This document shows positions 1 through 63,751 of a stretch of 63,751 bases of DNA, piece after piece. The DNA is taken from NCBI GenBank assembly GCA_028280065.1, contig JANQMN010000130.1:1-63751 (forward strand), given 5' to 3'. How positions within the stretch are numbered: position 1 is the stretch's first letter; the number at the start of each line of letters is the position of its first letter. Origin of the DNA: Hahella sp. (GTDB taxonomy: Bacteria; Pseudomonadota; Gammaproteobacteria; Pseudomonadales; Oleiphilaceae). The position numbers and the translations under genes were made by a program. The notes below the pieces were generated by a model. It was not told the origin of the DNA. It did not search any database and worked only from the letters and a program-made list of their open reading frames with translations.

Positions 1-673
1 GGGCGGCGGTTCCCGTGTCCCCTCCGACACCGTCGAAGACAAAATCCATCGCCGGTAGGGATTGAAACGCCTCAGGTTGGTGGTAATCCACCGGCTCAAT
101 ATTCAGTTTTCGAAGAAATAGATGGTGCTTTTCAGAGGCAGTGCCCCAAACGTGCGCTCCGCAACCTTTGGCCAATTGTGCTGCGAAATGGCCGACACCG
201 CCGGCAGCCGCCAGTACCAGAATATTCTGCCCGGAACAAAGATTGCCGACTTCAAATAAACCCTGCCAGGCGGTTAAGCCGGCTAAGGGTAGCGCTGCGG
301 CAGTTTTATCATCAATTGAATCGGGAATGCGGACCAGCGAATCCGAATTGACAACTAGCTGCTCGGCATATGCGCCGGCTGGCAAGGGAAAGTTCGCCAT
401 GCCGCAGATTCGATGACCAGGTTCCCATTCCTGAACTTGGTCTCCCACTTGGACGACTGTCCCGGCAAAGTCGTAACCCGGGGACCAGGGAAGGCGTTTT
501 TTCACCTTCTCCGCTAAGAATCCGAGTCCCTTGCGGGTTTTGTAGTCAATCGGGTTGATTGCCGCATAATGGACGTCTACCAACAGCTGGTTGGCGTTGG
601 GTTCGGGAGCGGCAGTTTCTTCTAGGGTAAGTACTTCAGGAGAGCCAAATTCAGCAATTTGAATTTGTTTCAT
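1..673 (-). CDS. NADP-dependent quinone oxidoreductase (zinc-type ADH superfamily), C-terminus cut by window edge
   Basis: The minus strand reads open from an ATG at 673 to the window edge (224 codons), beginning MKQIQIAEFGSPEVLTLEE. It has the GroES-like N-terminal fold of medium-chain dehydrogenases (AAINPIDYKTRKG, PGYDFAGTVVQVG) followed by the start of the Rossmann domain with an AAAGGVGHFAAQLAK nucleotide-binding loop. Catalytic zinc ligands typical of true alcohol dehydrogenases are not seen, so a quinone oxidoreductase (QOR/crotonyl-CoA reductase-like) activity with NADPH is more likely; the substrate is unknown. About 90-110 C-terminal residues should lie outside the window. It is divergent from rapA. 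Confidence 0.85.
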   Translation of the reverse strand, partial: MKQIQIAEFGSPEVLTLEETAAPEPNANQLLVDVHYAAINPIDYKTRKGLGFLAEKVKKRLPWSPGYDFAGTVVQVGDQVQEWEPGHRICGMANFPLPAGAYAEQLVVNSDSLVRIPDSIDDKTAAALPLAGLTAWQGLFEVGNLCSGQNILVLAAAGGVGHFAAQLAKGCGAHVWGTASEKHHLFLRKLNIEPVDYHQPEAFQSLPAMDFVFDGVGGDTGTAA

Positions 674-972
674 GTGGTCGCCTTGTTGTGAATGGAGTCA
701 GAGATTTTTGCCGCAAGTATACCGTTTTTTATGCGGTAGAAAAGTTTGATTCTGGCTCTAGTTCATAAAAGCCCACGCTTTTCCGTGCATTTTTGCCTTG
801 CCAGGAAGTTCGAAGTGGAGTTTTGGAAGTACCTCGGTAGTTTGAGTTTGTCTTGGCATTTTACGATTCGCGACTAAGCAGGCCGACTACCACGGATTTA
901 ACCGTTCATTTACCGCCATAACCGGTATCTCTTTTATTTTCTGCGGTCTAAAATAGCCATCCCTTTAGACAG
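674..972. other. Divergent intergenic region between the oxidoreductase and rapA
   Basis: This roughly 300-bp stretch separates two divergently transcribed genes and must hold both promoters. I see no convincing open reading frame, no long inverted repeat and no clear sigma-70 pair that I would commit to. Confidence 0.4.
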
Positions 973-3873
973 GTGCATATTACGAGCGAACGGGTAGGAC
1001 CAATTTTGAAGCAGAACCAATTTGTTGCAGGTCAGCGTTGGATTAGCAATACCGAGCCTGAACTGGGGCTGGGAATTATCAAGCGGGTGGCAGATCGGCG
1101 CATTCAAATCAGTTTTCCGGCAACGGGGGAAGAACGGTTATACGCGATCAATAATGCGCCGCTTAGCCGGGTGCAGTATCACGTAGGCGATACTATCGCC
1201 GACAGTGACGACAATCAGTATCGCGTCACTGAGATCGAAGATCTTAATGATTTTGTCATTTACGTCTGTGTGGATGCTCAGGGCAGCGAGTACAACTTGC
1301 CGGAAAGCGAGCTGCAAAGCGCGGTGCATCTTAGTAGCCCGGTAGACCGCCTGCTTGCCGGTCAACTGGAAAAGCTTTCACGGTTCAAACTTCGCCGTCA
1401 GGCTCTGCAACACTGGACCGATTGGCATCAAGCGCGAGTACGGGGCCTGTTGGGCGCCAGGGTGCAGCTCCTGCCGCATCAGCTTTATATCGCCAACGAA
1501 GTCGGTCAGCGCCACGCACCTAGAGTGTTGCTGGCAGATGAAGTCGGTCTGGGTAAAACCATCGAAGCGGGTTTGATTCTTCATCAACAACTGATGACCG
1601 GAAGGGCTCGCCGGATTTTGATATTGGTGCCCGAAAGCCTGGTGCATCAGTGGTTTATCGAGATGCTACGGCGCTTTAATCTGCGCTTTGCCTTGTTAGA
1701 CGAAGAGCAATGCGAACAGCTCGAAACGTCCAATGACGGGCAAAACCCTTTCGAATCGGCACAATCTGTGATTTGCAGTCTGGGCTTGATAGAGCAGCAT
1801 GACAAGCGGTTTGAGCAAGCGCTGCAGGCGAGTTGGGATTTAGTGGTAGTGGATGAAGCCCATCACCTGGAATGGTCGCCGGACGCTGCCAGCCCTGCCT
1901 ATCAGCGGGTGGAAGCGCTGGCTGGGCGCAGCAAAGGCCTGCTGCTATTAACCGCGACTCCGGAACAGTTGGGCGTGGAAGCCCACTTTGCCAGGTTGCG
2001 CCTGCTCGACCCCGCCCGGTATCGAAGCCTGACAAGTTTTAAGGAAGAGGAAGCGAGTTACGCGCCTCTGAATCAGCTTATCCAACAGTTGCTGGAAGTC
2101 AATGATCCTGCGAAGTTGGCGGGCGACCAAACGCTCAAGGGAAAGCTGGCGGATTATCTCGGTATCGAGGCTGTTAACCAAATCATGGAGACGCTGGAAC
2201 AGCATGAAGAAACCGAGAAGGTAATCCTGGCGGCGGCGAAGTCGTTGCTTGACCGTCACGGTACCGGACGGGTCCTATTTCGAAACACCCGGCATGCCAT
2301 CAGCGGTTTTCCGGAAAGACAGTTCTATTCGCATCCGCTTACTGCCCCGTCTGCCTATCTTGAACGGGAAGCCGCGGCGAACCTGGAGGAGAAACTGCAT
2401 CCCGAGCAGCTTCTGGGAACGGATTGGTTCAATGTCGATCCTCGGGTCACCTGGCTACTGGATTGGCTGAAGCAGCATCGTCAGGAAAAAACGTTGGTGA
2501 TCTGCGCCGCGGCCGATACTGCGGCCGATTTGGAGTCTCACCTCAACCTGCGCGGCGGGGCACGTACCGCCTTATTCCATGAAGGCATGAGTTTGATAGA
2601 AAGAGACCGGGCCGGCGCTTATTTTGCCGACCCTATCGAAGGCGCACAGGTATTGGTTTGCTCCGAAATAGGCAGTGAGGGGCGAAATTTTCAGTTTGCC
2701 GGCAATCTGGTGTTGTTCGACCTGCCGCTGAATCCGGACTTGCTGGAACAACGGATTGGCCGGCTCGACCGCATAGGTCAACAGCGGGACGTCGCAATTC
2801 ATGTCCCTTTCTATGAAAACTCCGCACAACAGGTCCTGACAGCCTGGTATGAGCGGGGACTGGGAAGTTTCAGACGGCCTTTTGCCGCAGGGTTGCAGGT
2901 CTACCAACGCTTTGAAGCGCCACTTTTGGCCAATCTCGAACGGCATCAAGAAGCGGAAATGAATCAACTGCTGGCGGAGGCAAATAACTACGCCGAAGAA
3001 TTAATCGGGATCATGCATGACGGACGGGACCCGTTGCTTGAGTTAAACTCCTGCCATCCGGAGACCGCAGCGGAAATCGTATCCTCCATCCGTACCTATG
3101 AGGAAAGTTCCGATCTTGAGGCGTTTATGAATCCCGTTTTTGATCAGTTCGGGGTAGATAATGAAGATCAGGAAGAGAGCATAGTGGTCGTCCATCCCAC
3201 CGAACATATGCTGACTGCCCATTTTCCTGAGTTACCCGATGAAGGGATCACGTTGACCTATGCAAGAGACGTGGCGTTGGCTCGGGACGATATCCAATTC
3301 CTGACCTGGGAACACCCCATGGTTACCGGAGTCATGGAACTGATACTGGATAGCGAGTTTGGCAACACCTGCTTATGCTCGATCAAGTTACCGCCGTTGG
3401 AGCCAGGCACCATGCTGTTGGAAGCCGTGTTCGTCTTGCGCTGTCCAGCACCAAGGGAACTGCAGATCGAGCGCTTTCTAGGCCAGACATTGATTCGCGT
3501 ACTGGTCAATGAAGAGGGTAAGCAGCTCGGCCATATTATTAAACCTGAGCATATAGACGAACTGGCTGAAAAAGTGCCGTTGCGCAATGCCCAGGAACTC
3601 ATTCGACAGGTGCGGCCCAAGCTTGAGAAAATGATTCAATTTGCCAAGCGGGAAGTAGAGCCACAGACGGCTAAACTCGTTCGGGAAGCTGCTGACCGGG
3701 TTGCCGCCATGCTGCAAACTGAAATCCGTCGACTGCAGGCTCTGGCGGAAGTGAACCCCAATATCCGGCAAGAGGAAATCGACGTTTTGCGGGAGCAGGA
3801 AGCTCAGGTAAAGGATGCTTTGGCCAACGCCAAGTTGATTCCGGAAGCGATGCGTATTGCCGTTGCAACATAA
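973..3873 (+). CDS. rapA: RNA polymerase-associated ATPase RapA (HepA), Swi2/Snf2 family
   Basis: RapA binds core RNA polymerase and uses ATP hydrolysis to recycle stalled or post-termination polymerase. The 966-residue product matches the family length and order: an N-terminal Tudor-like module (GQRWISNTEPELGLG near residue 20), helicase lobe 1 with Walker A DEVGLGKT (189-196) and DEAH box (294-297), lobe 2 with CSEIGSEGRNFQ and QRIGRLDRIGQ, and the RapA-specific C-terminal domain. The first codon is GTG at 973; relative to known RapA proteins this adds about 15 residues before QFVAGQRW, so a TTG a dozen codons in is a possible alternative start. It stands alone in its own transcription unit. 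Confidence 0.96.
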   Translation: MHITSERVGPILKQNQFVAGQRWISNTEPELGLGIIKRVADRRIQISFPATGEERLYAINNAPLSRVQYHVGDTIADSDDNQYRVTEIEDLNDFVIYVCVDAQGSEYNLPESELQSAVHLSSPVDRLLAGQLEKLSRFKLRRQALQHWTDWHQARVRGLLGARVQLLPHQLYIANEVGQRHAPRVLLADEVGLGKTIEAGLILHQQLMTGRARRILILVPESLVHQWFIEMLRRFNLRFALLDEEQCEQLETSNDGQNPFESAQSVICSLGLIEQHDKRFEQALQASWDLVVVDEAHHLEWSPDAASPAYQRVEALAGRSKGLLLLTATPEQLGVEAHFARLRLLDPARYRSLTSFKEEEASYAPLNQLIQQLLEVNDPAKLAGDQTLKGKLADYLGIEAVNQIMETLEQHEETEKVILAAAKSLLDRHGTGRVLFRNTRHAISGFPERQFYSHPLTAPSAYLEREAAANLEEKLHPEQLLGTDWFNVDPRVTWLLDWLKQHRQEKTLVICAAADTAADLESHLNLRGGARTALFHEGMSLIERDRAGAYFADPIEGAQVLVCSEIGSEGRNFQFAGNLVLFDLPLNPDLLEQRIGRLDRIGQQRDVAIHVPFYENSAQQVLTAWYERGLGSFRRPFAAGLQVYQRFEAPLLANLERHQEAEMNQLLAEANNYAEELIGIMHDGRDPLLELNSCHPETAAEIVSSIRTYEESSDLEAFMNPVFDQFGVDNEDQEESIVVVHPTEHMLTAHFPELPDEGITLTYARDVALARDDIQFLTWEHPMVTGVMELILDSEFGNTCLCSIKLPPLEPGTMLLEAVFVLRCPAPRELQIERFLGQTLIRVLVNEEGKQLGHIIKPEHIDELAEKVPLRNAQELIRQVRPKLEKMIQFAKREVEPQTAKLVREAADRVAAMLQTEIRRLQALAEVNPNIRQEEIDVLREQEAQVKDALANAKLIPEAMRIAVAT

Positions 3874-3995
3874 ATTGAGCGGACACTACACTAGAATTAA
3901 TGATCAGCCGAGTAATGTGAATCTGTCCTTTGGCTATCCTCGATTTTTTTCGGATAGCACCAGACAGTTATTCAAGTTTCTACAGGAGTAAAGAC

Positions 3996-5351
3996 ATGAC
4001 TTCTCTGTTTTCTGACCGTGCCTATAAAGGCGAGCTGAGCCGTCGGGATTTTGTCCGCTTAACCGCGATTGCCGGCGCAGGCATCGCGCTGCCGCAGGTG
4101 CTGGTCGGCTGTGCGGTTGACCCCGTGACCGGGGAAAAAACCCTGGTAATGATGTCAGAGCAGGAAGAGATTGCGATCGACCGGAAACACTCGGCGCATC
4201 AGTTCTCGGCGGATTATGGTGCGGTGCAGGATCAGCAGTTGAATAACTATATTTCGGAAGTCGGAGCAACCATCGCGGAAATGTCCCATCGCCCGCATAT
4301 GCCCTATAACTACCGGGTGGTAAACGCGACTTACGTGAATGCGTACACCTTTCCCGGCGGCAGCATGGCGACCACGCGCGGGATTATGTTGGAGATGGAC
4401 AACGAAGCACAGCTCGCGGGGTTGCTGGGACACGAAATCGGCCATGTTAACGCCCGTCATACCGCAGAGCGTTCAACCCGTGGCATGTTGGCCCAGATTG
4501 TCGTCGCCACGGCGGCTATCGCAGTAGCGACAACTGAGTATTCCGATTATGCAGGTTTGGTCTCTGCCGCTGGTGGTTTCGGTGCGGGCGCCTTATTGGC
4601 CAAATATAGCCGGGACAATGAGCGTGAGGCCGATGCCCTGGGAATGGAGTACATGACCCGTAGCGGCCATAATCCAAAGGGCATGGTGGGACTGATGGAT
4701 ATGCTCCGCACTCAATCCAAGCATAAGCCCAATGCACTGGAAATGATGTTTTCAAGTCATCCGATGAGTGACGAACGCTACGCCACTGCCAAAAAGAATG
4801 CCGATACGAAATTTGTAGAGTGGGGTAACAGGCCTATCCTGCAGGAGCGGTACATGGATAATACCGCCAGTCTGCGGAAGATGAGAAGCGCTATCGAGGC
4901 AATGCAGAACGGTGAAGTGTCGATGGCGAAAAAGGAATATCCAACGGCAGAAAAAGAGTTCAGTAAGGCGTTGAAGCAAGCGCCGGACGACTATGCCGGT
5001 CTGGTTCTAATGGCAAAGTGCCAGATGGCCCAAGAAAAGCCGAATGAGGCCAAACAGTACCTCGAACAGGCCAAACGTATTAACCCCGAAGAAGGTCAGG
5101 TTCTGCAACTGAGCGGCATCAATCAGCTCGCGCTGAATCAGTTCGATGCAGCGTACAAAAACTTCGACCGTTATGAAAAGCAACTGCCTGGCAATCCCAA
5201 TACGATTTTCTTAAAAGCGGTTTCGCTGGAAAGCATGCAAAATACCAAAGGCGCGGCCTTGGAGTATAACCGCTATCTGCAGCAAGTGAATACCGGCAGC
5301 CAGGCTCAGCATGCCTATCAGCGGCTTGTTGATTGGGGATATGTACAATAA
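3996..5351 (+). CDS. M48 family metalloprotease with TPR repeats, Tat/lipoprotein-type N-terminus
   Basis: A 451-residue BepA/Oma1-like zinc protease, probably periplasmic and involved in envelope protein quality control. I chose ATG 3996 because a TACAGGAG ribosome site precedes it; an upstream in-frame ATG at 3930 lacks one. The N-terminus has a twin-arginine motif (SRRDFV, RR at 16-17), a hydrophobic stretch and an LVGC lipobox with Cys39, so it may be a Tat-exported lipoprotein. The active site is HEIGH (146-150), with the third zinc ligand in the EREAD motif (Glu211). A peptidase core is followed by about 150 residues of TPR-like helices. Classical BepA has a Sec signal, so the Tat motif is unusual. 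Confidence 0.92.
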   Translation: MTSLFSDRAYKGELSRRDFVRLTAIAGAGIALPQVLVGCAVDPVTGEKTLVMMSEQEEIAIDRKHSAHQFSADYGAVQDQQLNNYISEVGATIAEMSHRPHMPYNYRVVNATYVNAYTFPGGSMATTRGIMLEMDNEAQLAGLLGHEIGHVNARHTAERSTRGMLAQIVVATAAIAVATTEYSDYAGLVSAAGGFGAGALLAKYSRDNEREADALGMEYMTRSGHNPKGMVGLMDMLRTQSKHKPNALEMMFSSHPMSDERYATAKKNADTKFVEWGNRPILQERYMDNTASLRKMRSAIEAMQNGEVSMAKKEYPTAEKEFSKALKQAPDDYAGLVLMAKCQMAQEKPNEAKQYLEQAKRINPEEGQVLQLSGINQLALNQFDAAYKNFDRYEKQLPGNPNTIFLKAVSLESMQNTKGAALEYNRYLQQVNTGSQAQHAYQRLVDWGYVQ

Positions 5352-5390
5352 GCCGGGCAAAGGCCACATTCAATATCCTCATTTCAGATG

Positions 5391-6350
5391 TTAAGTCGTC
5401 CGTGCCCGGTCAATGACTGTGGAGTAACTCTGCACCAGGGTTGAAGGATGCTGTCGGTAAAAGCCACGTTCTTTTAACATGCGGTGCAGCCCCGGTAGCT
5501 GGTAGCCGGCTACTGTCGGCAATGTATGGTGTTCACAGTGAAAGTTCACATTGTGAGGCGCAAATATCATGCGTTCCCACCAATTGGGAATGGTTGTCCG
5601 AGTCGTATCGCGTACATCCGCAGAGAACAGTCGTGGCATCGCGCCGTGTTCCGCAACCTGGCGAATACGCAGAATAAATGGATACAGAAAAACAAATGCC
5701 AGCCACCAAAACAGATAGATTTCCGGATGGCCGGTACTGGATGCAATAGCAAACCAAGCGCCATGGACCAAGAGTATGTGGCTATAGTTTTTCATGGTTA
5801 TTTTTCGGATCTCTTCGCTGCTAATAACTTTCTTATTGATCCCCATGGAAACGCCATCGCCAGCCCGTCCTGTGTTCACATACCGTAAAAGGCCAACAAT
5901 ATTCTTTAGTCCGGATTGGCCTGAAAAGTCGCGAACCATTTTTCGTCGAAAACTTGCTCTGGAAACCGGATAAGCGTTGATATTGCCTACATCCGGATCG
6001 TCGTCGGTTCCTGTTTTGGTGTGGTGCAAAAAGTGGATCTTTCGATAGAACTGCAGCGGCACCAAAATAGGAACACCGGCAAACCAATGGCCGAAAAAGT
6101 CATTTAAACGCTGGGATTTAAACCAAGACCGGTGAGAGCAATCGTGCATTAGGACTCCCAGCGCCATCTGCCAGCTGGCGAACACGGCTGTCAATAGCAG
6201 GCCAGTGGGCCAACCGGGATACAGTATGTAGAGCCACGCCGCACCGAGCATCGCTCCCCAAGTCGTCAGGAAGCCACGCGCGCCAAGCCAGTCTGAACTT
6301 GCCCGAAATGATTGCTGTTCTTCTTTCGTCAAGTAATCATTCAGTTGCAT
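5391..6350 (-). CDS. Membrane fatty acid desaturase
   Basis: A 319-residue integral membrane di-iron desaturase. All three histidine boxes are present: HDCSH (69-73), HFLHH (106-110) and HCEHH near residue 275, separated by hydrophobic membrane segments (about 26-65 and 195-230). The family introduces double bonds into acyl chains or oxidises related lipids; substrate and regiospecificity cannot be read from the sequence. The gene is single and convergent with the M48 protease gene. Its relationship to the polyene locus 34 kb away, if any, is unknown. Confidence 0.88.
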   Translation of the reverse strand: MQLNDYLTKEEQQSFRASSDWLGARGFLTTWGAMLGAAWLYILYPGWPTGLLLTAVFASWQMALGVLMHDCSHRSWFKSQRLNDFFGHWFAGVPILVPLQFYRKIHFLHHTKTGTDDDPDVGNINAYPVSRASFRRKMVRDFSGQSGLKNIVGLLRYVNTGRAGDGVSMGINKKVISSEEIRKITMKNYSHILLVHGAWFAIASSTGHPEIYLFWWLAFVFLYPFILRIRQVAEHGAMPRLFSADVRDTTRTTIPNWWERMIFAPHNVNFHCEHHTLPTVAGYQLPGLHRMLKERGFYRQHPSTLVQSYSTVIDRARTT

Positions 6351-6542
6351 ATGCAGTCACCCCCACCACAGTATGTTAGGCTGAATACTAGTTCATTTCT
6401 TAAGCGCTGGGCATGATCATTTGATACAAAAAAACTGTGTTTTTGCACCACTAAAGTTAGATAACGTGGAAAGCTTGGTATTAGAGGATAAACTTACCGA
6501 TATTGGATTCTAAATCGAGGTTAAGTTACCAGGAGCATCTAT

Positions 6543-7289
6543 ATGACGATTGAAACGGATGAAGATTTAAAGAAGCTGAGAGATATTGGACGAATTGTTG
6601 CTGTAACGCTTCAGGAAATGATGAGCCAAACTGAACCTGGAATGACAACCTCTGAACTTGATCAGATAGGCAAACAGCTATTGGAATATTATGGTGCGAA
6701 GTCTGCCCCGAAGGTAACATACGGCTTTCCTGGTTACACTTGCATTAGCATAAATGAAGAGGCTGCTCATGGCATTCCAGGCACAAGAGTGATTCAGCCA
6801 GGAGATGTCGTCAATATTGATGTATCTGCAGAAAAGGACGGTTACTACTCTGATACAGGTGGTAGTTTTATTGTGCCCCCAAGCGACTATCTTAAAGATA
6901 AACTGATTTCTTCAACGAAACTAGCCTTGCGTGAGGCATGTCGTAGTGCAAAGGCTGGGAATCCAATAAATGTTATTGGAAAATCTATTCAAAAGGTTGC
7001 AAAACAAAAAGGCTTTAGAGTTATTAAAAACCTTTGTAGTCATGGAGTTGGGAGAGGTTTGCACGAAGAGCCCAAGGAGATTCCGGGCTATTACGAACCT
7101 CGCGATACCCGAAGACTGCATAGTGGGCTCGTAATCACAATTGAACCTTTCCTATCAACCAAGAGTAGATTTGTCAGTGAATCTGCTGATGGGTGGACGC
7201 TTGTAGGGCATAAAGAAAACTTGTCTGCTCAATTTGAACACACGATGGTCATTACAAAAGGGGCACCATTATTACTAACTGTTGCATAA
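6543..7289 (+). CDS. map: Type I methionine aminopeptidase, probably a second copy
   Basis: Removes N-terminal methionine from nascent proteins. The 248-residue sequence has the pita-bread fold signature with metal ligands Asp93, Asp104, His167, Glu201 and Glu232, and the conserved His76 in the EEAAHGIPG segment. A strong AGGAG site precedes ATG 6543. The housekeeping map usually sits beside rpsB, which is not seen here, so this is likely an accessory paralogue. Its codons are richer in A and T than those of its neighbours, and it lies with a gene remnant and an orphan antitoxin, which suggests acquisition by transfer. Confidence 0.93.
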   Translation: MTIETDEDLKKLRDIGRIVAVTLQEMMSQTEPGMTTSELDQIGKQLLEYYGAKSAPKVTYGFPGYTCISINEEAAHGIPGTRVIQPGDVVNIDVSAEKDGYYSDTGGSFIVPPSDYLKDKLISSTKLALREACRSAKAGNPINVIGKSIQKVAKQKGFRVIKNLCSHGVGRGLHEEPKEIPGYYEPRDTRRLHSGLVITIEPFLSTKSRFVSESADGWTLVGHKENLSAQFEHTMVITKGAPLLLTVA

Positions 7290-7423
7290 AATCCAACAGT
7301 TCAAAACAGCAGATTTCTAATGCAAAGGAGATGCGGGCGTAAGGTCTTTTTGTAAACTATGAATAATGCTAAGTACATCTTCGGCGGTTGCGGACTTTAG
7401 AGTATAAGGATGTTACCGATACA

Positions 7424-7558
7424 ATGGGCATAATTAAATGGTTTAGACGACGGTCAGCAATCCGGAAGTATGTGAAGTACTTAGGCCCTGCCTTGAGAGT
7501 CAAATTTGGTAAATGCAGGAATTACCAAAGCCAGCAGGTTATAGATACGATCAGATAA
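7424..7558 (+). pseudogene. Short remnant, possibly of a DUF6559-family protein
   Basis: A 44-codon frame begins MGIIKWFRRRSAIRKYVKYL and continues with FGKCRNYQSQQVIDTIR before a TAA stop. From memory, this resembles the N-terminus of DUF6559 proteins (basic start, then LGP..L...YG....YT..QV..TI), which normally run on past 100 residues with a YICYAYAMF-type block. No such continuation is visible in any downstream frame, so I read it as a truncated gene. It may still be translated; an AAGGA lies about 12 bases upstream. Family assignment is tentative. Confidence 0.4.
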
Positions 7559-7779
7559 ATGAAACACTCCGAAGAGTTTATCTTTTACGACCATCTCAAT
7601 CGTAGGTTATTTCATTTTAAAACATAGCATTTGCGACGGCTTGATGCTTTAAACGAGAGCATGATGAACGTTGAAAAAGAAAATTAACAATGACCTAACA
7701 GGGCCAGCAGAGTAGACCTTGCAATGAATAGCCCCTGTTTCAGCGTAAGTATCTAATAAGTTGAATGAGTTGGATTAGT
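7559..7779. other. Gene-free A+T-rich spacer downstream of the antitoxin
   Basis: No open frame of note on either strand. A PIN or RelE/Doc toxin would be expected here on the minus strand, directly after the antitoxin gene, but none of the frames continues from it. Confidence 0.4.
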
Positions 7780-8028
7780 TCACAGGTCAGTTTCCCTTTC
7801 AGAGTCATTGGCTCGCTCCGTTTCCAGTTCGACGCCGATATCAGGGGCTAATAGTACCTGAGATAGGCTGGTGCTAGGCTTTTTGAGTCTGCTGTATTCT
7901 TCCGCAGATATTACGACTGCTGTAGTTTTACCGTGTACAGTAATAAATTGTGGTTCACCTGTATTTGCCTGCTTAACAACTTGGCTAAACTTATTTTTTG
8001 CTTCTTGGATCTGCCATTCACGAATCAT
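7780..8028 (-). CDS. Phd/YefM-type antitoxin without a toxin neighbour
   Basis: The 82-residue protein starts with MIREWQIQEAKNKFSQVVKQA, the classic Phd/YefM N-terminal DNA-binding fold, followed by FITVHGKTTAVVISAEEYSRL. Such antitoxins repress their own operon and neutralise a cognate toxin through a disordered C-terminal tail (here about residues 50-82, acidic and polar). In VapBC/Phd-Doc-like modules the toxin gene follows immediately, often with overlap. Here the stop is followed by about 220 bp without any frame, so the toxin has been lost or never existed at this site. Confidence 0.88.
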   Translation of the reverse strand: MIREWQIQEAKNKFSQVVKQANTGEPQFITVHGKTTAVVISAEEYSRLKKPSTSLSQVLLAPDIGVELETERANDSERETDL

Positions 8029-8374
8029 ACTTCCTGCCTTAATCTAGACTGTCTGGATTGATTTTCGGAATTTTGGCAGAAATATTCTAGTTCTCACACA
8101 GGTGACCAAAATATTCGAACTGAAAAACTGTCCAGTTGCGGCTAGTAAGTCCATGAATCGGGCGTTTTCCTCCTCGCTTGCATTCTTCTCCACATGGCTA
8201 TGCGTAGTATTACAGACGTTTTCAGGAAAATTGAGCAGAGCCTGCTAACCTTCAATCCAGATGCCGGTGCGACTTCCAGCCAGTTTTTGAAAGAGCAGCA
8301 TAGGCTAGAACTTCACCCCTTCGGTAATAATGCAGGAAGGAGACTGGTTATAGGCAATATTTTTATATCAAATA
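8029..8374. other. Gene-free stretch upstream of the antitoxin gene
   Basis: About 350 bp that should contain the antitoxin promoter (minus strand) near 8040-8110. A frame on the plus strand (8194-8451) runs into the 3' end of the diguanylate cyclase gene in antisense and has no family resemblance, so I did not call it. Confidence 0.4.
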
Positions 8375-9328
8375 CTAACGATTCTGACGCACCTTCACTC
8401 GATTTCTACCAGCCCCCTTGGCTTCATACAAGGCTTTGTCGGCATTGTTAAGCAACTCATCCAATGTACTTTTATTTCGCCGCTGTTCAGATGGCTTATC
8501 GGTACCAGGGCCATCTTCAATGCTTTGGTGGTTAGCTGCCGTATTCGCTATACCCAGACTGATAGTGCAATGCAGAGTCGTTGCGTTGTCGGTTTCTATT
8601 TCTAGGTTTTCAATCTTATTGCGCATGATTTCAAGGTGTTCCACTGCTTTTTGCAAGGAGTCAATCCTGAACACAATTGCGAACTCTTCTCCCCCAATGC
8701 GCCCTAAAATCGCACCTTCTGGAAGGCTTTCGGCTAGTATACTGGTGACTTTTTGGATTACGCGGTCGCCCACGGCGTGGCCATAGGTGTCATTGATGGA
8801 CTTGAAATGATCGATGTCGACAATAACAGCGAATATGGATTCGTTGTTTTCTTGGATCAAATTTTCTGCTAGTTCAAAAAATTTACGCCGGTTATAAATC
8901 CCGGTAAGCATGTCCCTCGAGGCCAAATACTCCAATCTTTCCATGGAGGCCTTGCGTTCTAGGTGATATTTGACGCGAACCAGTAGTTCCCTGGCGCGAA
9001 AAGGTTTGCAGACATAGTCGGAGCCGCCAATGGAGAATGCTCTTTCGATACTCCGTTCGTCGTCAATTGCGGTCAGGAAGATGATCGGTATTTGCTGATA
9101 TCTCGGGTCTTCCCGAATCTGTTGCACGGTGGCAAAGCCATCCATCCCAGGCATCATCACATCCATAATAATCAGATCGAACAGGTTTTTGGCAACGCGG
9201 TCCAATGCATCCTGTCCGTTAAGTGCAAACGCCAGCTCTAAATGAGGGGCGTCTAACGTACCTGCGACTACTTTGATGTTTTCCGGGTTGTCATCGACGA
9301 TCAATATTTTCTGCTTAGAGGAAGGCAT
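8375..9328 (-). CDS. Response regulator diguanylate cyclase (REC-GGDEF)
   Basis: A 317-residue PleD/WspR-like protein that should make cyclic di-GMP when phosphorylated. The receiver domain (residues 5-125) has Asp56 in IIMDVMMPGMDG and the conserved Lys in CKPF; a GGDEF domain (about 138-305) carries GGEEF at 212-216. The inhibitory RxxD site that normally sits five residues before this motif is absent (PEGA there), so product feedback at that site is unlikely. It begins 11 bp after the stop of the triple-sensor kinase gene, so the two form one operon and probably one phosphorelay. Confidence 0.94.
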   Translation of the reverse strand: MPSSKQKILIVDDNPENIKVVAGTLDAPHLELAFALNGQDALDRVAKNLFDLIIMDVMMPGMDGFATVQQIREDPRYQQIPIIFLTAIDDERSIERAFSIGGSDYVCKPFRARELLVRVKYHLERKASMERLEYLASRDMLTGIYNRRKFFELAENLIQENNESIFAVIVDIDHFKSINDTYGHAVGDRVIQKVTSILAESLPEGAILGRIGGEEFAIVFRIDSLQKAVEHLEIMRNKIENLEIETDNATTLHCTISLGIANTAANHQSIEDGPGTDKPSEQRRNKSTLDELLNNADKALYEAKGAGRNRVKVRQNR

Positions 9329-9339
9329 CTTTGCGGTCT

Positions 9340-12300
9340 CTACCCGTTGTCACTAATATGCATGTTTTTCAACAAGCTACCTAGCCGAATTACATCAAAG
9401 TTTTCCACGGCGTCCAATATTGCTTGGGAATGGATTATCAGGGGTTCGCACTGGTGCTCACTGGCACGTTGCCGGAGTTTCTCCGCAAAATTTTTGGCAT
9501 CGCTAAAAACCCCGCTTTCCGATGCCAGTTGCCAAAGAATGCGCAGTTCATTATCTACTATGGAGTCGAGTATTCCCTTCGGCAAGTCGATCCGTTCTGA
9601 TGCAGAACTTGTGGCCGAAGATAGATCCTCTATTTCGTGGGCCAGGTGTTTCTGCAACTCGGCTACCAGCGCGGCGGGCGTAAACGGCTTTTCCAGAATT
9701 CCTTGAAACAGATCTTTATCTTCGTCAATCAATTGGCTGGCTGTCAGCATCACGATCGGAGTCTGATTGGTTTCCGGAAACGCATGAATCTTCCGGCATG
9801 CTGTTATGCCATCCAGTTTCGGTAACCGTATATCCATTAAGATAAGGGAGGGACGCATTTCGCGGGCAAAGGTGACTGCTTGCTCGCCGTCTTCCGCCTC
9901 GATGATCTGCAACTGATAGTCTTGCAATGTGCTTCGAACCAACGCTCTGTTGGACTCTACATCATCTGCAATCAGAACTGTTGCCGGGGCAAATCTCACC
10001 TGAGAATAGTCTGTGCTTTCAGGGGTAAGCCGATTGGCCTTGGCCTGGTTCACCCGGTGCAGATGAATAGTGAAGGTGGATCCCCGTCCAGGCTCACTTT
10101 CCAGCCGAATCTCGCCCCCCATCAGCTCGACCAGTCTTTTTGAGATAGTCAGTCCAAGACCGGTGCCACCGTATTCCCGGCTGCTTTGTCCCTGTTGTTG
10201 TTCAAAGCTGCCGAATATCCGCTGGTGTTGATTCTTGGGTATGCCGATGCCGGTATCGGAAACCGCAAGCAGTAACTCAACCGAGCCTGGATTCTGCTTA
10301 ACGGGAGTGGTTTGGATGTGGACGCTTATCCCGCCCTCATGGGTGAACTTAACCGCATTGCCGATGAGATTCAGCAATAGCTGGCGCAGCCGTATCTCGT
10401 CCAGCAACAGATACTCCGGCACTTCTTTTTCTACTTGATAGCGTATCTGTAGCTCTTTTTCCTTGACCGGAAAGTGAAACATTTTGTCGATTTCCGCAAT
10501 GATTCTGCGGATGTTGACCGGTTCCCTTTCGATCTTCATCTTGCCCGAATCGAATTTGGAAAGATCCAGAATGTCATTGATTAGGCTCAGTAAGGTATTG
10601 CCGCCACTGCGTATGGATTGCAGGTAGCTTCGTTGTCTGGATGAGATCTCGGTCTTCTCCAGCAGTTCCGAAAAACCGATGACTGCATTTAGCGGCGTGC
10701 GAATCTCGTGACTCATGTTGGCGATAAATTCACTTTTAGCCTTGTTGGCGGCTTCAGCATCCTCTTTCGCCTTGCTCAGATCTTCCTCAACCTGCATGCG
10801 CTCGGTAATGTCATAGCTCATGACGACGATCGCCCGCACCTTGCCGTTCTCATCGTAATCAGGGACGTAGTTAACGTTGATCCAGCGTTTACCGTTAACT
10901 AAGTCAAAGGTATTTATATAGGTGACGGATTCACCGGACTTCACCTGTTCGATATGCGGCAGCGCAAATTCAAAATTCTGTTGCCCGATGATCTCTTTAA
11001 TGTGGCGTCCGACGATTTGCTCTCTGTCCAAACCGAACACTTCGCAGAAGCGTTTATTTACCAGCAGGTAGATGAATGAGTTAATGTCGAAGTAAGCGAT
11101 GGAGGCGGGTGTGTTGTCCATCACCAGTTGTAGTTGACTTTCCCGGCTGCGTAGCGCCTGCTCGGTTTTGCGTAGCCGGGTAAGGTCCAGGACGGTGCCC
11201 TGGATATTCATAACCCGGCCATCCCTGAGGGTAGGTCTGGCGCGGGTGAGTGTGTAGTTGTACCCGCCATCCGGGCGGCTGTGCCGGAGTTCGACCTCAT
11301 AACCTTGACCGTTTAGGGCTTTTTGGAAATTTTCCTGGAAGACCGCCCGGTCATCCGGATGCAACAGCGAGATATACTCAGCGAGTGTGGGAGCCTCGTG
11401 GCGGTCTTCCAATCCGGCAATCCGAAAGACCTCCTGGGACCAGCTGATATCCTGGTTGTCTACTTTATACACCCACTTGCCGAGCCCCGCGATTCGCTGC
11501 GTCTCCGCGAGTTCCTCATTGGCCTGGGAAACTTTGCGGTTGAGGCCGGCGAGCTTGCGATTCCAGTAGATTATCCCCAGAAAGATCAGCGTTGCTGCCG
11601 CCAAAACCTGCCATAGCACCCTATAGTCGAAGCCTTGCTCGACTTTAACCGAAATCCACTTGTTGGTGAGGTCCTGGCGCTCTTGCGGGCTGATGGAAGC
11701 CAGCGCTTTGGAAAGGATTTGAAGAAGTTCCCGGTCGTTTTTGCGCACTGCCATCGCCAGATTCACGGATATTCCGACCTGTCCGGAAATCTTGATGCCC
11801 ACCAAGCCCTGGTTCTGGATTTCGTAGACCAGGGTCGTGAGGTTATCCACCATGCCGTAGATCTTTCCGACCTGAATATCTCTGAGCCCTTCGCGCAGAC
11901 TTGTCACCGGAGTCAGTTTGAGGCTGGGATACTCGCGTTTCAGGATTGTCTGAAATATGCTGCCGTCAATGACTCCGATCGATTTTCCTGCCAGCTCTTC
12001 CATATCTTGAACGTAGATGGTCTCAGTGCGCGTGGCGACTACCAGGTCCAGTGTCTGGAAAGGCTCCGTGAAACGAAGGAGCTTTTCCCGGTCAGGCGAA
12101 TGCACAATGGAAGAGACAAAATCGCAATCACCCTTTTGGAGCGATTCCATGGTCTCTTTCCAGCTTTTAGTCCGCTTCAAAACGATTTCCCGGCCGATGT
12201 ATTCTTTCATCAGGCGGACATAGTCGGCAGCGATACCCTGGTGCGTGCCTTCCTCATCGATCCAGTCCATCGGCGGCCAGCCTTGGGCGGAACAGACCCG

Positions 12301-13959
12301 AATGTGCTGATGCCGGTCGAGATAGATTCTTTCCTTTTGGGTTAACGCAATACTTGATTCGGGGGTGAAAGGAAAGGGTTGGATCATAAACCATTTGGTT
12401 TTGAGGTTGACTTTTTCCTGGTCGGGAATAGCGTTGATGGCTTTGTCCAGTATCGATTTGAGTTCGGGCCAGTCTTTACGGATGGAGTAGAGAATATCGG
12501 TTCGTTCGGGCAACGCAAAAACGGGCAGAATATGGCGGTTATTGCTTTTGGCGATTTTGAACCAAATTTGTTCGGCGCTCAGACCCGCTTTAGCCTCGCC
12601 TCGCATCACCAAATTGAACATCTCATCAAAGTTGTCAGCCAGTAGCGGCTCCTCACCGGTAAACTTTCTGGCCAGTTTGATTTGGATCAGGTTGCCCTTC
12701 TGCACCACCAGCGGTATGCCTTTCAGATCTTCGGGGTTTCGCAGTTGGTAAGGATTTCCTTGGGCGGTTATAACCACGAAGTTAAGCGGATTATACGGCT
12801 CCGAGAACAGAAAGTGCTCAGCCCTTTCTTCACTTGGCGCGGATGCCATCAGCCCGTCTATTTCCCGGCGTTTAGCCTGTTCCACGATTTTGTTCCAGCG
12901 GCCTCCTTTGATGACGATATTGAGACCGGTTAACCCCATGATTCGATTTAAAAGTTCCACCTCATAACCGGTATATCCGCCATCGCCATCCGGCATGATA
13001 AATGGTTCCCAGGAAGGATCGACGCCAAATGTAATTATCGGATGGTTGCGTATGAAGGCGCGTTCTTCCGGTGTCAAGGTCACGGCAGAAGGTTGCGGGA
13101 CCGTCATGCCGAACCACTTACGTTCCAGCCGATCCAGTTCTTCGACCGTTAAGGACTCGAGTGCTTTATTTAGCATCGATATCAGCTCCGGTGCATCCCT
13201 GTGCGCCATGAAGTGGTGGGTATAAGCCTCACCCTTATCCATTTCCCTGGCCCAGTTGCCGATTTTCAAGTCATTCAGATTATGCTTTTTCATCAGGTAC
13301 CGTAGTACGTCGCGGCTGCCGGCAGTGACATCCACCTCACCGCTGGAAACCGCGAGCAGCATTTCCAGGGCATTGTTGAATTGCACCTGCTGAACTTCCG
13401 GGTAGTGCCGCTTCAGGAATTCTTCCTGGAACCATCCTTTGCCGACGGCAAATCGCTTTCCCGCCAGTTGACCGATGGACTCTATGTCATCTGCTTCCCG
13501 TAGGGTCACATAATGACTCTTATGGCGCCGGTAAGGCGCCGAAAACAGTCCGAACTTCTGCCTGTCGTCGGTAACCTTTAAAGCGTGCAAGAGGTCGATC
13601 TCGCCTTGTTTAAAGAGGTCGACCATCTCACTCCAGGTATAACCATTGACAAATTCGATACTGATTCCGATCTTCTTCGCCAGCAGTTCCAGTAAATCGA
13701 TGTTGTAGCCGGCAGGTTTGCCGGATTGGACGAAGTCGAAAGGTGGGTAATCCAACTCATTACTGACTCTGATGACAGGGTTGGATTCCCGATAAATCCG
13801 TTCCTCATCCGAGAGTTCGATAAGGCTGTGATCTGCGGAATACAACGTTACCGGCGTAATCGCTAGCATTCCAACCAAGGCAAAGAATAAACCCGCCCGC
13901 GCACAGAAGATTTTAACCAAGGCGCAGAATTCCTTGACCGGACTAGTTAAACGCTTCAT
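9340..13959 (-). CDS. BvgS/EvgS-like hybrid sensor histidine kinase with three substrate-binding domains
   Basis: A 1539-residue inner membrane kinase counted from ATG 13959 (an in-frame TTG at 14007 would add 16 residues). Order: signal anchor (about 10-40), three periplasmic SBP_bac_3 (Venus flytrap) domains at roughly 60-285, 300-525 and 550-770, one membrane helix (782-799), two PAS domains (825-930 and 945-1070), HisKA with MSHEIRTPLNAVIGF, an ATPase domain with GTGLGL, and a receiver domain with ILMDIRLPKLDG. BvgS and EvgS have two flytrap domains, so three is unusual. No clear C-terminal Hpt His is seen. The flytraps suggest sensing of amino acids or similar small solutes; the likely output is the adjacent diguanylate cyclase. 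Confidence 0.93.
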   Translation of the reverse strand: MKRLTSPVKEFCALVKIFCARAGLFFALVGMLAITPVTLYSADHSLIELSDEERIYRESNPVIRVSNELDYPPFDFVQSGKPAGYNIDLLELLAKKIGISIEFVNGYTWSEMVDLFKQGEIDLLHALKVTDDRQKFGLFSAPYRRHKSHYVTLREADDIESIGQLAGKRFAVGKGWFQEEFLKRHYPEVQQVQFNNALEMLLAVSSGEVDVTAGSRDVLRYLMKKHNLNDLKIGNWAREMDKGEAYTHHFMAHRDAPELISMLNKALESLTVEELDRLERKWFGMTVPQPSAVTLTPEERAFIRNHPIITFGVDPSWEPFIMPDGDGGYTGYEVELLNRIMGLTGLNIVIKGGRWNKIVEQAKRREIDGLMASAPSEERAEHFLFSEPYNPLNFVVITAQGNPYQLRNPEDLKGIPLVVQKGNLIQIKLARKFTGEEPLLADNFDEMFNLVMRGEAKAGLSAEQIWFKIAKSNNRHILPVFALPERTDILYSIRKDWPELKSILDKAINAIPDQEKVNLKTKWFMIQPFPFTPESSIALTQKERIYLDRHQHIRVCSAQGWPPMDWIDEEGTHQGIAADYVRLMKEYIGREIVLKRTKSWKETMESLQKGDCDFVSSIVHSPDREKLLRFTEPFQTLDLVVATRTETIYVQDMEELAGKSIGVIDGSIFQTILKREYPSLKLTPVTSLREGLRDIQVGKIYGMVDNLTTLVYEIQNQGLVGIKISGQVGISVNLAMAVRKNDRELLQILSKALASISPQERQDLTNKWISVKVEQGFDYRVLWQVLAAATLIFLGIIYWNRKLAGLNRKVSQANEELAETQRIAGLGKWVYKVDNQDISWSQEVFRIAGLEDRHEAPTLAEYISLLHPDDRAVFQENFQKALNGQGYEVELRHSRPDGGYNYTLTRARPTLRDGRVMNIQGTVLDLTRLRKTEQALRSRESQLQLVMDNTPASIAYFDINSFIYLLVNKRFCEVFGLDREQIVGRHIKEIIGQQNFEFALPHIEQVKSGESVTYINTFDLVNGKRWINVNYVPDYDENGKVRAIVVMSYDITERMQVEEDLSKAKEDAEAANKAKSEFIANMSHEIRTPLNAVIGFSELLEKTEISSRQRSYLQSIRSGGNTLLSLINDILDLSKFDSGKMKIEREPVNIRRIIAEIDKMFHFPVKEKELQIRYQVEKEVPEYLLLDEIRLRQLLLNLIGNAVKFTHEGGISVHIQTTPVKQNPGSVELLLAVSDTGIGIPKNQHQRIFGSFEQQQGQSSREYGGTGLGLTISKRLVELMGGEIRLESEPGRGSTFTIHLHRVNQAKANRLTPESTDYSQVRFAPATVLIADDVESNRALVRSTLQDYQLQIIEAEDGEQAVTFAREMRPSLILMDIRLPKLDGITACRKIHAFPETNQTPIVMLTASQLIDEDKDLFQGILEKPFTPAALVAELQKHLAHEIEDLSSATSSASERIDLPKGILDSIVDNELRILWQLASESGVFSDAKNFAEKLRQRASEHQCEPLIIHSQAILDAVENFDVIRLGSLLKNMHISDNG

Positions 13960-14285
13960 TGGTAACAATCCATCGATTCCTGCGCGTGCTTTTTTATAGG
14001 TTTCCAATGTCGGTTGCGACGCTTGTAAGAAAACTGGAACGCTCTGAGAGTAAATTTAGCAGAAGAAATTTCGTTGATTCATTGTTATTTCTGAATTCTT
14101 GCTATTTTCAGTCGGCGCTATGGGTGATCCTCGCTCAGCCCTGTCTATACTGATATTAGATCGAGCAGGCGAGCAGTCAGTCTATTGTTCATACCTGCGC
14201 CCGATCAATGTCTGACAGCAAATCTCAACATAGCCTTAACTAAAGCGACACTTAGCCAAAATACCAATAAAAACAGGGTACTCAA
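13960..14285. other. Divergent intergenic region between the hybrid kinase and glgX
   Basis: About 325 bp separating divergent genes. I found no open frame with family resemblance and no long hairpin. Promoters for both neighbours should be here but no clean -35/-10 pair stands out. Confidence 0.4.
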
Positions 14286-16355
14286 ATGTCACGTGGCACA
14301 GTAAAGACGACTTATCCGGGCAATAGTTTTCCTTTAGGTGCAACGTATCTCGGCGCCGGGGTGAATTTCGCCGTGTTTGCCGAGTTTGCCGATTCCATGC
14401 AGTTGGTTCTTTTCGATCATGAAGATGACGTCCAGCCCTCGCGGATTATCGAGTTCGATAAAACCGCTAATAAAACGTTTTTCTACTGGCATGTTTTTGT
14501 CCCCGGTCTGAAGCCGGGGCAGCGCTATGGCTTTCGGGCAGGCGGGCCATGGGAACCCGAAAGCGGTCACCGATTCGATAAAGCAAAATTACTGCTTGAC
14601 CCCTACGGCAAAGCGGTGGCCTTTCCCAAAGCTTACGATCCCGAAACCGCCAAAGTGCCGGGCGATAACTGTGCGACGGCAGCAAAGTCTGTGGTCGTCG
14701 ATCGCCGTGGCTATAACTGGGAGGGCGATCAGGCACCGAATTATGCGTATACCGAAACTGTTATCTATGAGCTTCATGTTGGTGGTTTCACCAAACACCC
14801 TAACTCTGGGGTTACTGAATCTAAACGCGGCACCTATGCGGGTTTGGTGGAAAAGATCCCCTACTTAAAGGAGCTTGGGATCAACTGTGTCGAGTTGATG
14901 CCTATCCAACAGTTCGAGGAGTCCAGTTTTCAGCCGCATTTATCTAACTACTGGGGTTATAATCCCATCGCTTTTTTTGCGCCGCATTTGGGATACAGTT
15001 CCGACAAAGACCCGCTGGGGGCGGTCAAAGAATTCAAAGACATGGTAAAGGCACTGCACAAAGCCGGAATTAGCGTCATTCTCGACGTCGTGTTTAACCA
15101 TACCGCGGAAGGAAACCAGATGGGACCGACGCAGTCTTTTCGGGGACTGTCAAATCGGGTCTACTATATCTTGGAACCCCTTAAAGCCTATTACAGTAAT
15201 TTCTCCGGTTGTGGCAATACCCTGAATGCCAATCGTTCGGTGGTCAGGAGGATGATCCTCGATTGCCTGAAGTATTGGGTGGCCGAAATGCATGTCGATG
15301 GATTTCGTTTCGATTTAGCCTCCACATTTTCCCGTGACGAATATGGCCGGCCTTTGGAGAATCCGCCGATACTTTGGGACATCGAAACCGATCCGATTCT
15401 GGCGAATGCAAAAATTATCGCAGAACCCTGGGATGCTGCCGGGCTATATCAGGTGGGTACCTTTATCGGCCACCGTTGGGCCGAATGGAATGGCCGTTTT
15501 CGTGACGATGTCAGACAATTTATCAAGAGTGATCGAGGGCTGATTCAGGATATTGCCGCGCGGATTACCGGAAGTGCGGATCTTTTCAGTAAGCCTGGGG
15601 CATTGCCAAACCGCAGTATTAATTTTGTCACCTGCCACGATGGTTTTACCTTGGCGGATCTGGTGTCTTATAACGGTAAGCACAACTTAGAGAACGGCGA
15701 AGGCAATCGTGACGGTGCTAATGCTAACTTTAGCTGGAATTGCGGAGTTGAAGGATCTACCGATGATCAAGAGATCATTCAATTGCGTGAGAGGCAGATG
15801 AAGAACTTGATGACCCTGCTCATGGTGTCAGAGGGGACGCCCATGCTGACCATGGGAGACGAAGTGCGACGGACGCAAAAAGGCAATAACAATGCTTATT
15901 GTCAGGATAACGAAATCAGCTGGTTCGACTGGAAACTGACGGAAACCCATGCCGATATGCACCGGTTTGTGAAGATGCTGATCGAGCTGTACGGCAGCTT
16001 GAAAATTTTTCAATTGGACGATTTTTGGATGGCTCCGGCCACCGCGTCCCATCCTCATCTGACTTGGCATGGCGTTAAGTTATACCAGCCTGACTGGGGG
16101 CCTGATTCACATATGTTGGCGTTTACCCTGGATTACCCGGAAAGCGGAGATCACCTGCACATCATGTTGAATGCCTACTGGCGCGAAGGAGTATTTCAAA
16201 TTCCCGAGAGTCACGGCGAGCAACAATGGCATCGTATTGTCGATACGTCCTTAGCTTCGCCGGACGACATCCGGTACACCAAATATGCGCCTCTAGTGAC
16301 GTCGACACATTACAAGGTCAACCCCAGGACCATAGCGATTCTTAAAGCCGAATGA
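14286..16355 (+). CDS. glgX: Glycogen debranching enzyme (GlgX/isoamylase family)
   Basis: Hydrolyses alpha-1,6 branch points of glycogen limit dextrins in the cytoplasm. The 689 residues contain an N-terminal CBM48 domain (about 10-110) and a GH13 barrel with the four conserved regions: DVVFNHT (268-273), GFRFDL with nucleophile Asp343, AEPWD with acid/base Glu380, and CHDG with Asp452. No other glycogen genes (glgB, glgC, glgA, glgP) are in the window. The CofD-related gene follows after 19 bp on the same strand, so they are probably co-transcribed. Confidence 0.95.
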   Translation: MSRGTVKTTYPGNSFPLGATYLGAGVNFAVFAEFADSMQLVLFDHEDDVQPSRIIEFDKTANKTFFYWHVFVPGLKPGQRYGFRAGGPWEPESGHRFDKAKLLLDPYGKAVAFPKAYDPETAKVPGDNCATAAKSVVVDRRGYNWEGDQAPNYAYTETVIYELHVGGFTKHPNSGVTESKRGTYAGLVEKIPYLKELGINCVELMPIQQFEESSFQPHLSNYWGYNPIAFFAPHLGYSSDKDPLGAVKEFKDMVKALHKAGISVILDVVFNHTAEGNQMGPTQSFRGLSNRVYYILEPLKAYYSNFSGCGNTLNANRSVVRRMILDCLKYWVAEMHVDGFRFDLASTFSRDEYGRPLENPPILWDIETDPILANAKIIAEPWDAAGLYQVGTFIGHRWAEWNGRFRDDVRQFIKSDRGLIQDIAARITGSADLFSKPGALPNRSINFVTCHDGFTLADLVSYNGKHNLENGEGNRDGANANFSWNCGVEGSTDDQEIIQLRERQMKNLMTLLMVSEGTPMLTMGDEVRRTQKGNNNAYCQDNEISWFDWKLTETHADMHRFVKMLIELYGSLKIFQLDDFWMAPATASHPHLTWHGVKLYQPDWGPDSHMLAFTLDYPESGDHLHIMLNAYWREGVFQIPESHGEQQWHRIVDTSLASPDDIRYTKYAPLVTSTHYKVNPRTIAILKAE

Positions 16356-16374
16356 TTTTTCTTAGTGAACGACC

Positions 16375-17568
16375 ATGCGTAAAGTAATTGTAAAACGCAG
16401 TGTTTCAATTCCCGACCCCGTGCGGTTGGAGCGTTATCGGCGGGTGCCGGAGGTGGGACCTGCCGTACTGTTTTTTACCGGCGGAACCGCGCTTAAGAGC
16501 GTTAGTCAGGAACTGACACAATACACCAAGAACTCTGTGCATTTATTAACGCCTTTTGATTCTGGCGGGAGTTCGGCCAAACTACGTGAGTCTTTTTCGA
16601 TGCCTGCGGTCGGCGATATACGTAACCGTCTCATGGCGTTGGCGGATTCCAGCATTACCGGAAATCCCGAAGTCTATAAGTTAGCCAGTTTTCGCTTACC
16701 TGAAGATAAGAAGCCGGTTCAACTTCGAGAAATACTTGATTCGATGATCGATGGCCAACACGCGCTGATTCGGGGAGTGCCTAACCCGATGCGGCGTTTG
16801 GTGCGCCTGCAGTTGGAGTTTTTTCGGGATGCCATGCCGGAAGGATTCGATTTGCAGGGAGCCAGTATCGGTAATCTGATTTTGACCGGCGGCTACCTGA
16901 ATTATCAGCGGCACTTGGATCCGATACTCTATCTATTTTCCAAGTTGCTGGCAGTGCAAGGCATCGTCAGGCCAATTACCAGCCAACCTTATCACCTCGC
17001 GGTAGAACTGGAAGATGGACAGCGCATACTAGGCCAGCATCGATTTTCCGGCAAGGAAGGGCCAAGCATACATGGTCGGATAAAGGATGTTTGGATCACG
17101 GAGTCCTGTGAAGAAAATAAACCCACCGATGCCCATGTCCGAAATAAAATTAGTCAGTTGATTCAAAAAGCGGACTTGATCTGTTATCCGCCAGGGAGTT
17201 TCTATTCCAGCGTAATCGCCAACATTCTGCCCAAGGGCGTAGGCAAATCAGTCGCAAAAAACTCCGCGCCCAAGGTTTATATACCAAATCTTGGCTGCGA
17301 CCCGGAACAGATCGGTATGACGCTGGAAGATAGTATTAAAACGCTATTGAAGTTCTTGCGTGCCGATGCCGGATCACGGGTGGCGACCTCCCGCCTGCTG
17401 GATTTCGTTATTCTCGATAGTCAGCAGGGACAATATGCATCTCCCATTTGTAGTACAAAGCTGCGAAAGCTGGGCGTTGAAGTGATCGATACGCCGCTGG
17501 TGTCCGAAAAGTCCCAGCCCTACTACGATAGCCGCTTGCTGGTACAGGCACTGCTCTCCATGACTTAG
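16375..17568 (+). CDS. CofD-related protein (GAK-system type, 2-phospho-L-lactate transferase fold)
   Basis: The 397-residue protein has features of the CofD/YvcK superfamily: an N-terminal FFTGGTALKSVSQELTQYT nucleotide-binding segment, DSGGSSAKLR (about residue 62), and a C-terminal ADLICYPPGSFYSSVIANI block. It matches my memory of the CofD-like family linked to GAK gene sets (with an ATP-grasp enzyme and HprK-like kinase B). Those partners are not in this window; instead it follows glgX. CofD itself transfers a phospholactyl group in F420 synthesis and YvcK affects carbon metabolism and cell shape, but the reaction of this branch is unknown. A link to glycogen is inferred only from position. 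Confidence 0.78.
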   Translation: MRKVIVKRSVSIPDPVRLERYRRVPEVGPAVLFFTGGTALKSVSQELTQYTKNSVHLLTPFDSGGSSAKLRESFSMPAVGDIRNRLMALADSSITGNPEVYKLASFRLPEDKKPVQLREILDSMIDGQHALIRGVPNPMRRLVRLQLEFFRDAMPEGFDLQGASIGNLILTGGYLNYQRHLDPILYLFSKLLAVQGIVRPITSQPYHLAVELEDGQRILGQHRFSGKEGPSIHGRIKDVWITESCEENKPTDAHVRNKISQLIQKADLICYPPGSFYSSVIANILPKGVGKSVAKNSAPKVYIPNLGCDPEQIGMTLEDSIKTLLKFLRADAGSRVATSRLLDFVILDSQQGQYASPICSTKLRKLGVEVIDTPLVSEKSQPYYDSRLLVQALLSMT

Positions 17569-17570
17569 GA

Positions 17571-19601
17571 TTATTCCGTGAACGGCAGCAAAATGGTAAA
17601 TCGAACAGAAGGTTGATTTTGGTGTTCCAGGTTTTGAACTCTAATTTCCGCATTATGGTATTCCGCGATCAGCTTGACGATCAACAGACCTAAACCCAGG
17701 TGTAGCTCCTCGTCGCTGTTTTCCCGGACACTGACAAATGGATCGAACAGCTTATCCAAGAGTTCCTCGGGTATCAGCGGCCCTTGGTTTTCAACCCATA
17801 GCGCCACGTTTGATGAACTTTGCTTGAGTCCAAGCGTTATATCGGCTCCGCGCGGTGTATAGTCCTTGGCATTATCCACCAGTTTATCGATGGCCTGTGC
17901 CAATAAGTCGCCGTTCGCATGTACTGATAAGCTGTGGCAGGGTAAATGCACTTGTAGGTTGGCCGGGAGCACCAGCTGTTTATATGCCTCTCCCAGGGTT
18001 TTTACCATTTCTGTGAGATCAAGCTTGGATTTTTCCTGTTGTTGAATACTGGCTTCCAATTGGGTGGCCTGGCGCATGGCGGTTAATAGTTTGCTGATTC
18101 TGGCGGTGCCGGTTTGCGCACGTTGCAGGTATTCCTGTTGTTCACGAGATTCCTTCGCATTTTCCAACAACTGCAGTGAAGAGCTGATGATCGCAAGGGG
18201 GGTGCGGCATTCGTGGGCAAACTTGCTCGCGAAGGTTTCCATATAGTCGGCATAGTTTTTCAACCTGCTGAGCATGGTCGCGAAGTTGCGGGAAAGATCC
18301 CCTAGTTCGTCATTAATATTGGACGGCGTAAAGTTCTTTTTGAATTTGCTCTCAGGATCGAGACCGTTGACCAACTTGTCTTTAAGATGGCGTACGCGCC
18401 AGGAAAGCCAGCTTGCGTAACCGAATAGAATCAGCATGACAACCACTACCAAGACAAATAGCTGCGAAAGCACTGAAAACAATGCCGCGTCGGCAACCGC
18501 AGCAACTTGGGCGGTACGTTTTTCAATGCTGACCCAGGCGATAGGCTGAGGAGCATTCTTCGGGTCGATGATCGGGTAGTGACTGGTCAAGCTGGCATAG
18601 TGGGTATTCGGCGTTTGTTGCCAGTGACTGTAAGGCTGGTCATTTTCTGCTTTGCCGGAGCTATGCATCGCCTTGCTATATTCTCCGGCAGCCATGGGGT
18701 CAGTGGTTGGCCGCGACCAGGTTTCGCTATCCGTTTGCAGCAGCAACAGTTTCCTGACCAAAGCCCGCCAGGGGTGTTTTTGTTCAACAATATCCCGCCG
18801 ATAATCCTTGTCCAATTCGAAAAGAGTCTGTCCGCTGGGCATATAGATGCTTAGCCGTGCACTCTTCGGTGTCAGCTCTTCGATTTTCTTTACCAACTCC
18901 TGATCAAAAAACAAAAGCGGCAACGGTTGACCTTCCTTAAAAAACAATCGTTGTTGCCGGTTGAAGAGCCGGTCGCCTCCCTGGTCGACATCCAGCCATA
19001 CGATATTTAGCTGCAGATCTGCAGGCAACGGCTCCGGAAGCGGGACGCGGATTTCCAACAAGCTGCCTGCGGCATCGGTTTGCCAAAATCCCGTAACCAG
19101 CTCTGCCGTTTTGCCGCGTAGTTTCAAGAACCCCGGGCCATCGCTAAAGATGGAATAGTCGGCAACGGGTTCGTGCGCGGAATATAACACTAAATCGAAT
19201 CGATCAAATATTTCTGCTAAGGTACCCGGCCGTTTATAGACGATGGAGTCGTCTGTCGCCTGGATCAACAGATACAAATGTTCTTGCCGGACAGCGAGCT
19301 TTAACCTGGCCGGTAGACTAGGGGATGTATTTTGTACCCAAGCCAGTTCATCCCAATCTGCGCTGTAGCCATCTAAAATAAGCGGTTGTTGAACATTTTT
19401 TATAATGTACGGGCTTTTTGTTTGCAGTTTGTGCCTGAGATCGTCCGTCAACGCACGGCCGATAAAACCGGAGAGTTCAAGTTGGTTCGCCTGTTGAGTT
19501 GCGCGTAATGATTCTTCCAAGGTCAAGGCAAAACGCAACACGAGAATGGGCAGTAGGCAGAGAAGTCCGGCAATGACTGCGAGCTGTTGACGAAGATTCA
19601 T
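17571..19601 (-). CDS. Sensor histidine kinase resembling the proteobacterial dedicated sortase system kinase
   Basis: A 676-residue membrane kinase: signal anchor (about 5-28), periplasmic sensor with an LDGYSADWDELAW segment (about residue 74) recalling a CBM9-like fold, a second membrane helix (about 375-400), a HAMP-like linker, HisKA with the motif FAHECRTPLAIISS and a C-terminal ATPase domain with LGLGLLIVKLIAEYH. The sensor and overall length recall the kinase that accompanies class-variant sortases in marine proteobacteria. No sortase or LPXTG protein occurs in this window. It follows its response regulator by 12 bp and meets the CofD-related gene tail to tail with only 2 bp between. 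Confidence 0.85.
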   Translation of the reverse strand: MNLRQQLAVIAGLLCLLPILVLRFALTLEESLRATQQANQLELSGFIGRALTDDLRHKLQTKSPYIIKNVQQPLILDGYSADWDELAWVQNTSPSLPARLKLAVRQEHLYLLIQATDDSIVYKRPGTLAEIFDRFDLVLYSAHEPVADYSIFSDGPGFLKLRGKTAELVTGFWQTDAAGSLLEIRVPLPEPLPADLQLNIVWLDVDQGGDRLFNRQQRLFFKEGQPLPLLFFDQELVKKIEELTPKSARLSIYMPSGQTLFELDKDYRRDIVEQKHPWRALVRKLLLLQTDSETWSRPTTDPMAAGEYSKAMHSSGKAENDQPYSHWQQTPNTHYASLTSHYPIIDPKNAPQPIAWVSIEKRTAQVAAVADAALFSVLSQLFVLVVVVMLILFGYASWLSWRVRHLKDKLVNGLDPESKFKKNFTPSNINDELGDLSRNFATMLSRLKNYADYMETFASKFAHECRTPLAIISSSLQLLENAKESREQQEYLQRAQTGTARISKLLTAMRQATQLEASIQQQEKSKLDLTEMVKTLGEAYKQLVLPANLQVHLPCHSLSVHANGDLLAQAIDKLVDNAKDYTPRGADITLGLKQSSSNVALWVENQGPLIPEELLDKLFDPFVSVRENSDEELHLGLGLLIVKLIAEYHNAEIRVQNLEHQNQPSVRFTILLPFTE

Positions 19602-19613
19602 GTATGCGCTAAA

Positions 19614-20309
19614 TCAATTCGCGGTTGCTGCCCAGCGATACCCCATCCCATAGGCTGTTTGAATAGCGTCAAAACTGACGTCCAATGCCTGAAATTTCTT
19701 GCGTATTCGTTTGATATGGGAGGTGACGGTACTGTCATCCAACACGGTGTTCGCCGCGTCCATTAGCTGTGTTCGGTTTTTTACATGGCCGGGATGCTTA
19801 GCCAAGGCATGGACGATCCAGAATTCCGTAACAGTCAGCTCGACAGGCTGGTCATTCCAACTGGCATACATACGGTCTAGATTTAATGTTAGAGATCCTC
19901 GGCTGATCACATCTTCCTGGATCTGCTGTTGCATTACATCGAGGCGGCGGAATAGTGCAACAATGCGGGCCATCAAATAAGGCAGGCTGATATCTTTGGT
20001 CAGGTAATCGTCAGCGCCGAGTCTGAGGCCGGAGATCTGATCAAATTCGCTGTCCCGGGCCGTTAGAAAAATGATCGGGACATTCTCCGACATAGCCCGA
20101 ACTTGACGGCAAAGCTCGAAACCGCCTTCTACTTCGGCACCGAGACCGACATCAATCACAATCAGTTCCGGAAGCTGCACATTAAAACGTTCCATGGCTG
20201 AGCGGCGATTGGCAAAGGTTTCTACCTGAAAACCATATTTTTTCAGGGCTTCAGCGTAGTTCGCCCGAATGAGAGGTTCATCTTCCACCAAAGCAATTCT
20301 GCGTGACAT
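19614..20309 (-). CDS. OmpR-family response regulator, partner of the adjacent kinase
   Basis: Receiver domain (about 3-120, phospho-acceptor Asp in LIVIDVGLGAEVEGGFE) joined to a winged-helix DNA-binding domain (about 135-230, LTVTEFWIVHALAKHPG and DDSTVTSHIKRIRKKF). The start at ATG 20309 is preceded by GGGAACGACT; an ATG at 20330 has no suitable ribosome site. The acidic insertion GAEVEGGFELCR after the phospho-Asp matches the regulator I remember from dedicated sortase systems. Target genes are unknown; the upstream divergent small membrane ORF and hcp are nearby candidates. Confidence 0.9.
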   Translation of the reverse strand: MSRRIALVEDEPLIRANYAEALKKYGFQVETFANRRSAMERFNVQLPELIVIDVGLGAEVEGGFELCRQVRAMSENVPIIFLTARDSEFDQISGLRLGADDYLTKDISLPYLMARIVALFRRLDVMQQQIQEDVISRGSLTLNLDRMYASWNDQPVELTVTEFWIVHALAKHPGHVKNRTQLMDAANTVLDDSTVTSHIKRIRKKFQALDVSFDAIQTAYGMGYRWAATAN

Positions 20310-20529
20310 AGTCGTTCCCGTGTTATTCATCTCAGCTGGTTGCCAGATGTGCGAAGGTTGATGCAGATGTAGTTATTAGAGCACGGGGAATTTCTTGTAG
20401 ACAAGTGATCCATTGCGAATGCCATTTTTCGCCATTTTTTGTGGTAAAAATGACGGACTATCAACTTAAAAACCGCTTCTTTTATTAGGACACTGAAATG
20501 ACATTGGATGCCAAGCGAGGAACTAAACT

Positions 20530-20658
20530 ATGTCTCACGATCAAGCTACTGTGAAAACCGCAACTTCGGAAAAGGGTTTACAGAATCCGCTGATTCTTTT
20601 CTTATGTTTAACTCTTTATGTTGCCTCCAGCCATTTGATTTATCTGCTAGATAAGTAA
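20530..20658 (+). CDS. Small single-pass membrane protein (42 residues)
   Basis: A short frame with a strong ribosome site (GCGAGGAA, 7 bases before ATG 20530). The product has a polar N-terminus (MSHDQATVKTATSEKG) and one hydrophobic segment (about residues 19-40, PLILFLCLTLYVASSHLIYL) ending in LDK. A hairpin with 8-bp stem follows at 20719-20740. I do not recognise a family. Start signals, one clean transmembrane helix and a following terminator-like hairpin make it a plausible real gene. It is divergent from the sortase-type response regulator. Confidence 0.55.
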   Translation: MSHDQATVKTATSEKGLQNPLILFLCLTLYVASSHLIYLLDK

Positions 20659-20718
20659 TTATTAGTTTCCTACTACCTTTCCAGTCAGCCGCCTAAATGT
20701 CCGGCACACTCAGTTTTT

Positions 20719-20750
20719 TAGCAGCCTAAATCGGCTGCTATACATTTTCT
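20719..20750 (+). terminator. Terminator-like hairpin after the small membrane ORF
   Basis: Inverted repeat TAGCAGCC (20719-20726) and GGCTGCTA (20733-20740) with a 6-base loop, followed by a moderately T-rich stretch TACATTTTCT. Probably an imperfect rho-independent terminator for the small ORF. Confidence 0.5.
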
Positions 20751-20886
20751 CTTGGTCTATCCACGTTTTATCTAAGACCATTCAAGCGCTTTACAGCGTT
20801 TTCCATTGAACAAACACTGCGCCTTGTTAACCGTTTGACTTTCTTGCCTGATTTAACAGTTAAACTGCTTCCTGTTTCAATTAAGC

Positions 20887-20912
20887 AAAAAAAAGCCCGC
20901 AAATGCGGGCTT
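20887..20912 (-). terminator. Rho-independent terminator of hcp
   Basis: On the minus strand an 8-bp perfect stem AAGCCCGC / GCGGGCTT with a 4-base loop (20893-20912) is followed by a run of T (20887-20892). It lies 19 bp after the hcp stop and indicates a monocistronic hcp transcript. Confidence 0.9.
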
Positions 20913-20930
20913 GATCGGTAAACTGTTTGC

Positions 20931-21419
20931 TTACAGCTTCTTGCCAAGTTCCAGGTCGTAACCAACGCGCTCTGGAGTTCCACCTTTATGCGCTTTGTCT
21001 GCTGCAGTGTAGGACATTGTCAACTTGCCCATGCTCAGAGAGATGCTTTCTGCTGGAGCTGATTCTGCGCCTGCAGATACTGAGTAGCTGCTGATCATGA
21101 CGTTTTCAAGTTCGTAAGTTACGAATTTTTCCAACTTGTCTGCAGAAGTTCGTACCACGTCGATAACAACCTTAACACCTTCAGATCCAGTTACAGATTC
21201 TTTGAAAAGTCCGGAAGATGCAGCGTCCATCATTTTCGATACAGCAACTTCAGTAATGTTGGGACGGGTTGCTTCGCGGTTTGACATGTGGCCAGCTTCC
21301 ATTGAGATGTGGCGGCCAACGCCAAAGGACATGCTGTCTAAACGAATCCAATCTGTATAACCGTCAGCGGTAACGTTGCCTTTGACTGCCAGATTGTTGT
21401 AGTTCATGTAAATAGCCAT
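20931..21419 (-). CDS. hcp: Hcp-family type VI secretion tube protein, orphan
   Basis: The 162-residue protein has Hcp family hallmarks: MAIYMNYNNLAVKGNVTADG at the start, the DWIRLDSMSFGVGR strand, and ELENVMISSYSVSAG toward the C-terminus. Hcp hexamers stack into the inner tube of the T6SS and can carry effectors. No other T6SS gene (vgrG, tssB/C, clpV) is within the window, so this is a stand-alone copy with its own terminator; such orphans often serve a main cluster elsewhere. An AGGAAAGAACACT segment precedes the start and provides a good ribosome site. Confidence 0.92.
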   Translation of the reverse strand: MAIYMNYNNLAVKGNVTADGYTDWIRLDSMSFGVGRHISMEAGHMSNREATRPNITEVAVSKMMDAASSGLFKESVTGSEGVKVVIDVVRTSADKLEKFVTYELENVMISSYSVSAGAESAPAESISLSMGKLTMSYTAADKAHKGGTPERVGYDLELGKKL

Positions 21420-21682
21420 AGTGTTCTTTCCTCTTGCTTAGTTCATTCAGTGAGTGTTACTTATAAAGGCGTCAGCATCTGCTAAAAACCTTCATCTACA
21501 GCCAAAAAATCTTTCAGATGGGAAAATTGAAAAGTGGAATCTGTGTGAGCATGCTATCGAATACTTTCTGAGCAAGTGTCCTGACCCGGTTCCCAGAATT
21601 ATTGTAGACCATGTTTAGTGAAGTAAAAGGCGTTTACTGTCTATAATCAGCTTAGAGGTAAATTGACTATAGAGGAATGCAA

Positions 21683-22084
21683 ATGCGAGGAGCAGGTGGA
21701 ACCAGCGGCGGCGCCGGCGAATTCTTCATCGGGTTGATCATGATGTGTGGCGGTTTTTACATGTTGTTCAATGCCATTTCAGTGCACTCGACCTTCGGCC
21801 TCGGAACTCGGATTTACGGGTTTTCGGCATTTGGCGGAAATTTTAGCGTCACCAGCGGCATGATAATGATTCCCTTCATGTTTGGTGTGGGATTCATCTT
21901 TTACAATGCCAAGAACTTTCTTGGTTGGCTACTAGCCATCGGTTCCTTGGTAGCATTGGTGTTTGGTGTCATTGCCTCGATTCGCTTTAGCTTCAGGGCC
22001 ATGAGTGCGTTTGATCTGATCGTTATATTGGTTCTGTCGGTAGGCGGTACAGGTCTGTTTTTAAAGTCTCTCCGGTCAAAGTAG
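21683..22084 (+). CDS. Uncharacterised integral membrane protein
   Basis: A 133-residue hydrophobic protein with about four membrane helices after a Gly-rich N-terminus (MRGAGGTSGGAGEFFIG). I prefer ATG 21683, 7 bases after AGAGGA, over ATG 21677 which would touch that site. Conserved-looking aromatic and Gly blocks (TRIYGFSAFGGNFSVTSG, MIPFMFGVGFIFYNAKNFLG) suggest a real family, but I cannot name it or propose a function. The NfeD/SPFH pair follows on the same strand after about 70 bp. Confidence 0.8.
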   Translation: MRGAGGTSGGAGEFFIGLIMMCGGFYMLFNAISVHSTFGLGTRIYGFSAFGGNFSVTSGMIMIPFMFGVGFIFYNAKNFLGWLLAIGSLVALVFGVIASIRFSFRAMSAFDLIVILVLSVGGTGLFLKSLRSK

Positions 22085-22156
22085 CTTGCAGGATATGCAA
22101 GTTACACTCTTATATTGTATTAAAATGAAATCCTCTTTAGAAAAGGAAATTACATA

Positions 22157-22618
22157 ATGGAATGGTTGAATAGTCATGTTGCCTATTGGCATTGGATAGT
22201 GCTTGGCTTAGTTCTCGCAAGTCTTGAAATATTTGTTCCGAGTTTTGTCATACTCTGGTTCGGCGTCTCGGCAATCGTGGTCGGTCTACTATTATTGATG
22301 ACCGGCATATCCGTTACTGCGCAAGTGCTCATTTGGGCGGTGTTGTCGTTTCTGTGCGTTGCCGCTTGGCATAAGCTGGTCTCACCGCGAATGAAAGACA
22401 AGACCCTGGCGGGACTATCGCGCGAGGCTATCCTCGGCAAAGTGGGGACCGTGTTGGAATACTCAGTCGAACAAGGACGGGGAACGATGCGCTTTCCAGC
22501 GCCGGTATTAGGCAATGACGAATGGGAAATCCTTAGCCATGATGCGCTGCAAAGCGGCGACCGGGTAACGGTAAAAGATGTATCCGGCAACACCCTGATC
22601 GTGCAGTTAAAGAGTTAA
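22157..22618 (+). CDS. NfeD family protein (YbbK-like)
   Basis: A 153-residue membrane protein with two or three N-terminal helices (about 10-75) and a C-terminal OB-fold (about 90-150: LGKVGTVLEYSVEQGRGTMRF, VLGNDEWEILS, GDRVTVKDVSGNTLIVQ). NfeD proteins partner with SPFH/stomatin proteins encoded next door, as here (51 bp spacing), in membrane quality control or microdomain organisation. It is the short form lacking the ClpP-like protease domain. Confidence 0.92.
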   Translation: MEWLNSHVAYWHWIVLGLVLASLEIFVPSFVILWFGVSAIVVGLLLLMTGISVTAQVLIWAVLSFLCVAAWHKLVSPRMKDKTLAGLSREAILGKVGTVLEYSVEQGRGTMRFPAPVLGNDEWEILSHDALQSGDRVTVKDVSGNTLIVQLKS

Positions 22619-22669
22619 TTATCTGAAACAATAAACCAACTTCAACTAACCAACGAGTGAGGAAGCACA

Positions 22670-23524
22670 ATGGAAGGTTTAGTAATTGTCGTGTTTATCG
22701 CAATCATGATTCTTGTAACCTTGATAATGGGCGTAAGAATCGTCCCGCAAGGTTCCAAGCATATCGTGCAGCGTTTGGGGAAGTACCACAAAACTCTGTT
22801 GCCGGGGATGAACATTATTATTCCTTATATCGATTCCGTTCCCTATAAAGTCACCACCAAAGATATTGTTCTCGATATTCCGTCACAAGAGGTTATCACC
22901 CAGGATAATGCCGTCATCGTCGCAAATGCGGTGGCCTATATAAATATTGTTAATCCGGAAAAAGCCGTTTACGGCGTAGAAGACTACGTTTTAGCAATCC
23001 GGAACCTGATCCAAACCGCCCTGCGTTCCATAATCGGGGAAATGAGTTTGGACTCAGCCTTGTCCTCCCGCGATCAAATCAAGGCAAAGCTAAAAGAAGC
23101 GATTTCAGACGATATTTCCGATTGGGGAATCATTCTGAAAACCGTGGAAATTCAGGACATCAATCCTTCTCCCACTATGCAACAGGCGATGGAAGAACAG
23201 GCAGCCGCCGAACGTCAGCGTCGCGCGGCGGTAACCAAGGCTGAAGGTGAGAAGCAGGCGGCAATTCTGGAGGCGGAAGGCCGGTTGGAAGCCTCTCGTA
23301 AAGACGCTGAAGCCCAAGTCGTGTTGGCCAATGCCAGTAAGAAATCCATTATGCTGGTGGCGGAATCCATAAAGCAGGGCGATTCGTTGCCGGTTGTTTA
23401 TTTGCTCGGTGAAAAATACATGGGGACGCTGGCGGAAGTCTCTTCCTCGCCAAATGCCAAGACAGTCGTTCTACCGGCAGATTTGTTGTCTACCATCAAG
23501 GGTCTCATGGGTAACGCCAAGTAG
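22670..23524 (+). CDS. SPFH/stomatin-like membrane protein (QmcA type)
   Basis: A 284-residue protein with one N-terminal membrane helix (about 3-22), an SPFH domain (RIVPQGSKHIVQRLGKYHKT to about residue 190) and a coiled-coil rich in Ala, Glu and Lys (about 190-235), ending in a short helical tail. It matches the bacterial slipin/QmcA group, which forms large membrane oligomers, and sits directly after its NfeD partner. A GTGAGGAAG ribosome site precedes the start. Confidence 0.94.
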   Translation: MEGLVIVVFIAIMILVTLIMGVRIVPQGSKHIVQRLGKYHKTLLPGMNIIIPYIDSVPYKVTTKDIVLDIPSQEVITQDNAVIVANAVAYINIVNPEKAVYGVEDYVLAIRNLIQTALRSIIGEMSLDSALSSRDQIKAKLKEAISDDISDWGIILKTVEIQDINPSPTMQQAMEEQAAAERQRRAAVTKAEGEKQAAILEAEGRLEASRKDAEAQVVLANASKKSIMLVAESIKQGDSLPVVYLLGEKYMGTLAEVSSSPNAKTVVLPADLLSTIKGLMGNAK

Positions 23525-23563
23525 ATAGCAAGATACAAGATAAGAGTAGGCAGTTTAATAAGA

Positions 23564-23592
23564 GTACCTGATTCTGAGAGTTGATCAGGTAC
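23564..23592. terminator. Hairpin between convergent SPFH and DUF1499 genes
   Basis: Perfect 9-bp inverted repeat GTACCTGAT (23564-23572) / ATCAGGTAC (23584-23592), 11-base loop, placed between two converging genes. No strong T-run follows, so it may act as a bidirectional but partly rho-dependent terminator. Confidence 0.55.
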
Positions 23593-23602
23593 CCTTCTAC
23601 AG

Positions 23603-24049
23603 TTAAATCTCTTGATAGGCCGCCGCCAACTTTTTAAAGCGCTTGGCATTGAGGCCTCGATCGGAATAACCGGCGCGGCTTTGGGAGCGGTAGTGGACTA
23701 GTTTGTTCGCTGAATCCAAGTAGAACTCCGCATCGTCATGAAATTTCATGGTTGGGGTGGTGAATACCACATATAAATAGTCACTCGATTTTTCAACAAT
23801 CTCCACGCCACCATAGGTAATGACAGCCTGCTCAATGGCTTCCATGGTCGCTTCCGGCGTTGCCTTGAAAACCAAGGGTTCAACCTTCTTCTTGGGATCT
23901 TGCGCTTGGGTGGAAACGCCATTAGGGCGGCTGCCTAAAGGCTTAAGTTTGCTGTTCTCAATACCAAGTTTCGGTGCTTGGCTGTTTTGATAGTAGATAA
24001 AGCCAAATGCAGAGGCGACAAGCACCAAGATTGTTAAGCTAGTTTTCAT
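23603..24049 (-). CDS. DUF1499 domain protein, membrane-anchored
   Basis: 148 residues: a short N-terminal hydrophobic segment (about 4-20, signal or anchor), then a DUF1499 domain with EPLVFKATPEATMEAIEQAV and the family signature YRSQSRAGYSDRGLNAKR near the C-terminus. Function of the domain is unknown. It is divergent from the OhrR-type regulator, and its promoter (TTGACA at 24115-24120 and TAATAT at 24092-24097, minus strand) is interleaved with that regulator's probable operators, so it is likely induced by organic peroxides. Confidence 0.87.
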   Translation of the reverse strand: MKTSLTILVLVASAFGFIYYQNSQAPKLGIENSKLKPLGSRPNGVSTQAQDPKKKVEPLVFKATPEATMEAIEQAVITYGGVEIVEKSSDYLYVVFTTPTMKFHDDAEFYLDSANKLVHYRSQSRAGYSDRGLNAKRFKKLAAAYQEI

Positions 24050-24079
24050 GAGAGGACCCCATCGACATTGAAATTTAGT

Positions 24080-24138
24080 TTGTGCGCAAAATATTAGTGC
24101 GCAAGACTTGACCTGTCAATACTTTGTGCGCAAAATAG
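24080..24138. promoter_or_regulatory. Divergent promoters with repeated TGCGCA operators for the OhrR-type regulator
   Basis: TTTGTGCGCAAAATA occurs at 24080-24094 and again at 24124-24138, exactly 44 bp apart, with a third partial copy TTAGTGCGCAAG at 24095-24106. The minus-strand promoter TTGACA-17 bp-TAATAT drives the DUF1499 gene; a plus-strand TTGACC-17 bp-CAAAAT would drive the regulator. The two -35 boxes overlap in TTGACCTGTCAA (24109-24120), and the repeats cover both -10 regions. Confidence 0.75.
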
Positions 24139-24179
24139 TTCGCCGTTAGAGTGATCAATTATTCGCCGGAAATGTTTCA

Positions 24180-24617
24180 ATGCGTGATACCCCGCCACAG
24201 TTAAAGCTGCAAAACCAGGTTTGCCATTCCTTATACTCCGCCACCAATGCACTCGTCCGGGCATATCGCCCACTACTTAAAGATTTGGATCTGACCTATC
24301 CCCAGTATCTTGTGATGTTGTGTCTGTGGGAGGAAGACAACGTGACCGTTAAAGCCATTTCCCAGGCAACCCGGTTCGATGCGGGAACCTTGACGCCAAT
24401 ATTAAAGCGCTTGGAAGCCAAAGATTTACTGTTGCGCGAGCGTTCCAAACAAGACGAAAGGCAGCGGGTAATCCGCCTCACTGAATCAGGCGAAGCCTTG
24501 CGGGAACAGGCACGAACAGTGCCGAATTCGTTGATTTGTCTGATTGACATGACACTTGAGGAGGCGCATCTATTGAAGAAGTTGTCGGAGAAGTTGTATG
24601 CACAGTTGGTCGATTAG
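24180..24617 (+). CDS. ohrR: MarR-family organic hydroperoxide regulator OhrR
   Basis: A 145-residue winged-helix repressor. It carries the OhrR sensing cysteine at position 15 in the segment NQVCHSLYSATNAL, the YRPLLKDLDLTYPQYLVMLCLWE block, and the wing with KQDERQRVIRLTE. Oxidation of that Cys by organic peroxide or hypochlorite releases it from DNA. The usual target ohr is not in the window; instead the divergent DUF1499 gene shares the operator region. Codon choice and start context are ordinary. Confidence 0.9.
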   Translation: MRDTPPQLKLQNQVCHSLYSATNALVRAYRPLLKDLDLTYPQYLVMLCLWEEDNVTVKAISQATRFDAGTLTPILKRLEAKDLLLRERSKQDERQRVIRLTESGEALREQARTVPNSLICLIDMTLEEAHLLKKLSEKLYAQLVD

Positions 24618-24713
24618 GTGTGGATTCGATTGCAATCCCCACTGCTTAAGAGATGCCTGCAGAGATAAACTGCAGCGAAGGTGTGCTCTGTTTACTGAAA
24701 CGCATACACAAAA

Positions 24714-24962
24714 CTAATCGCTGTCAATGCTATCTCCTTTATCGTTTCCTTCAAGTACGTCGCCCCACTTTTTACGTTTATCTCTTTTCAAGGCATAGTC
24801 CCAAAGCTCAAATATCATAAAGAGACAAGACCCTATAACAACTGCCCACACCAATTCATTTTCAGAAAGGTAATACAAACCGCCTGGAAAAAGCCTGATT
24901 GCCCAATACACTGCCGCTATGGTCAGAATATATATCAGTAGTACTTTGAGAACTGTTGTCAT
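24714..24962 (-). CDS. Small two-helix membrane protein of unknown function
   Basis: 82 residues with two hydrophobic segments (about 5-24 and 36-56) and a highly charged cytoplasmic-looking tail (KRDKRKKWGDVLEGNDKGDS). No family recognised. It lies alone between the OhrR-type regulator and the CoA-binding protein, on the minus strand. Confidence 0.6.
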   Translation of the reverse strand: MTTVLKVLLIYILTIAAVYWAIRLFPGGLYYLSENELVWAVVIGSCLFMIFELWDYALKRDKRKKWGDVLEGNDKGDSIDSD

Positions 24963-25113
24963 TTGCGATCACTAGCAAGAGATGGTTCAGGTTGCATATT
25001 TCCCCTACCAAAGTTTCCACCAAGACCTTTTACGATTGTACTTAAAAGGCTTGATATCTTCTGGCTAAACAGGACATTATCGTAGACCAGCACCCAAGCC
25101 CTTGAGCCATGTA

Positions 25114-25629
25114 TTATGAAATATTTCTCAACTCAATCCGCCTTGGAATTCTGCCAACCCAAGACATAAGATGCCTGAAACATTTATGCGCGCCATCCAC
25201 CGGCGTAACGAACATCATAGGGCAACCTCCGTCAATCACATTCAACCCTTCTTTTCTAGCAGACTGCACCGCCACCGGATCGACACTGTTACCGAACGAT
25301 TTATGTAACCAAATCCACCGACAGCCATGTGCTTTTGCCTGTGCGAATATTTCAGCGTTGTGTAAAGGCTTGGTTACGACGACGGCCGCCTCCACCAGTT
25401 CGGGGCAGTTGTTTAAGGAGTCATGGCATTGAATGCCTTTTACTATGCTTTCGGTGGGGTGAATGGCGAAAACCGTTTTGCCTTCTTTTTTCAGCCGCTC
25501 ATAAATCAGTTTGGCTGTATCATCGCTGCGGCGAGAAATGCCGAATACCGCAATCGGATTACACGCCAAAAACCGATTAGCGGCTTCTTTTAGGGATACG
25601 ATCTTCGGCGAAACTGTTTGAGTGGACAT
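25114..25629 (-). CDS. CoA-binding (Rossmann-fold) domain protein
   Basis: A 171-residue protein of the YccU/CoA_binding_2 family: AVFGISRRSDDTAKLIYERLKKEGKTVFAI, then ELVEAAVVVTKP and a GGCPMMFV segment at the C-terminus. I chose ATG 25629; the same frame is open further upstream but that part overlaps the antiporter gene in another frame. The start is 11 bp after the antiporter stop, so the two are probably in one operon. The family binds CoA or a related nucleotide; the physiological role is unknown. Confidence 0.87.
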   Translation of the reverse strand: MSTQTVSPKIVSLKEAANRFLACNPIAVFGISRRSDDTAKLIYERLKKEGKTVFAIHPTESIVKGIQCHDSLNNCPELVEAAVVVTKPLHNAEIFAQAKAHGCRWIWLHKSFGNSVDPVAVQSARKEGLNVIDGGCPMMFVTPVDGAHKCFRHLMSWVGRIPRRIELRNIS

Positions 25630-25640
25630 GATTCGGATGT

Positions 25641-28124
25641 TTAATGCTCGTCCTGCGTTAAATACTGCAGTAGATTGGACACCAATTGGGGGTCCGAGGC
25701 CATCACCGGTTTGAGTTTTTCTTCCGACATCCACAGTGCGTCGATAGGGACTTTGGCGGTGGCGCTGCAATCGGCGATACCGGTCATGATGGCACGGGCG
25801 CCGACTATTTCGCCTGGCCCGGCCAGTTTTTCCGTCGTCGAACCATCGGCTTGAATCTGCTGTATGGTCGCCTGTCCGCGGATAATGATGGCGAACGATC
25901 CACTGCGTTCGCCTTGGCGAAAGATAGCTTCGCCAGAGGTAAAGATCCGGTGTTCAGCGATTTTGATGAGTTTTTTGATCGTCGGGTGCGCCAGCCCCTT
26001 TACCCATGCGGCTTGTTCGATAATTTTCGTCGGGTCGGGCAGCGACGCTTGATCCGGCGAGCGCTGCATCGCCACCATCCGTTGTTCGACATCGTGTAGC
26101 AGCTTGCCCGCTTCCGATTTATCGAGAACGGCATGTTCCAGTAAACGTCTGATAACAGCGCGTTCGGTGTTTAGCATCAAGCGAATCGCAGCATTGGTTT
26201 CCAGTGTATTGATAATCTCGGGGAAGGATTGCCGCAGTTCATCCACGCGGGAATAGGTGTCCTGCTTGTTCAGGCTGATCTCCCGGTGAGCCGCTTCGGC
26301 TTCGGTTTTCGAAGGCGCTAATTGGTCGATATAGCTTTCCACTTCATTTTGCGCGCTGATAAAGCCCCGCGCCATATCGTAACCCAGTGTCATGCGCCGG
26401 AAACTCATATGCACCGCCCAACGGTTTAGCAATGGAATGCGCTTCAAATAGCGCAGAATGACGGGTACCTCCCACATTTTCTGTAACTCGGTTCGCGGAT
26501 AAATGGTGGGTTCGCCATCCAAGGCGTGTTCGGCGGATTCTACTAGGTGCTGGGTAGAATGGCGGCCAATCATGCCTTCATTGAATTGCAGCCAGTAGTT
26601 TTGCCTTTCGGTTTCGAGCAGCCGGCGGCGGAATGCCACGGAAAGGTCAGATTCTTGAATGTTTACGTCACTGTCGATGGGCTTCTTTTCCACCTCAAGC
26701 CCTAGCTTCTTGCGAATCGATACCCAATCCGCGCCTTTTAGAAAATCGTTCTGTTCAAGGTTGGGCATGAGGTTGTACAGTTCTTCTTCGATACTCGCTT
26801 CGGCTTTCTCGACGGTGGCTTGTTTTGCCGGTGGCAGTTGGTCCAACTTCAGTTTCCGGAATACCCAGGTCATGGTTGAACCGTTGACCACGATGGTAAG
26901 TACTACAATACAGGCGCAGAGAAACAGAATCTGATCGCGAATTTCCACGGGAATGCTTTCACTTTGCGCGACAGTGAGCGCCAATGCCAGGGAGACTGCA
27001 CCTCTTAACCCGCCCCAGGTCAGTACTATGGCTTTTTCCCGGTTAATGCCCCCACCGACTCTGGTCAGTATCGGCATCAACATAGTAATTGTGCCGCCTC
27101 TGATTATTAACAGCGCCACATACAGCACCAGTACGTAAGCCGCCAACTGCATATAGGCAAAATTGAGGCGGCTGGCAATCAACACACCGACCAGGATAAA
27201 TATCAGCGTATTGGCGATATAGGCCATGACTTCCCAAAATTGATGAACGAATTCCGAGACTTCCGGCGAGATGCGGGTCCGCCCGACACCGGCAAACAGT
27301 AAAGCCATGGCCACCAGGGCGACGACCCCGGAAACATGGAGCAAAACTTCGGCGACGAAGTAAACAAGGTAAGCGCTGGCGATGGTGATGGCGATTTCGA
27401 TTAAGGGGTCGTTAAAAATCCGGTCAATCCAGGCAAGCGCCAGCCAGCCAATGGTCAGGCCGACGAATAATCCCGCCAGTACGACCCAGACAAACTCCAG
27501 TGACAATCCGGCGATACTTAGCTGGGTATCGGTAGCGCCGTCCAATTGCGAAATGACCAGGCCGAAGAAAATGGTGAACAGGACAATAGCTGTACCGTCG
27601 TTTAGTAGTGATTCACCTTCCAGCAAGGTTTCCAAACGTTTTCTGGAACTGACTTCTTTCAGTAATGCGACGACGGCCACCGGATCGGTAGCGCTGATCA
27701 GTGCGCCGAACATCAGCGCAATCGGCCAGCTCCACTCAAACGGCACAATCGCCTTACTCACCGCGGCAGAGATCAGGCTGCAGATGATCAGGCCGGGAAT
27801 AGCGAGAATGGCGATCTGGTTGAGCAGACGCCGAAAAAGATGCACTTCCAGCGAGTAAGCCGATTCAAAAATCAAGGTAGGTAGAAAGATAAAAAGGATC
27901 AGATGCGGGTCGACATTGGCAAGGATATGCACCATGTCGTTGATGACCGGAGCAGAATGCTCAAAGTCCCAAACGCGATCGGCGGCACCTACCAGTAATC
28001 CGATCAGCAATAAAACCACGGTATAGGGGAGATGCAGTTTTTTGAGAACATGGCGGGTTAACGCGCCTATGAGCAAGGCGGCAACAATGAAGACGAGAAC
28101 CAGTATCCCTGTACCCAGATGCAC
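25641..28124 (-). CDS. Na+/H+ antiporter (CPA1/NhaP type) with cyclic-nucleotide-binding domain
   Basis: 827 residues starting at GTG 28124. About twelve membrane helices fill residues 1-415, with the CPA1 ion-binding motifs SATDPVAVVALLKE and EGESLLNDGTAIVLF. A long helical cytoplasmic region follows, and a cNMP-binding domain occupies about 695-810 (EHRIFTSGEAIFRQGERSGSFAII). The layout resembles SOS1-like antiporters that exchange Na+ for H+ under nucleotide or autoinhibitory control. A salt-handling role fits with the ProU-type importer in the same window. Confidence 0.92.
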   Translation of the reverse strand: MHLGTGILVLVFIVAALLIGALTRHVLKKLHLPYTVVLLLIGLLVGAADRVWDFEHSAPVINDMVHILANVDPHLILFIFLPTLIFESAYSLEVHLFRRLLNQIAILAIPGLIICSLISAAVSKAIVPFEWSWPIALMFGALISATDPVAVVALLKEVSSRKRLETLLEGESLLNDGTAIVLFTIFFGLVISQLDGATDTQLSIAGLSLEFVWVVLAGLFVGLTIGWLALAWIDRIFNDPLIEIAITIASAYLVYFVAEVLLHVSGVVALVAMALLFAGVGRTRISPEVSEFVHQFWEVMAYIANTLIFILVGVLIASRLNFAYMQLAAYVLVLYVALLIIRGGTITMLMPILTRVGGGINREKAIVLTWGGLRGAVSLALALTVAQSESIPVEIRDQILFLCACIVVLTIVVNGSTMTWVFRKLKLDQLPPAKQATVEKAEASIEEELYNLMPNLEQNDFLKGADWVSIRKKLGLEVEKKPIDSDVNIQESDLSVAFRRRLLETERQNYWLQFNEGMIGRHSTQHLVESAEHALDGEPTIYPRTELQKMWEVPVILRYLKRIPLLNRWAVHMSFRRMTLGYDMARGFISAQNEVESYIDQLAPSKTEAEAAHREISLNKQDTYSRVDELRQSFPEIINTLETNAAIRLMLNTERAVIRRLLEHAVLDKSEAGKLLHDVEQRMVAMQRSPDQASLPDPTKIIEQAAWVKGLAHPTIKKLIKIAEHRIFTSGEAIFRQGERSGSFAIIIRGQATIQQIQADGSTTEKLAGPGEIVGARAIMTGIADCSATAKVPIDALWMSEEKLKPVMASDPQLVSNLLQYLTQDEH

Positions 28125-28333
28125 TTTGTCCCCTTATTGATATTATTATTTGTGTCCGCCAGCCTAACCAAACTGTTGCGCTGTCGATACCCGATATATC
28201 AATTTTAGACGGGTTAAAGGAATTGTGCGTTGCCATCTATCGAAAGAGGGCACGAAGAGCGGAGTGATAAGCGGTTCTGAGGGCGCGTGTCGGTGTGGTG
28301 CGGCAGTGAGCCCTTGAATCGCTCTGTTGTTCC

Positions 28334-29710
28334 TCAGGCAACCGCCATCTGCGATATTGATTGCCCCTCACTGTCATGTTCGTGCCATTTTTGGTTGGGA
28401 AAGCCATGAATCAGTTCGCCAAGCTCACTGCAACGCAGCAACGCCGGCTCATCGCCATGAGCGGCCACCAAGGCGGTGACCATCTTATAGAGTTGTTTGA
28501 GCTGATAACCCAGTTCGTCAAACATCAGCGAGGTATATTCAATGTCCTGAAAATCGGCGTTGGTTTTGTGAAAGATTACCTGCTTCAACCAGTCCCGCAG
28601 TTCGGTTGAAAACAGGCCGGAGGACCGAATGGTTTTTTCAAGGTGATGTAACATCAAGATCGATTGCCGGCTCTTTTCCGCCTGAATTTTTACCGCGATT
28701 TCCCGTACGAACTGATGGGCCATTTCAAACCAATGGCTTAATATTTTCTGGGAAACCAGCATAAAGTTGGCTTGTTCCGGAATTCGATCATCCACCACGG
28801 CCCGTTTCGGAGGATGGTTGGACGACTGCATGATGCGGATTAACGCATCGTGGATTTCCTTCGGATAAACGTGGCCGATCATCTGCAGAATAGGTATGCA
28901 GTCTTTCACCAAATACCCCCTGGGTTTCAGGCGTTGGTGATAAATGGCGTTGGCCGCATCGGCGGCGGCGATTACCTGGCTTTCAAGACAGATTTTTTCG
29001 GCGGTTTTGCCTAAGGGATAACCGGTGCCATCGATTCTTTCATGATGCTCAAACACTGCACGCCCCGCCTTTTTAGGCAGTCCTGGTATTAAATCCAGGA
29101 AATACCGGCCAATCGCAACATGCCCTTGAATTGTTTTCCATTCATCCGTGGTCAACCGGCCGGTTTTGTGGACCAGCTCGGGGCTGATATTCAGCAGACC
29201 GGCATCGTGCATTTGCGCACCCAGGAAAACGGTTGTGGTGGATTCCTGGTCCATATTCAGTTCGTCTGCGAGCTGCAAAGCCAGGACGCTGGTGAGCAGT
29301 GAATCCTTGTAAACCCGAGGCAGGCGTTCCGCCATCACCGTCAGTTTTTGCGAAAGTAGGGGGTAATTGCCGTAGGCCATGCATTGCTTCTTGAGCTTGT
29401 CATTGATAGGGGCAATGGAACTGGCACCGAGTTTTTGATAGGCCGCATTGATTTTGGTGATGTCATGATGCAGACGCTTAGGTGTGATGGTCTTGTCGAG
29501 GTTAACCGAGTTCTCTAAGGGAGCCAGCAGCTTAAACCGGGCGATTTTCTCCGCGACATCCGGGGTAATAGGGGTACCTTTGGGAACGATAATCATCCCT
29601 TTATCGTTACAAATATCCTCGGTGGTCAAAACCTGGTTGGTTTTATTGACTTCAGCGAGATGGTCGACGTAAAAATCTTTGCTTTCAGAAGGGTTATCCA
29701 TAATTTCCAT
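28334..29710 (-). CDS. HD-GYP domain protein (putative cyclic di-GMP phosphodiesterase)
   Basis: About 458 residues. The HD-GYP core (about 155-300) shows MHDAGLLNISPELVHKTGRL and EHHERIDGTGYPLG, plus AAADAANAIYHQR. The usual HDxGK lysine is replaced by leucine, so the metal site or activity may differ. The C-terminal 150 residues are helical and of no known family. Two starts are possible, ATG 29710 and ATG 29701 (the latter 11 bases after AGGA); a third ATG at 29758 lacks a ribosome site. Confidence 0.87.
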   Translation of the reverse strand: MEIMDNPSESKDFYVDHLAEVNKTNQVLTTEDICNDKGMIIVPKGTPITPDVAEKIARFKLLAPLENSVNLDKTITPKRLHHDITKINAAYQKLGASSIAPINDKLKKQCMAYGNYPLLSQKLTVMAERLPRVYKDSLLTSVLALQLADELNMDQESTTTVFLGAQMHDAGLLNISPELVHKTGRLTTDEWKTIQGHVAIGRYFLDLIPGLPKKAGRAVFEHHERIDGTGYPLGKTAEKICLESQVIAAADAANAIYHQRLKPRGYLVKDCIPILQMIGHVYPKEIHDALIRIMQSSNHPPKRAVVDDRIPEQANFMLVSQKILSHWFEMAHQFVREIAVKIQAEKSRQSILMLHHLEKTIRSSGLFSTELRDWLKQVIFHKTNADFQDIEYTSLMFDELGYQLKQLYKMVTALVAAHGDEPALLRCSELGELIHGFPNQKWHEHDSEGQSISQMAVA

Positions 29711-29987
29711 ATTCCTAAATAAGTGAAAAGCTGTCACGCCTCGATTCAGGTTAGTCACAATATAGACATTCGCCCAGTAAGTACAAACCGCTAGATCGAA
29801 TCGATCTTTGTGTGAAGTCGGTCACATTTTGGGCTATTGATCGTCACTTTATCGTTACAGTGCGCAGGAAACTACAGAAACATTGTTGAAAAGATTATGT
29901 GACTGTAAATGAACTGTAATCTGTTTGTAGCCTATAGTTGCGGTAAAGTTGTAAAGGAGCGAATTCACCAAAAACCATAGGGATAAC

Positions 29988-30872
29988 ATGCGATATTCTA
30001 AAAGATTTGTTACTGGGCTGTTACTGCTCTGCTGCTCGATCACCAGCCATTTATCCGCACAGACTCAGGGAATCTTCTGGCAGGCCGACTACAAAGAAGG
30101 TACCGCTTATCTATTAGGTTCGGTGCATTTCGGTAACGCCAACTTTTATCCGTTGGCAGACCACATCATGCAGGGATTTGCCGACAGTAAGGTGCTGCTG
30201 GTGGAGATGGATGACCAGAAGGTCAGTCCCCAAGAGCAGGTCGCCATAATGCAGTCCACCGTACTGTATCCACCGGGAGACGGAATTGAACGCCATTTGT
30301 CGGCGGCTACCCGCAAGTTGTTGAAACATAGGCTTGAAGAGCTTGGTATTCCTCTCGCCAGTGTCCAGCAGTTTCGGCCGGGTTTTTTAATGATCACCAT
30401 GGCAGCCATGCAGGCCATCAGCCTGGGATACACGCCTGAGCTCGGCGTTGACCTGCATTTCATACAGAAGGCACGAGGCAACAAGCCCATCGAGCAAATA
30501 GAGTCCTTCAGGCAGCAAATGGAACTGCTGGCGAACTTGCCTGAAGACGACGCCATGATCCGCGATAATTTGGAACAACTTGACGAGAACGAAGAGCTTT
30601 GGCGAAAGATGGAGCAGGCCTGGAGGCAGGGCGACGACGACCGCCTCTACCAGTTAGCCATCGCCGAGCCCTTGGCGGAATATCCCGAATTGCAGCCCCT
30701 GTATGAGGCGCTGTTCTTCAAGCGCAATCAGAACATGGCTAACGCCGTCGGCCAATGTGTTAAAACCCATGGCGTCTGTTTTGTCGTGGTCGGCGCAGGG
30801 CACATTGTAGGCGAACGCGGTATTGTCGATATATTGCGGAAGGAAGGCGTTAAGATGTCACCCGGGCACTGA
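29988..30872 (+). CDS. TraB/GumN family protein, secreted
   Basis: A 294-residue protein with an N-terminal signal peptide (about 1-24) and the TraB/GumN fold: GTAYLLGSVHFGNANFYPL near the start, LLVEMD, and a C-terminal VVVGAGHIVGERGIVDILRKEG. The GxxH and ExD-like conserved residues suggest a Tiki-type metal-dependent protease, but substrates in bacteria are unknown. It is divergent from the HD-GYP gene and its 3' end overlaps the convergent LysR gene by 23 bp. Confidence 0.9.
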   Translation: MRYSKRFVTGLLLLCCSITSHLSAQTQGIFWQADYKEGTAYLLGSVHFGNANFYPLADHIMQGFADSKVLLVEMDDQKVSPQEQVAIMQSTVLYPPGDGIERHLSAATRKLLKHRLEELGIPLASVQQFRPGFLMITMAAMQAISLGYTPELGVDLHFIQKARGNKPIEQIESFRQQMELLANLPEDDAMIRDNLEQLDENEELWRKMEQAWRQGDDDRLYQLAIAEPLAEYPELQPLYEALFFKRNQNMANAVGQCVKTHGVCFVVVGAGHIVGERGIVDILRKEGVKMSPGH

Positions 30873-31791
30873 CAAAAGGTTGGTTTTTAGCACTTTGCCA
30901 AAGCCGTTCCAATCCAGTGTGGTCGTTATCCTTGCGCCGGTACAGCCGGACTTCGATGGGAATGTTGAAACGCATGCCGCCGGCTCTTTGTAAACGGCCA
31001 TAGCGAATGCTCTCTTCGGCCAAGCGGCTGGGAACCCAACCGATGCCGAATCCTTCCTTGATCATGGCTTTGACGCTGACGGAATGAAAGTTTTGATTGA
31101 CGGTCTGCAGATGCAGATCGTCCATGTTTTGGTGCAGGCCATGATGAATCACGGGTTTTAGAAATGCCTGGTCGTGATAGTCGATGTAAGGAATGGCTTT
31201 ACGCTTACTGCCCGGCAGCAGGAAGCGCGGTTTGCCCTTCGCATCGACACTGGTCAGCGGAACCAGTACTTCATCGGCCACTTTTACCGATTCAAAAAAG
31301 TCCGCGGTGGCCTCGGAAAAAAGCGGAATACTCGGATGCCAGTAGCAAAGCATGAAATCGCATTGATTCTCTAGCAACGCGTGGGAAAAATCTCTCACCG
31401 TCCAAGCGGTTGCGCGCAGATTCAGTTCCAGCTCAACATCGAGCTTCTGACATACGGGTTCCAGCCAGTGCTGATAAAACAGCAGGTAAAGGGTTTGGCT
31501 GGTGGCGAATGTCAGGCAACGGGCTTCTTTTTCCTTGATGGCCTGACAAGCTTCGCGGGTTTCTTTCAGGGTTCTGGTGATGCGTTCGGCGGCATCGAGA
31601 AACTGTTCTCCGGCCACTGTCAAAGATAGAGGGAGAGTGTTCCGGTCAACTAAAGCAACTCCCATTTCTTCCTCAAGCAGTTTGATTCGCCGGCTGAAGG
31701 TCGGCTGGGTGACATTTTGCGCATCCGCGGCCCTGGAAAAATGGCGGGTTTTCGCCAACGCTATAAAATCTTCCAGCCAACGTATTTCCAT
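30850..31791 (-). CDS. LysR-family transcriptional regulator (HypT/YjiE-like)
   Basis: 313 residues with an N-terminal winged helix (IRWLEDFIALAKTRHFSRAAD..VTQPTFSRRIKLLEEEMG) and a LysR substrate domain. The MEIRWLEDFIALAKTRHFSRAA start resembles the hypochlorite-responsive HypT group, though the inducer cannot be read from sequence. It lies directly downstream of the peptide transporter operon on the same strand (42 bp gap), so it could be read through from it or regulate it. Confidence 0.9.
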   Translation of the reverse strand: MEIRWLEDFIALAKTRHFSRAADAQNVTQPTFSRRIKLLEEEMGVALVDRNTLPLSLTVAGEQFLDAAERITRTLKETREACQAIKEKEARCLTFATSQTLYLLFYQHWLEPVCQKLDVELELNLRATAWTVRDFSHALLENQCDFMLCYWHPSIPLFSEATADFFESVKVADEVLVPLTSVDAKGKPRFLLPGSKRKAIPYIDYHDQAFLKPVIHHGLHQNMDDLHLQTVNQNFHSVSVKAMIKEGFGIGWVPSRLAEESIRYGRLQRAGGMRFNIPIEVRLYRRKDNDHTGLERLWQSAKNQPFVSARVTS

Positions 31792-31833
31792 AGAGCAGTG
31801 GACCCGATTTTAAGAGGTGAAGTGCAACTTGGG

Positions 31834-32847
31834 TTATCCTGAAGCGATGCGGTTCTCTTCCACAGCATGGCAGGAAATCTGAACATCGTCCACTTGGCGT
31901 AAGGCTGGTATTTCGTTCCGGCAGCGGTCGTTGGCATGCGGGCAGCGGCCATGAAAAACACAACCGCTGGGCAAGTTAACCGGTGTCGGCACTTCTCCCT
32001 GGAGGCGGATAAACCGGGGACGTTCGTCCTCAAGACGGGGAATAGCGCTGAGTAACGCCTGGGAATAGGGATGACGGGGCTGGGCGAATAGGGTTCGGGT
32101 GGGGGCGACTTCGCAAATCCGGCCTAGATACATCACCGCGACCCGAGCGCCGAAATGCTCAACCACGGATAGGTCATGGGTAATAAACAGGTAGGTCAGC
32201 CCTCTCTGCTCCTGGGCATCCATCATGAGATTAAGCACTTGGGCCTGAATGGAAACATCGAGTGCCGAGATCGGTTCATCCGCGACGATAAATTCCGGAT
32301 CCACAATCAAAGCTCTGGCGATACTGATTCGCTGCCGCTGCCCGCCGGAAAACTCGTGGGGGAAGCGCTTCCCCCAAGATGGATCCACGCCCACGGCTTG
32401 CATGACTTCCGCCACCTTGTCCTTCATTTCCGCTTTGCCGAGATCGGATTGATGGAAACGAATGGGTTCTTCAAGGGTCTCGGTAATGGACATGCGCGGA
32501 TTGAGCGAGGCATAGGGATTCTGGAAAATCATTTGCATCCGGCGCCGGTAGGACATCATTTCCCGAGGTGATAAATTATCGATCCTCTGTCCCTGATAGT
32601 GCACCGATCCTTCGCTGGGTTCAATCAAGCCCATGACCGTGCGGGCTACTGTCGATTTGCCACAGCCGGACTCCCCGACTATGCACAACGCTTCGCCCTT
32701 GTTCACCGTTAAGTCCACGCCGTTGATGGCATGCACATTCTCCTCCCGCAACTCTAACCTGCCGCCTTTGAGACGAATTCGATCCAGCAAGTCTCCGTGA
32801 ATAGGGAAGCGTTTATGCAGGTTTCTAATTTCCACCAATGTGCTCAT
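31834..32847 (-). CDS. Peptide ABC transporter ATPase, DppF/OppF type
   Basis: 337 residues with Walker A GESGCGKST, signature FSGGQRQR, Walker B FIVADEPISALD and the C-terminal oligopeptide-type extension with a Cys-rich segment (CVFHGRCPHANDRC). It is the last gene of a five-gene importer operon and starts 3 bp after its DppD-like partner. Confidence 0.93.
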   Translation of the reverse strand: MSTLVEIRNLHKRFPIHGDLLDRIRLKGGRLELREENVHAINGVDLTVNKGEALCIVGESGCGKSTVARTVMGLIEPSEGSVHYQGQRIDNLSPREMMSYRRRMQMIFQNPYASLNPRMSITETLEEPIRFHQSDLGKAEMKDKVAEVMQAVGVDPSWGKRFPHEFSGGQRQRISIARALIVDPEFIVADEPISALDVSIQAQVLNLMMDAQEQRGLTYLFITHDLSVVEHFGARVAVMYLGRICEVAPTRTLFAQPRHPYSQALLSAIPRLEDERPRFIRLQGEVPTPVNLPSGCVFHGRCPHANDRCRNEIPALRQVDDVQISCHAVEENRIASG

Positions 32848-32850
32848 CTG

Positions 32851-33873
32851 CTAGCTATCCTGGCCGGTTGATGGAGAATTTTCTAGCGCTGGGCTTTTTC
32901 CGGCCTGGTTAACAAGCTCCGCGACCATATGGCAGGCGACCTGGCAACCGCCGGATTGGGTAAAGGCAGGTATCTGCTCTTTACATGCAGCCTTGGCATA
33001 GGCACAACGCGGATGGAAGGCACAGCCATTCGGAAGCTGTTGCAAAGGCGGCATGGAACCGGGTATCTGGTTCAGCCGCCGGCCTGGAATACCTTGTTGC
33101 GGCAATGCGTTGATCAAGCCCTGGGTGTAGGGGTGTTGGGCGTCATTGATGATCTCCTTGGTTGGTCCCATCTCGATGATGCGTCCGGCATACATGACAA
33201 TGGTCCGCTCGGTGACCTGGGATACCACGCCCAAATCATGGGTTATCAGAATCAGGCCGAGATTCCGGTCTTCACAGAGTTCCAGCAACAGATCCATGAT
33301 TTCTGCCTGGATCGTGACATCCAGGGCGGTGGTCGGTTCGTCGGCAATGATAATGTCGGGATTCAGCAGCAGGGCGATGGCAATAATGATACGCTGTTTC
33401 ATACCGCCGGACAGCTCATGCGGGTATTGATCCAGGCGTTTTTCCGGAGAAGGAATATGCACCAGGCGGAGTTTTTCCAGAGCAATCTTGCGGGCTTCCT
33501 GTCTGCTGATGCGGGTGTGTGCCTGCAGCGACTCCACCATTTGCGCACCGACGGTAAGCACCGGATTCAGAGTCATCATCGGGTCCTGAAAGATCATGCT
33601 GATCCGGTTGCCACGGACATTTCTAAGTTGGCTCGGATTCAGTTGGGCCAGGTCGTTGCCGTCAAACAGAATCTTACCCTTGGAGATGTAACCAGGCCGG
33701 CTAATCAAGTTGAGAATCGAAAAGGCCGCAACGGATTTGCCCGCGCCGGATTCGCCGACTATTCCCAATCTTTGCCCGCGGTCCAGGGAAAAGCTGATAT
33801 CCCGTAAAGCAGTGACCGGGCCTGAGCGCAGGGCAAATTTGACTTCGAGGTCATGGATTTCAAGTAATGCCAT
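32851..33873 (-). CDS. Peptide ABC transporter ATPase, DppD/OppD type
   Basis: 340 residues with Walker A GESGAGKSV, signature LSGGMKQR, Walker B IIIADEPTTALD and the C-terminal oligopeptide extension (CAFHPRCAYAKAAC). It forms the ATPase heterodimer with the next gene. It starts 13 bp after the permease gene. Confidence 0.93.
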   Translation of the reverse strand: MALLEIHDLEVKFALRSGPVTALRDISFSLDRGQRLGIVGESGAGKSVAAFSILNLISRPGYISKGKILFDGNDLAQLNPSQLRNVRGNRISMIFQDPMMTLNPVLTVGAQMVESLQAHTRISRQEARKIALEKLRLVHIPSPEKRLDQYPHELSGGMKQRIIIAIALLLNPDIIIADEPTTALDVTIQAEIMDLLLELCEDRNLGLILITHDLGVVSQVTERTIVMYAGRIIEMGPTKEIINDAQHPYTQGLINALPQQGIPGRRLNQIPGSMPPLQQLPNGCAFHPRCAYAKAACKEQIPAFTQSGGCQVACHMVAELVNQAGKSPALENSPSTGQDS

Positions 33874-33886
33874 CGTGACTGCCCGC

Positions 33887-34849
33887 TTAGCCTTTATACA
33901 GTTTCGGATTCAACACATCGCGCAGCCAATCGCCCAGGAGATTGATCACCAGAACCAGTAAAATCAACGCAATCCCAGGGATGATCGTGATCCACCAGGC
34001 GCCGGAGAAAATAAACTCAAAACCGCTGGCGATAAGCGAACCCAGCGAAGGCTGGGAAGGCGGCATGCCAAGCCCGAGAAACGATAAAGATGCCTCGGAA
34101 ATAATCGCGTTGGCGATTTGTACGGTAGAGATGACCAACACCGGCGACAAGGTATTGGGCAGAATGTGGCGAAACATGATTCGAATCGGGCCCAGACCGA
34201 TCACCCGCGCGGCATCGACATATTCTTTCTTACGTTCGGCCAGCACGGACGCCCGCACGGTGCGGGCATACTGTGGCCATTCGGCAATGCCAATCACCAG
34301 CACCAGCATGACCATGGCCAGGTCTTGATATAATTCCGCGCCGAACGCTGCTTGAAAAATCGCGAGAAAGATAATCGCGACCATGAGGGTTGAAAAAGAC
34401 AATTGAATGTCGGCCAAACGCATCAAAAAACTATCTACTCTGCCGCCGAAATAACCGGCGCTCAGGCCAATGACGATGCCAAGGAACGCCTGCAGCATCA
34501 CCGCGCAAACACCGATAATGAGGGATAACCGGGTGCCGTACAGAATGGTGCTCCACATATCCCGGCCCTGGGCGTCGGTCCCGAATAGAAAACGCGAATC
34601 GCCTTCCTCCTGCCAGACCGGCGGCAACTCCGAATCCATCAGGTCAAACTGGGTCATGTCGTATGGGTCCATCGGTGCCAGGAGCGGAGCCGACAGACTG
34701 GCGAGAATAAACAGGAAGAAGATTGAAAAGCTCACTATCGCGACCTTGTCGCGCTTAAAGCTGTGCCAGAAATGCGAGTCCAGAAACTGCTGCCAGCGGG
34801 AATCGGCAGTGTTCAGCAACGGTTCGTGAGGACTGGATTGGGTGGTCAT
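33887..34849 (-). CDS. Peptide ABC transporter permease, DppC/OppC type
   Basis: 320 residues, six membrane helices, with the OppC N-terminal region and the EAA loop (EYVDAARVIGLGPIRIMFRHILPN). Pairs with the DppB-like permease encoded 9 bp upstream. Confidence 0.93.
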   Translation of the reverse strand: MTTQSSPHEPLLNTADSRWQQFLDSHFWHSFKRDKVAIVSFSIFFLFILASLSAPLLAPMDPYDMTQFDLMDSELPPVWQEEGDSRFLFGTDAQGRDMWSTILYGTRLSLIIGVCAVMLQAFLGIVIGLSAGYFGGRVDSFLMRLADIQLSFSTLMVAIIFLAIFQAAFGAELYQDLAMVMLVLVIGIAEWPQYARTVRASVLAERKKEYVDAARVIGLGPIRIMFRHILPNTLSPVLVISTVQIANAIISEASLSFLGLGMPPSQPSLGSLIASGFEFIFSGAWWITIIPGIALILLVLVINLLGDWLRDVLNPKLYKG

Positions 34850-34858
34850 GAAGATGCC

Positions 34859-35842
34859 TTAGCCGGTGTGTTTGGCTGCCAGTTTGACGGTTGGATTCAC
34901 GAGCCCGTAAATCAGGTCTACAACAGTGTTCGTCACCACGAAAATTGCGCCGACGACGATCAGGTAGGCGACGATCAGAGGCGTGTCCACGCGGTTTACC
35001 GCTTCTAAAAACAAAAAGCCCATGCCGGGCCACTGAAATACGGTTTCGGTCAATATCGTATAGGCCACCATCGTGCCGATTTGCACACCGCCCACGGTAA
35101 TCACCGGCAACATGGTGTTTTTAAATGCGTGAAGAAAATAGATACGGTAGCGGCTGATACCCTTCGCCCAAGCGAATTTGACGTACTCGGATTCCAATAC
35201 CTCCATCATTTCCGAGCGGATCAGGCGGATAAAGAGCGGCAGCATGATGGAGGAGAGCGCAATGGAGGGTAACACCAAATGCAACAGGCCGTCGGCAGTC
35301 AGAAAACCGGTTTCCCAATAGCCGAAAACGTGCACCAGCTCGCCCCGGCCGAAGGAGGGCATCACGCCGAGCAAGACCGAGAATACGTACACCAGCATGA
35401 TCGCGGTGAGAAACACCGGGATGGATATGCCGACTATGCTGAATCCCATGATGATTTTCGTTAGCACACTTTGGGGATTTATCGCAGAATAGATTCCCAG
35501 GGGCACAGAAAGGAAGATGATGATTAAGGTCGCGCCGAACACCAGTTCCAGTGTCGCCGGTAGTTTCTTTAAAATCACTTGCAGCGCCGGTTCTTTAAAA
35601 AAGTAGGAAGTCCCCAGATCCCCTTGAACCGCATTCTTGGCAAATCGCCAATACTGGGTGAGGAACGGGTCGTTGAGTCCCATTTGCTCACGCAACGCCT
35701 GGCGTTCTTCTTCGGAGACGGATTGGCCGACCAGCTCTCTCAGCGGATCACCGAGATTATCCTGGATGGAAAAACTGATGACACTGATGACAAACATCAC
35801 GACGAATGCTTGAACCAGTCTACGGATAAGAAAAGCCAACAT
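34859..35842 (-). CDS. Peptide ABC transporter permease, DppB/OppB type
   Basis: 327 residues with the N-terminal MLAFLIRRLVQAFVVMFVIS helix and EAA loop (YVKFAWAKGISRYRIYFLHAF). First permease of the operon; a 245-bp spacer containing a nested palindrome separates it from the upstream binding-protein gene. Confidence 0.93.
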   Translation of the reverse strand: MLAFLIRRLVQAFVVMFVISVISFSIQDNLGDPLRELVGQSVSEEERQALREQMGLNDPFLTQYWRFAKNAVQGDLGTSYFFKEPALQVILKKLPATLELVFGATLIIIFLSVPLGIYSAINPQSVLTKIIMGFSIVGISIPVFLTAIMLVYVFSVLLGVMPSFGRGELVHVFGYWETGFLTADGLLHLVLPSIALSSIMLPLFIRLIRSEMMEVLESEYVKFAWAKGISRYRIYFLHAFKNTMLPVITVGGVQIGTMVAYTILTETVFQWPGMGFLFLEAVNRVDTPLIVAYLIVVGAIFVVTNTVVDLIYGLVNPTVKLAAKHTG

Positions 35843-35970
35843 ACTTCAATGAACCGGAATGGAATCTTGTATTGGTAGTGCGAGCACCAAGGCTAAAAAG
35901 CCGAAGGTACCGGTTACTTTGTCAGGCCGTTAGCCCCTCAGCCTGAAATCGGTTAATGCCGCAAAAAACG

Positions 35971-36051
35971 CCGTAGGATAGGGGGTAACCCATCATGCCG
36001 GTAATCCCAGAAAGATGGGTTGTAACCTGCTTGGCCAGCGCTATCCTACGG
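35971..36051. repeat. 81-bp nested palindromic element between binding protein and permease genes
   Basis: Outer arms CCGTAGGATAG (35971-35981) and CTATCCTACGG (36041-36051) are perfect inverted repeats; inside them AACCCATC (35987-35994) pairs with GATGGGTT (36014-36021). The shape and the GTAGGATxGGGT-like sequence recall small non-autonomous palindromic repeats (REP/MITE-like) scattered in some bacterial genomes. Only this copy is in the window. As RNA it would fold into a long hairpin that could lower expression of the downstream permease genes relative to the binding protein. Confidence 0.75.
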
Positions 36052-36087
36052 TTATATAGGCTTTATTACATTGAAAGCCCTTTTCGC

Positions 36088-37638
36088 CTAGCGTATAACG
36101 AGGTCCCCAAAATAAGGGAAGTTCATCACGTTGACCACTTTTGCTGCGTCCACACCTTTGCGCGCTGCCCAGGCTTGATTTTGCCAATGCAACGGCACGT
36201 GGGCCGCTTCCTCGAACAGAATCCGTTCGATGCTCTGCATGATTTGGGCGCGCATCTCGGGTGCTGTTTCGGTGTTGGCTTTGCGGACCATCGCATCCAC
36301 TTTCGGGTTACAGTAGTTGCCGCTGTTATATTGCCCCCAACCGGATTCTTTGTCTGGGCAAGCGCTGAGAAATTCGAAGAAATTGTTGGAGTCTTCGGTA
36401 TCCGAATGCCAGCCGATCATCATCATGTCGGCGGCCCGCTTGTCGAATTCAGGCCAGTACTGCGCCTTCGGCAAAGTCTTCAGATCCACCTTGATGTTGA
36501 TCTTGGCCAGCATTGCCGCCACTGCCTGGGCAATTTTTTCGTCGTTCACATAGCGATTATTCGGTGCCATCATGCTGATAGAAAACCCATCCGCATAACC
36601 GGCTTCCGCCATTAGCGCCTTAGCTTTCTTCAAGTCATAGCGCGGCTTCAGGTCCGGGTTATAGCCGAGATAGCCTTTAGGGCTGAATTGTGCCGCCGGT
36701 GTGGCGAACCCTTTCATGATTTTTTTGACAATGCCTTCTTGGTTAATGGCATAGTTTATCGCCTGCCGGACACGGGCGTCTTTAAACTCAGGACGGCGCT
36801 CCTGGTTGAGTTGAAAGGTGATGACGCGAGTGCCGCTCATGGTGATGAGTTCGGCATTTTTGCTGGATTTAACCCGCTCCATGTCATTCGGTGGAACCGG
36901 ATAAATGTAATCGACACCGCCGGACAGTAGAGCAGCAACGCGTGTCGGATCTTCCTTTATCGGCGTCAATACCATCAGGTCCACGTTGCCTGGCGAAGAC
37001 TTATCCCAATAGCCGGCATTGCGGGAGAATTCTACCTTCACACCTTGTTCTCTGGATTTCACCGTATAGGGGCCGGTTCCCGATGCATTTCGCGACGCAA
37101 AGGAGTTACCGTGCTTGATAATGGCACCCTTGTCGTTGCCGTTAGCATCGGTGCCGGAGTAGAACTTGCTGTCCATCGGGAAAATATAAGTGACATTGTT
37201 CAGAATCAGCGGGAATGGCGCGGCGGTTACTATATCGATCGCGTGATCATCCACGACCTTCACTTCGGTGAAGGGTTCAAAGATAGCCTTAAAGTCCGGA
37301 GACTGTTTCAATCGGGTGACTGTCCATACCACATCGGCTGCCGTCAGGGGATTACCGCTGTGGAATTTCACTCCCTTGCGCAAGTGAAACCGCATTGTCA
37401 GGTCGTCTATCCGCTCCCACTTTTCTGCCAGCCGGGGCTCGAACGACAAATCCTGTTTCCAGCGAATCAGTGGGTCAAACAACCAATGGGACATTTCCAA
37501 CGTAGCCCCGGAAAGTTGTTCATGGGGATCGAGTGAAACCGGATCCGCATCCAACGCCAGCTTAAATGTCTTGGCGTGCGATAGCATTGCGCCGGCAGTA
37601 ATCAGCACAATCGTTACGAGACGCAAGAAATGCTTCAT
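36088..37638 (-). CDS. Peptide ABC transporter substrate-binding protein (SBP family 5)
   Basis: A 516-residue periplasmic protein. The start at ATG 37638 follows an AAAGGAAC ribosome site; an upstream in-frame codon at 37683 is not supported. It has a Sec signal peptide (about 1-22, ending near SHAKT) and the family 5 features: LDADPVSLDPHEQLSG, MRFHLRKGVKFHSGNPLTAADV and the C-terminal AHVPLHWQNQAWAARKG. The DppA/OppA-like protein delivers di- or oligopeptides to the permeases encoded downstream; exact ligand unknown. Confidence 0.93.
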   Translation of the reverse strand: MKHFLRLVTIVLITAGAMLSHAKTFKLALDADPVSLDPHEQLSGATLEMSHWLFDPLIRWKQDLSFEPRLAEKWERIDDLTMRFHLRKGVKFHSGNPLTAADVVWTVTRLKQSPDFKAIFEPFTEVKVVDDHAIDIVTAAPFPLILNNVTYIFPMDSKFYSGTDANGNDKGAIIKHGNSFASRNASGTGPYTVKSREQGVKVEFSRNAGYWDKSSPGNVDLMVLTPIKEDPTRVAALLSGGVDYIYPVPPNDMERVKSSKNAELITMSGTRVITFQLNQERRPEFKDARVRQAINYAINQEGIVKKIMKGFATPAAQFSPKGYLGYNPDLKPRYDLKKAKALMAEAGYADGFSISMMAPNNRYVNDEKIAQAVAAMLAKINIKVDLKTLPKAQYWPEFDKRAADMMMIGWHSDTEDSNNFFEFLSACPDKESGWGQYNSGNYCNPKVDAMVRKANTETAPEMRAQIMQSIERILFEEAAHVPLHWQNQAWAARKGVDAAKVVNVMNFPYFGDLVIR

Positions 37639-37964
37639 ATGAGTTCCTTTTGTGTAGTGTGTGGTTTGAGCGAGAAGTTGCAACGGTTATTAGTTCTCTA
37701 TTTAGTTCTCTTTATAAATTGTAGCGCTTAAGGCGAATCGACCGTTTTGCAGAGCCTAGACTAAACTGCCGTGCGAGTGGCGAACAATCGAAATTTTGAC
37801 AGGGCTCATACATGAAACGCATTACCAGGCGCGATTCTGGTGCAAGCGTGGTGGCGGAAGTCTCACCGGTTGTTAGGATTCCTGGTCATAGGGCGCTGAG
37901 CCATCGGACATAAAAGTATGTTCGAAATACCTTGCCCGAAGGATTTACTGCTAGGCTTATCAGC
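37639..37964. other. Divergent intergenic region upstream of the peptide-binding protein
   Basis: Contains a short direct repeat TTAGTTCTCT at 37690-37699 and 37702-37711 (12-bp period) about 50-70 bp upstream of the binding-protein start, on the side where its promoter should be. No convincing gene otherwise. Confidence 0.4.
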
Positions 37965-38267
37965 ATGGCTGCTAAAATTCTAACTGCGCTGGACAAGGAG
38001 TTTTCCAACATCTGGCGGGACACCTCCAAGTTGCCCAGTGCGCTGGCAGCCTGGCAAAGTCATTTGACTGAAGCGTTAAAAAGCAGCCTTTGCGACCCGG
38101 CGGACAGACAGCTGGTCCAACAGTATCTGGAAAAATGGAACAAAGTGCTGTTGGAAAACCGCCAACTGTTGGCCTTTCATGTCGAACAGTTGACCGGCGA
38201 GCCTGTCGCTCCGCATCCTGCTTCCGACCCGCTCATCTATCATCCGGGCAAGAACACCAAACAGTAG
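37965..38267 (+). CDS. Small hypothetical protein, predicted all-helical
   Basis: A 100-residue frame from ATG 37965 (an in-frame start at 37932 is also possible). The composition is soluble and helical (KILTALDKEFSNIWRDTSKL, LVQQYLEKWNKVLLENRQLL) with a Pro-rich C-terminus. No family recognised. The ribosome site is weak, so I hold it as probable rather than certain. Confidence 0.5.
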   Translation: MAAKILTALDKEFSNIWRDTSKLPSALAAWQSHLTEALKSSLCDPADRQLVQQYLEKWNKVLLENRQLLAFHVEQLTGEPVAPHPASDPLIYHPGKNTKQ

Positions 38268-38476
38268 CATCGGCATTTTTCCAATCTTTTTCGTAACCTT
38301 TTGATAAGTTTACGAAGTCGGCCACTTGGGGACGAAATTAATCCCGGGAAATATGCCGCCTTTAGTCTCAAGTCACAATTTTTGTAAGAAAATGTTGCTA
38401 ACATAACCACCATTCGTTCAATTGGTGAACGTTTGTTGTGTTTTTATTCAGTGTGCTTTACGTCCCGTGAGCAACT

Positions 38477-39130
38477 GTGGATAATTGCGCGATTTTTGAC
38501 CGGTTGCTGGCCTCCAGCCGCAGCCGCCGGTTGTTTGATTCGTTTTGGCTACTTGGAATACCATCGGTTTTGAGCAGGCTACCCCACTTTTCAACGCAAC
38601 GCCGTCAGCTTTTAAAAGGCGCGGGGCTATTCGCCGCCTCCGTGGCGTGTGCGCCGTGGCAGGCCGCTTCTGCCTCTGCACCTCTGAAAGCGCCGAGAAC
38701 CTTGCATTTACACAATGTACATACCGGAGAAACGGTGCAGTCCACCTATTGGGACGGACGTTATCTGGTGGATGGACTGATGGAGTTGAACTGGCATCTG
38801 CGGGACTTTCGCCAGGATCAAATGCACGTTATGGACCCTTTCCTATTTGACCTGTTGTTCAAAATCCGCCAAAAGCTGCCAGGCTCTCAAGCCATTGACA
38901 TCGTTTCCGGCTACCGCTCGGAAGAAACCAACGAGTTCCTCCGCCAGTCCTGCAAAGGCGTCGCCAAGAAAAGCTACCATACGCGAGGCCAGGCCTTGGA
39001 TTTCGTGCTGCCGAAATACTCCTTGGCCGAGGTTCGCAAGGCCGCTGTGGCGATGCGTGTCGGTGGTGTTGGCTACTATCCGGAAAATAATTTTATCCAT
39101 CTGGATACAGGGCGTAGGCGGGTTTGGTAA
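38477..39130 (+). CDS. MepK-like murein endopeptidase (DUF882/peptidase M15 family), Tat-exported
   Basis: The catalytic domain (about residues 70-217) shares the family signatures of E. coli YcbK/MepK: IDIVSGYRS, GVAKKSYHTRGQALDF with the SxHxxGxAxD zinc motif, and GGVGYYPENNFIHLDTG. MepK cleaves 3-3 cross-links of peptidoglycan. A Tat motif (TQRRQLLKGAGLF) lies at about 41-53. The open frame begins at GTG 38477, but a TTG at 38570 would place the twin Arg about ten residues from the start, as in homologues, so the first 31 residues may not be translated. Confidence 0.88.
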   Translation: MDNCAIFDRLLASSRSRRLFDSFWLLGIPSVLSRLPHFSTQRRQLLKGAGLFAASVACAPWQAASASAPLKAPRTLHLHNVHTGETVQSTYWDGRYLVDGLMELNWHLRDFRQDQMHVMDPFLFDLLFKIRQKLPGSQAIDIVSGYRSEETNEFLRQSCKGVAKKSYHTRGQALDFVLPKYSLAEVRKAAVAMRVGGVGYYPENNFIHLDTGRRRVW

Positions 39131-39279
39131 GCCGCAACAGCAAAATCAAACCGCAACTGCAAAATAAAGTAAATTCTGCGTTTCGGTTCGCAATCTCTTG
39201 CAGTAAATCTCATTTTTTTTAGTAGCGATTTGTTACGCTTCGTGAACGTCGTTATGGTGTCGGTGTTCAGGTTTTCTCT

Positions 39280-40146
39280 ATGGTAATAACAAGATTTCTG
39301 CAGATTTCGTTGCTTTTGCTCAGTACCGGGTTGATGAGCGGTTGCTTAACGGTCTATTTGGCGTTCGAAAAGCACGCAGGCGCTTTTTTGGTGGAAGTGA
39401 CCGGGCCAAAGTTTATCCACATTCCCGACCGTCAATGGGATTCCAAGAATAACGCCCTGGTTTATTTTTACCGGCCTTACAGCGATTGGGCAGCGGAGGA
39501 AATCGACGCCCCTTCGCTCTTCATCGACGACCGGCGCTATGTCAGTCTCCGTGGCAACGGCTACAGCTGGCTGGAGATGGCACCGGGTACCCGCCGGATT
39601 ACCATGCGGCGGCCAATCGGCTTGCTGCTCGGTTTTGAAGGTATCGATGAGTACTCCCTAAGCATTATTGTCGATGCCGATTTCGAGTTGGAGCCCGGCG
39701 GCATTTATTATTTCCGCTACTCGGAAGTGGAGCCTCCGGCCAAACCCAATCCGGCATTGGACCCCGATCATCCGCTGGCGTCCGGAGATATGCAACTGGT
39801 CAGCGCCGAAGTGGCATTTGATGAAATCGTCCACACGCGCTTTATCGAAGATGAACCTCCCCTGGCCAAAAACAGTGCGGGAACATCTATCGTGGAAACC
39901 AATATCATGGATAGCTTCGCTAAAGAAAGGGAGGAATTGGAAGAGCAACGGGATGTCGAGTTGGCCGAGTTGAAGGATCAGGGACATTGGCGTAGCGCTA
40001 AGTGGTATTGGCCGTTCGGCGGTGGTCCCACTAAACGGGTCAAGGCAGACCGGGCCTTGCGTAAACTGGATAAGCGGGAACAAGCCTATCTGGCCACATT
40101 GGCCTCAGAGGAAAAAGAAGACAGTAAATGGTGGTGGCCGTTTTAG
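39280..40146 (+). CDS. DUF2846-type outer membrane lipoprotein
   Basis: A 288-residue protein with a lipoprotein signal peptide (LMSGC, Cys22) followed by a DUF2846-like beta-rich domain (ALVYFYRPYSDW, PSLFIDDRRYVSLRGNGYSWLEMAPGTRRI). The C-terminal third is charged and helical, and carries a Trp-rich motif twice: WYWPFGGG and, at the very end, WWWPF. Function unknown. It is the last gene before the polyene operon, separated by about 190 bp containing two strong palindromes. Confidence 0.8.
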   Translation: MVITRFLQISLLLLSTGLMSGCLTVYLAFEKHAGAFLVEVTGPKFIHIPDRQWDSKNNALVYFYRPYSDWAAEEIDAPSLFIDDRRYVSLRGNGYSWLEMAPGTRRITMRRPIGLLLGFEGIDEYSLSIIVDADFELEPGGIYYFRYSEVEPPAKPNPALDPDHPLASGDMQLVSAEVAFDEIVHTRFIEDEPPLAKNSAGTSIVETNIMDSFAKEREELEEQRDVELAELKDQGHWRSAKWYWPFGGGPTKRVKADRALRKLDKREQAYLATLASEEKEDSKWWWPF

Positions 40147-40222
40147 AAGGACAGTTCACTAGTAGCGCTGGAAACCGGTTGCTGCCTCCTACGCCTTAGG
40201 CAATTCTTTGTCTAACTTCCTT

Positions 40223-40247
40223 TAGACGGCTATGATTTAGCCGTCTA
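40223..40247. repeat. Perfect 10-bp hairpin before the polyene operon
   Basis: TAGACGGCTA (40223-40232) and TAGCCGTCTA (40238-40247) form a perfect stem with 5-base loop. No T-run follows on the plus strand. It could terminate transcription from the lipoprotein gene or be a protein-binding site. Confidence 0.6.
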
Positions 40248-40267
40248 GCGCCAAAACTTGCTTACCG

Positions 40268-40287
40268 ATTTCGGTATTTACCGAAAT
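40268..40287. promoter_or_regulatory. 20-bp perfect palindrome, candidate operator of the polyene operon
   Basis: ATTTCGGTA-TT-TACCGAAAT is a perfect inverted repeat 49 bp before the first ATG of the operon. A possible promoter overlaps just downstream (TTAGTG at 40291-40296, 17-bp spacer, TATCAT at 40314-40319), so a bound protein would cover the upstream side of the -35 box. No regulator gene sits next to it. Confidence 0.6.
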
Positions 40288-40335
40288 AAGTTAGTGGTTG
40301 GCCTGTTTTCTGTTATCATCGCGCCCGCTTTTTCT

Positions 40336-41157
40336 ATGGAAACTGAACTTCTAGTCAACCATTTAAGCTGCTGGTATCCGGCCGACGAATGGGCACTGTT
40401 AAATGCAAAACCAGTAACAGGGAAACTGGTGGATAAGGAACTTGGCGAGAACCGTCACCCGTTGAAGTTACCTGCTTGCAGCAGCGATTTCGACCTCACC
40501 TGGGTTCCCGCGATGCAAAGGAGAAGAATGAGTCGATTTGCCAGGATGGCGCTTCACTGTGCCCACCAAACCGCTTCCCGGATAGAGACACCATTGAGTA
40601 GCGTTTTTGCGACCCGTCATGGTGATTTGCACCGGACCTCCGTGCTGATCGGCAACGTTGCCAAGAGAGAGCCGCTTTCGCCTAACGCCTTCAGCCTCTC
40701 GGTGCATAATGCGGTTGCTGGATTGTTCACTATCCTGAGCAAAAACACCCTGCCCACCACTACCATATCCGCTGGGCCTGATACCTTCGCCATGGCGTTG
40801 ATTGAAGCCTATGCCAAGCTGCAAGCCGGGGTGACGGATAAAATGCTGTTGGTCCATACGGATCAAGCGCTCCCGGAAATTTACTCCCGGTATCAGGATG
40901 AAAAGCAGATCGATCATGCCTTGGCCATGTGTCTTAGCCTCGGCACAGAAGGCGCGCAGGAAGGCATACGAATTTCAGTCGAAGGGATTGATTGCCTTTC
41001 TGCCGAAACTGGCGGCCAATCCAGTTCAGCTCTTGACCAAGCCCGCGATGCCTTACCCCAAGCGCTGCAGTTCTTGACTTGGATGGCTGCCGGCGAATCA
41101 CAAGGTAGGCTGACATCGCCTAGCTATTATTGGCGATTGAGTAGGCATGCTGCATAA
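40336..41157 (+). CDS. Beta-ketoacyl synthase-like protein, chain length factor of aryl polyene locus
   Basis: A 273-residue N-terminal KS-like protein of the kind that partners a true ketosynthase in aryl polyene synthases (ApeC-type). It contains PLSPNAFSLSVHNAVAGLF where a ketosynthase would have its catalytic Cys, so it is probably non-condensing and sets chain length. I start it at ATG 40336; no good ribosome site precedes it, and an upstream TTG at 40258 would read through the palindrome. It is the first gene of the operon and overlaps the next by 11 bp. Confidence 0.82.
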   Translation: METELLVNHLSCWYPADEWALLNAKPVTGKLVDKELGENRHPLKLPACSSDFDLTWVPAMQRRRMSRFARMALHCAHQTASRIETPLSSVFATRHGDLHRTSVLIGNVAKREPLSPNAFSLSVHNAVAGLFTILSKNTLPTTTISAGPDTFAMALIEAYAKLQAGVTDKMLLVHTDQALPEIYSRYQDEKQIDHALAMCLSLGTEGAQEGIRISVEGIDCLSAETGGQSSSALDQARDALPQALQFLTWMAAGESQGRLTSPSYYWRLSRHAA

Positions 41158-41920
41158 GTTCAACTATTACTGGCGGGTTGTTGCGACGGCAGTCTGTTTT
41201 ACCGTTTTCGGAGTTGGCGGACTGTTGCTGCCCTTGCTGGTGTTTCCGGCGCAGAAGCTAATCTATCCGGATCCGGAACAACGTAAGTCTAAAGCGCGCA
41301 AAGCCGTGCATCACACCTTCAAGCTATTCGTCGGACTAATGGGATTCGTCGGCGTAGCGAAGTTTCGCGCCCAAGACTGCGAACCGCTGAGGAATCTTCG
41401 GGGGCACATCATTATGGCCAACCATCCTTCATTGGTGGATGTGGTCGTACTGATATCTATGGTACCCAACGCTAATTGCGTGGTTAAAGCTGATCTGTTT
41501 AAGAATCCGTTCATGCGAGGAGTGATTCTGAATACCGGTTATCTGAGTAACGCCAATGCAGCGGATTCGCTGGAAAACTGTCGACAGACATTGGCTGCCG
41601 GGAACAATCTGATCATTTTTCCTGAGGGAACCCGAACCATTCCCGGACAAGCACTGAAGTTTCAGCGTGGCGCGGCGAATATTGCTGTAAGGTGCAATGC
41701 ACCGGTTGCCACTATACTAATTACTACCGATCCGCCATTCTTAACCAAACATGAAAAGTGGTACAAGGTGCCGGTTCGCAGGTGTGACTATAAGATCACG
41801 CTGTTGGAAAACGACATTGAAACACCGGCTGCCGACGAGGACGTCCCTCAGAGCAAGATAGTCAGGCGTTTTACCAGAACCCTAGAACAGTTTTTTGAGG
41901 AAGCATTGCACAAAATATGA
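41147..41920 (+). CDS. Lysophospholipid acyltransferase-like protein (PlsC family)
   Basis: 257 residues with an N-terminal membrane helix and the two PlsC motifs: NHPSLVD (HX4D) and FPEGTRT. In polyene loci such enzymes are thought to move the finished aryl polyene acyl group onto a lipid or sugar-lipid anchor in the inner membrane. It overlaps the previous gene and its TGA overlaps the ATG of the first ACP gene (ATGA). Confidence 0.88.
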   Translation: MLHKFNYYWRVVATAVCFTVFGVGGLLLPLLVFPAQKLIYPDPEQRKSKARKAVHHTFKLFVGLMGFVGVAKFRAQDCEPLRNLRGHIIMANHPSLVDVVVLISMVPNANCVVKADLFKNPFMRGVILNTGYLSNANAADSLENCRQTLAAGNNLIIFPEGTRTIPGQALKFQRGAANIAVRCNAPVATILITTDPPFLTKHEKWYKVPVRRCDYKITLLENDIETPAADEDVPQSKIVRRFTRTLEQFFEEALHKI

Positions 41921-42177
41921 GTGGATTGAAAACCGATCTTAAACGCTTGATTATTGATACATTGGATCTCGAAGATATCGGTGTGGACGATATCGTCGAC
42001 GACGAGCCCCTGTTTGTTGAAGGTTTGGGGCTGGACAGTATTGACGCGCTGGAACTCGGCCTCGCCATCAAGAAAGCCTATAATATCAAGATCGAGGCAA
42101 ATGCAGAAAGAACCAAAGAGCACTTTGCTTCGATCAACAGTTTGAGTGCATTTATCGAACAAAACCTTGGAAAGTAA
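41917..42177 (+). CDS. Acyl carrier protein 1 of the polyene locus
   Basis: An 86-residue ACP with the phosphopantetheine attachment motif GLDSIDALELG (Ser41). It starts within the stop codon of the acyltransferase gene and is followed after 7 bp by a second ACP gene. Paired ACPs (ApeE/ApeF-like) are a hallmark of these type II polyketide-like systems. Confidence 0.93.
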   Translation: MSGLKTDLKRLIIDTLDLEDIGVDDIVDDEPLFVEGLGLDSIDALELGLAIKKAYNIKIEANAERTKEHFASINSLSAFIEQNLGK

Positions 42178-42184
42178 ATAGACC

Positions 42185-42433
42185 ATGCAGTCACCTGAAG
42201 AGATATATGAGGCCCTTTGCGGCATACTTATTGACGACTTTGAAATCGAAGCCGATTTGCTTTCCATGCAGGCGAATCTGTATGAAGACCTGGATCTCGA
42301 TAGCATTGATGCCATCGATTTGGTGGTTAAACTGAAAGAGCTGACCGGAAAAAACATTGAACCCGAAAGGTTCAAGCAAGTAAGGACCATCGAAGATGTC
42401 GTCCGGGAGGTCGCCAAGCTTCTGGAGCTATAA
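42185..42433 (+). CDS. Acyl carrier protein 2 of the polyene locus
   Basis: An 82-residue ACP with attachment Ser40 in the segment LDLDSIDAIDLVVKLK. Sequence differs clearly from the first ACP, so the two likely have separate roles (starter loading versus elongation, or synthesis versus transfer). Confidence 0.93.
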   Translation: MQSPEEIYEALCGILIDDFEIEADLLSMQANLYEDLDLDSIDAIDLVVKLKELTGKNIEPERFKQVRTIEDVVREVAKLLEL

Positions 42434-42436
42434 CCG

Positions 42437-43006
42437 TTGCGAGGCGTCTTTCTGGCGATTGTCGGCATTCTCCTGCTGGCATATCCGGTGGTCGTGTATT
42501 TCGGTCTTTCCTGGTTTTCGCCGCGCGTAATCGCAATAGGATTGCTTGCTTTGCTGGCACTCCGGCTGTTGCTAAGCCGAAAGTTGTGGCGCCGACTACC
42601 CTGGGTATGCTTGGCAACGGTCTTGGGTATGCTGGTTTTAGGCGCAACCTTAGTCAGTGCCGATTTAACTGGAATGCTGCTTTATCCGGTCGCGGTAAAC
42701 CTGGCAATGCTCCTGATATTCGCTTATTCCTTGTGGCAAGGTCCTCCTGTTATCGAGACCCTGGCCAGAATTCAGGACCCGGACCTGGATGCCAAGGGTG
42801 TGCGCTACACCCGCCAGGTCACCTGGGTTTGGTGTGGTTTCTTTGTCTTCAACGGGACAATCGCAGGCTATACAGCCTTGTTCACTTCCTTGAAAACCTG
42901 GACGTTATACAACGGATTAATCGCTTATCTGTTAATGGGGATGCTGATGGCGGGCGAATGGTGTGTCAGAAAATGGATTCAAATTAATGACAGTTCCAAG
43001 CATTAA
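42437..43006 (+). CDS. COG4648-type membrane protein of the polyene locus
   Basis: 189 residues, TTG start at 42437, 3 bp after the ACP gene. Five or six hydrophobic segments; the C-terminal half has TRQVTWVWCGFFVFNGTIAGYTALF, typical of the conserved membrane protein found between ACP and ligase genes in aryl polyene clusters. Its role is unknown; association with membrane-bound synthesis or transfer is inferred. The frame overlaps the next gene by 20 bp. Confidence 0.82.
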   Translation: MRGVFLAIVGILLLAYPVVVYFGLSWFSPRVIAIGLLALLALRLLLSRKLWRRLPWVCLATVLGMLVLGATLVSADLTGMLLYPVAVNLAMLLIFAYSLWQGPPVIETLARIQDPDLDAKGVRYTRQVTWVWCGFFVFNGTIAGYTALFTSLKTWTLYNGLIAYLLMGMLMAGEWCVRKWIQINDSSKH

Positions 43007-44384
43007 AGCAGCCGGACCAGCTCTGCAAGCGGTCCAGTTCCGGCAGCCGGGCGGTCCGGTATCCAGATTGGCATTCGTTCAGGAAGTAGAGCGCTTCCGC
43101 AACCACCTTAAAGGCAAACTGCGCGGTTATTCGCCTGTCAAGCCACCGGTCGTGCTTCTGTACGAGTCGAATAGTTTTGCCTTCGCCGTCAGGCTTTTTG
43201 CCTGCGCCGCCGAGAACTGTACGGTACTGCTGCCGCCCAACGGCCAAACCGGCACCTTGCAGGAACTCGGTAAAATGGCTGACTATGGCTTGGGAGAGGT
43301 TGCCGATAGTGCGGCCTTGCCCAACCTCGAGCCAGATCCAAGGCAATTTGGCTCCGGTCAGGAAGCCGTGCAGGATGATCCGCCGAATCTGGCGTGGCCA
43401 GACTCACCGCAATTAGTGTTTTTTACCTCCGGCTCTACTGGCCAGCCGAAACCGGTTGTAAGGAACTGGGGACAACTCAACACCGAAATTCAGATCCTGG
43501 AAGGCCTGTTCGGCAACAGGTCCTGCCAGGCGGTTCTGGCCACTGTCTCTCATCAACACATATATGGCTTGCTATTTCGTTTATTGTGGCCGCTTTGGCG
43601 CGGCAACACGATCGAGTCCACTTTCGAGTATCCGGAACATTTGGCCACCTCCCTGCAAACCTATTCGTCGGCGTTTATCGTATCCAGCCCGGCCCATCTG
43701 ACACGGCTTTCGGAAGACAATGTGCTGGTTCCCCACAAAGACCGGCTGGCTTCGATTTTTTCGTCGGGAGGACCTCTGGCAGACGCAACTGCTGTCCGAT
43801 TGTGCCGCCAGTTGGATATGCCCGTTATCCAGGTTTATGGCAGCACGGAAACGGGAGGCATCGCCTATCGTGAAGTTGAGAAGCAGCCGGCGCCGGGCTG
43901 GCAGCCGTTTCCTGGAATAAGGCTGCAACAAGACCCGGAAAGCGGCAGGTTATGCCTATCTTCACCCTTTATAGATGCGGACTGGCTATTGCTTGACGAT
44001 CAGGGACAAGTTCAGCAAGATGGCCGGTTTTTATTGGCGGGAAGGTCCGACAGGACGATCAAACTGGAAGAGAAGCGGGTCAATCTGGATGCCGTCGAGG
44101 GCTTACTAAAGCAGCATGACTGGGTTGCCGACGGCCATATCCTGATTCTGGAAGGGCAGCGCATGCAACTGGGCGCCGTGGTTTGTTTAAACGATAACGG
44201 GCGGTGCCAACTGGATTTCATGGGTAAGAAAGCCGTTAACGAATGCCTGAAACAGCACCTGTTGAGTAAATTTGAACGCGTATGCTTGCCGCGAAAATGG
44301 CGTTACGTCAAGCAATTGCCGTTCAATGCCCAAGGAAAACTGATGCGCGCCGAAATGGAGAACCTGTTTGAGCAGACTGATTAG
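42987..44384 (+). CDS. AMP-dependent aryl/acyl ligase of the polyene locus
   Basis: A 465-residue ANL-superfamily enzyme (start ATG 42987). It has the P-loop FFTSGSTGQPKPVV, the A5 region VYGSTETGGIAYR and a C-terminal domain with LAGRSDRTIKLEEKRVN and the QGKLMR lysine. It should activate an aromatic carboxylic acid (4-hydroxybenzoate, cinnamate or coumarate type) as adenylate and load it on one of the ACPs. It is shorter than most acyl-CoA synthetases, as usual for ApeH-type ligases. Confidence 0.9.
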   Translation: MTVPSIKAAGPALQAVQFRQPGGPVSRLAFVQEVERFRNHLKGKLRGYSPVKPPVVLLYESNSFAFAVRLFACAAENCTVLLPPNGQTGTLQELGKMADYGLGEVADSAALPNLEPDPRQFGSGQEAVQDDPPNLAWPDSPQLVFFTSGSTGQPKPVVRNWGQLNTEIQILEGLFGNRSCQAVLATVSHQHIYGLLFRLLWPLWRGNTIESTFEYPEHLATSLQTYSSAFIVSSPAHLTRLSEDNVLVPHKDRLASIFSSGGPLADATAVRLCRQLDMPVIQVYGSTETGGIAYREVEKQPAPGWQPFPGIRLQQDPESGRLCLSSPFIDADWLLLDDQGQVQQDGRFLLAGRSDRTIKLEEKRVNLDAVEGLLKQHDWVADGHILILEGQRMQLGAVVCLNDNGRCQLDFMGKKAVNECLKQHLLSKFERVCLPRKWRYVKQLPFNAQGKLMRAEMENLFEQTD

Positions 44385-44772
44385 AACCCAGCCGGAGATC
44401 GTTTCAGTGATGATGCGCGGCCCTGACGGCAATCTTGTTGAAGTGGCCGAAAAGGCATTGGCGGCGACAGACGATCTGGTGTTGAATCTCAAAATTCCCT
44501 CCGATCTCGATTATTTCAACGGCCACTTTCCGGAGGCTCCTATCCTGGCTGGCGTCGTGCAGTTGGATTGGGCGATAAGACTCGGTCTGGAGTATCTGAG
44601 GTTTGGTTCCCGTGCGGTGCAAAACCTTGAAGTTCTTAAGTTTCAAGTGGTGTTGACGCCTGGGTTGGAAGTGCAGCTTTTTTTAACCAAAAAAACTTCT
44701 GACAAATTTGTATTCAGCTATCATTCGGACCAGGGCATGCACGCGTCCGGAAGAGTGGTTTTGGGACACTAA
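44368..44772 (+). CDS. 3-hydroxyacyl-ACP dehydratase (ApeI/FabA-like hotdog)
   Basis: 134 residues with the hotdog motif YFNGHFPEAPILAGVVQLDW (catalytic His53, Asp67). The first possible codon is TTG 44368, inside the end of the ligase gene. It should dehydrate the growing chain to form conjugated double bonds; a second hotdog dehydratase lies at 54445 and the two may form a heterodimer as reported for ApeI/ApeP. Confidence 0.88.
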   Translation: MSRLIRTQPEIVSVMMRGPDGNLVEVAEKALAATDDLVLNLKIPSDLDYFNGHFPEAPILAGVVQLDWAIRLGLEYLRFGSRAVQNLEVLKFQVVLTPGLEVQLFLTKKTSDKFVFSYHSDQGMHASGRVVLGH

Positions 44773-44778
44773 TTCGCT

Positions 44779-45513
44779 ATGAGCTACTGTGCTGTCATTC
44801 CAAATTACAACCATACGCACCGAATTCGCGAGGTTATTACCCACTTGGTAGATTTGGGATTGCCTGTCATTATGGTGAACGATGCCAGTACGCCTGAAGC
44901 AAAGACCTTTTTCTGCGAATTGGAAAAGGAATTTGACTCTCTCGAAGTCGTCCATCATGAGCAAAATCAGGGCAAAGGCGGCGCGGTGCAAACCGGTTTG
45001 CGGCGGGCTTACCGAAAAGGTTATGAATTTGCTTTGCAGGTGGACGCCGACGGCCAGCATAGCCTGGCGGATGCCGAACGGCTGTTGCGGACTTCGAAAG
45101 AGCATCCGGGTGCGGTTATCAGCGGGCGTCCGCTGTTTGACGACTCAATCCCTAAAATCCGCTTTCTCAGTCGTTACATTACCCATTTCTGGGTGGTCAT
45201 TGAGACGTTGTCTTTGATGCTGAAAGACACTATGTGCGGATTTCGCGTTTACCCCTTGGCGCCTACCGTTGCCCTGCTGCAAAGCGTGAATATGGGCAGA
45301 CGCATGGACTTCGATATTGAGATTATGGTGCGTCTCTATTGGCGGGGCTTACGGTTTATTTTTTTGCCGACCAAAGTAATTTATCCGGAAGATGGTTCCT
45401 CACACTTTCGGCCATTGCAGGACAATGTGCTCATTTCCTGGCTGCATACCCGCTTGTTTTTTGGCATGTTGCTCCGAATACCCTATCTTATAGCTCGCCA
45501 CTTCGGTAAGTAA
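44779..45513 (+). CDS. Family 2 glycosyltransferase (DPM/DPG synthase-like)
   Basis: 244 residues with the GT-A fold: AVIPNYNHTHRIREVITHL, the acidic VNDAST motif, and the QVDADGQH metal-binding DxD-like segment, ending with a hydrophobic C-terminal region. In polyene loci it is thought to add a sugar to the polyene or to a lipid carrier. It belongs to the operon with a 6-bp spacing. Confidence 0.9.
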   Translation: MSYCAVIPNYNHTHRIREVITHLVDLGLPVIMVNDASTPEAKTFFCELEKEFDSLEVVHHEQNQGKGGAVQTGLRRAYRKGYEFALQVDADGQHSLADAERLLRTSKEHPGAVISGRPLFDDSIPKIRFLSRYITHFWVVIETLSLMLKDTMCGFRVYPLAPTVALLQSVNMGRRMDFDIEIMVRLYWRGLRFIFLPTKVIYPEDGSSHFRPLQDNVLISWLHTRLFFGMLLRIPYLIARHFGK

Positions 45514-45550
45514 TCGTTACTTTGGTAAAAAAGAGGTGAAGGCGGTATAG

Positions 45551-46501
45551 ATGGAAGCGGCGAAGCAACGACACTGGTCCAACATGCAGGAGCGTGGCAC
45601 CCTCCTGGGCATGCGAATACTGCTGACAAGTTACCGTCTTTTGGGGCGCTGGGGGCTATGGGTATTTATGTTTCCGGTGGTTTTCTACTTTTATGTCAGC
45701 GGCAAATCGGGCCGGACAGCCTCAATCGCATTCCTGAATCAGGTTAATCGATACCTGCAACGGGAGCAGACTGCCGGTTTCTGGCAAGGGCTGAAACTGT
45801 TTTGCAGCTTTGCCGACTCCGCGTTCGATAAGATCGATGCCTGGCAAGGCGCTATCGGTATTGAAGATATTGAATACTCCAACATCGAGGCATTTCGCGA
45901 GTTGGTGGAGAGCAGTTCCGGAGCAGTATTGATCGGCTCTCATCTGGGTAATTTGGAAGTCTGCCGAGCCCTGAGTTTCGGCCGTTATGCAACCCGGATT
46001 AACGTGTTGGTGTTCACTGCCCATGCCGTGAAGTTTAACGATCTTCTCAGCAGCATAAGCTCTAATGTGAATCTCAATCTGATACAGGTAACGGAACTTT
46101 CCATTGATTTTGTCATTGAACTCAAGGAGCGTGTTGAGCGCGGCGAAATGGTGGTGATAGTCGGTGACAGAACCAGCACCTCCACGTCCGGCCGGGTTGT
46201 GTATGCGGATTTTTTAGGGAAACCCGCGCCTTTTCCCGAAGGCCCGTTCATATTGGCCTCTCTGCTGGAATGTCGGGTATATTTGTTGTTTTGCCTTAAA
46301 GATAAGGACAGGTTCAAGGTTGTTTTCGAACCTTTTTCCGGCAAGTTAGCGCTGCCCAGAAAGCATCGGAAACAAGTATTGCAGTCCTGTGTGGAACGTT
46401 ATGCTCAAAGTTTGAGCAGCTATGCAGCACAGTACCCTTACCAGTGGTTCAATTTTTATAATTTCTGGCAAGAAGATGATAAAGTCCAACGCCAACAGTA
46501 A
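45551..46501 (+). CDS. LpxL/HtrB-like lauroyl acyltransferase family protein
   Basis: 316 residues with a single N-terminal membrane helix (about 30-50) and the LpxL-type motif GSHLGNLE (HX4E). Such enzymes transfer acyl chains onto lipid A-like acceptors. In this operon it is a candidate for attaching the aryl polyenoyl chain to a glycolipid. An in-frame ATG at 45584 is an alternative start. Confidence 0.88.
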   Translation: MEAAKQRHWSNMQERGTLLGMRILLTSYRLLGRWGLWVFMFPVVFYFYVSGKSGRTASIAFLNQVNRYLQREQTAGFWQGLKLFCSFADSAFDKIDAWQGAIGIEDIEYSNIEAFRELVESSSGAVLIGSHLGNLEVCRALSFGRYATRINVLVFTAHAVKFNDLLSSISSNVNLNLIQVTELSIDFVIELKERVERGEMVVIVGDRTSTSTSGRVVYADFLGKPAPFPEGPFILASLLECRVYLLFCLKDKDRFKVVFEPFSGKLALPRKHRKQVLQSCVERYAQSLSSYAAQYPYQWFNFYNFWQEDDKVQRQQ

Positions 46502-46522
46502 TGCCTGGAGAACGGTAAACCA

Positions 46523-48067
46523 GTGAAGCAAGTTGATGCACACATTTTCGGGCATGGTGCCTTATCCATTGAAGATATTGTGTCCATTGCCATCGAGAAG
46601 ACCCCGGTGGCGTTGGCTGACGCCGAGCATTTCCGGCACAAAATAGACGCCGCTGTCCGATTTCTCGATACCCTGTTACAAGAAGATGGTGTGATTTACG
46701 GGGTAACCACGGGATATGGCGATTCAGTGACAGTGACGGTACCGCTTGAACTGGTTGAAGAGCTGCCATTGCACTTGACCCGTTTTCATGGCTGCGGGTT
46801 GGGTGAGCTGTTCAATGCAACGGAGGGCAGGGCCATTCTCGCCACGCGTCTGGCGTCTTTGTGTCAGGGCTATTCGGGCGTGACCTGGGACCTGCTTAAT
46901 CATCTGGTTACCTTTCTTAACCAGGATGCAATTCCGGTCGTCCCTGAAGAGGGTTCCGTCGGGGCTAGTGGCGATTTGACGCCGTTGTCCTATGTTGCCG
47001 GCGCGCTGGTCGGCGAAAGGATGATGTATTTTAAAGAACAGATTCGCCCGGCGGCCGAGGTGCTTGAGGAACTGGGTTTACAGCCTTTGAAACTGCGCCC
47101 CAAGGAGGGTTTGGCGGTCATGAACGGAACGGCGGTCATGACCGCGTTGGCGTGCCTGGCGTATGATCGCGCGGACTATCTGGCAAAACTAGCCAGCCGT
47201 ATCACCGCCCTGGCAAGCTTGGCATTGCGCGGTAACAGTCACCACTTTGACGATATCTTATTCGGCGTAAAACCTCATGCCGGGATGCAACAGGTCGCCG
47301 CCTGGATCCGCGAGGACCTTAACCATCACCAACATCCGAGGAATTCGGATCGGTTGCAGGACCGCTATTCCATTCGCTGTGCTCCCCATGTTATCGGTGT
47401 TCTCCAGGATAGCCTGCCGTTTTTCAGGCAGACGATCGAAAACGAGCTTAATTCCGCGAATGATAACCCCATCATCGACGGCATCGGCGAGCATGTCCTG
47501 CATGGTGGGCATTTCTATGGCGGGCATATCGCGATGGTGATGGATAGCATGAAAACGGCGGTGGCGAATCTGGCAGACCTGGCGGACCGGCAATTGGCGT
47601 CACTTATCGATACCCGTTTCAATAACGGTTTGCCGGCGAACCTATCCGCCAGCACCGAGCCCAGACGCACCATCAATCACGGTTTCAAGGCCGTACAGAT
47701 CGGCGCTTCGGCCTACACCGCAGAAGCGTTGAAACTTACGATGCCGGCCAGCGTCTTCTCCCGCTCAACAGAATGCCATAACCAGGATAAGGTCAGCATG
47801 GGAACCATTGCTGCAAGGGATGGCATGCGGGTTTTACAGCTGACCGAACAGGTATTGGCAAGCACATTGTTGGCGTCGATTCAGGGGTTGTATCTGCGTA
47901 TCCGGAGAGGTGAACTCGAACATGATACGCTACCGGAAAACCTGATGCAGATGTTCGATGATGTCACGGGCTTTTTTCCGCCCTTGATTGAAGACCGGCC
48001 GCTCGAAGAGGTTTTACGCTTTACCGTAAAGGCGATCCAGTCTCAGAGATGGGTTTTATATGACTAA
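46523..48067 (+). CDS. Aromatic amino acid ammonia-lyase (HAL/PAL/TAL family)
   Basis: A 514-residue MIO-dependent lyase (GTG start). The Ala-Ser-Gly triad that forms the prosthetic group is at 148-150 in VGASGDLTPLS, and Tyr65 lies in VTTGYG. By alignment from memory with Rhodobacter TAL (His89-Leu90) the selectivity pair here is Phe88-His89, unlike typical PAL (Phe-Leu) or HAL (Ser-His), so substrate preference is open between Phe and Tyr or His. In this operon it most likely supplies cinnamate or 4-coumarate as starter, as TAL does for flexirubin. Confidence 0.92.
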   Translation: MKQVDAHIFGHGALSIEDIVSIAIEKTPVALADAEHFRHKIDAAVRFLDTLLQEDGVIYGVTTGYGDSVTVTVPLELVEELPLHLTRFHGCGLGELFNATEGRAILATRLASLCQGYSGVTWDLLNHLVTFLNQDAIPVVPEEGSVGASGDLTPLSYVAGALVGERMMYFKEQIRPAAEVLEELGLQPLKLRPKEGLAVMNGTAVMTALACLAYDRADYLAKLASRITALASLALRGNSHHFDDILFGVKPHAGMQQVAAWIREDLNHHQHPRNSDRLQDRYSIRCAPHVIGVLQDSLPFFRQTIENELNSANDNPIIDGIGEHVLHGGHFYGGHIAMVMDSMKTAVANLADLADRQLASLIDTRFNNGLPANLSASTEPRRTINHGFKAVQIGASAYTAEALKLTMPASVFSRSTECHNQDKVSMGTIAARDGMRVLQLTEQVLASTLLASIQGLYLRIRRGELEHDTLPENLMQMFDDVTGFFPPLIEDRPLEEVLRFTVKAIQSQRWVLYD

Positions 48068-48108
48068 CATAAGGCCTCTGATCGCCGAGGAAAAAGGGTT
48101 GCCGTGAG

Positions 48109-48537
48109 ATGAACAAACGCAATGCCTTGTTAACCGCCAGTGTCGAAATCGAGATTCCGTTTCACGATTGCGATCCGATGCGGATTGTCTGGCACGGAAA
48201 CTATGCCCGGTATCTGGAAGTGGCCCGCTGCGAACTACTGCGTAAGTTCGATTATGACTATCTGCAGATGCATGAATCGGGATATATGTGGCCGATCATC
48301 GATATGAATATTAAGTATGTGGGACCGGCGACCTTTACCCAAAAACTGCTGGTAGAAGTGTATCTTAAAGAATATGAGACGCGTCTGTTGCTGGATTATT
48401 TGATATTCGATGCAGCCTCCGGTAAAAAGTTGACGAAGGCCAGAACTTCCCAGGTTGCAGTCAAAATCGACACCAACGAAATGCAGTTCGCCAGCCCGCG
48501 GGTTCTACTGGACAAATTGGCGCGGGTGTTGAAATGA
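48109..48537 (+). CDS. Hotdog acyl-ACP/CoA thioesterase (4HBT family)
   Basis: 142 residues with the 4HBT signature IPFHDCDPMRIVWHGNYARYLEVARCELL (here shortened in meaning: catalytic Asp in DCDPM and the HGNY segment). It should release or edit acyl chains from ACP; ApeK-like thioesterases do this in aryl polyene synthesis. Its stop overlaps the start of the LolA-like gene. Confidence 0.88.
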   Translation: MNKRNALLTASVEIEIPFHDCDPMRIVWHGNYARYLEVARCELLRKFDYDYLQMHESGYMWPIIDMNIKYVGPATFTQKLLVEVYLKEYETRLLLDYLIFDAASGKKLTKARTSQVAVKIDTNEMQFASPRVLLDKLARVLK

Positions 48538-49130
48538 CCTGTAGGCCGCGACGGCGTCAACATATTCCAGCTTTGCTGTTTTGCTTTTCATTGATCCTGC
48601 CGGTGCAAGCTATCGCGGAACAATCGCTAGCCGGCCGGCAACTTTCCGCGGCGGAAGCCGGGCAACGCATGGCGCTGATTCAAAAGGACCGGGTATCGGG
48701 AAAGTTTACCCAGCACAAGCATTTCAAGGTCCTCGCCAAACCCTTTGTTTCCAGCGGCAGTTTTACCCTGGCAGAAGATGAACTGCTGTGGCAGACCCAA
48801 AAGCCGGTCAGCAGTCGTATTACGTTGCAGGATGGAAGCCTGATCCTTGAAGATAGCACCGGTGTCAAACAGCCGGGTGACCAGGCGGCACAGTTCGTAC
48901 AGTTGCTGCATCGTGCCATGCGGGGGGATTTGGCGGCTCTCGATGCGCACTTCCAGTTCAGTTCGGAGCCACGTGCTGATTGTGTGAAAATGACCCCCAC
49001 CGAGGATGGGATTCGCAAGGTGTTCCGTGAAATCACGCTCTGCGGTAAAGGCGATGTCAGCGAGGTCAAACTGGTTGACGGGTCAGATAACTTCACTGAA
49101 ATCGAGCTAATCCCGAATCCACCGCAGTGA
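48534..49130 (+). CDS. LolA-like periplasmic lipid carrier protein
   Basis: 198 residues, N-terminal signal peptide (about 1-28), then a LolA-like fold (SGKFTQHKHFKVLAKPFVSSG, ELLWQTQKPVSS, and EIELIPNP at the end). In polyene clusters this family is believed to carry the lipid-linked pigment across the periplasm. Two Cys residues near the C-terminus (DCVKM, LCGKG) may form a disulphide. It is translationally coupled to the exporter gene. Confidence 0.9.
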   Translation: MTCRPRRRQHIPALLFCFSLILPVQAIAEQSLAGRQLSAAEAGQRMALIQKDRVSGKFTQHKHFKVLAKPFVSSGSFTLAEDELLWQTQKPVSSRITLQDGSLILEDSTGVKQPGDQAAQFVQLLHRAMRGDLAALDAHFQFSSEPRADCVKMTPTEDGIRKVFREITLCGKGDVSEVKLVDGSDNFTEIELIPNPPQ

Positions 49131-51433
49131 ATAACCCAGGTTTAAGTTCTGCCATGGAGGCCGGTAAAAAACGCCTGGCGATACTGCACTTCTTTATTTC
49201 CCTAAGTCTCTGCCTCATCCCGTTGGGGTTGGGCAAGGTCAGCCTCCAGGCTGAACTGCACCAGGCGCTGCCCCAGAGCCGGGAAGCCGGCATTTTGGAG
49301 CAGGCTGAACGGGCGTTTTTTGCCTCTCGGCGCTCCGAAGCCATTGTCAGCGTTACCGGTGGGCAAGCCTTGGAGGTAACCGGGGCGTTGGCAGAGCAGT
49401 TTCGTGCTTGGGGCTGGCTGGCGGAAAATCAGAATGACTTCATTGCCGCAGCGAAGGACTTCTATAGGCCTCTGGCCGGCGGCTTGTTAAGCGATACCTA
49501 TCGACAGGCATTGGCGGCGCAGACAAATCCGGGCGCAATCGGTTTGGAAAGGCTCGCCCGCGTAGCAGATCCTTTTGTCGCCGAAACTCTGGACATTGAT
49601 TTGACGCTCAACACCGCGATCTTTCTGGACGAACGCGTCAGCAGCCTGTCACCCTTACAAAGTGACGGCGAGTATCTCTATCTGGCCGGTTCGGCCGGCG
49701 GATCTTTGCAACCGGTTTATTTTTTGTTTCTTCGGCTGCCGGAGCAAGCGCTCGGACTGAATCAGGTCGTGCATTCCGCCCAGCGTATTAAAACGGCCAT
49801 CAGGCAAACCCAGGAGCTGTTGCAGGGCACGCAGGTCCGCCACTCCGGTGTCTTGTTCCATACCGCCGAAAACACGGCCAGGGGAAAGCAGGAGATGACT
49901 TTTCTTGGCGGCTTAAGCCTGGTTACCGTCATGCTTTTGGTATTTCTTGCCTACCGTTCAGCCGGCCCGCTTTGGCTGGCGCTGCTGACCATTACCCATG
50001 CCGCGCTCTATGGTTTTGCGGCGGTGTTCTGGCTATTCAACGATGTGCATGTGCTAAGTCTGGTGTTTGCCGTCACTCTCATCGGGATCGCCATCGATTA
50101 TTGTTTTCATGTGTTTGCCGACTTGAATCGGCCGGAAGGCAAGCAGAGAACATTGTCTGCAGGAGTAAAGCGGGCTTTGTCCTGGAGCTTTGTCACCACC
50201 GCTTTGGGCTATTTGCTTTTATTGTTTACGCCGGTAATGCTCCTGGCCCAAGTGGCTGTGTTTGTCGCCTTCGGTCTGGCCGGCGCATGGGTATTTTCGC
50301 AGTTTATCCACCCGTATGTCCGATTGCCGAGGCCAATCGAGCCAACCCGGCGGGTGACCAGCCTAATTGTTGCCGTCCGCCGGCTGTTTTGCAGGATGCA
50401 ATTGCGTAAACGGCTAGCTATCAGCACGCTGCTCGGTGCCATTGTGTTGTCCTGGGCCATCGAACCGATCGGTTTTAACGACAATGTCGGTATTCTCAGC
50501 GCCAGTTCTCCCGGTTTACTGGAGAGCGAGGCTGTTCACCTCGAATATTTAAGCGGCGGTAATTCCATCCGGGCATTTGTCACCGCACCTGATTGGGAAA
50601 CGCTGTTGCAGCGGGAAGAAGCGATTACCCAAACAGCGCAGGATCTGAATGCCGAATCCAGAACAAATGCGTTGAGTCGTTGGCTCCCCTCTTTCGCTAA
50701 AAGAGAAGAGAACAATGCTTTATTACAGAGTGCCATAGAGGGTGGAAAGTTCAGCCAATTGACCGCCGCCATCGGTCAAAGCGTCAGTGCCGGTAAAGTA
50801 ACCGCCAGCACCCCGGACCGGTACTTGGAATCTGAATTGGCTGCCCACCTTCCCGACTATGCCGTTCAGGTCGGGGGCGTTTGGGTATCCTGGCTGCAAA
50901 TCAAGGGGTTGAACCATATTGAGCAAAAGCAGCTTTTCGAGAGGCATGCGGCCTATTTATCCCAGTTTAGTTTAGCGGAGGTGTTTACCTCGGTATTAAG
51001 CCAGTTTCGTGGCCAGTTGCTGCAAGTCCTATTTGGCATCGCGGCGGTTCTAATCCTGGCCCTATGGTGGCGATTCGGCTGGCAAACCAGTCTGTTGAGT
51101 GCTGCAATTTTGCTGATTATCGTTTCCGGCGCCCTGCAAATGTCCCAGTGGCTGCTCGGTAGTCTTAATATTTTCAATGTGTTAGGTGTGCTGCTGATTC
51201 TTGCGCTGGCAATTGATTATCTGTTCTTTTACCAGGCGGAAGGCTATTCGGTAACCAATATGCTGGCTATAATGCTGTCTGCTGTATCTTCAGCTTGTGT
51301 GTTTGGAATGTTGGCCTTTAGCCAAACCCCGGCAGTCGGCAGCTTTGGTTTGACGGTGATGCTGGGGATTTTAGGCATCTATTTCCTGGCGCCTCTATCG
51401 CTAAATACCGAGGCAAGGAAGAATTGTGATTGA
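49127..51433 (+). CDS. MMPL/RND-type exporter of the polyene locus
   Basis: 768 residues, GTG start. Two halves, each with one leading helix, a large periplasmic loop (about 45-245 and 450-625) and five to six clustered helices (about 248-420 and 625-760). Matches the predicted exporter found with LolA-like genes in aryl polyene clusters; it should extract the pigment-lipid from the inner membrane. Overlaps the following flavoprotein gene by 8 bp. Confidence 0.92.
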   Translation: MNNPGLSSAMEAGKKRLAILHFFISLSLCLIPLGLGKVSLQAELHQALPQSREAGILEQAERAFFASRRSEAIVSVTGGQALEVTGALAEQFRAWGWLAENQNDFIAAAKDFYRPLAGGLLSDTYRQALAAQTNPGAIGLERLARVADPFVAETLDIDLTLNTAIFLDERVSSLSPLQSDGEYLYLAGSAGGSLQPVYFLFLRLPEQALGLNQVVHSAQRIKTAIRQTQELLQGTQVRHSGVLFHTAENTARGKQEMTFLGGLSLVTVMLLVFLAYRSAGPLWLALLTITHAALYGFAAVFWLFNDVHVLSLVFAVTLIGIAIDYCFHVFADLNRPEGKQRTLSAGVKRALSWSFVTTALGYLLLLFTPVMLLAQVAVFVAFGLAGAWVFSQFIHPYVRLPRPIEPTRRVTSLIVAVRRLFCRMQLRKRLAISTLLGAIVLSWAIEPIGFNDNVGILSASSPGLLESEAVHLEYLSGGNSIRAFVTAPDWETLLQREEAITQTAQDLNAESRTNALSRWLPSFAKREENNALLQSAIEGGKFSQLTAAIGQSVSAGKVTASTPDRYLESELAAHLPDYAVQVGGVWVSWLQIKGLNHIEQKQLFERHAAYLSQFSLAEVFTSVLSQFRGQLLQVLFGIAAVLILALWWRFGWQTSLLSAAILLIIVSGALQMSQWLLGSLNIFNVLGVLLILALAIDYLFFYQAEGYSVTNMLAIMLSAVSSACVFGMLAFSQTPAVGSFGLTVMLGILGIYFLAPLSLNTEARKNCD

Positions 51434-52682
51434 TTTGAGTATAGAGCAATTTGATGTTGTCGTTATCGGCGCCGGTCCTTCCGGTGCTGTCGCGAGTGCG
51501 ATGCTGGCTCGCATGGGGTGGCGGGTTTTGGTATTGGAAAAAGACCAGTTTCCACGGTTTTCCATCGGTGAAAGCCTGCTGCCGCAGAGTATGGGCTTTT
51601 TGGCGGAAGCTGGCCTCAAAGAGCTGGTGGAAGAAGCGGCGCCGAAGTATGGATTCCAATTTAAAAATGGGGCTGCTTTTCACAAGGCGGGCGTTGATGT
51701 GGCATTTGATTTCACAAAGAAATTTTCCGTCGGTCCCGGCACCACTTTTCAGGTAAAACGGGCTGCTTTCGACAAGCTGTTGGCGGATAGCGCCAGTGAT
51801 ATCGGAGTATTGATTCGCTACGAACATAAGGTTAGGAGATTTGACAATGCGCAAGCCGAACCTGTGCTCAGCGTGGTAGATGAATCCGGGGATGAGTATC
51901 AGGTTCAAGGCCGTTTTGTGCTGGATGCCAGTGGTTTTGGCCGCGTTCTGCCAAGGCTGTTGGAGTTGGAGCGGCCTTCCGGCTTTCCGGTTCGTCAATC
52001 CATATTTGCCCATATACAGGACCACATTAACGGCCAGGATTTTGATCGCGACAAGATACTGATTACTGTCCATCCTGAAATACGAGACATCTGGTATTGG
52101 CTGATTCCATTTTCTGACGGCACGGCGAGTATTGGCGTTGTAGGTAAACCCGAACAACTGGTGCCGAATGGTGATATGCCGTTACCCGAGCGCCTGCGGT
52201 TTTGGGTTTCAGAGGATCCCAACTTGGCGAGTTTACTGAACCGCGCGGAATACCTCACCGAAGCCAGAACGATTACCGGCTACTCTGCCGATGTAACTTC
52301 CCTGGTTGGGAAGGGCTACGCCCTGCTTGGCAATGCCGGCGAGTTCCTGGACCCTGTGTTTTCCTCCGGGGTGACGATTGCTCTGCGTTCAGCGACCCTG
52401 ATTGCACCTGTTGTGGACCGCTATCTGAAAGGCGAAAAAATGGACTTTGACAGCGAGTTCTCACAACCGTTGAAGCAAGGCGTGGAGTGTTTCAAAACCT
52501 TCGTGTCGGCCTGGTACGACGGCGGTTTCCAGGACGTCATATTTTCTCCACAGCCGAACGAGAAAATTCGTGACATGATCAGTTCGATTCTCGCGGGTTA
52601 TGCATGGGATGCAAACAACCCATTCGTCGCCGAAAGTCAGCGGCGCCTGGAAGCGCTTATTGGGTTATGTCAGAAAAACTAG
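51426..52682 (+). CDS. FAD-dependent halogenase-like oxidoreductase
   Basis: A 418-residue flavoprotein (GTG start). The FAD-binding loop GAGPSG is at 15-20. Two features of flavin-dependent halogenases are visible: WYWLIP at 223-228 fits WxWxIP, and Lys74 in the APKYGFQFKNG segment aligns with the lysine that relays hypohalous acid in pyrrole/phenol-type enzymes. Related proteins in polyene loci are usually annotated only as FAD-dependent oxidoreductases. It may halogenate the aryl head group, as in brominated xanthomonadins, or it may be a dehydrogenase/hydroxylase; sequence alone does not settle this. Confidence 0.86.
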   Translation: MIDLSIEQFDVVVIGAGPSGAVASAMLARMGWRVLVLEKDQFPRFSIGESLLPQSMGFLAEAGLKELVEEAAPKYGFQFKNGAAFHKAGVDVAFDFTKKFSVGPGTTFQVKRAAFDKLLADSASDIGVLIRYEHKVRRFDNAQAEPVLSVVDESGDEYQVQGRFVLDASGFGRVLPRLLELERPSGFPVRQSIFAHIQDHINGQDFDRDKILITVHPEIRDIWYWLIPFSDGTASIGVVGKPEQLVPNGDMPLPERLRFWVSEDPNLASLLNRAEYLTEARTITGYSADVTSLVGKGYALLGNAGEFLDPVFSSGVTIALRSATLIAPVVDRYLKGEKMDFDSEFSQPLKQGVECFKTFVSAWYDGGFQDVIFSPQPNEKIRDMISSILAGYAWDANNPFVAESQRRLEALIGLCQKN

Positions 52683-53251
52683 TCTGGTCTGCGAAGTTAA
52701 TCCGTATAGTAGCTCTGGTCACTGTTTGTTGTAGCTGCACATGGCTAGCCACGCAGCAAGGCGGAGTCGACCGAACCAGGGTTGCCTTGAGTCCCGATGT
52801 GCGTTTACAGCTGAGTGCGTCTCCCGCGCATTTGATCGGCATCGAGGTGAGTCAGTTAATTCGGCTTCAGTATGCCGGTGAACAGCATCAGTTGCTTAGT
52901 CGGCTGCAATTTACCGAGTCCGGAATTACCCTGGTCGCAATTTCCACCCAGGGTGTACCGTTGTTTGAAATCGTATTTCTAGAGGGTAGGGAGCCTCACG
53001 TGCGGCAGTACCTTCCGATTAAGGGGCCGGAGCCGCAGTATATATTGGCGGATATTCAATTGGTGTTATGGCCGGCGCCGCAGCTTCGGAGCAACCTGCA
53101 AGGCGCCGAACTGGTGGAGGATGCCGATGGCAAACGGCGAATAATCCTGGAACAGCAGCAACCCTTGATACTAATCGACCGCTCCGAAAGGGAATCGCGA
53201 TTGGAGCATTTGAAACGTGGCTATACTGTAGTCATAAGTGACATTGAGTAA
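52667..53251 (+). CDS. DUF3261 protein of the polyene locus, signal peptide or lipoprotein
   Basis: 194 residues from ATG 52667, overlapping the flavoprotein gene by 16 bp. The N-terminus has a hydrophobic signal (about 8-25) with CCSC near its end, a weak lipobox candidate (Cys24). The mature part is beta-rich, with QPLILIDRSERESRLEHL near the end, like DUF3261 proteins encoded beside MMPL exporters in aryl polyene clusters. A role in outer membrane delivery is inferred. Confidence 0.8.
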   Translation: MSEKLVWSAKLIRIVALVTVCCSCTWLATQQGGVDRTRVALSPDVRLQLSASPAHLIGIEVSQLIRLQYAGEQHQLLSRLQFTESGITLVAISTQGVPLFEIVFLEGREPHVRQYLPIKGPEPQYILADIQLVLWPAPQLRSNLQGAELVEDADGKRRIILEQQQPLILIDRSERESRLEHLKRGYTVVISDIE

Positions 53252-53257
53252 TGTAAG

Positions 53258-54448
53258 ATGGCTGTTTTTCTTCACGACTTGGGCATCCTATGCGCTCTGG
53301 GCAACGATAAGTTGCAAGTTTCGGCAGCACTTTGCGACAGGGAAATTAGCGGTCACAAGTCGCTATGCAGGGATACCGGATCACTGGCGGACGGACGAAC
53401 TTGCTATGTCGGCAAGGTGGGCGCGGCTCTGCCGGCATTGAACGAATTGCCACCGCGTTTTCAAAGCCGAAATAACCAACTGGTTTCGGCGGCTTTCCAG
53501 CAAGTTCAAGAGAGTTTTGACAAATTGTCCGCAGGCGTTCCCCCGGCAAGGATCGCTGTTGTCATGGGTACCAGCACATCCGGTATCAAAGAAGGCGAAG
53601 AAGCCAGGGAAGAATACGAGAAAACGGGTGAAATGCCGGATGGGTTTCACTATCGGCTACAGGAAATGGGGTCTCCCGCGCAGTTTTTGGCAGAACTCTG
53701 TAAAGCCAAGGGCCCGGTTTACAGCGTCTCTACTGCATGCAGCTCCAGCGCCAAGGCACTACTGAGCGCAAAAGCTTTACTGGACAGCAATCTGGTAGAT
53801 TTGGTAGTTTGCGGCGGCGCTGACACGCTGAGCCGATTGCCGCTCAACGGCTTCCATGCATTGGAGTCGATTGCGGCTGATTACAGTAGACCTTTGGCAG
53901 CACAGCGTGACGGTATTAACATCGGCGAAGCTGCGGCGTTGTTTATCGCTAGCCGCGAATCCGCTGATATTGAGCTGTTGGGGGGCGGAGAATCCTCCGA
54001 TGCTCATCATGTTTCCGCGCCGCATCCGGAAGGCCAAGGCGCATTAGCGGCGATGGCCAGTGCGATTCAGCAAGCGCAGTTGGCGCCGGGTACAATCGAT
54101 TATATTAATTTGCATGGCACGGGAACGCCGAAAAACGATTCGATGGAAGCCCGGGCCGTGTACCGATTGTTTGCCAAAAACGCTGCTGTTAGTTCTACCA
54201 AATCCCTTACCGGACACACTTTGGGGGCGGCAGGAGCGCTGGAGGCAGGGATCTGCTGGTTATTATTGAGTGATCTGAATAAGACCAGGCGGCTTCCGGT
54301 GAATGGGAAAGACTTTCAAAAAGATCCTGTCTTGGCGGATGTTCGTCTAAGCCAAGGTGAGGAAGTTGAAGAGTTGGCATACTGCCTGTCTAACTCGTTC
54401 GCCTTTGGCGGAAACAACGCCAGTCTTATACTAGGAAGAAGGAAGTGA
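53258..54448 (+). CDS. Beta-ketoacyl-ACP synthase (FabB/F-like) of the polyene locus, copy 1
   Basis: 396 residues with the condensing-enzyme triad: Cys161 in STACSSSAKALL, His in LHGTGTPKNDSME and His in KSLTGHTLGAAG. It should catalyse decarboxylative condensation with malonyl-ACP. Together with the second ketosynthase and the chain length factor it completes the KS set of an aryl polyene synthase. Confidence 0.92.
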   Translation: MAVFLHDLGILCALGNDKLQVSAALCDREISGHKSLCRDTGSLADGRTCYVGKVGAALPALNELPPRFQSRNNQLVSAAFQQVQESFDKLSAGVPPARIAVVMGTSTSGIKEGEEAREEYEKTGEMPDGFHYRLQEMGSPAQFLAELCKAKGPVYSVSTACSSSAKALLSAKALLDSNLVDLVVCGGADTLSRLPLNGFHALESIAADYSRPLAAQRDGINIGEAAALFIASRESADIELLGGGESSDAHHVSAPHPEGQGALAAMASAIQQAQLAPGTIDYINLHGTGTPKNDSMEARAVYRLFAKNAAVSSTKSLTGHTLGAAGALEAGICWLLLSDLNKTRRLPVNGKDFQKDPVLADVRLSQGEEVEELAYCLSNSFAFGGNNASLILGRRK

Positions 54449-54903
54449 ATCAGTATTCGATGGCGCAGGTGTTATCGCATCGACCGCCGATGATTTTACT
54501 CGATCAGTTATCGAGTTATTCCGGGTCGGGCGCACTCTGCCGGGTAACGATCACCGATGAGTCGCCTTTTTTTCAAGATGGGCTGGCTGGCGTGCCATCT
54601 TATATCGGAATCGAGTATATGGCGCAGACAATCGCTGCCTTTGCGGGCGCAAACGCGCTCGACGGCGGCGAGTCGGTAAAGATCGGTTTTTTGCTGGGTT
54701 CGAGAAAGTATCAGACCCAGGTGGATAGATTTTCAACAGGTACAACGCTGGATATTGAGGTCATGCGGCTGCATCAAGAAGATTCCGGACTAAGCGTTTT
54801 CGATTGCACGATTCAAACGACAAATGAAAAGCTGGCCGAAGCCCGGATTAATGTGTTTCAACCGCCGGATCCAGTGCAATTTCTAAGGGAGCAGAATGGC
54901 TAA
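54445..54903 (+). CDS. Hotdog 3-hydroxyacyl-ACP dehydratase (ApeP-like)
   Basis: 152 residues, GTG start at 54445 inside the ketosynthase stop. His12 in HRPPMILLD and Glu57 in IGIEYMAQ are the probable catalytic pair. Second dehydratase of the operon; likely partner of the ApeI-like enzyme at 44368. Confidence 0.87.
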   Translation: MNQYSMAQVLSHRPPMILLDQLSSYSGSGALCRVTITDESPFFQDGLAGVPSYIGIEYMAQTIAAFAGANALDGGESVKIGFLLGSRKYQTQVDRFSTGTTLDIEVMRLHQEDSGLSVFDCTIQTTNEKLAEARINVFQPPDPVQFLREQNG

Positions 54904-55621
54904 GCGAATTTTAGTTACCGGATCGAGCCGGGGCATAGGGAAGGCAATTGCGCTACGTCTGGCGCGGGAAGGCTATGACATCGTTCTGCACTGTCGTGCG
55001 CAGCGGGAGGCTGCAGACGAAGTGGCCAAGGCTGTCGTTGCACTGGGCCGGAAGGCTGATCTGTTGCAGTTCGATGTCTGTGACAGGGCGCAGGCAAAGC
55101 AGCAAATCGAAGCGGATATTGCAAGCAACGGCGCCTACTATGGCGTGGTCTGTAATGCAGGGCTGACCCGGGATACAGCCTTCCCTGCGATGTCCGGAGA
55201 GGACTGGGATGCGGTGTTAAGAACGGGACTGGACGGCTTTTATAATGTTGTCCAGCCCACGGTGTTGCCCATGGTGCAGGCCCGCCGGGGTGGGCGGATT
55301 GTAACCATGGCGTCTGTCTCCGGCATCGCGGGTAACCGCGGGCAAGTGAATTACAGTGCGGCGAAGGCGGGTATTATCGGAGCCACTAAAGCGCTGGCCC
55401 TGGAGCTGGCGAAACGCAAGATCACCGTCAACTGTGTCGCGCCGGGGTTGGTCGCCACCGAAATGCTCGAGGATGTCGCCGTCGACAAGCTACTTGCGCT
55501 GGTGCCGATGCGGCGGGTGGGTACCGTTGATGAAGTCGCGGGCACCGTGGCTTTCCTGATCTCGGAGGATGCCGCCTACATTACCCGCCAAGTGATATCC
55601 GTGAACGGTGGGTTAGTCTGA
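54896..55621 (+). CDS. 3-oxoacyl-ACP reductase (FabG-like, ApeQ type)
   Basis: 241 residues of the SDR family: NADPH loop GSSRGIG (9-15), CNAG motif, catalytic Ser in MASVSG and YxxxK in NYSAAKAG. Reduces the 3-keto intermediate before dehydration. Stop and next start share one base (TGATG). Confidence 0.93.
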   Translation: MAKRILVTGSSRGIGKAIALRLAREGYDIVLHCRAQREAADEVAKAVVALGRKADLLQFDVCDRAQAKQQIEADIASNGAYYGVVCNAGLTRDTAFPAMSGEDWDAVLRTGLDGFYNVVQPTVLPMVQARRGGRIVTMASVSGIAGNRGQVNYSAAKAGIIGATKALALELAKRKITVNCVAPGLVATEMLEDVAVDKLLALVPMRRVGTVDEVAGTVAFLISEDAAYITRQVISVNGGLV

Positions 55622-56850
55622 TGAATAGAGTAGTCATTACCGGTATGGGAGCCATCACCGCTTTTGGTGATAACTGGGCGGACTTTAAAGCCCGGTTGGA
55701 AGCCGGGGAAAATGCGGTTGTTACCATGCCGGAATGGGATTACGTGGAAAATCTCAATACCCGCCTGGCCGCGCCCGTTACCTGTTTCGAAAAGCCCCCG
55801 CATTACAGCCGCAAGAAAGTTCGGGCGATGGGCAGAGTCGCGCTGATGGCCACCCGCGCCAGTGAAATCGCCTTGGAACAGGCGAATCTACTGGACCATC
55901 CGGATCTGACCAATGGCGCCACGGGCATTTCATACGGATCGTCTATCGGTTCAACCAAACCGCTTGCGGCTTTCGGCGCGATGCTCACCAAAGGCGAAAC
56001 CCGAGGGGTTACCGCGACCAGTTATATTCAGATGATGTCGCATACGGCGGCGGTCAATATCGGCGTTTATTTCGGTTTGAAAGGCCGGGTCGTTCCGTCC
56101 AGCTCGGCCTGCACCTCGGGGTCGCAGGGAATCGGCTTCGCCTACGAAATGATTCGCTATGGCCAACAAAAGATGATGCTGGCAGGAGGAGCGGAAGAGC
56201 TTTGCGTGACCGAAGCGGCCGTGTTTGACACCCTGTTCGCAACCAGTACCCGTAACGAAACGCCAAAACAGACGCCACGGCCTTTCGATAAGAACCGGGA
56301 TGGCCTGGTGATCGGCGAAGGCGCATGCACCCTGGTACTGGAGGAACTGGAACATGCCAGGAATCGGGGCGCTGAGATTATCGCGGAAGTAGTCGGTTTT
56401 GGCTGCAATTCCGACGGCGCCCACGTCACCCAGCCGACTTCCGCCACCATGCAGGGAGCCATTCGTTTAGCCGTTGAGGACGCCGGTGTTGCGCCGTCGC
56501 AAATCGGCTACGTCAATGCCCACGGCACCTCCACCGACCGTGGAGATATTGCCGAATCCCACGCGACCAGGGATGTCCTCGGCAAGGTGCCCATCAGCTC
56601 GTTAAAGAGCTATCTCGGACATACATTAGGCGCATGTGGCGCCGTCGAAGCCTGGGCGACCATTTTGATGATGCGGGACGGTTGGTTCGCGCCAACGGTC
56701 AACCTCGACAATATTGATCCTGAATGCGCGGATTTGGACTATATTCGCGGCGAGGGCAGACATATTCAAACCGACTATGTCATGAGCAACAACTTTGCCT
56801 TCGGTGGAATCAATACCTCGCTAATCTTCAAACGCTGGCAGGATGATTAG
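55621..56850 (+). CDS. Beta-ketoacyl-ACP synthase II-like (FabF) of the polyene locus, copy 2
   Basis: 409 residues. Cys164 in SSACTSGSQG, His in NAHGTSTDRGD and His in LKSYLGHTLGACG. The sequence is FabF-like and complete, and is the last synthase gene in the operon. It may be the iterative elongating enzyme, with the other ketosynthase pairing with the chain length factor; which is which cannot be decided here. Confidence 0.93.
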   Translation: MNRVVITGMGAITAFGDNWADFKARLEAGENAVVTMPEWDYVENLNTRLAAPVTCFEKPPHYSRKKVRAMGRVALMATRASEIALEQANLLDHPDLTNGATGISYGSSIGSTKPLAAFGAMLTKGETRGVTATSYIQMMSHTAAVNIGVYFGLKGRVVPSSSACTSGSQGIGFAYEMIRYGQQKMMLAGGAEELCVTEAAVFDTLFATSTRNETPKQTPRPFDKNRDGLVIGEGACTLVLEELEHARNRGAEIIAEVVGFGCNSDGAHVTQPTSATMQGAIRLAVEDAGVAPSQIGYVNAHGTSTDRGDIAESHATRDVLGKVPISSLKSYLGHTLGACGAVEAWATILMMRDGWFAPTVNLDNIDPECADLDYIRGEGRHIQTDYVMSNNFAFGGINTSLIFKRWQDD

Positions 56851-57652
56851 TCGCCGGGGCCTGTCGGGCCTGCTGCTTGGTGTCTGTCAGTTAAGCCTGG
56901 CCGAGTATAGCCTGGAACTGGGGGCCGGCGGATTTGCCGCCAGTATTCCGGAATATCCGGGGGCGGGCGAGCAAACCAATATTGCGTTGCCTTTACCCTA
57001 TGTTAAATACCAGGACGAGCATATCGAAGTTGATCGCGAAGGACTCACCGGCTGGTTGTGGGAAGCGGAAAACTGGCATCTGGACATTTCCATGGCCGGG
57101 GGATTGCCGGTAGACAGCGAAGATAGCGAAGCCCGCCGGGGATTGCCGGATTTGGATTGGGTATTGGAAATAGGTCCTTCCATTAAGTATTACTGGCAAG
57201 GCGAACCCAGGGCGGAACAGTTCGGTTATGCCGAGTTGTTCTATCGCAAAGCCACCGCCTTTGATTTCGATTCCCTGACCAATGCCGGATGGCGCTACGG
57301 TGTTGGTCTCAGTTATGAGCAACCGCTCTTGGCGATCGGCAAGGGTACGCTGAATTTGGCGTGGCGCTTTAACGGTAACTTTGCCGATGCCCGGTATCTC
57401 GATTACTACTATGGCGTGGAACCGCAGTATGCGACGGCGGAACGCCCGGCTCATCGGCATGACGACGGCTATGCCGGTTCGGATATATCCCTGGGATTGG
57501 TCTATCAAACGCCGGAGTTTTGGCTTGGCGGGTTTTTGCGCTATTATGCGCTCTCCGATTCGGAACAGACCGCCAGCCCCATTTTTCATGTAGCGGAAGA
57601 GTGGGCGGCTGGCGTCGCACTTTTTTGGATTTTCTATAAAAACAGGGAATAA
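56843..57652 (+). CDS. MipA/OmpV-family outer membrane protein
   Basis: 269 residues with a signal peptide (about 1-20) and a beta-barrel pattern ending in aromatic (the last strand EEWAAGVALFWIFYK and terminal NRE). The N-terminal GAGGFAASIPEYPGAGEQTN and IALPLPYVKYQ are typical of MipA/OmpV proteins. It overlaps the last ketosynthase gene by 8 bp, so it is translated with the polyene genes. This suggests an outer membrane role in pigment placement, which I infer only from context. Confidence 0.85.
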   Translation: MISRRGLSGLLLGVCQLSLAEYSLELGAGGFAASIPEYPGAGEQTNIALPLPYVKYQDEHIEVDREGLTGWLWEAENWHLDISMAGGLPVDSEDSEARRGLPDLDWVLEIGPSIKYYWQGEPRAEQFGYAELFYRKATAFDFDSLTNAGWRYGVGLSYEQPLLAIGKGTLNLAWRFNGNFADARYLDYYYGVEPQYATAERPAHRHDDGYAGSDISLGLVYQTPEFWLGGFLRYYALSDSEQTASPIFHVAEEWAAGVALFWIFYKNRE

Positions 57653-57655
57653 TCA

Positions 57656-58090
57656 ATGAATAAACTAACGTTATTGACAGCTTTATTGGCAGTACTACTC
57701 TCTCAGACGGTTGTTGCCAGGGATACCATCCACCAGTTTCCTATTGAAGCATTGCTGGCAACAAGCAAAGCAAAGGAAGCTTTGTATGATGTTCCCATGT
57801 ATTTTGGCGATCAATCCCATCCTGCGGTGAAAACCACCTGGGGCGAGGTAATGTCGAATAAAAAGACTAATGCCTTTATGAAATCTGACCGTGAAGCGTG
57901 CGAGTGGGTAATGTTGAGCGCACTAAAAGCGCTTCAGGAAAGGGCGCAAAGGGAAGGGATGGACGCTGTGATCAATATCCATTCTTACTATAAAAAGCGT
58001 ACCTTCGTTAGCGAAACGGAATACGAATGTGGCGCGGGCAATGTGGTGGCCGGCGTTACCTTGAAGGGAACCCTGGTAAAGCTGAAGTAA
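57656..58090 (+). CDS. Small secreted protein of unknown function
   Basis: 144 residues with a signal peptide (about 1-21, ending VVARD). The mature part contains REACEWVMLSALKALQERAQREGMDAVINIHSYYK-like content (key features: a helix then DAVINI and a C-terminal VAGVTLKGTLVKL strand) recalling the YbjQ-like fold. Homologues are often misannotated as excinuclease subunits. It begins 3 bp after the OmpV-like gene and is followed by a terminator, so it ends the operon; its function is unknown. Confidence 0.72.
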   Translation: MNKLTLLTALLAVLLSQTVVARDTIHQFPIEALLATSKAKEALYDVPMYFGDQSHPAVKTTWGEVMSNKKTNAFMKSDREACEWVMLSALKALQERAQREGMDAVINIHSYYKKRTFVSETEYECGAGNVVAGVTLKGTLVKLK

Positions 58091-58109
58091 TTACCTCAGG
58101 TTCTAGACC

Positions 58110-58137
58110 AAAGGCGTGACTAATCCCCACGCCTTTT
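58110..58137. terminator. Bidirectional terminator at the end of the polyene operon
   Basis: AAAGGCGTG (58110-58118) and CACGCCTTT (58128-58136) form a 9-bp perfect stem with short T-run on the plus side and matching A residues on the other. It separates the plus-strand operon from the convergent MarR gene and ends 4 bp before that gene's stop. Confidence 0.8.
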
Positions 58138-58140
58138 CCA

Positions 58141-58614
58141 TCAGCCGGGATTGCCGACATCCAGTATCGGCGAGGCGTCTATGTCGGCGGCATCCATCAT
58201 GTCGGCCACTTTCGACAGGCTGGCGACGATCAGGTGTTTTTCCCAATCTGAAAGCGCTTCAAAACGATCTATAAATATTTCCTGCAGCGGTGTCGGCGCT
58301 TCAGCGAGGGTCTCAGTGCCCTTGGGCGTCAGCCTGACAAAGGTTTTGCGCTTGTCCTGCACACTGCGTATGCGGTTCACGAATCCCCTGGTTTCCAATC
58401 GGTCGACTATGGTGGTGACCGTTGCCTGACTCAGGCTGATGTTGTTGGCTATTTGGCTCATGGAGACATTGTCGGCATCGCCGATGGTGCGCAGCACCAG
58501 CAGCTGTGGAGCAGTGAGACCTGTCAACTTGCCAAGCTGTTTGGAACGCAAGTCCGCAGCCCGAATGATTCGCCGAATTAGGATTAATACGTCGTCGTGA
58601 AGTGGATTTTGCAT
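58141..58614 (-). CDS. MarR-family regulator (EctR-like) beside the betaine importer
   Basis: 157 residues from ATG 58614 (AGGAAATCAACA before it). Winged-helix core with LTAPQLLVLRTIGD, ISLSQATVTTIVDRLETRG and the wing QDKRKTFVRLTPKG; the C-terminus DAADIDASPIL resembles EctR1/CosR-type regulators of compatible solute genes. It follows proV on the same strand after 64 bp and probably represses osmolyte import genes at low salt. A perfect palindrome lies just upstream. Confidence 0.85.
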   Translation of the reverse strand: MQNPLHDDVLILIRRIIRAADLRSKQLGKLTGLTAPQLLVLRTIGDADNVSMSQIANNISLSQATVTTIVDRLETRGFVNRIRSVQDKRKTFVRLTPKGTETLAEAPTPLQEIFIDRFEALSDWEKHLIVASLSKVADMMDAADIDASPILDVGNPG

Positions 58615-58654
58615 TGTTGATTTCCTAAACCGGGACACTCCTGAAATTGTAGAA

Positions 58655-58664
58655 TGGAATTCCA
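58655..58664. promoter_or_regulatory. Palindrome TGGAATTCCA upstream of the MarR gene
   Basis: A 10-bp perfect palindrome next to a possible -10 box (TACAAT on the minus strand, 58646-58651). It could be an autoregulatory operator of the MarR protein. Short, so chance is not excluded. Confidence 0.4.
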
Positions 58665-58678
58665 AAAAAAGCGCTTAC

Positions 58679-59884
58679 TTAAGTTTCATTCGCCGTGGTG
58701 GTCCCCAACACCTGCGCCAGGCTGGAGCGAGACAGCTCGCCTTTTAAGTTGCCTTCTTCATCCACGACCGGAAGGGGGTAATCCTGGTCCAGCGTATCAG
58801 GGATGACTTCCTCCAGTAACGCATCCGGGGACACCCGAACAGTGTCTTCGATGACTTTTTCGCAGAGCGGAGCGTCGGCATCGTCGGTTTCCCGAACAAT
58901 TTTTTCCAGCGTATTCTTTAGCACAGCCCCCTGATAGCCGTCGGCATTTTCCAAATAGGCGAACACTGCCGGGGTGGCCTTCATTTGCTGTAGCGCTTCG
59001 CCTATCGTATTGGCCGTTATGCGGTTGGAGGGGCTTTTCATGACATTTTCGACCGTTAATGCCCTGGCGCGATTCACATCCCGGACAAAAGCCTCAACAT
59101 AGTCGTCCGCTGGATTGAGCAGGATATCCTTGGGAGCGCCGACCTGAATCAGTTCGCCGTCCCGCAGGATGGCAATGCGGTCGCCCAGGCGCAACGCCTC
59201 GTCCAGGTCATGGGTGATGAAAACAATGGTCTTGTGTAATTTTTCCTGGAGTTGAATGAGCTGATCCTGCATTTCGCTGCGAATTAGTGGATCGAGAGCG
59301 GAAAAGGCTTCGTCCATCAACAGGATCTCGGCATCGGTGCATAAGGCTCGGGCCAGACCGACGCGCTGTTGTTGCCCGCCGGAAAGCTGGCTCGGGTACT
59401 GCTCCTCATAGCCGTTAAGTCCGACGTCCGCCAGCCATTGCCGGGCTTTTGCCAGGCGTGTCTTTTTATCCACGCCTTGGGTTTTTAGTCCGAAGGCGAC
59501 ATTATCGATAACTGTGTAATGCGGCAGTAGGCCGAAATGCTGGAAGACCATGGCCATCTTCTGGCGTCGAAATTCTCTTAACTGTTTGGTATTCAGTTGC
59601 ATGACATCGATGTCTTCGCAGAAGATTTGTCCGGCAGTGGGATCGATGATCCGGTTAAAATGCCGAATCAATGTGGACTTGCCGGAACCGGACAGCCCCA
59701 TGATGACAAAGATTTCGCCCCGATGAATTTCCAGGTTAATATCCTTCAGACCCACGGTATGCCCGGTATCGGCGAGCACTTGATCTTTGCTCTTGCCTTC
59801 ATGCACTTGGGGCAGTACTTTTGCCGGCGTAGGGCCGAAGATCTTAAAGAGTTTTTCTATCCGAATTTGCACCTGTTTATTCAC
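58679..59884 (-). CDS. proV: Glycine betaine/proline ABC transporter ATPase ProV
   Basis: 401 residues from GTG 59884, matching the length of E. coli ProV; the frame is open further upstream but overlaps proW. Walker A GLSGSGKST, signature QLSGGQQQR, Walker B EILLMDEAFSALD, and two C-terminal CBS domains (about 280-400) that sense ionic strength in this family. Overlaps the proW stop by 8 bp. Confidence 0.95.
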   Translation of the reverse strand: MNKQVQIRIEKLFKIFGPTPAKVLPQVHEGKSKDQVLADTGHTVGLKDINLEIHRGEIFVIMGLSGSGKSTLIRHFNRIIDPTAGQIFCEDIDVMQLNTKQLREFRRQKMAMVFQHFGLLPHYTVIDNVAFGLKTQGVDKKTRLAKARQWLADVGLNGYEEQYPSQLSGGQQQRVGLARALCTDAEILLMDEAFSALDPLIRSEMQDQLIQLQEKLHKTIVFITHDLDEALRLGDRIAILRDGELIQVGAPKDILLNPADDYVEAFVRDVNRARALTVENVMKSPSNRITANTIGEALQQMKATPAVFAYLENADGYQGAVLKNTLEKIVRETDDADAPLCEKVIEDTVRVSPDALLEEVIPDTLDQDYPLPVVDEEGNLKGELSRSSLAQVLGTTTANET

Positions 59885-60764
59885 TACGGCCTCCCATATA
59901 TCGCTGTGAACGCTTGGCATACGCCTGAGAGACCCGGTCAAAGATGATGGCCAGCGCGACAATCGCCAGACCGTTAAACAATCCCAAGGTGAAATATTGA
60001 TTGGTGATCGAGCGCAATACGGGCTGCCCCAAACCGGCCACGCCGATCATGGAAGCGATTACCACCATGGCCAATGCCATCATGATGGTCTGGTTAACCC
60101 CGGCCATGATATTTGGCATCGCCAGGGGCAACTGTACATTGATCAGTTTTTGCCAGGGGCTCACGCCATAGGAGGTTGCCGCTTCCAGCACTTCCCGGTC
60201 CACCAGGCGTATCCCTAAGTTGGTCAGGCGAATCACCGGTGGAATCGCATAAACCACCACGGCAATGACGCCCGGAATCTTACCGATTCCCAATAGCATG
60301 ACTACTGGAATCAGGTAGACGAAAGCCGGCATGGTTTGCATGACATCCAGTATCGGCGTAATGATCGCCTGGGCTCTGTCGGAACGGGCCATGAGAATGC
60401 CGATCGGGACTCCGAGCACTATCGATAGCAGGGTGCACACGGTAATTATACTGAGGGTGCTCATGGTATCTTCCCACATGCCGAACAGACCGATAAGAAA
60501 CAGAGACACCGCCACGCCTGCCGACAGCCTCCAAGAGCGCGTGGCAATTTGTGTAATCGCCACGATAATGGCGATGACCAGCCACCAGGGGGCCGCAATC
60601 AGGAGTTTTTCAAACCAGATTAAGAAGGCCAGTAACGGGTCGAAGAATCCTTCAATGACTTCGCCATATTCACGGGAAAAATCCCGGTAGGCAGAGTCGA
60701 GGGATTGACGAATCGCCACCAGGGTTTCGCGGCTCAATTGCGGGAAGTCTGTAAGCCAGGACAT
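59877..60764 (-). CDS. proW: Glycine betaine/proline ABC transporter permease ProW
   Basis: 295 residues, about seven membrane helices, with the EAA loop (LEAATSYGVSPWQKLINVQLPLA) and the ProW-type N-terminal extension (PQLSRETLVAIRQSLDS). Forms the membrane channel of the importer. Confidence 0.94.
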   Translation of the reverse strand: MSWLTDFPQLSRETLVAIRQSLDSAYRDFSREYGEVIEGFFDPLLAFLIWFEKLLIAAPWWLVIAIIVAITQIATRSWRLSAGVAVSLFLIGLFGMWEDTMSTLSIITVCTLLSIVLGVPIGILMARSDRAQAIITPILDVMQTMPAFVYLIPVVMLLGIGKIPGVIAVVVYAIPPVIRLTNLGIRLVDREVLEAATSYGVSPWQKLINVQLPLAMPNIMAGVNQTIMMALAMVVIASMIGVAGLGQPVLRSITNQYFTLGLFNGLAIVALAIIFDRVSQAYAKRSQRYMGGRSE

Positions 60765-60837
60765 TGTGTGGAACTCCAGGTAACTCGATGGTTGGCACTA
60801 CGGGCGGATATGTCAGTGCCACCGGATAGATATAAAG

Positions 60838-60860
60838 CCCGGCATCCGGTTGATGCCGGG
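60838..60860 (-). terminator. Strong hairpin between proX and proW
   Basis: CCCGGCATC (60838-60846) and GATGCCGGG (60852-60860) form a 9-bp G+C-rich stem with a 5-base loop. On the minus-strand transcript it follows proX and is trailed by CTTTATA, a weak T-run. It probably attenuates read-through or stabilises the proX mRNA so that binding protein exceeds permease. Confidence 0.7.
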
Positions 60861-60902
60861 AATGATTAGCGCGTGTCGCACGCTTGCTACGAAGCCCGAC
60901 AG

Positions 60903-61958
60903 CTAATTGCCCAAGGCCTGTTTAACTTTTTTCGCCACTTCGGCGGAGACCCAAGCGCTCCACATGGGTTCGTGGTTCTTCAGGAAGTGCTCCGCGGCAA
61001 TTTGTCCGTCCGCCTGGTTCTGTTCCATCCAGGCTAGGAAGCCGTTCATTTCCGCATTCTTAAAGGAACGGTTGCTTACGTAGTTAAAAGCTTCGGGAGA
61101 GTTGGTTTTGAAGCTGGTCGTGGTCATTGTGTGAACTGGGGACGGAGGGTACATGGTGACTTTCGGTTCCGTACAGTCTTCCTTCGAGATGCAATCAATA
61201 TAGTGTTGCTCATCCACGCCTGATCCGAAGTCCACCTTGACCATCTTATATTTACCCAAGACCGCAGTCGGCGCCCAGTAGTATCCGAACCAGGGTTGCT
61301 CCCTTTCGTAGGCCTTGGCGATAGCGCCGGCCAGCGCTGCTCCGGATCCTGGGTCAACCAGGGAAAATCCTGCTTCCTCGAGCTCTAAAGCGCGGAAAAG
61401 GTTGGCGGCGGAAATCTGGCAGTTCCAACCCGCCGGGCAACCCATAAACATGGATTTGTCCGGATCTTCCGGATGCGTAAACTTCCCGACATTGGCAATA
61501 ACGCCCTCGATGGTGGCGAGGCTGGGGTCTTCCTTCACCATGTATTCAGGTACCCAGAAGCCTTCTTCGCCCCCGTCTGACAACGACTTGCCTGCGTAGA
61601 GCAAACGTCCTTCCTCCACGCCCTTATCAAGAGCTTCCTTGAGCGAGTTACTCCACATTTCAGGGGCAATATCCGGTTCGCTTTTCTCAATCATGGAGGT
61701 ACCGGTCGGCATGGTGTCTCCGGGCACCAGTTTGGCATCACAACCATAACCGTGCTGCAGGATGAATCGATCTATGTTGGCGATCAGCGTGGCGGAATTC
61801 CAGTTCATATCCGCAATGGTGATTTCGCCACAGGCTTTAACCGCTGCCTCGGTTTGTTGCGCCGAGCTTGTGTCTTTAGAAGGCGCGTCGTCTTGACTGC
61901 AACCGGAAAGAACAAGGGTGAATGCTCCACAAAGTGGAATCAGGTTTAAAGGTTTCAC
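60903..61958 (-). CDS. proX: Glycine betaine/choline-binding lipoprotein ProX
   Basis: 351 residues from GTG 61958 with AAGGAG before it. Lipobox LSGC (Cys20). The OpuAC-type binding fold shows ADMNWNSATLIANIDRF, DIAPEMWSNS and the WFGYYWAPTA segment whose aromatic residues form the quaternary-ammonium cage. As a lipoprotein rather than a soluble periplasmic protein it differs from E. coli ProX. It is the first gene of the importer operon. Confidence 0.93.
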   Translation of the reverse strand: MKPLNLIPLCGAFTLVLSGCSQDDAPSKDTSSAQQTEAAVKACGEITIADMNWNSATLIANIDRFILQHGYGCDAKLVPGDTMPTGTSMIEKSEPDIAPEMWSNSLKEALDKGVEEGRLLYAGKSLSDGGEEGFWVPEYMVKEDPSLATIEGVIANVGKFTHPEDPDKSMFMGCPAGWNCQISAANLFRALELEEAGFSLVDPGSGAALAGAIAKAYEREQPWFGYYWAPTAVLGKYKMVKVDFGSGVDEQHYIDCISKEDCTEPKVTMYPPSPVHTMTTTSFKTNSPEAFNYVSNRSFKNAEMNGFLAWMEQNQADGQIAAEHFLKNHEPMWSAWVSAEVAKKVKQALGN

Positions 61959-62250
61959 GAGGGCTCCTTGGAGTTTAAGCTAGGGTTGTAATTGGATTGA
62001 TGCGCGATAGAAATTTAGAGTACTAACTAATTATAGTTGATTGCCAAATTTTCCAGTAGTCCAAAAGGAAATACGTATCTCTTTTGGTATTGGAGCATTA
62101 TTGACCGGCAGTGTATTCTCTTGGTATGGCGTGCTGTTGTCAAAGCACCGGGACAGATAGAAGGCCAACCTACCGTTTATTTCATCGATCTTACTATCTT
62201 TAGAACAGGAAGGTTTTCTAGGAAAACCTCTATCGACGAGTTTAGGCATT
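61959..62250. other. Divergent region between proX and the Omp85-like gene
   Basis: A perfect TATAAT lies on the minus strand at 62030-62035, about 70 bp before proX, but its -35 partner is weak. Frames at 62031-62249 (minus) and 62037-62315 (plus) have no family resemblance and overlap each other, so I did not call them. Confidence 0.4.
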
Positions 62251-63751
62251 ATGTTGCAGGCGGTATCAAAGCCTTATTTACTTATCGCGGCTTCATTGTT
62301 TTCTTCTGCTATTAACGCGGAGGAGAAACAATGTAGAGTATTGATTGATCCAAGCCAGGTCGATTTAGATCGGCTTGAACCTCCGGCGGACTTTGCTACT
62401 TCGGAGGCAACCAAGGTGGGTAAAATCGACATCTTCCGCCAGGAGATCTATCCGCCAACGGACACCGAACTCGCTTGGTACGAAAGCGGTCTGAACTACC
62501 TGAATCCATTAACGAAAATCGACGCCATACGCGCCCAGTTGGTTATTGCGGAAGGTGATCGCTTTGACCAAAAACTGATGGAAATCTCGGAACGCCAACT
62601 GCGTGAGCAACCCTTTTTATATAATGCCAGGGTGTTTCCCTATCGGGTGTGTGAGGACACCGTTGATCTTGCTGTGGTCACCCGTGACTTGTGGACCTTC
62701 CTGCCGGCACTCAGTATCACGCGTTCAGGCGGACAAAACAAAACCTTCATCGGGTTTAGCGATGTAAACTTTGCCGGTTCCGGTAAAACCCTGTTTGTTA
62801 ACCGCCAGGACGATAATGAGCGGACCCGGTACCTATTCGGTTACTCCGATCCGGCTGTCTGGGATTCTGCCTGGCAGGCAGACGGACGATTTGCCGTGAC
62901 TACCGATGGAGAGCTGCAGCGGGTGCGGGTGAAAAGGCCGTTTTCGGACGCTGAAGAGCGCAATGCCTACTCCTGGCTCGCGCATCACGAAATCGTTGAA
63001 ACTCCCCTATATTTTCGCGGTGATGAAGTGAACGAGTTCAGGCACCAACAGCTTGCTACCGAACTGTCTTTTGGAACCAATATCCACCGACCGCTAATTA
63101 CACTGCCAAGCACAACGGAAATCCATCTTCTCGCCGGTTATCGCTTTGAAGAACATCAGTTTCGAGAGTCGGATGAAACGCAAGGTGCAATCCCCGATGA
63201 CCGCCTTCAGAGTTACCCCTGGCTGGCCATGGAGCTGGACGGCCGCCGCTATATGCAGGCATTTAATATCAATCAGAATCAGCAAGTGGAAGATGTTGCA
63301 TTAGGCTGGTACCAGCGTTTTCAAGTCGGCTACTCCAGCCAGGTTCTCGGCGCTACCGGGGAGCAGATCATCCTGTCCGGATTTTCGGAATACCGGAAAG
63401 CCGATGAACGCACATTATATAGCTTCAAGCTACGCGGCGAATCCGCCTGGGACCCCGAACAAGATCAAAGTGAAAATACGCAGCTAAGTTTTTTAGGCAA
63501 TGGCTGGTGGTTCGATAGCGGCCGGGAAAAGAGCTGGCATGGAAAATTCGAGTTAACCTATACCCGAAGCTTTACCCTGGACAACCAACTGGTTTTGGGC
63601 GGTTCCACCGGATTACGGGGTTATCCCGCAGATTATCAGGTGGGAGACCGGCGAGTGATATTGTCGTTGGAAAGACGCTATTTTTGGCCCTGGTATCCGC
63701 TCAGAACCTTTCGTGTCGGCGGGGTAGCCTTTATCGATTCCGGCCGCGCCT
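62251..63751 (+). CDS. Omp85/BamA-TamA family outer membrane protein, C-terminus cut by window edge
   Basis: The frame is open from ATG 62251 to the window end (500 codons); TTTAGG lies just upstream as a ribosome site. A signal peptide (MLQAVSKPYLLIAASLFSSA, cleavage near INAEE) is followed by POTRA-like segments (VGKIDIFRQEIYP, FDQKLMEISERQLREQPFLYNARVF) and then beta-strands with the family's LGGSTGLRGYP motif near residue 450, the conserved RGxxY-type loop of Omp85 barrels. Mature Cys residues occur in CRVLIDP and VCEDTVDL. The role (protein insertion or secretion) and the true C-terminus are unknown. Confidence 0.85.
   Translation, partial: MLQAVSKPYLLIAASLFSSAINAEEKQCRVLIDPSQVDLDRLEPPADFATSEATKVGKIDIFRQEIYPPTDTELAWYESGLNYLNPLTKIDAIRAQLVIAEGDRFDQKLMEISERQLREQPFLYNARVFPYRVCEDTVDLAVVTRDLWTFLPALSITRSGGQNKTFIGFSDVNFAGSGKTLFVNRQDDNERTRYLFGYSDPAVWDSAWQADGRFAVTTDGELQRVRVKRPFSDAEERNAYSWLAHHEIVETPLYFRGDEVNEFRHQQLATELSFGTNIHRPLITLPSTTEIHLLAGYRFEEHQFRESDETQGAIPDDRLQSYPWLAMELDGRRYMQAFNINQNQQVEDVALGWYQRFQVGYSSQVLGATGEQIILSGFSEYRKADERTLYSFKLRGESAWDPEQDQSENTQLSFLGNGWWFDSGREKSWHGKFELTYTRSFTLDNQLVLGGSTGLRGYPADYQVGDRRVILSLERRYFWPWYPLRTFRVGGVAFIDSGRA

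Follow-up and report, generated by a model that had tools for sequence, protein, structure and literature searches.

The window analysed here comprises 63,751 nucleotides of contig JANQMN010000130.1 from Hahella sp., and its initial annotation described a complete aryl polyene (APE) operon in which a starter-making ammonia-lyase occurs together with a flavoprotein carrying a halogenase motif. The locus raises the question of which pathway it encodes, from which starter acid its product would be built, and whether the flavoprotein halogenates that product.

Gene content and organization of the locus

Open reading frame calls place 20 genes, all on the plus strand, at 40336–57652, in the order apeC-D-E-F-G-H-I, glycosyltransferase, acyltransferase, ammonia-lyase, apeK-L-M, flavoprotein, apeN-O-P-Q-R and mipA, and every frame of the initial annotation was recovered at its coordinates and strand. 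The genes, with one more downstream, are as follows.

40336–41157, +, apeC, ketosynthase chain length factor (PF13723, 6.7e-59; solved matches 6qsp_B and 7f28_A only)
41147–41920, +, apeD, lysophospholipid-type acyltransferase (PF01553)
41917–42177, +, apeE, acyl carrier protein 1 (PF00550; NF006617 over cut-off)
42185–42433, +, apeF, acyl carrier protein 2 (PF00550; NF003757 over cut-off)
42437–43006, +, apeG, membrane protein (position and tblastn matches to relatives, 40–59% identity; no Pfam or NCBIfam match over cut-off)
42963–44384, +, apeH, AMP-forming aryl acid ligase (PF00501; best NCBIfam match TIGR02372, 4-coumarate-CoA ligase, under cut-off)
44368–44772, +, apeI, dehydratase (PF22818, ApeI-like, over cut-off)
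44779–45513, +, glycosyltransferase family 2, part of the fused E. coli ApeJ (PF00535)
45551–46501, +, lipid A type acyltransferase, the other part of ApeJ (PF03279)
46523–48067, +, MIO ammonia-lyase, probably a tyrosine ammonia-lyase (PF00221, 1.3e-158; MIO triad ASG; motif 1 FH; motif 2 Gln)
48109–48537, +, apeK, 4HBT thioesterase (PF13279)
48534–49130, +, apeL, LolA-like carrier (PF03548, 19.9 bits against a cut-off of 23.6, and flexirubin LolA2 NF053544, 5.7e-18, both under cut-off)
49127–51433, +, apeM, MMPL/RND-type exporter (PF03176)
51426–52682, +, halogenase-like flavoprotein (PF04820 Trp_halogenase, 1.1e-19; 3nix, 2.1e-98; Lys80, WxWxIP, FLDPVFSSG)
52604–53251, +, apeN, DUF3261 lipoprotein-like, start perhaps later, about 52667 (PF11659, 2.9e-25)
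53258–54448, +, apeO, ketosynthase (NF006618 over cut-off; best solved match 6qsp_A, 1.4e-102)
54445–54903, +, apeP, dehydratase (PF22817, ApeP-like, over cut-off)
54896–55621, +, apeQ, ketoreductase (TIGR01831 over cut-off)
55621–56850, +, apeR, ketosynthase (NF006587 over cut-off; best solved matches 4ewg and 7f27)
56843–57652, +, MipA/OmpV outer membrane protein (PF06629, 4.1e-34; apeR is also followed by MipA in Pseudoalteromonas THAF3)
57656–58090, +, small protein of 144 aa, likely the last operon gene (no Pfam family; 68% identical relative at the same place in THAF3)

The core, anchoring and export activities claimed for the operon agree with the Pfam and NCBIfam matches for the chain length factor (CLF), two ketosynthases (KS), ketoreductase (KR), two dehydratases (DH), two acyl carrier proteins (ACP), ligase, thioesterase, acyltransferases, family 2 glycosyltransferase, exporter, lyase, flavoprotein, DUF3261 (ApeN) and MipA, all of which exceed their cut-offs; E. 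coli ApeJ is listed as a glycosyltransferase/acyltransferase (PMC8253772). The genes had been described as overlapping by 1–16 bp, which holds in part: overlaps occur at 12 of the 19 junctions, and at the other 7 the genes are separated by gaps of 3–41 bp. Overlaps of 44 bp (apeG/apeH) and 79 bp (flavoprotein/apeN) hinge on the choice of start codon, and with the later apeN start (Met22, base 52667) the second would be 16 bp. The gene 3 bp downstream of the 20-gene set is probably the 21st gene of the operon, and its relatives adjoin APE genes in other genomes; the THAF3 relative bears the label 'excinuclease ABC subunit A'.

No simple empty site for the operon was found in six congeners. Each of the six has relatives of both neighbouring genes, 39280 upstream and the MarR gene at 58141, yet these lie on separate contigs or at distances of megabases from each other. 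The operon therefore does not sit as a clean insert between neighbours that are conserved. No CRISPR-like direct repeats were found in positions 1–6000.

The locus as an aryl polyene operon

Both profile matches and sequence matches to solved structures identify the ApeO-ApeC pair as the KS/CLF of an APE cluster: ApeC matches ApeC-type chains only, and ApeO is closest to 6qsp_A and 7f28_B. The pair is accompanied by two free ACPs, an AMP-forming ligase, a KR, the ApeI and ApeP dehydratases and the second KS, ApeR, as well as by the genes for lipid attachment and export (apeD, both ApeJ parts, apeG, apeL, apeM and apeN), of which ApeL lies under the Pfam cut-off and ApeG is assigned by position and homology only. 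That the genes serve fatty acid, ladderane or other type II synthesis is extremely improbable, for although fatty acid synthesis overlaps with the KS, KR and DH families in sequence libraries, the solved-structure matches of ApeC, ApeO and ApeR rule out a fatty acid or ladderane locus (the KS affinity that the initial annotation had itself proposed to look for was absent), the ApeI-like and ApeP-like models pass their cut-offs, and synteny with APE loci of other genera is complete. As a gene set for a known type of yellow membrane pigment, the locus is complete and not unusual, adding one example to a very common kind of pigment cluster, and we are confident that it represents a complete APE operon of the Pseudoalteromonas/Acinetobacter type with the following pathway taken as a whole.

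In this pathway, the MIO lyase would convert tyrosine to 4-coumarate and ApeH would load the aryl acid onto an ACP, a reaction that the Xenorhabdus homologue performs in vitro with 4-hydroxybenzoate. Malonyl units added by ApeO-ApeC would then be reduced by ApeQ and dehydrated by ApeI and ApeP, giving a conjugated polyene, as shown for homologues. The flavoprotein may add a halogen to the phenol ring beside the hydroxyl, where other clusters carry the methyl group introduced by ApeB. By analogy with homologues, the acyltransferases and glycosyltransferase would join the acid to a lipid, and ApeG, ApeL, ApeM, ApeN and MipA would serve transport to the outer membrane; the pigment may protect against oxidants, as reported for other APEs.

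Comparison with known systems

Pseudoalteromonas sp. THAF3 has, on an 801 kb plasmid record, all 21 genes without a change of order, with lyase, flavoprotein, MipA and the small final gene among them and with protein identities to the window of 26–76%, whereas in Pseudoalteromonas Bsw20308 MipA and the final gene are missing. In the ApeR tree these two form the sister of the window (96% SH-aLRT); APE clusters of ten Pseudoalteromonas genomes have been described (PMC9966250). The Acinetobacter baumannii cluster, the source of the ApeO-ApeC and ApeR structures (PMC8358021), shares the core, lyase and flavoprotein, but has no MipA in the stretch, combines ligase and dehydratase in one annotated ORF and is followed by a 4'-phosphopantetheinyl transferase. 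The E. coli and Xenorhabdus clusters (apeA-R, PMC8253772) have the same order from apeC to apeR; E. coli differs in having ApeA, the methyltransferase ApeB and the fused ApeJ, and the E. coli locus examined lacks lyase and flavoprotein.

Flexirubin clusters of Chitinophaga and Flavobacterium resemble the window in the tyrosine lyase route to the starter and type II elongation, and chlorinated and methylated flexirubin rings are known (PMC3992019). Flexirubins are, unlike the product expected of this locus, esterified with dialkylresorcinol; a hybrid of that kind is ruled out, as no dialkylresorcinol synthase DarB exceeds the cut-off in this genome, and the window lyase does not pass the FlxA model (333.8 vs 700 bits). 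Xanthomonadin is likewise an APE, but brominated and built on 3-hydroxybenzoate from XanB2; two Xanthomonas clusters are reported to contain a halogenase gene (PMC3691225). Among the cluster genes of the window there is no XanB2 chorismatase, 20 of the 21 being otherwise assigned and the last encoding 144 aa without a family. Five loci with rearranged APE genes, taken as xanthomonadin-like, carry a flavoprotein in four cases, scoring only 62–123 bits against that of the window; three of these flavoproteins were placed in the tree and fall outside its clade. Weak scores and tree position together rule out orthology. In alterochromide synthesis, compared here by description and not by sequence, the tyrosine lyase AltA provides the starter and AltN is needed for APE bromination, as shown by gene deletion (PMC5577590), but the product is peptide-linked and the cluster is described as lacking a KS-CLF (PMC8358021).

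The ammonia-lyase and the starter acid

The claim of a starter-making lyase is supported by family and motifs. In an alignment of the window lyase with 43 relatives, the MIO-forming Ala-Ser-Gly and the motif 2 Gln typical of tyrosine and phenylalanine lyases (TAL/PAL; Glu in histidine lyases, HAL) are present in all 44 rows, and motif 1 reads Phe or Tyr followed by His in 43, with Phe, not the His of TALs, at its first position in the window. A histidine lyase is ruled out by comparison with HutH of the same genome, which has SH and Glu as opposed to FH and Gln. FlxA, a proven tyrosine lyase with a 1010-fold preference for tyrosine, itself combines a HAL-like motif 1 with a motif 2 of the TAL/PAL type (PMC3992019). 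The motifs of the window enzyme agree with those of this flexirubin lyase, which makes it a probable tyrosine ammonia-lyase and 4-coumarate the likely starter acid.

Since the genome also encodes UbiC, 4-hydroxybenzoate could be the starter, as in E. coli. It is rather unlikely, in our estimate, that the lyase supplies phenylalanine-derived cinnamate, or that it is dispensable and UbiC provides the true starter. Phe at the first selectivity position does occur in PALs (PMC3992019), and the lyase is missing from 21 of 50 complete loci, including 11 of the 30 that bear the flavoprotein; but the His at the second position with the motif 2 Gln resembles the mixed pattern of FlxA, and AltA makes coumarate from tyrosine (PMC5577590).

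The halogenase-like flavoprotein

Within the operon, the flavoprotein is the part that could matter. The halogenase WxWxIP motif previously claimed is present as W223-Y-W225-L-I-P228, and together with the Lys and FLDPxFSSG it is kept in 48 of 48 rows (window plus 47 relatives); GxGxxG is found in the window and in 47 of the 48 rows in total, one row lacking that stretch. A role in preventing monooxygenation has been proposed for WxWxIP, and halogenation requires the Lys (PMC5945002, PMC10696468). In fold comparison the protein resembles PltA and ChlB4: six chains of 3nix, a Bacteroidota protein without assigned function, occupy ranks 1–6, and ranks 7–38 are all halogenases. Its best NCBIfam match is likewise a halogenase, CmlS, at 145.7 bits far under the cut-off of 900. 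These features make it plausible that the flavoprotein halogenates the APE ring.

A hydroxylase or another redox enzyme acting on ring or polyene, and not a halogenase, appears doubtful against the conserved motifs, the proposed block on monooxygenation and the CmlS match. It would nevertheless accord with the phylogeny, in which the protein falls with 3nix into a separate clade (99% SH-aLRT) that contains none of the four characterised halogenases included (Mpy16, FasV, CndH and CmlS), with the geranylgeranyl reductase-like and 4-hydroxybenzoate hydroxylase folds from rank 39 on, and with weaker NCBIfam matches, none reaching its cut-off, to the flavin monooxygenase QhpG and to geranylgeranyl reductases. 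Among titles and abstract openings of open-licence papers, we found no description of the activity of this flavoprotein and no tested member of its clade.

Distribution of lyase, flavoprotein and ApeB

Fifty complete loci were chosen from two genome samples by a gene other than lyase or flavoprotein. The class sample gave matches in 86 of 370 genomes (87 besides the window's own), of which 76 were examined and 11, each of at most 103 bits, left out. The order sample gave a match in 132 of 399 genomes; 50 matches of at least 116 bits were hand-picked, omitting G407 (already in the set), G883 (contig end) and five others of 120–128 bits, and the 40 best of the 50 (at least 173.7 bits) were examined; owing to the hand-picking and best-40 choice this sample leans to high-scoring chain length factors. 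A uniform rule retained 19 of the 76 class loci and 31 of the 40 order loci as complete, and dropped 57 and 9. Among the nine dropped from the order sample, L198 and L210 carry lyase and flavoprotein, and L196 the lyase.

The joint presence of lyase and flavoprotein, initially regarded as notable, proved common, occurring in 19 of the 50 loci and in THAF3, and halogenase-like genes beside the CLF had already been noted in 2013 (PMC3691225, Figure 5 legend). The two genes assort independently (Fisher, 0.57, by-eye set). Flavoprotein and ApeB, on the other hand, rarely share a locus. With kinship not accounted for, the uniform rule gave flavoprotein in 30, ApeB in 11 and both in 1 of 50 (p 1.5e-4), a stricter rule 29, 7 and 1 of 45 (p 5e-3), and a by-eye tally, in which class loci were judged by eye and L080 and L082 took the place of L125 and L133, 31, 11 and 1 of 50 (p 7.9e-5). 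In the class sample alone p was 0.058 (uniform) and 0.15 (stricter), neither below 0.05. In the ApeR tree, whose 66 rows combine the by-eye sample with named and same-family loci, there are only four independent pairs, on supported branches, in which one member has ApeB and the other does not, too few for significance; the flavoprotein differs in the opposite direction in 3.8 on average and never in the same way. This rarity of co-occurrence suggests that the flavoprotein and methylation by ApeB are alternative ring decorations. As initially stated, the operon has no methyltransferase, and E. coli ApeB finds no match in this genome.

More tentatively, the flavoprotein could be the founder of a clade of ring halogenases, spread over many proteobacteria and including 3nix, that has repeatedly been exchanged with ApeB at the same chemical position, in either direction, such that a large share of known loci would yield halogenated, not methylated, pigments. 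Should the flavoprotein prove to be a halogenase, halogenation may extend to many aryl polyenes, and the chemistry of the family would be under-described.

Some loci speak against alternative decoration: L212 has the flavoprotein together with ApeB, and another methyltransferase gene follows the flavoprotein in two Pseudomonas/Pantoea loci.

Gene content and pathway identity

The gene list of the initial annotation held: the open reading frames lie where it had placed them, on the plus strand, and family scans give the assignments.

Genes of the operon at 40336-57652, assigned by family scan unless stated
apeC (+), chain length factor
apeD (+), acyltransferase
two ACP genes (+)
apeG (+), assigned by position and homology only
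apeH (+), AMP ligase
apeI (+), dehydratase
GT2 glycosyltransferase (+)
lipid A type acyltransferase (+)
MIO lyase (+)
apeK (+), thioesterase
apeL (+), LolA-like, match under the cut-off
apeM (+), MMPL exporter
flavoprotein (+)
apeN (+), DUF3261
apeO (+), ketosynthase (KS)
apeP (+), dehydratase
apeQ (+), ketoreductase (KR)
apeR (+), KS
MipA (+)

By our gene calls, the overlaps reported for the junctions are present at 12 of 19, the other 7 having gaps of 3-41 bp, so the block reads as a single operon. A 21st gene (57656-58090) lies 3 bp downstream; its small protein gave no match in a Pfam scan, and its relatives accompany aryl polyene genes in other genomes, where those adjoining such genes are annotated as excinuclease, a label that looks wrong. 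Immediately downstream, genes on the minus strand (58679-60764) converge with the operon; they encode the ATPase and permease of an ABC transporter, assigned by reading to the glycine betaine/proline type, and sit behind a MarR regulator.

The proposed aryl polyene identity was confirmed by comparison with all solved structures, in which the sole matches of ApeC were 6qsp_B and 7f28_A, while the best matches of ApeO were 6qsp_A and 7f28_B and those of ApeR 4ewg and 7f27; these ketosynthase matches settle the pathway. PMC8358021 gives 6QSP as Xenorhabdus ApeO-ApeC, reassigns 4EWG as ApeR and describes Acinetobacter baumannii ApeO-ApeC and ApeR structures, to which 7f28 and 7f27 would correspond. 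From apeC to apeR, the window follows the gene order tabulated for E. coli in PMC8253772, but ApeJ is split in two, ApeA and ApeB are missing, and the lyase, flavoprotein and MipA are additional. In gene content, order and core-enzyme families, this is thus an ordinary aryl polyene operon. By analogy, its enzymes would attach the product to a lipid, and the product would be an antioxidant pigment.

Distribution of the lyase and flavoprotein

The initial annotation had singled out the presence of a lyase and a flavoprotein in one operon. To avoid bias, loci were chosen through PF13723, the family of the chain length factor, and not through either protein, from 370 genomes of the class and 399 of the order; 76 and 40 matches, respectively, were examined (the latter being the best of hand-picked matches), and one completeness rule left 50 complete loci. 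The flavoprotein occurs in 30 of these, the lyase in 29 and both in 19, so the combination is common rather than rare and does not make the operon notable. For most of the clusters it selected, PMC3691225 had earlier marked halogenase genes next to the chain length factor pair.

Both genes were found in all nine same-family genomes examined, and also in Acinetobacter baumannii, two Comamonas, Acidovorax sp. SRB_14, Pantoea sp. Ap-967 and two Pseudomonas, while Cupriavidus metallidurans and five other Acidovorax loci carry the flavoprotein without the lyase. Pseudoalteromonas sp. THAF3 has all 21 genes in identical order (26-76% protein identity to the window), and two Pseudoalteromonas rows are the window's sister in the ApeR tree (96% SH-aLRT). 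Within the window's genus, PF13723 was matched in one of seven genomes, the window's own.

In the Burkholderia multivorans locus, the flavoprotein gene is not between apeM and apeO; it lies downstream, a few kb past the aryl polyene genes. Neisseria elongata and a Neisseriaceae MAG (L016 and L018) encode flavoprotein relatives (49 and 57% identity) with no match to other genes of the window operon within about 10 kb on either side; these relatives may therefore function with no local cluster, or may serve a pathway whose genes lie elsewhere. At scores under about 130 bits, many PF13723 matches (part of loci L083-L141) come from a recurring ketosynthase locus of another kind, which combines KS, KR, exporter and glycosyltransferase relatives but lacks a full-score ApeR-like KS.

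The lyase and the starter acid

Across the window lyase and 43 relatives, the MIO triad and a Gln at the position of the histidine-lyase Glu are kept in 44 of 44 rows. At the selectivity position, 43 rows show F or Y followed by His. The genome's true HutH carries SH and Glu at the corresponding sites. FlxA of flexirubin synthesis, which combines a HAL-like motif 1 with a TAL/PAL motif 2, prefers tyrosine 1010-fold (PMC3992019). Together, these residues and the FlxA precedent suggest that the window enzyme is a tyrosine lyase yielding 4-coumarate, although Phe at its first selectivity position speaks against a textbook TAL. As UbiC is encoded in the same genome, 4-hydroxybenzoate, the E. coli starter, is also available.

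The flavoprotein

Both in sequence (2.1e-98) and in fold (TM 0.88; predicted model, pLDDT 85.3), the nearest structure is 3nix, a flavoprotein from Cytophaga hutchinsonii to which no function is assigned. Fold ranks 7-38, before the first other fold, are held by halogenases only (ChlB4, Mpy16, PltA, Bmp2, FasV, CndH, CmlS, RadH, CtcP and PltM). Lys80, WxWxIP and FLDPxFSSG, the last of which we take to be a halogenase motif, are kept in the window sequence and in all 47 relatives selected at >300 bits (48 of 48 rows). BrvH was found by GxGxxG, Lys and WxWxIP, and its Lys was shown to be essential (PMC5945002). The flavoprotein thus likely works like a halogenase, judged by signature and modelled fold, and may halogenate the ring, but its clade stands apart (99% SH-aLRT) from Mpy16, FasV, CndH and CmlS, the four characterised halogenases in a tree that left out PltA, Bmp2 and ChlB4. 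In five loci, presumed to be xanthomonadin-like, the aryl polyene genes are rearranged; four of these loci encode a flavoprotein, which scores only 62-123 bits against the window's, and the three such flavoproteins placed in the tree fall outside the window clade.

Flavoprotein and ApeB methyltransferase

In E. coli, methylation of the head group is attributed to ApeB (PMC8253772). Among the 50 complete loci, 11 carry an ApeB-type methyltransferase (>200 bits to the E. coli protein), and only one of them (L212) is among the 30 with the flavoprotein. This avoidance gave a one-sided Fisher value of 1.5e-4, or 5e-3 when a stricter rule left 45 loci; within the class sample by itself, 0.05 was not reached. 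The ApeR tree requires at least 6 changes in ApeB and at least 11 in the flavoprotein; in the four independent pairs on supported branches differing in ApeB, too few for significance, the flavoprotein was opposite in 3.8 on average and never changed in the same direction. We infer that the two are alternative ring decorations, which fits the varying methylation and chlorination of flexirubin rings (PMC3992019) and the alterochromides, where AltA makes coumarate and altN deletion abolishes bromination (PMC5577590).

For the window product, the earlier remark on methylation stands: the operon has no methyltransferase, and the E. coli ApeB query had no match in the genome, a search lacking a positive control, though the same query matches in those 11 loci. 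Methylation by an unlinked enzyme may still occur because the genome holds 32 generic Methyltransf_23 matches.

Besides L212, the exceptions to the avoidance are Pantoea Ap-967 (L007) and Pseudomonas sp. GD04091 (L014), in which a different SAM methyltransferase gene sits after the flavoprotein gene and before apeN. The L007 gene (about 11245-11973), from the only one of these loci scanned, encodes a protein unlike ApeB that matches PF08241 at 6.9e-25.
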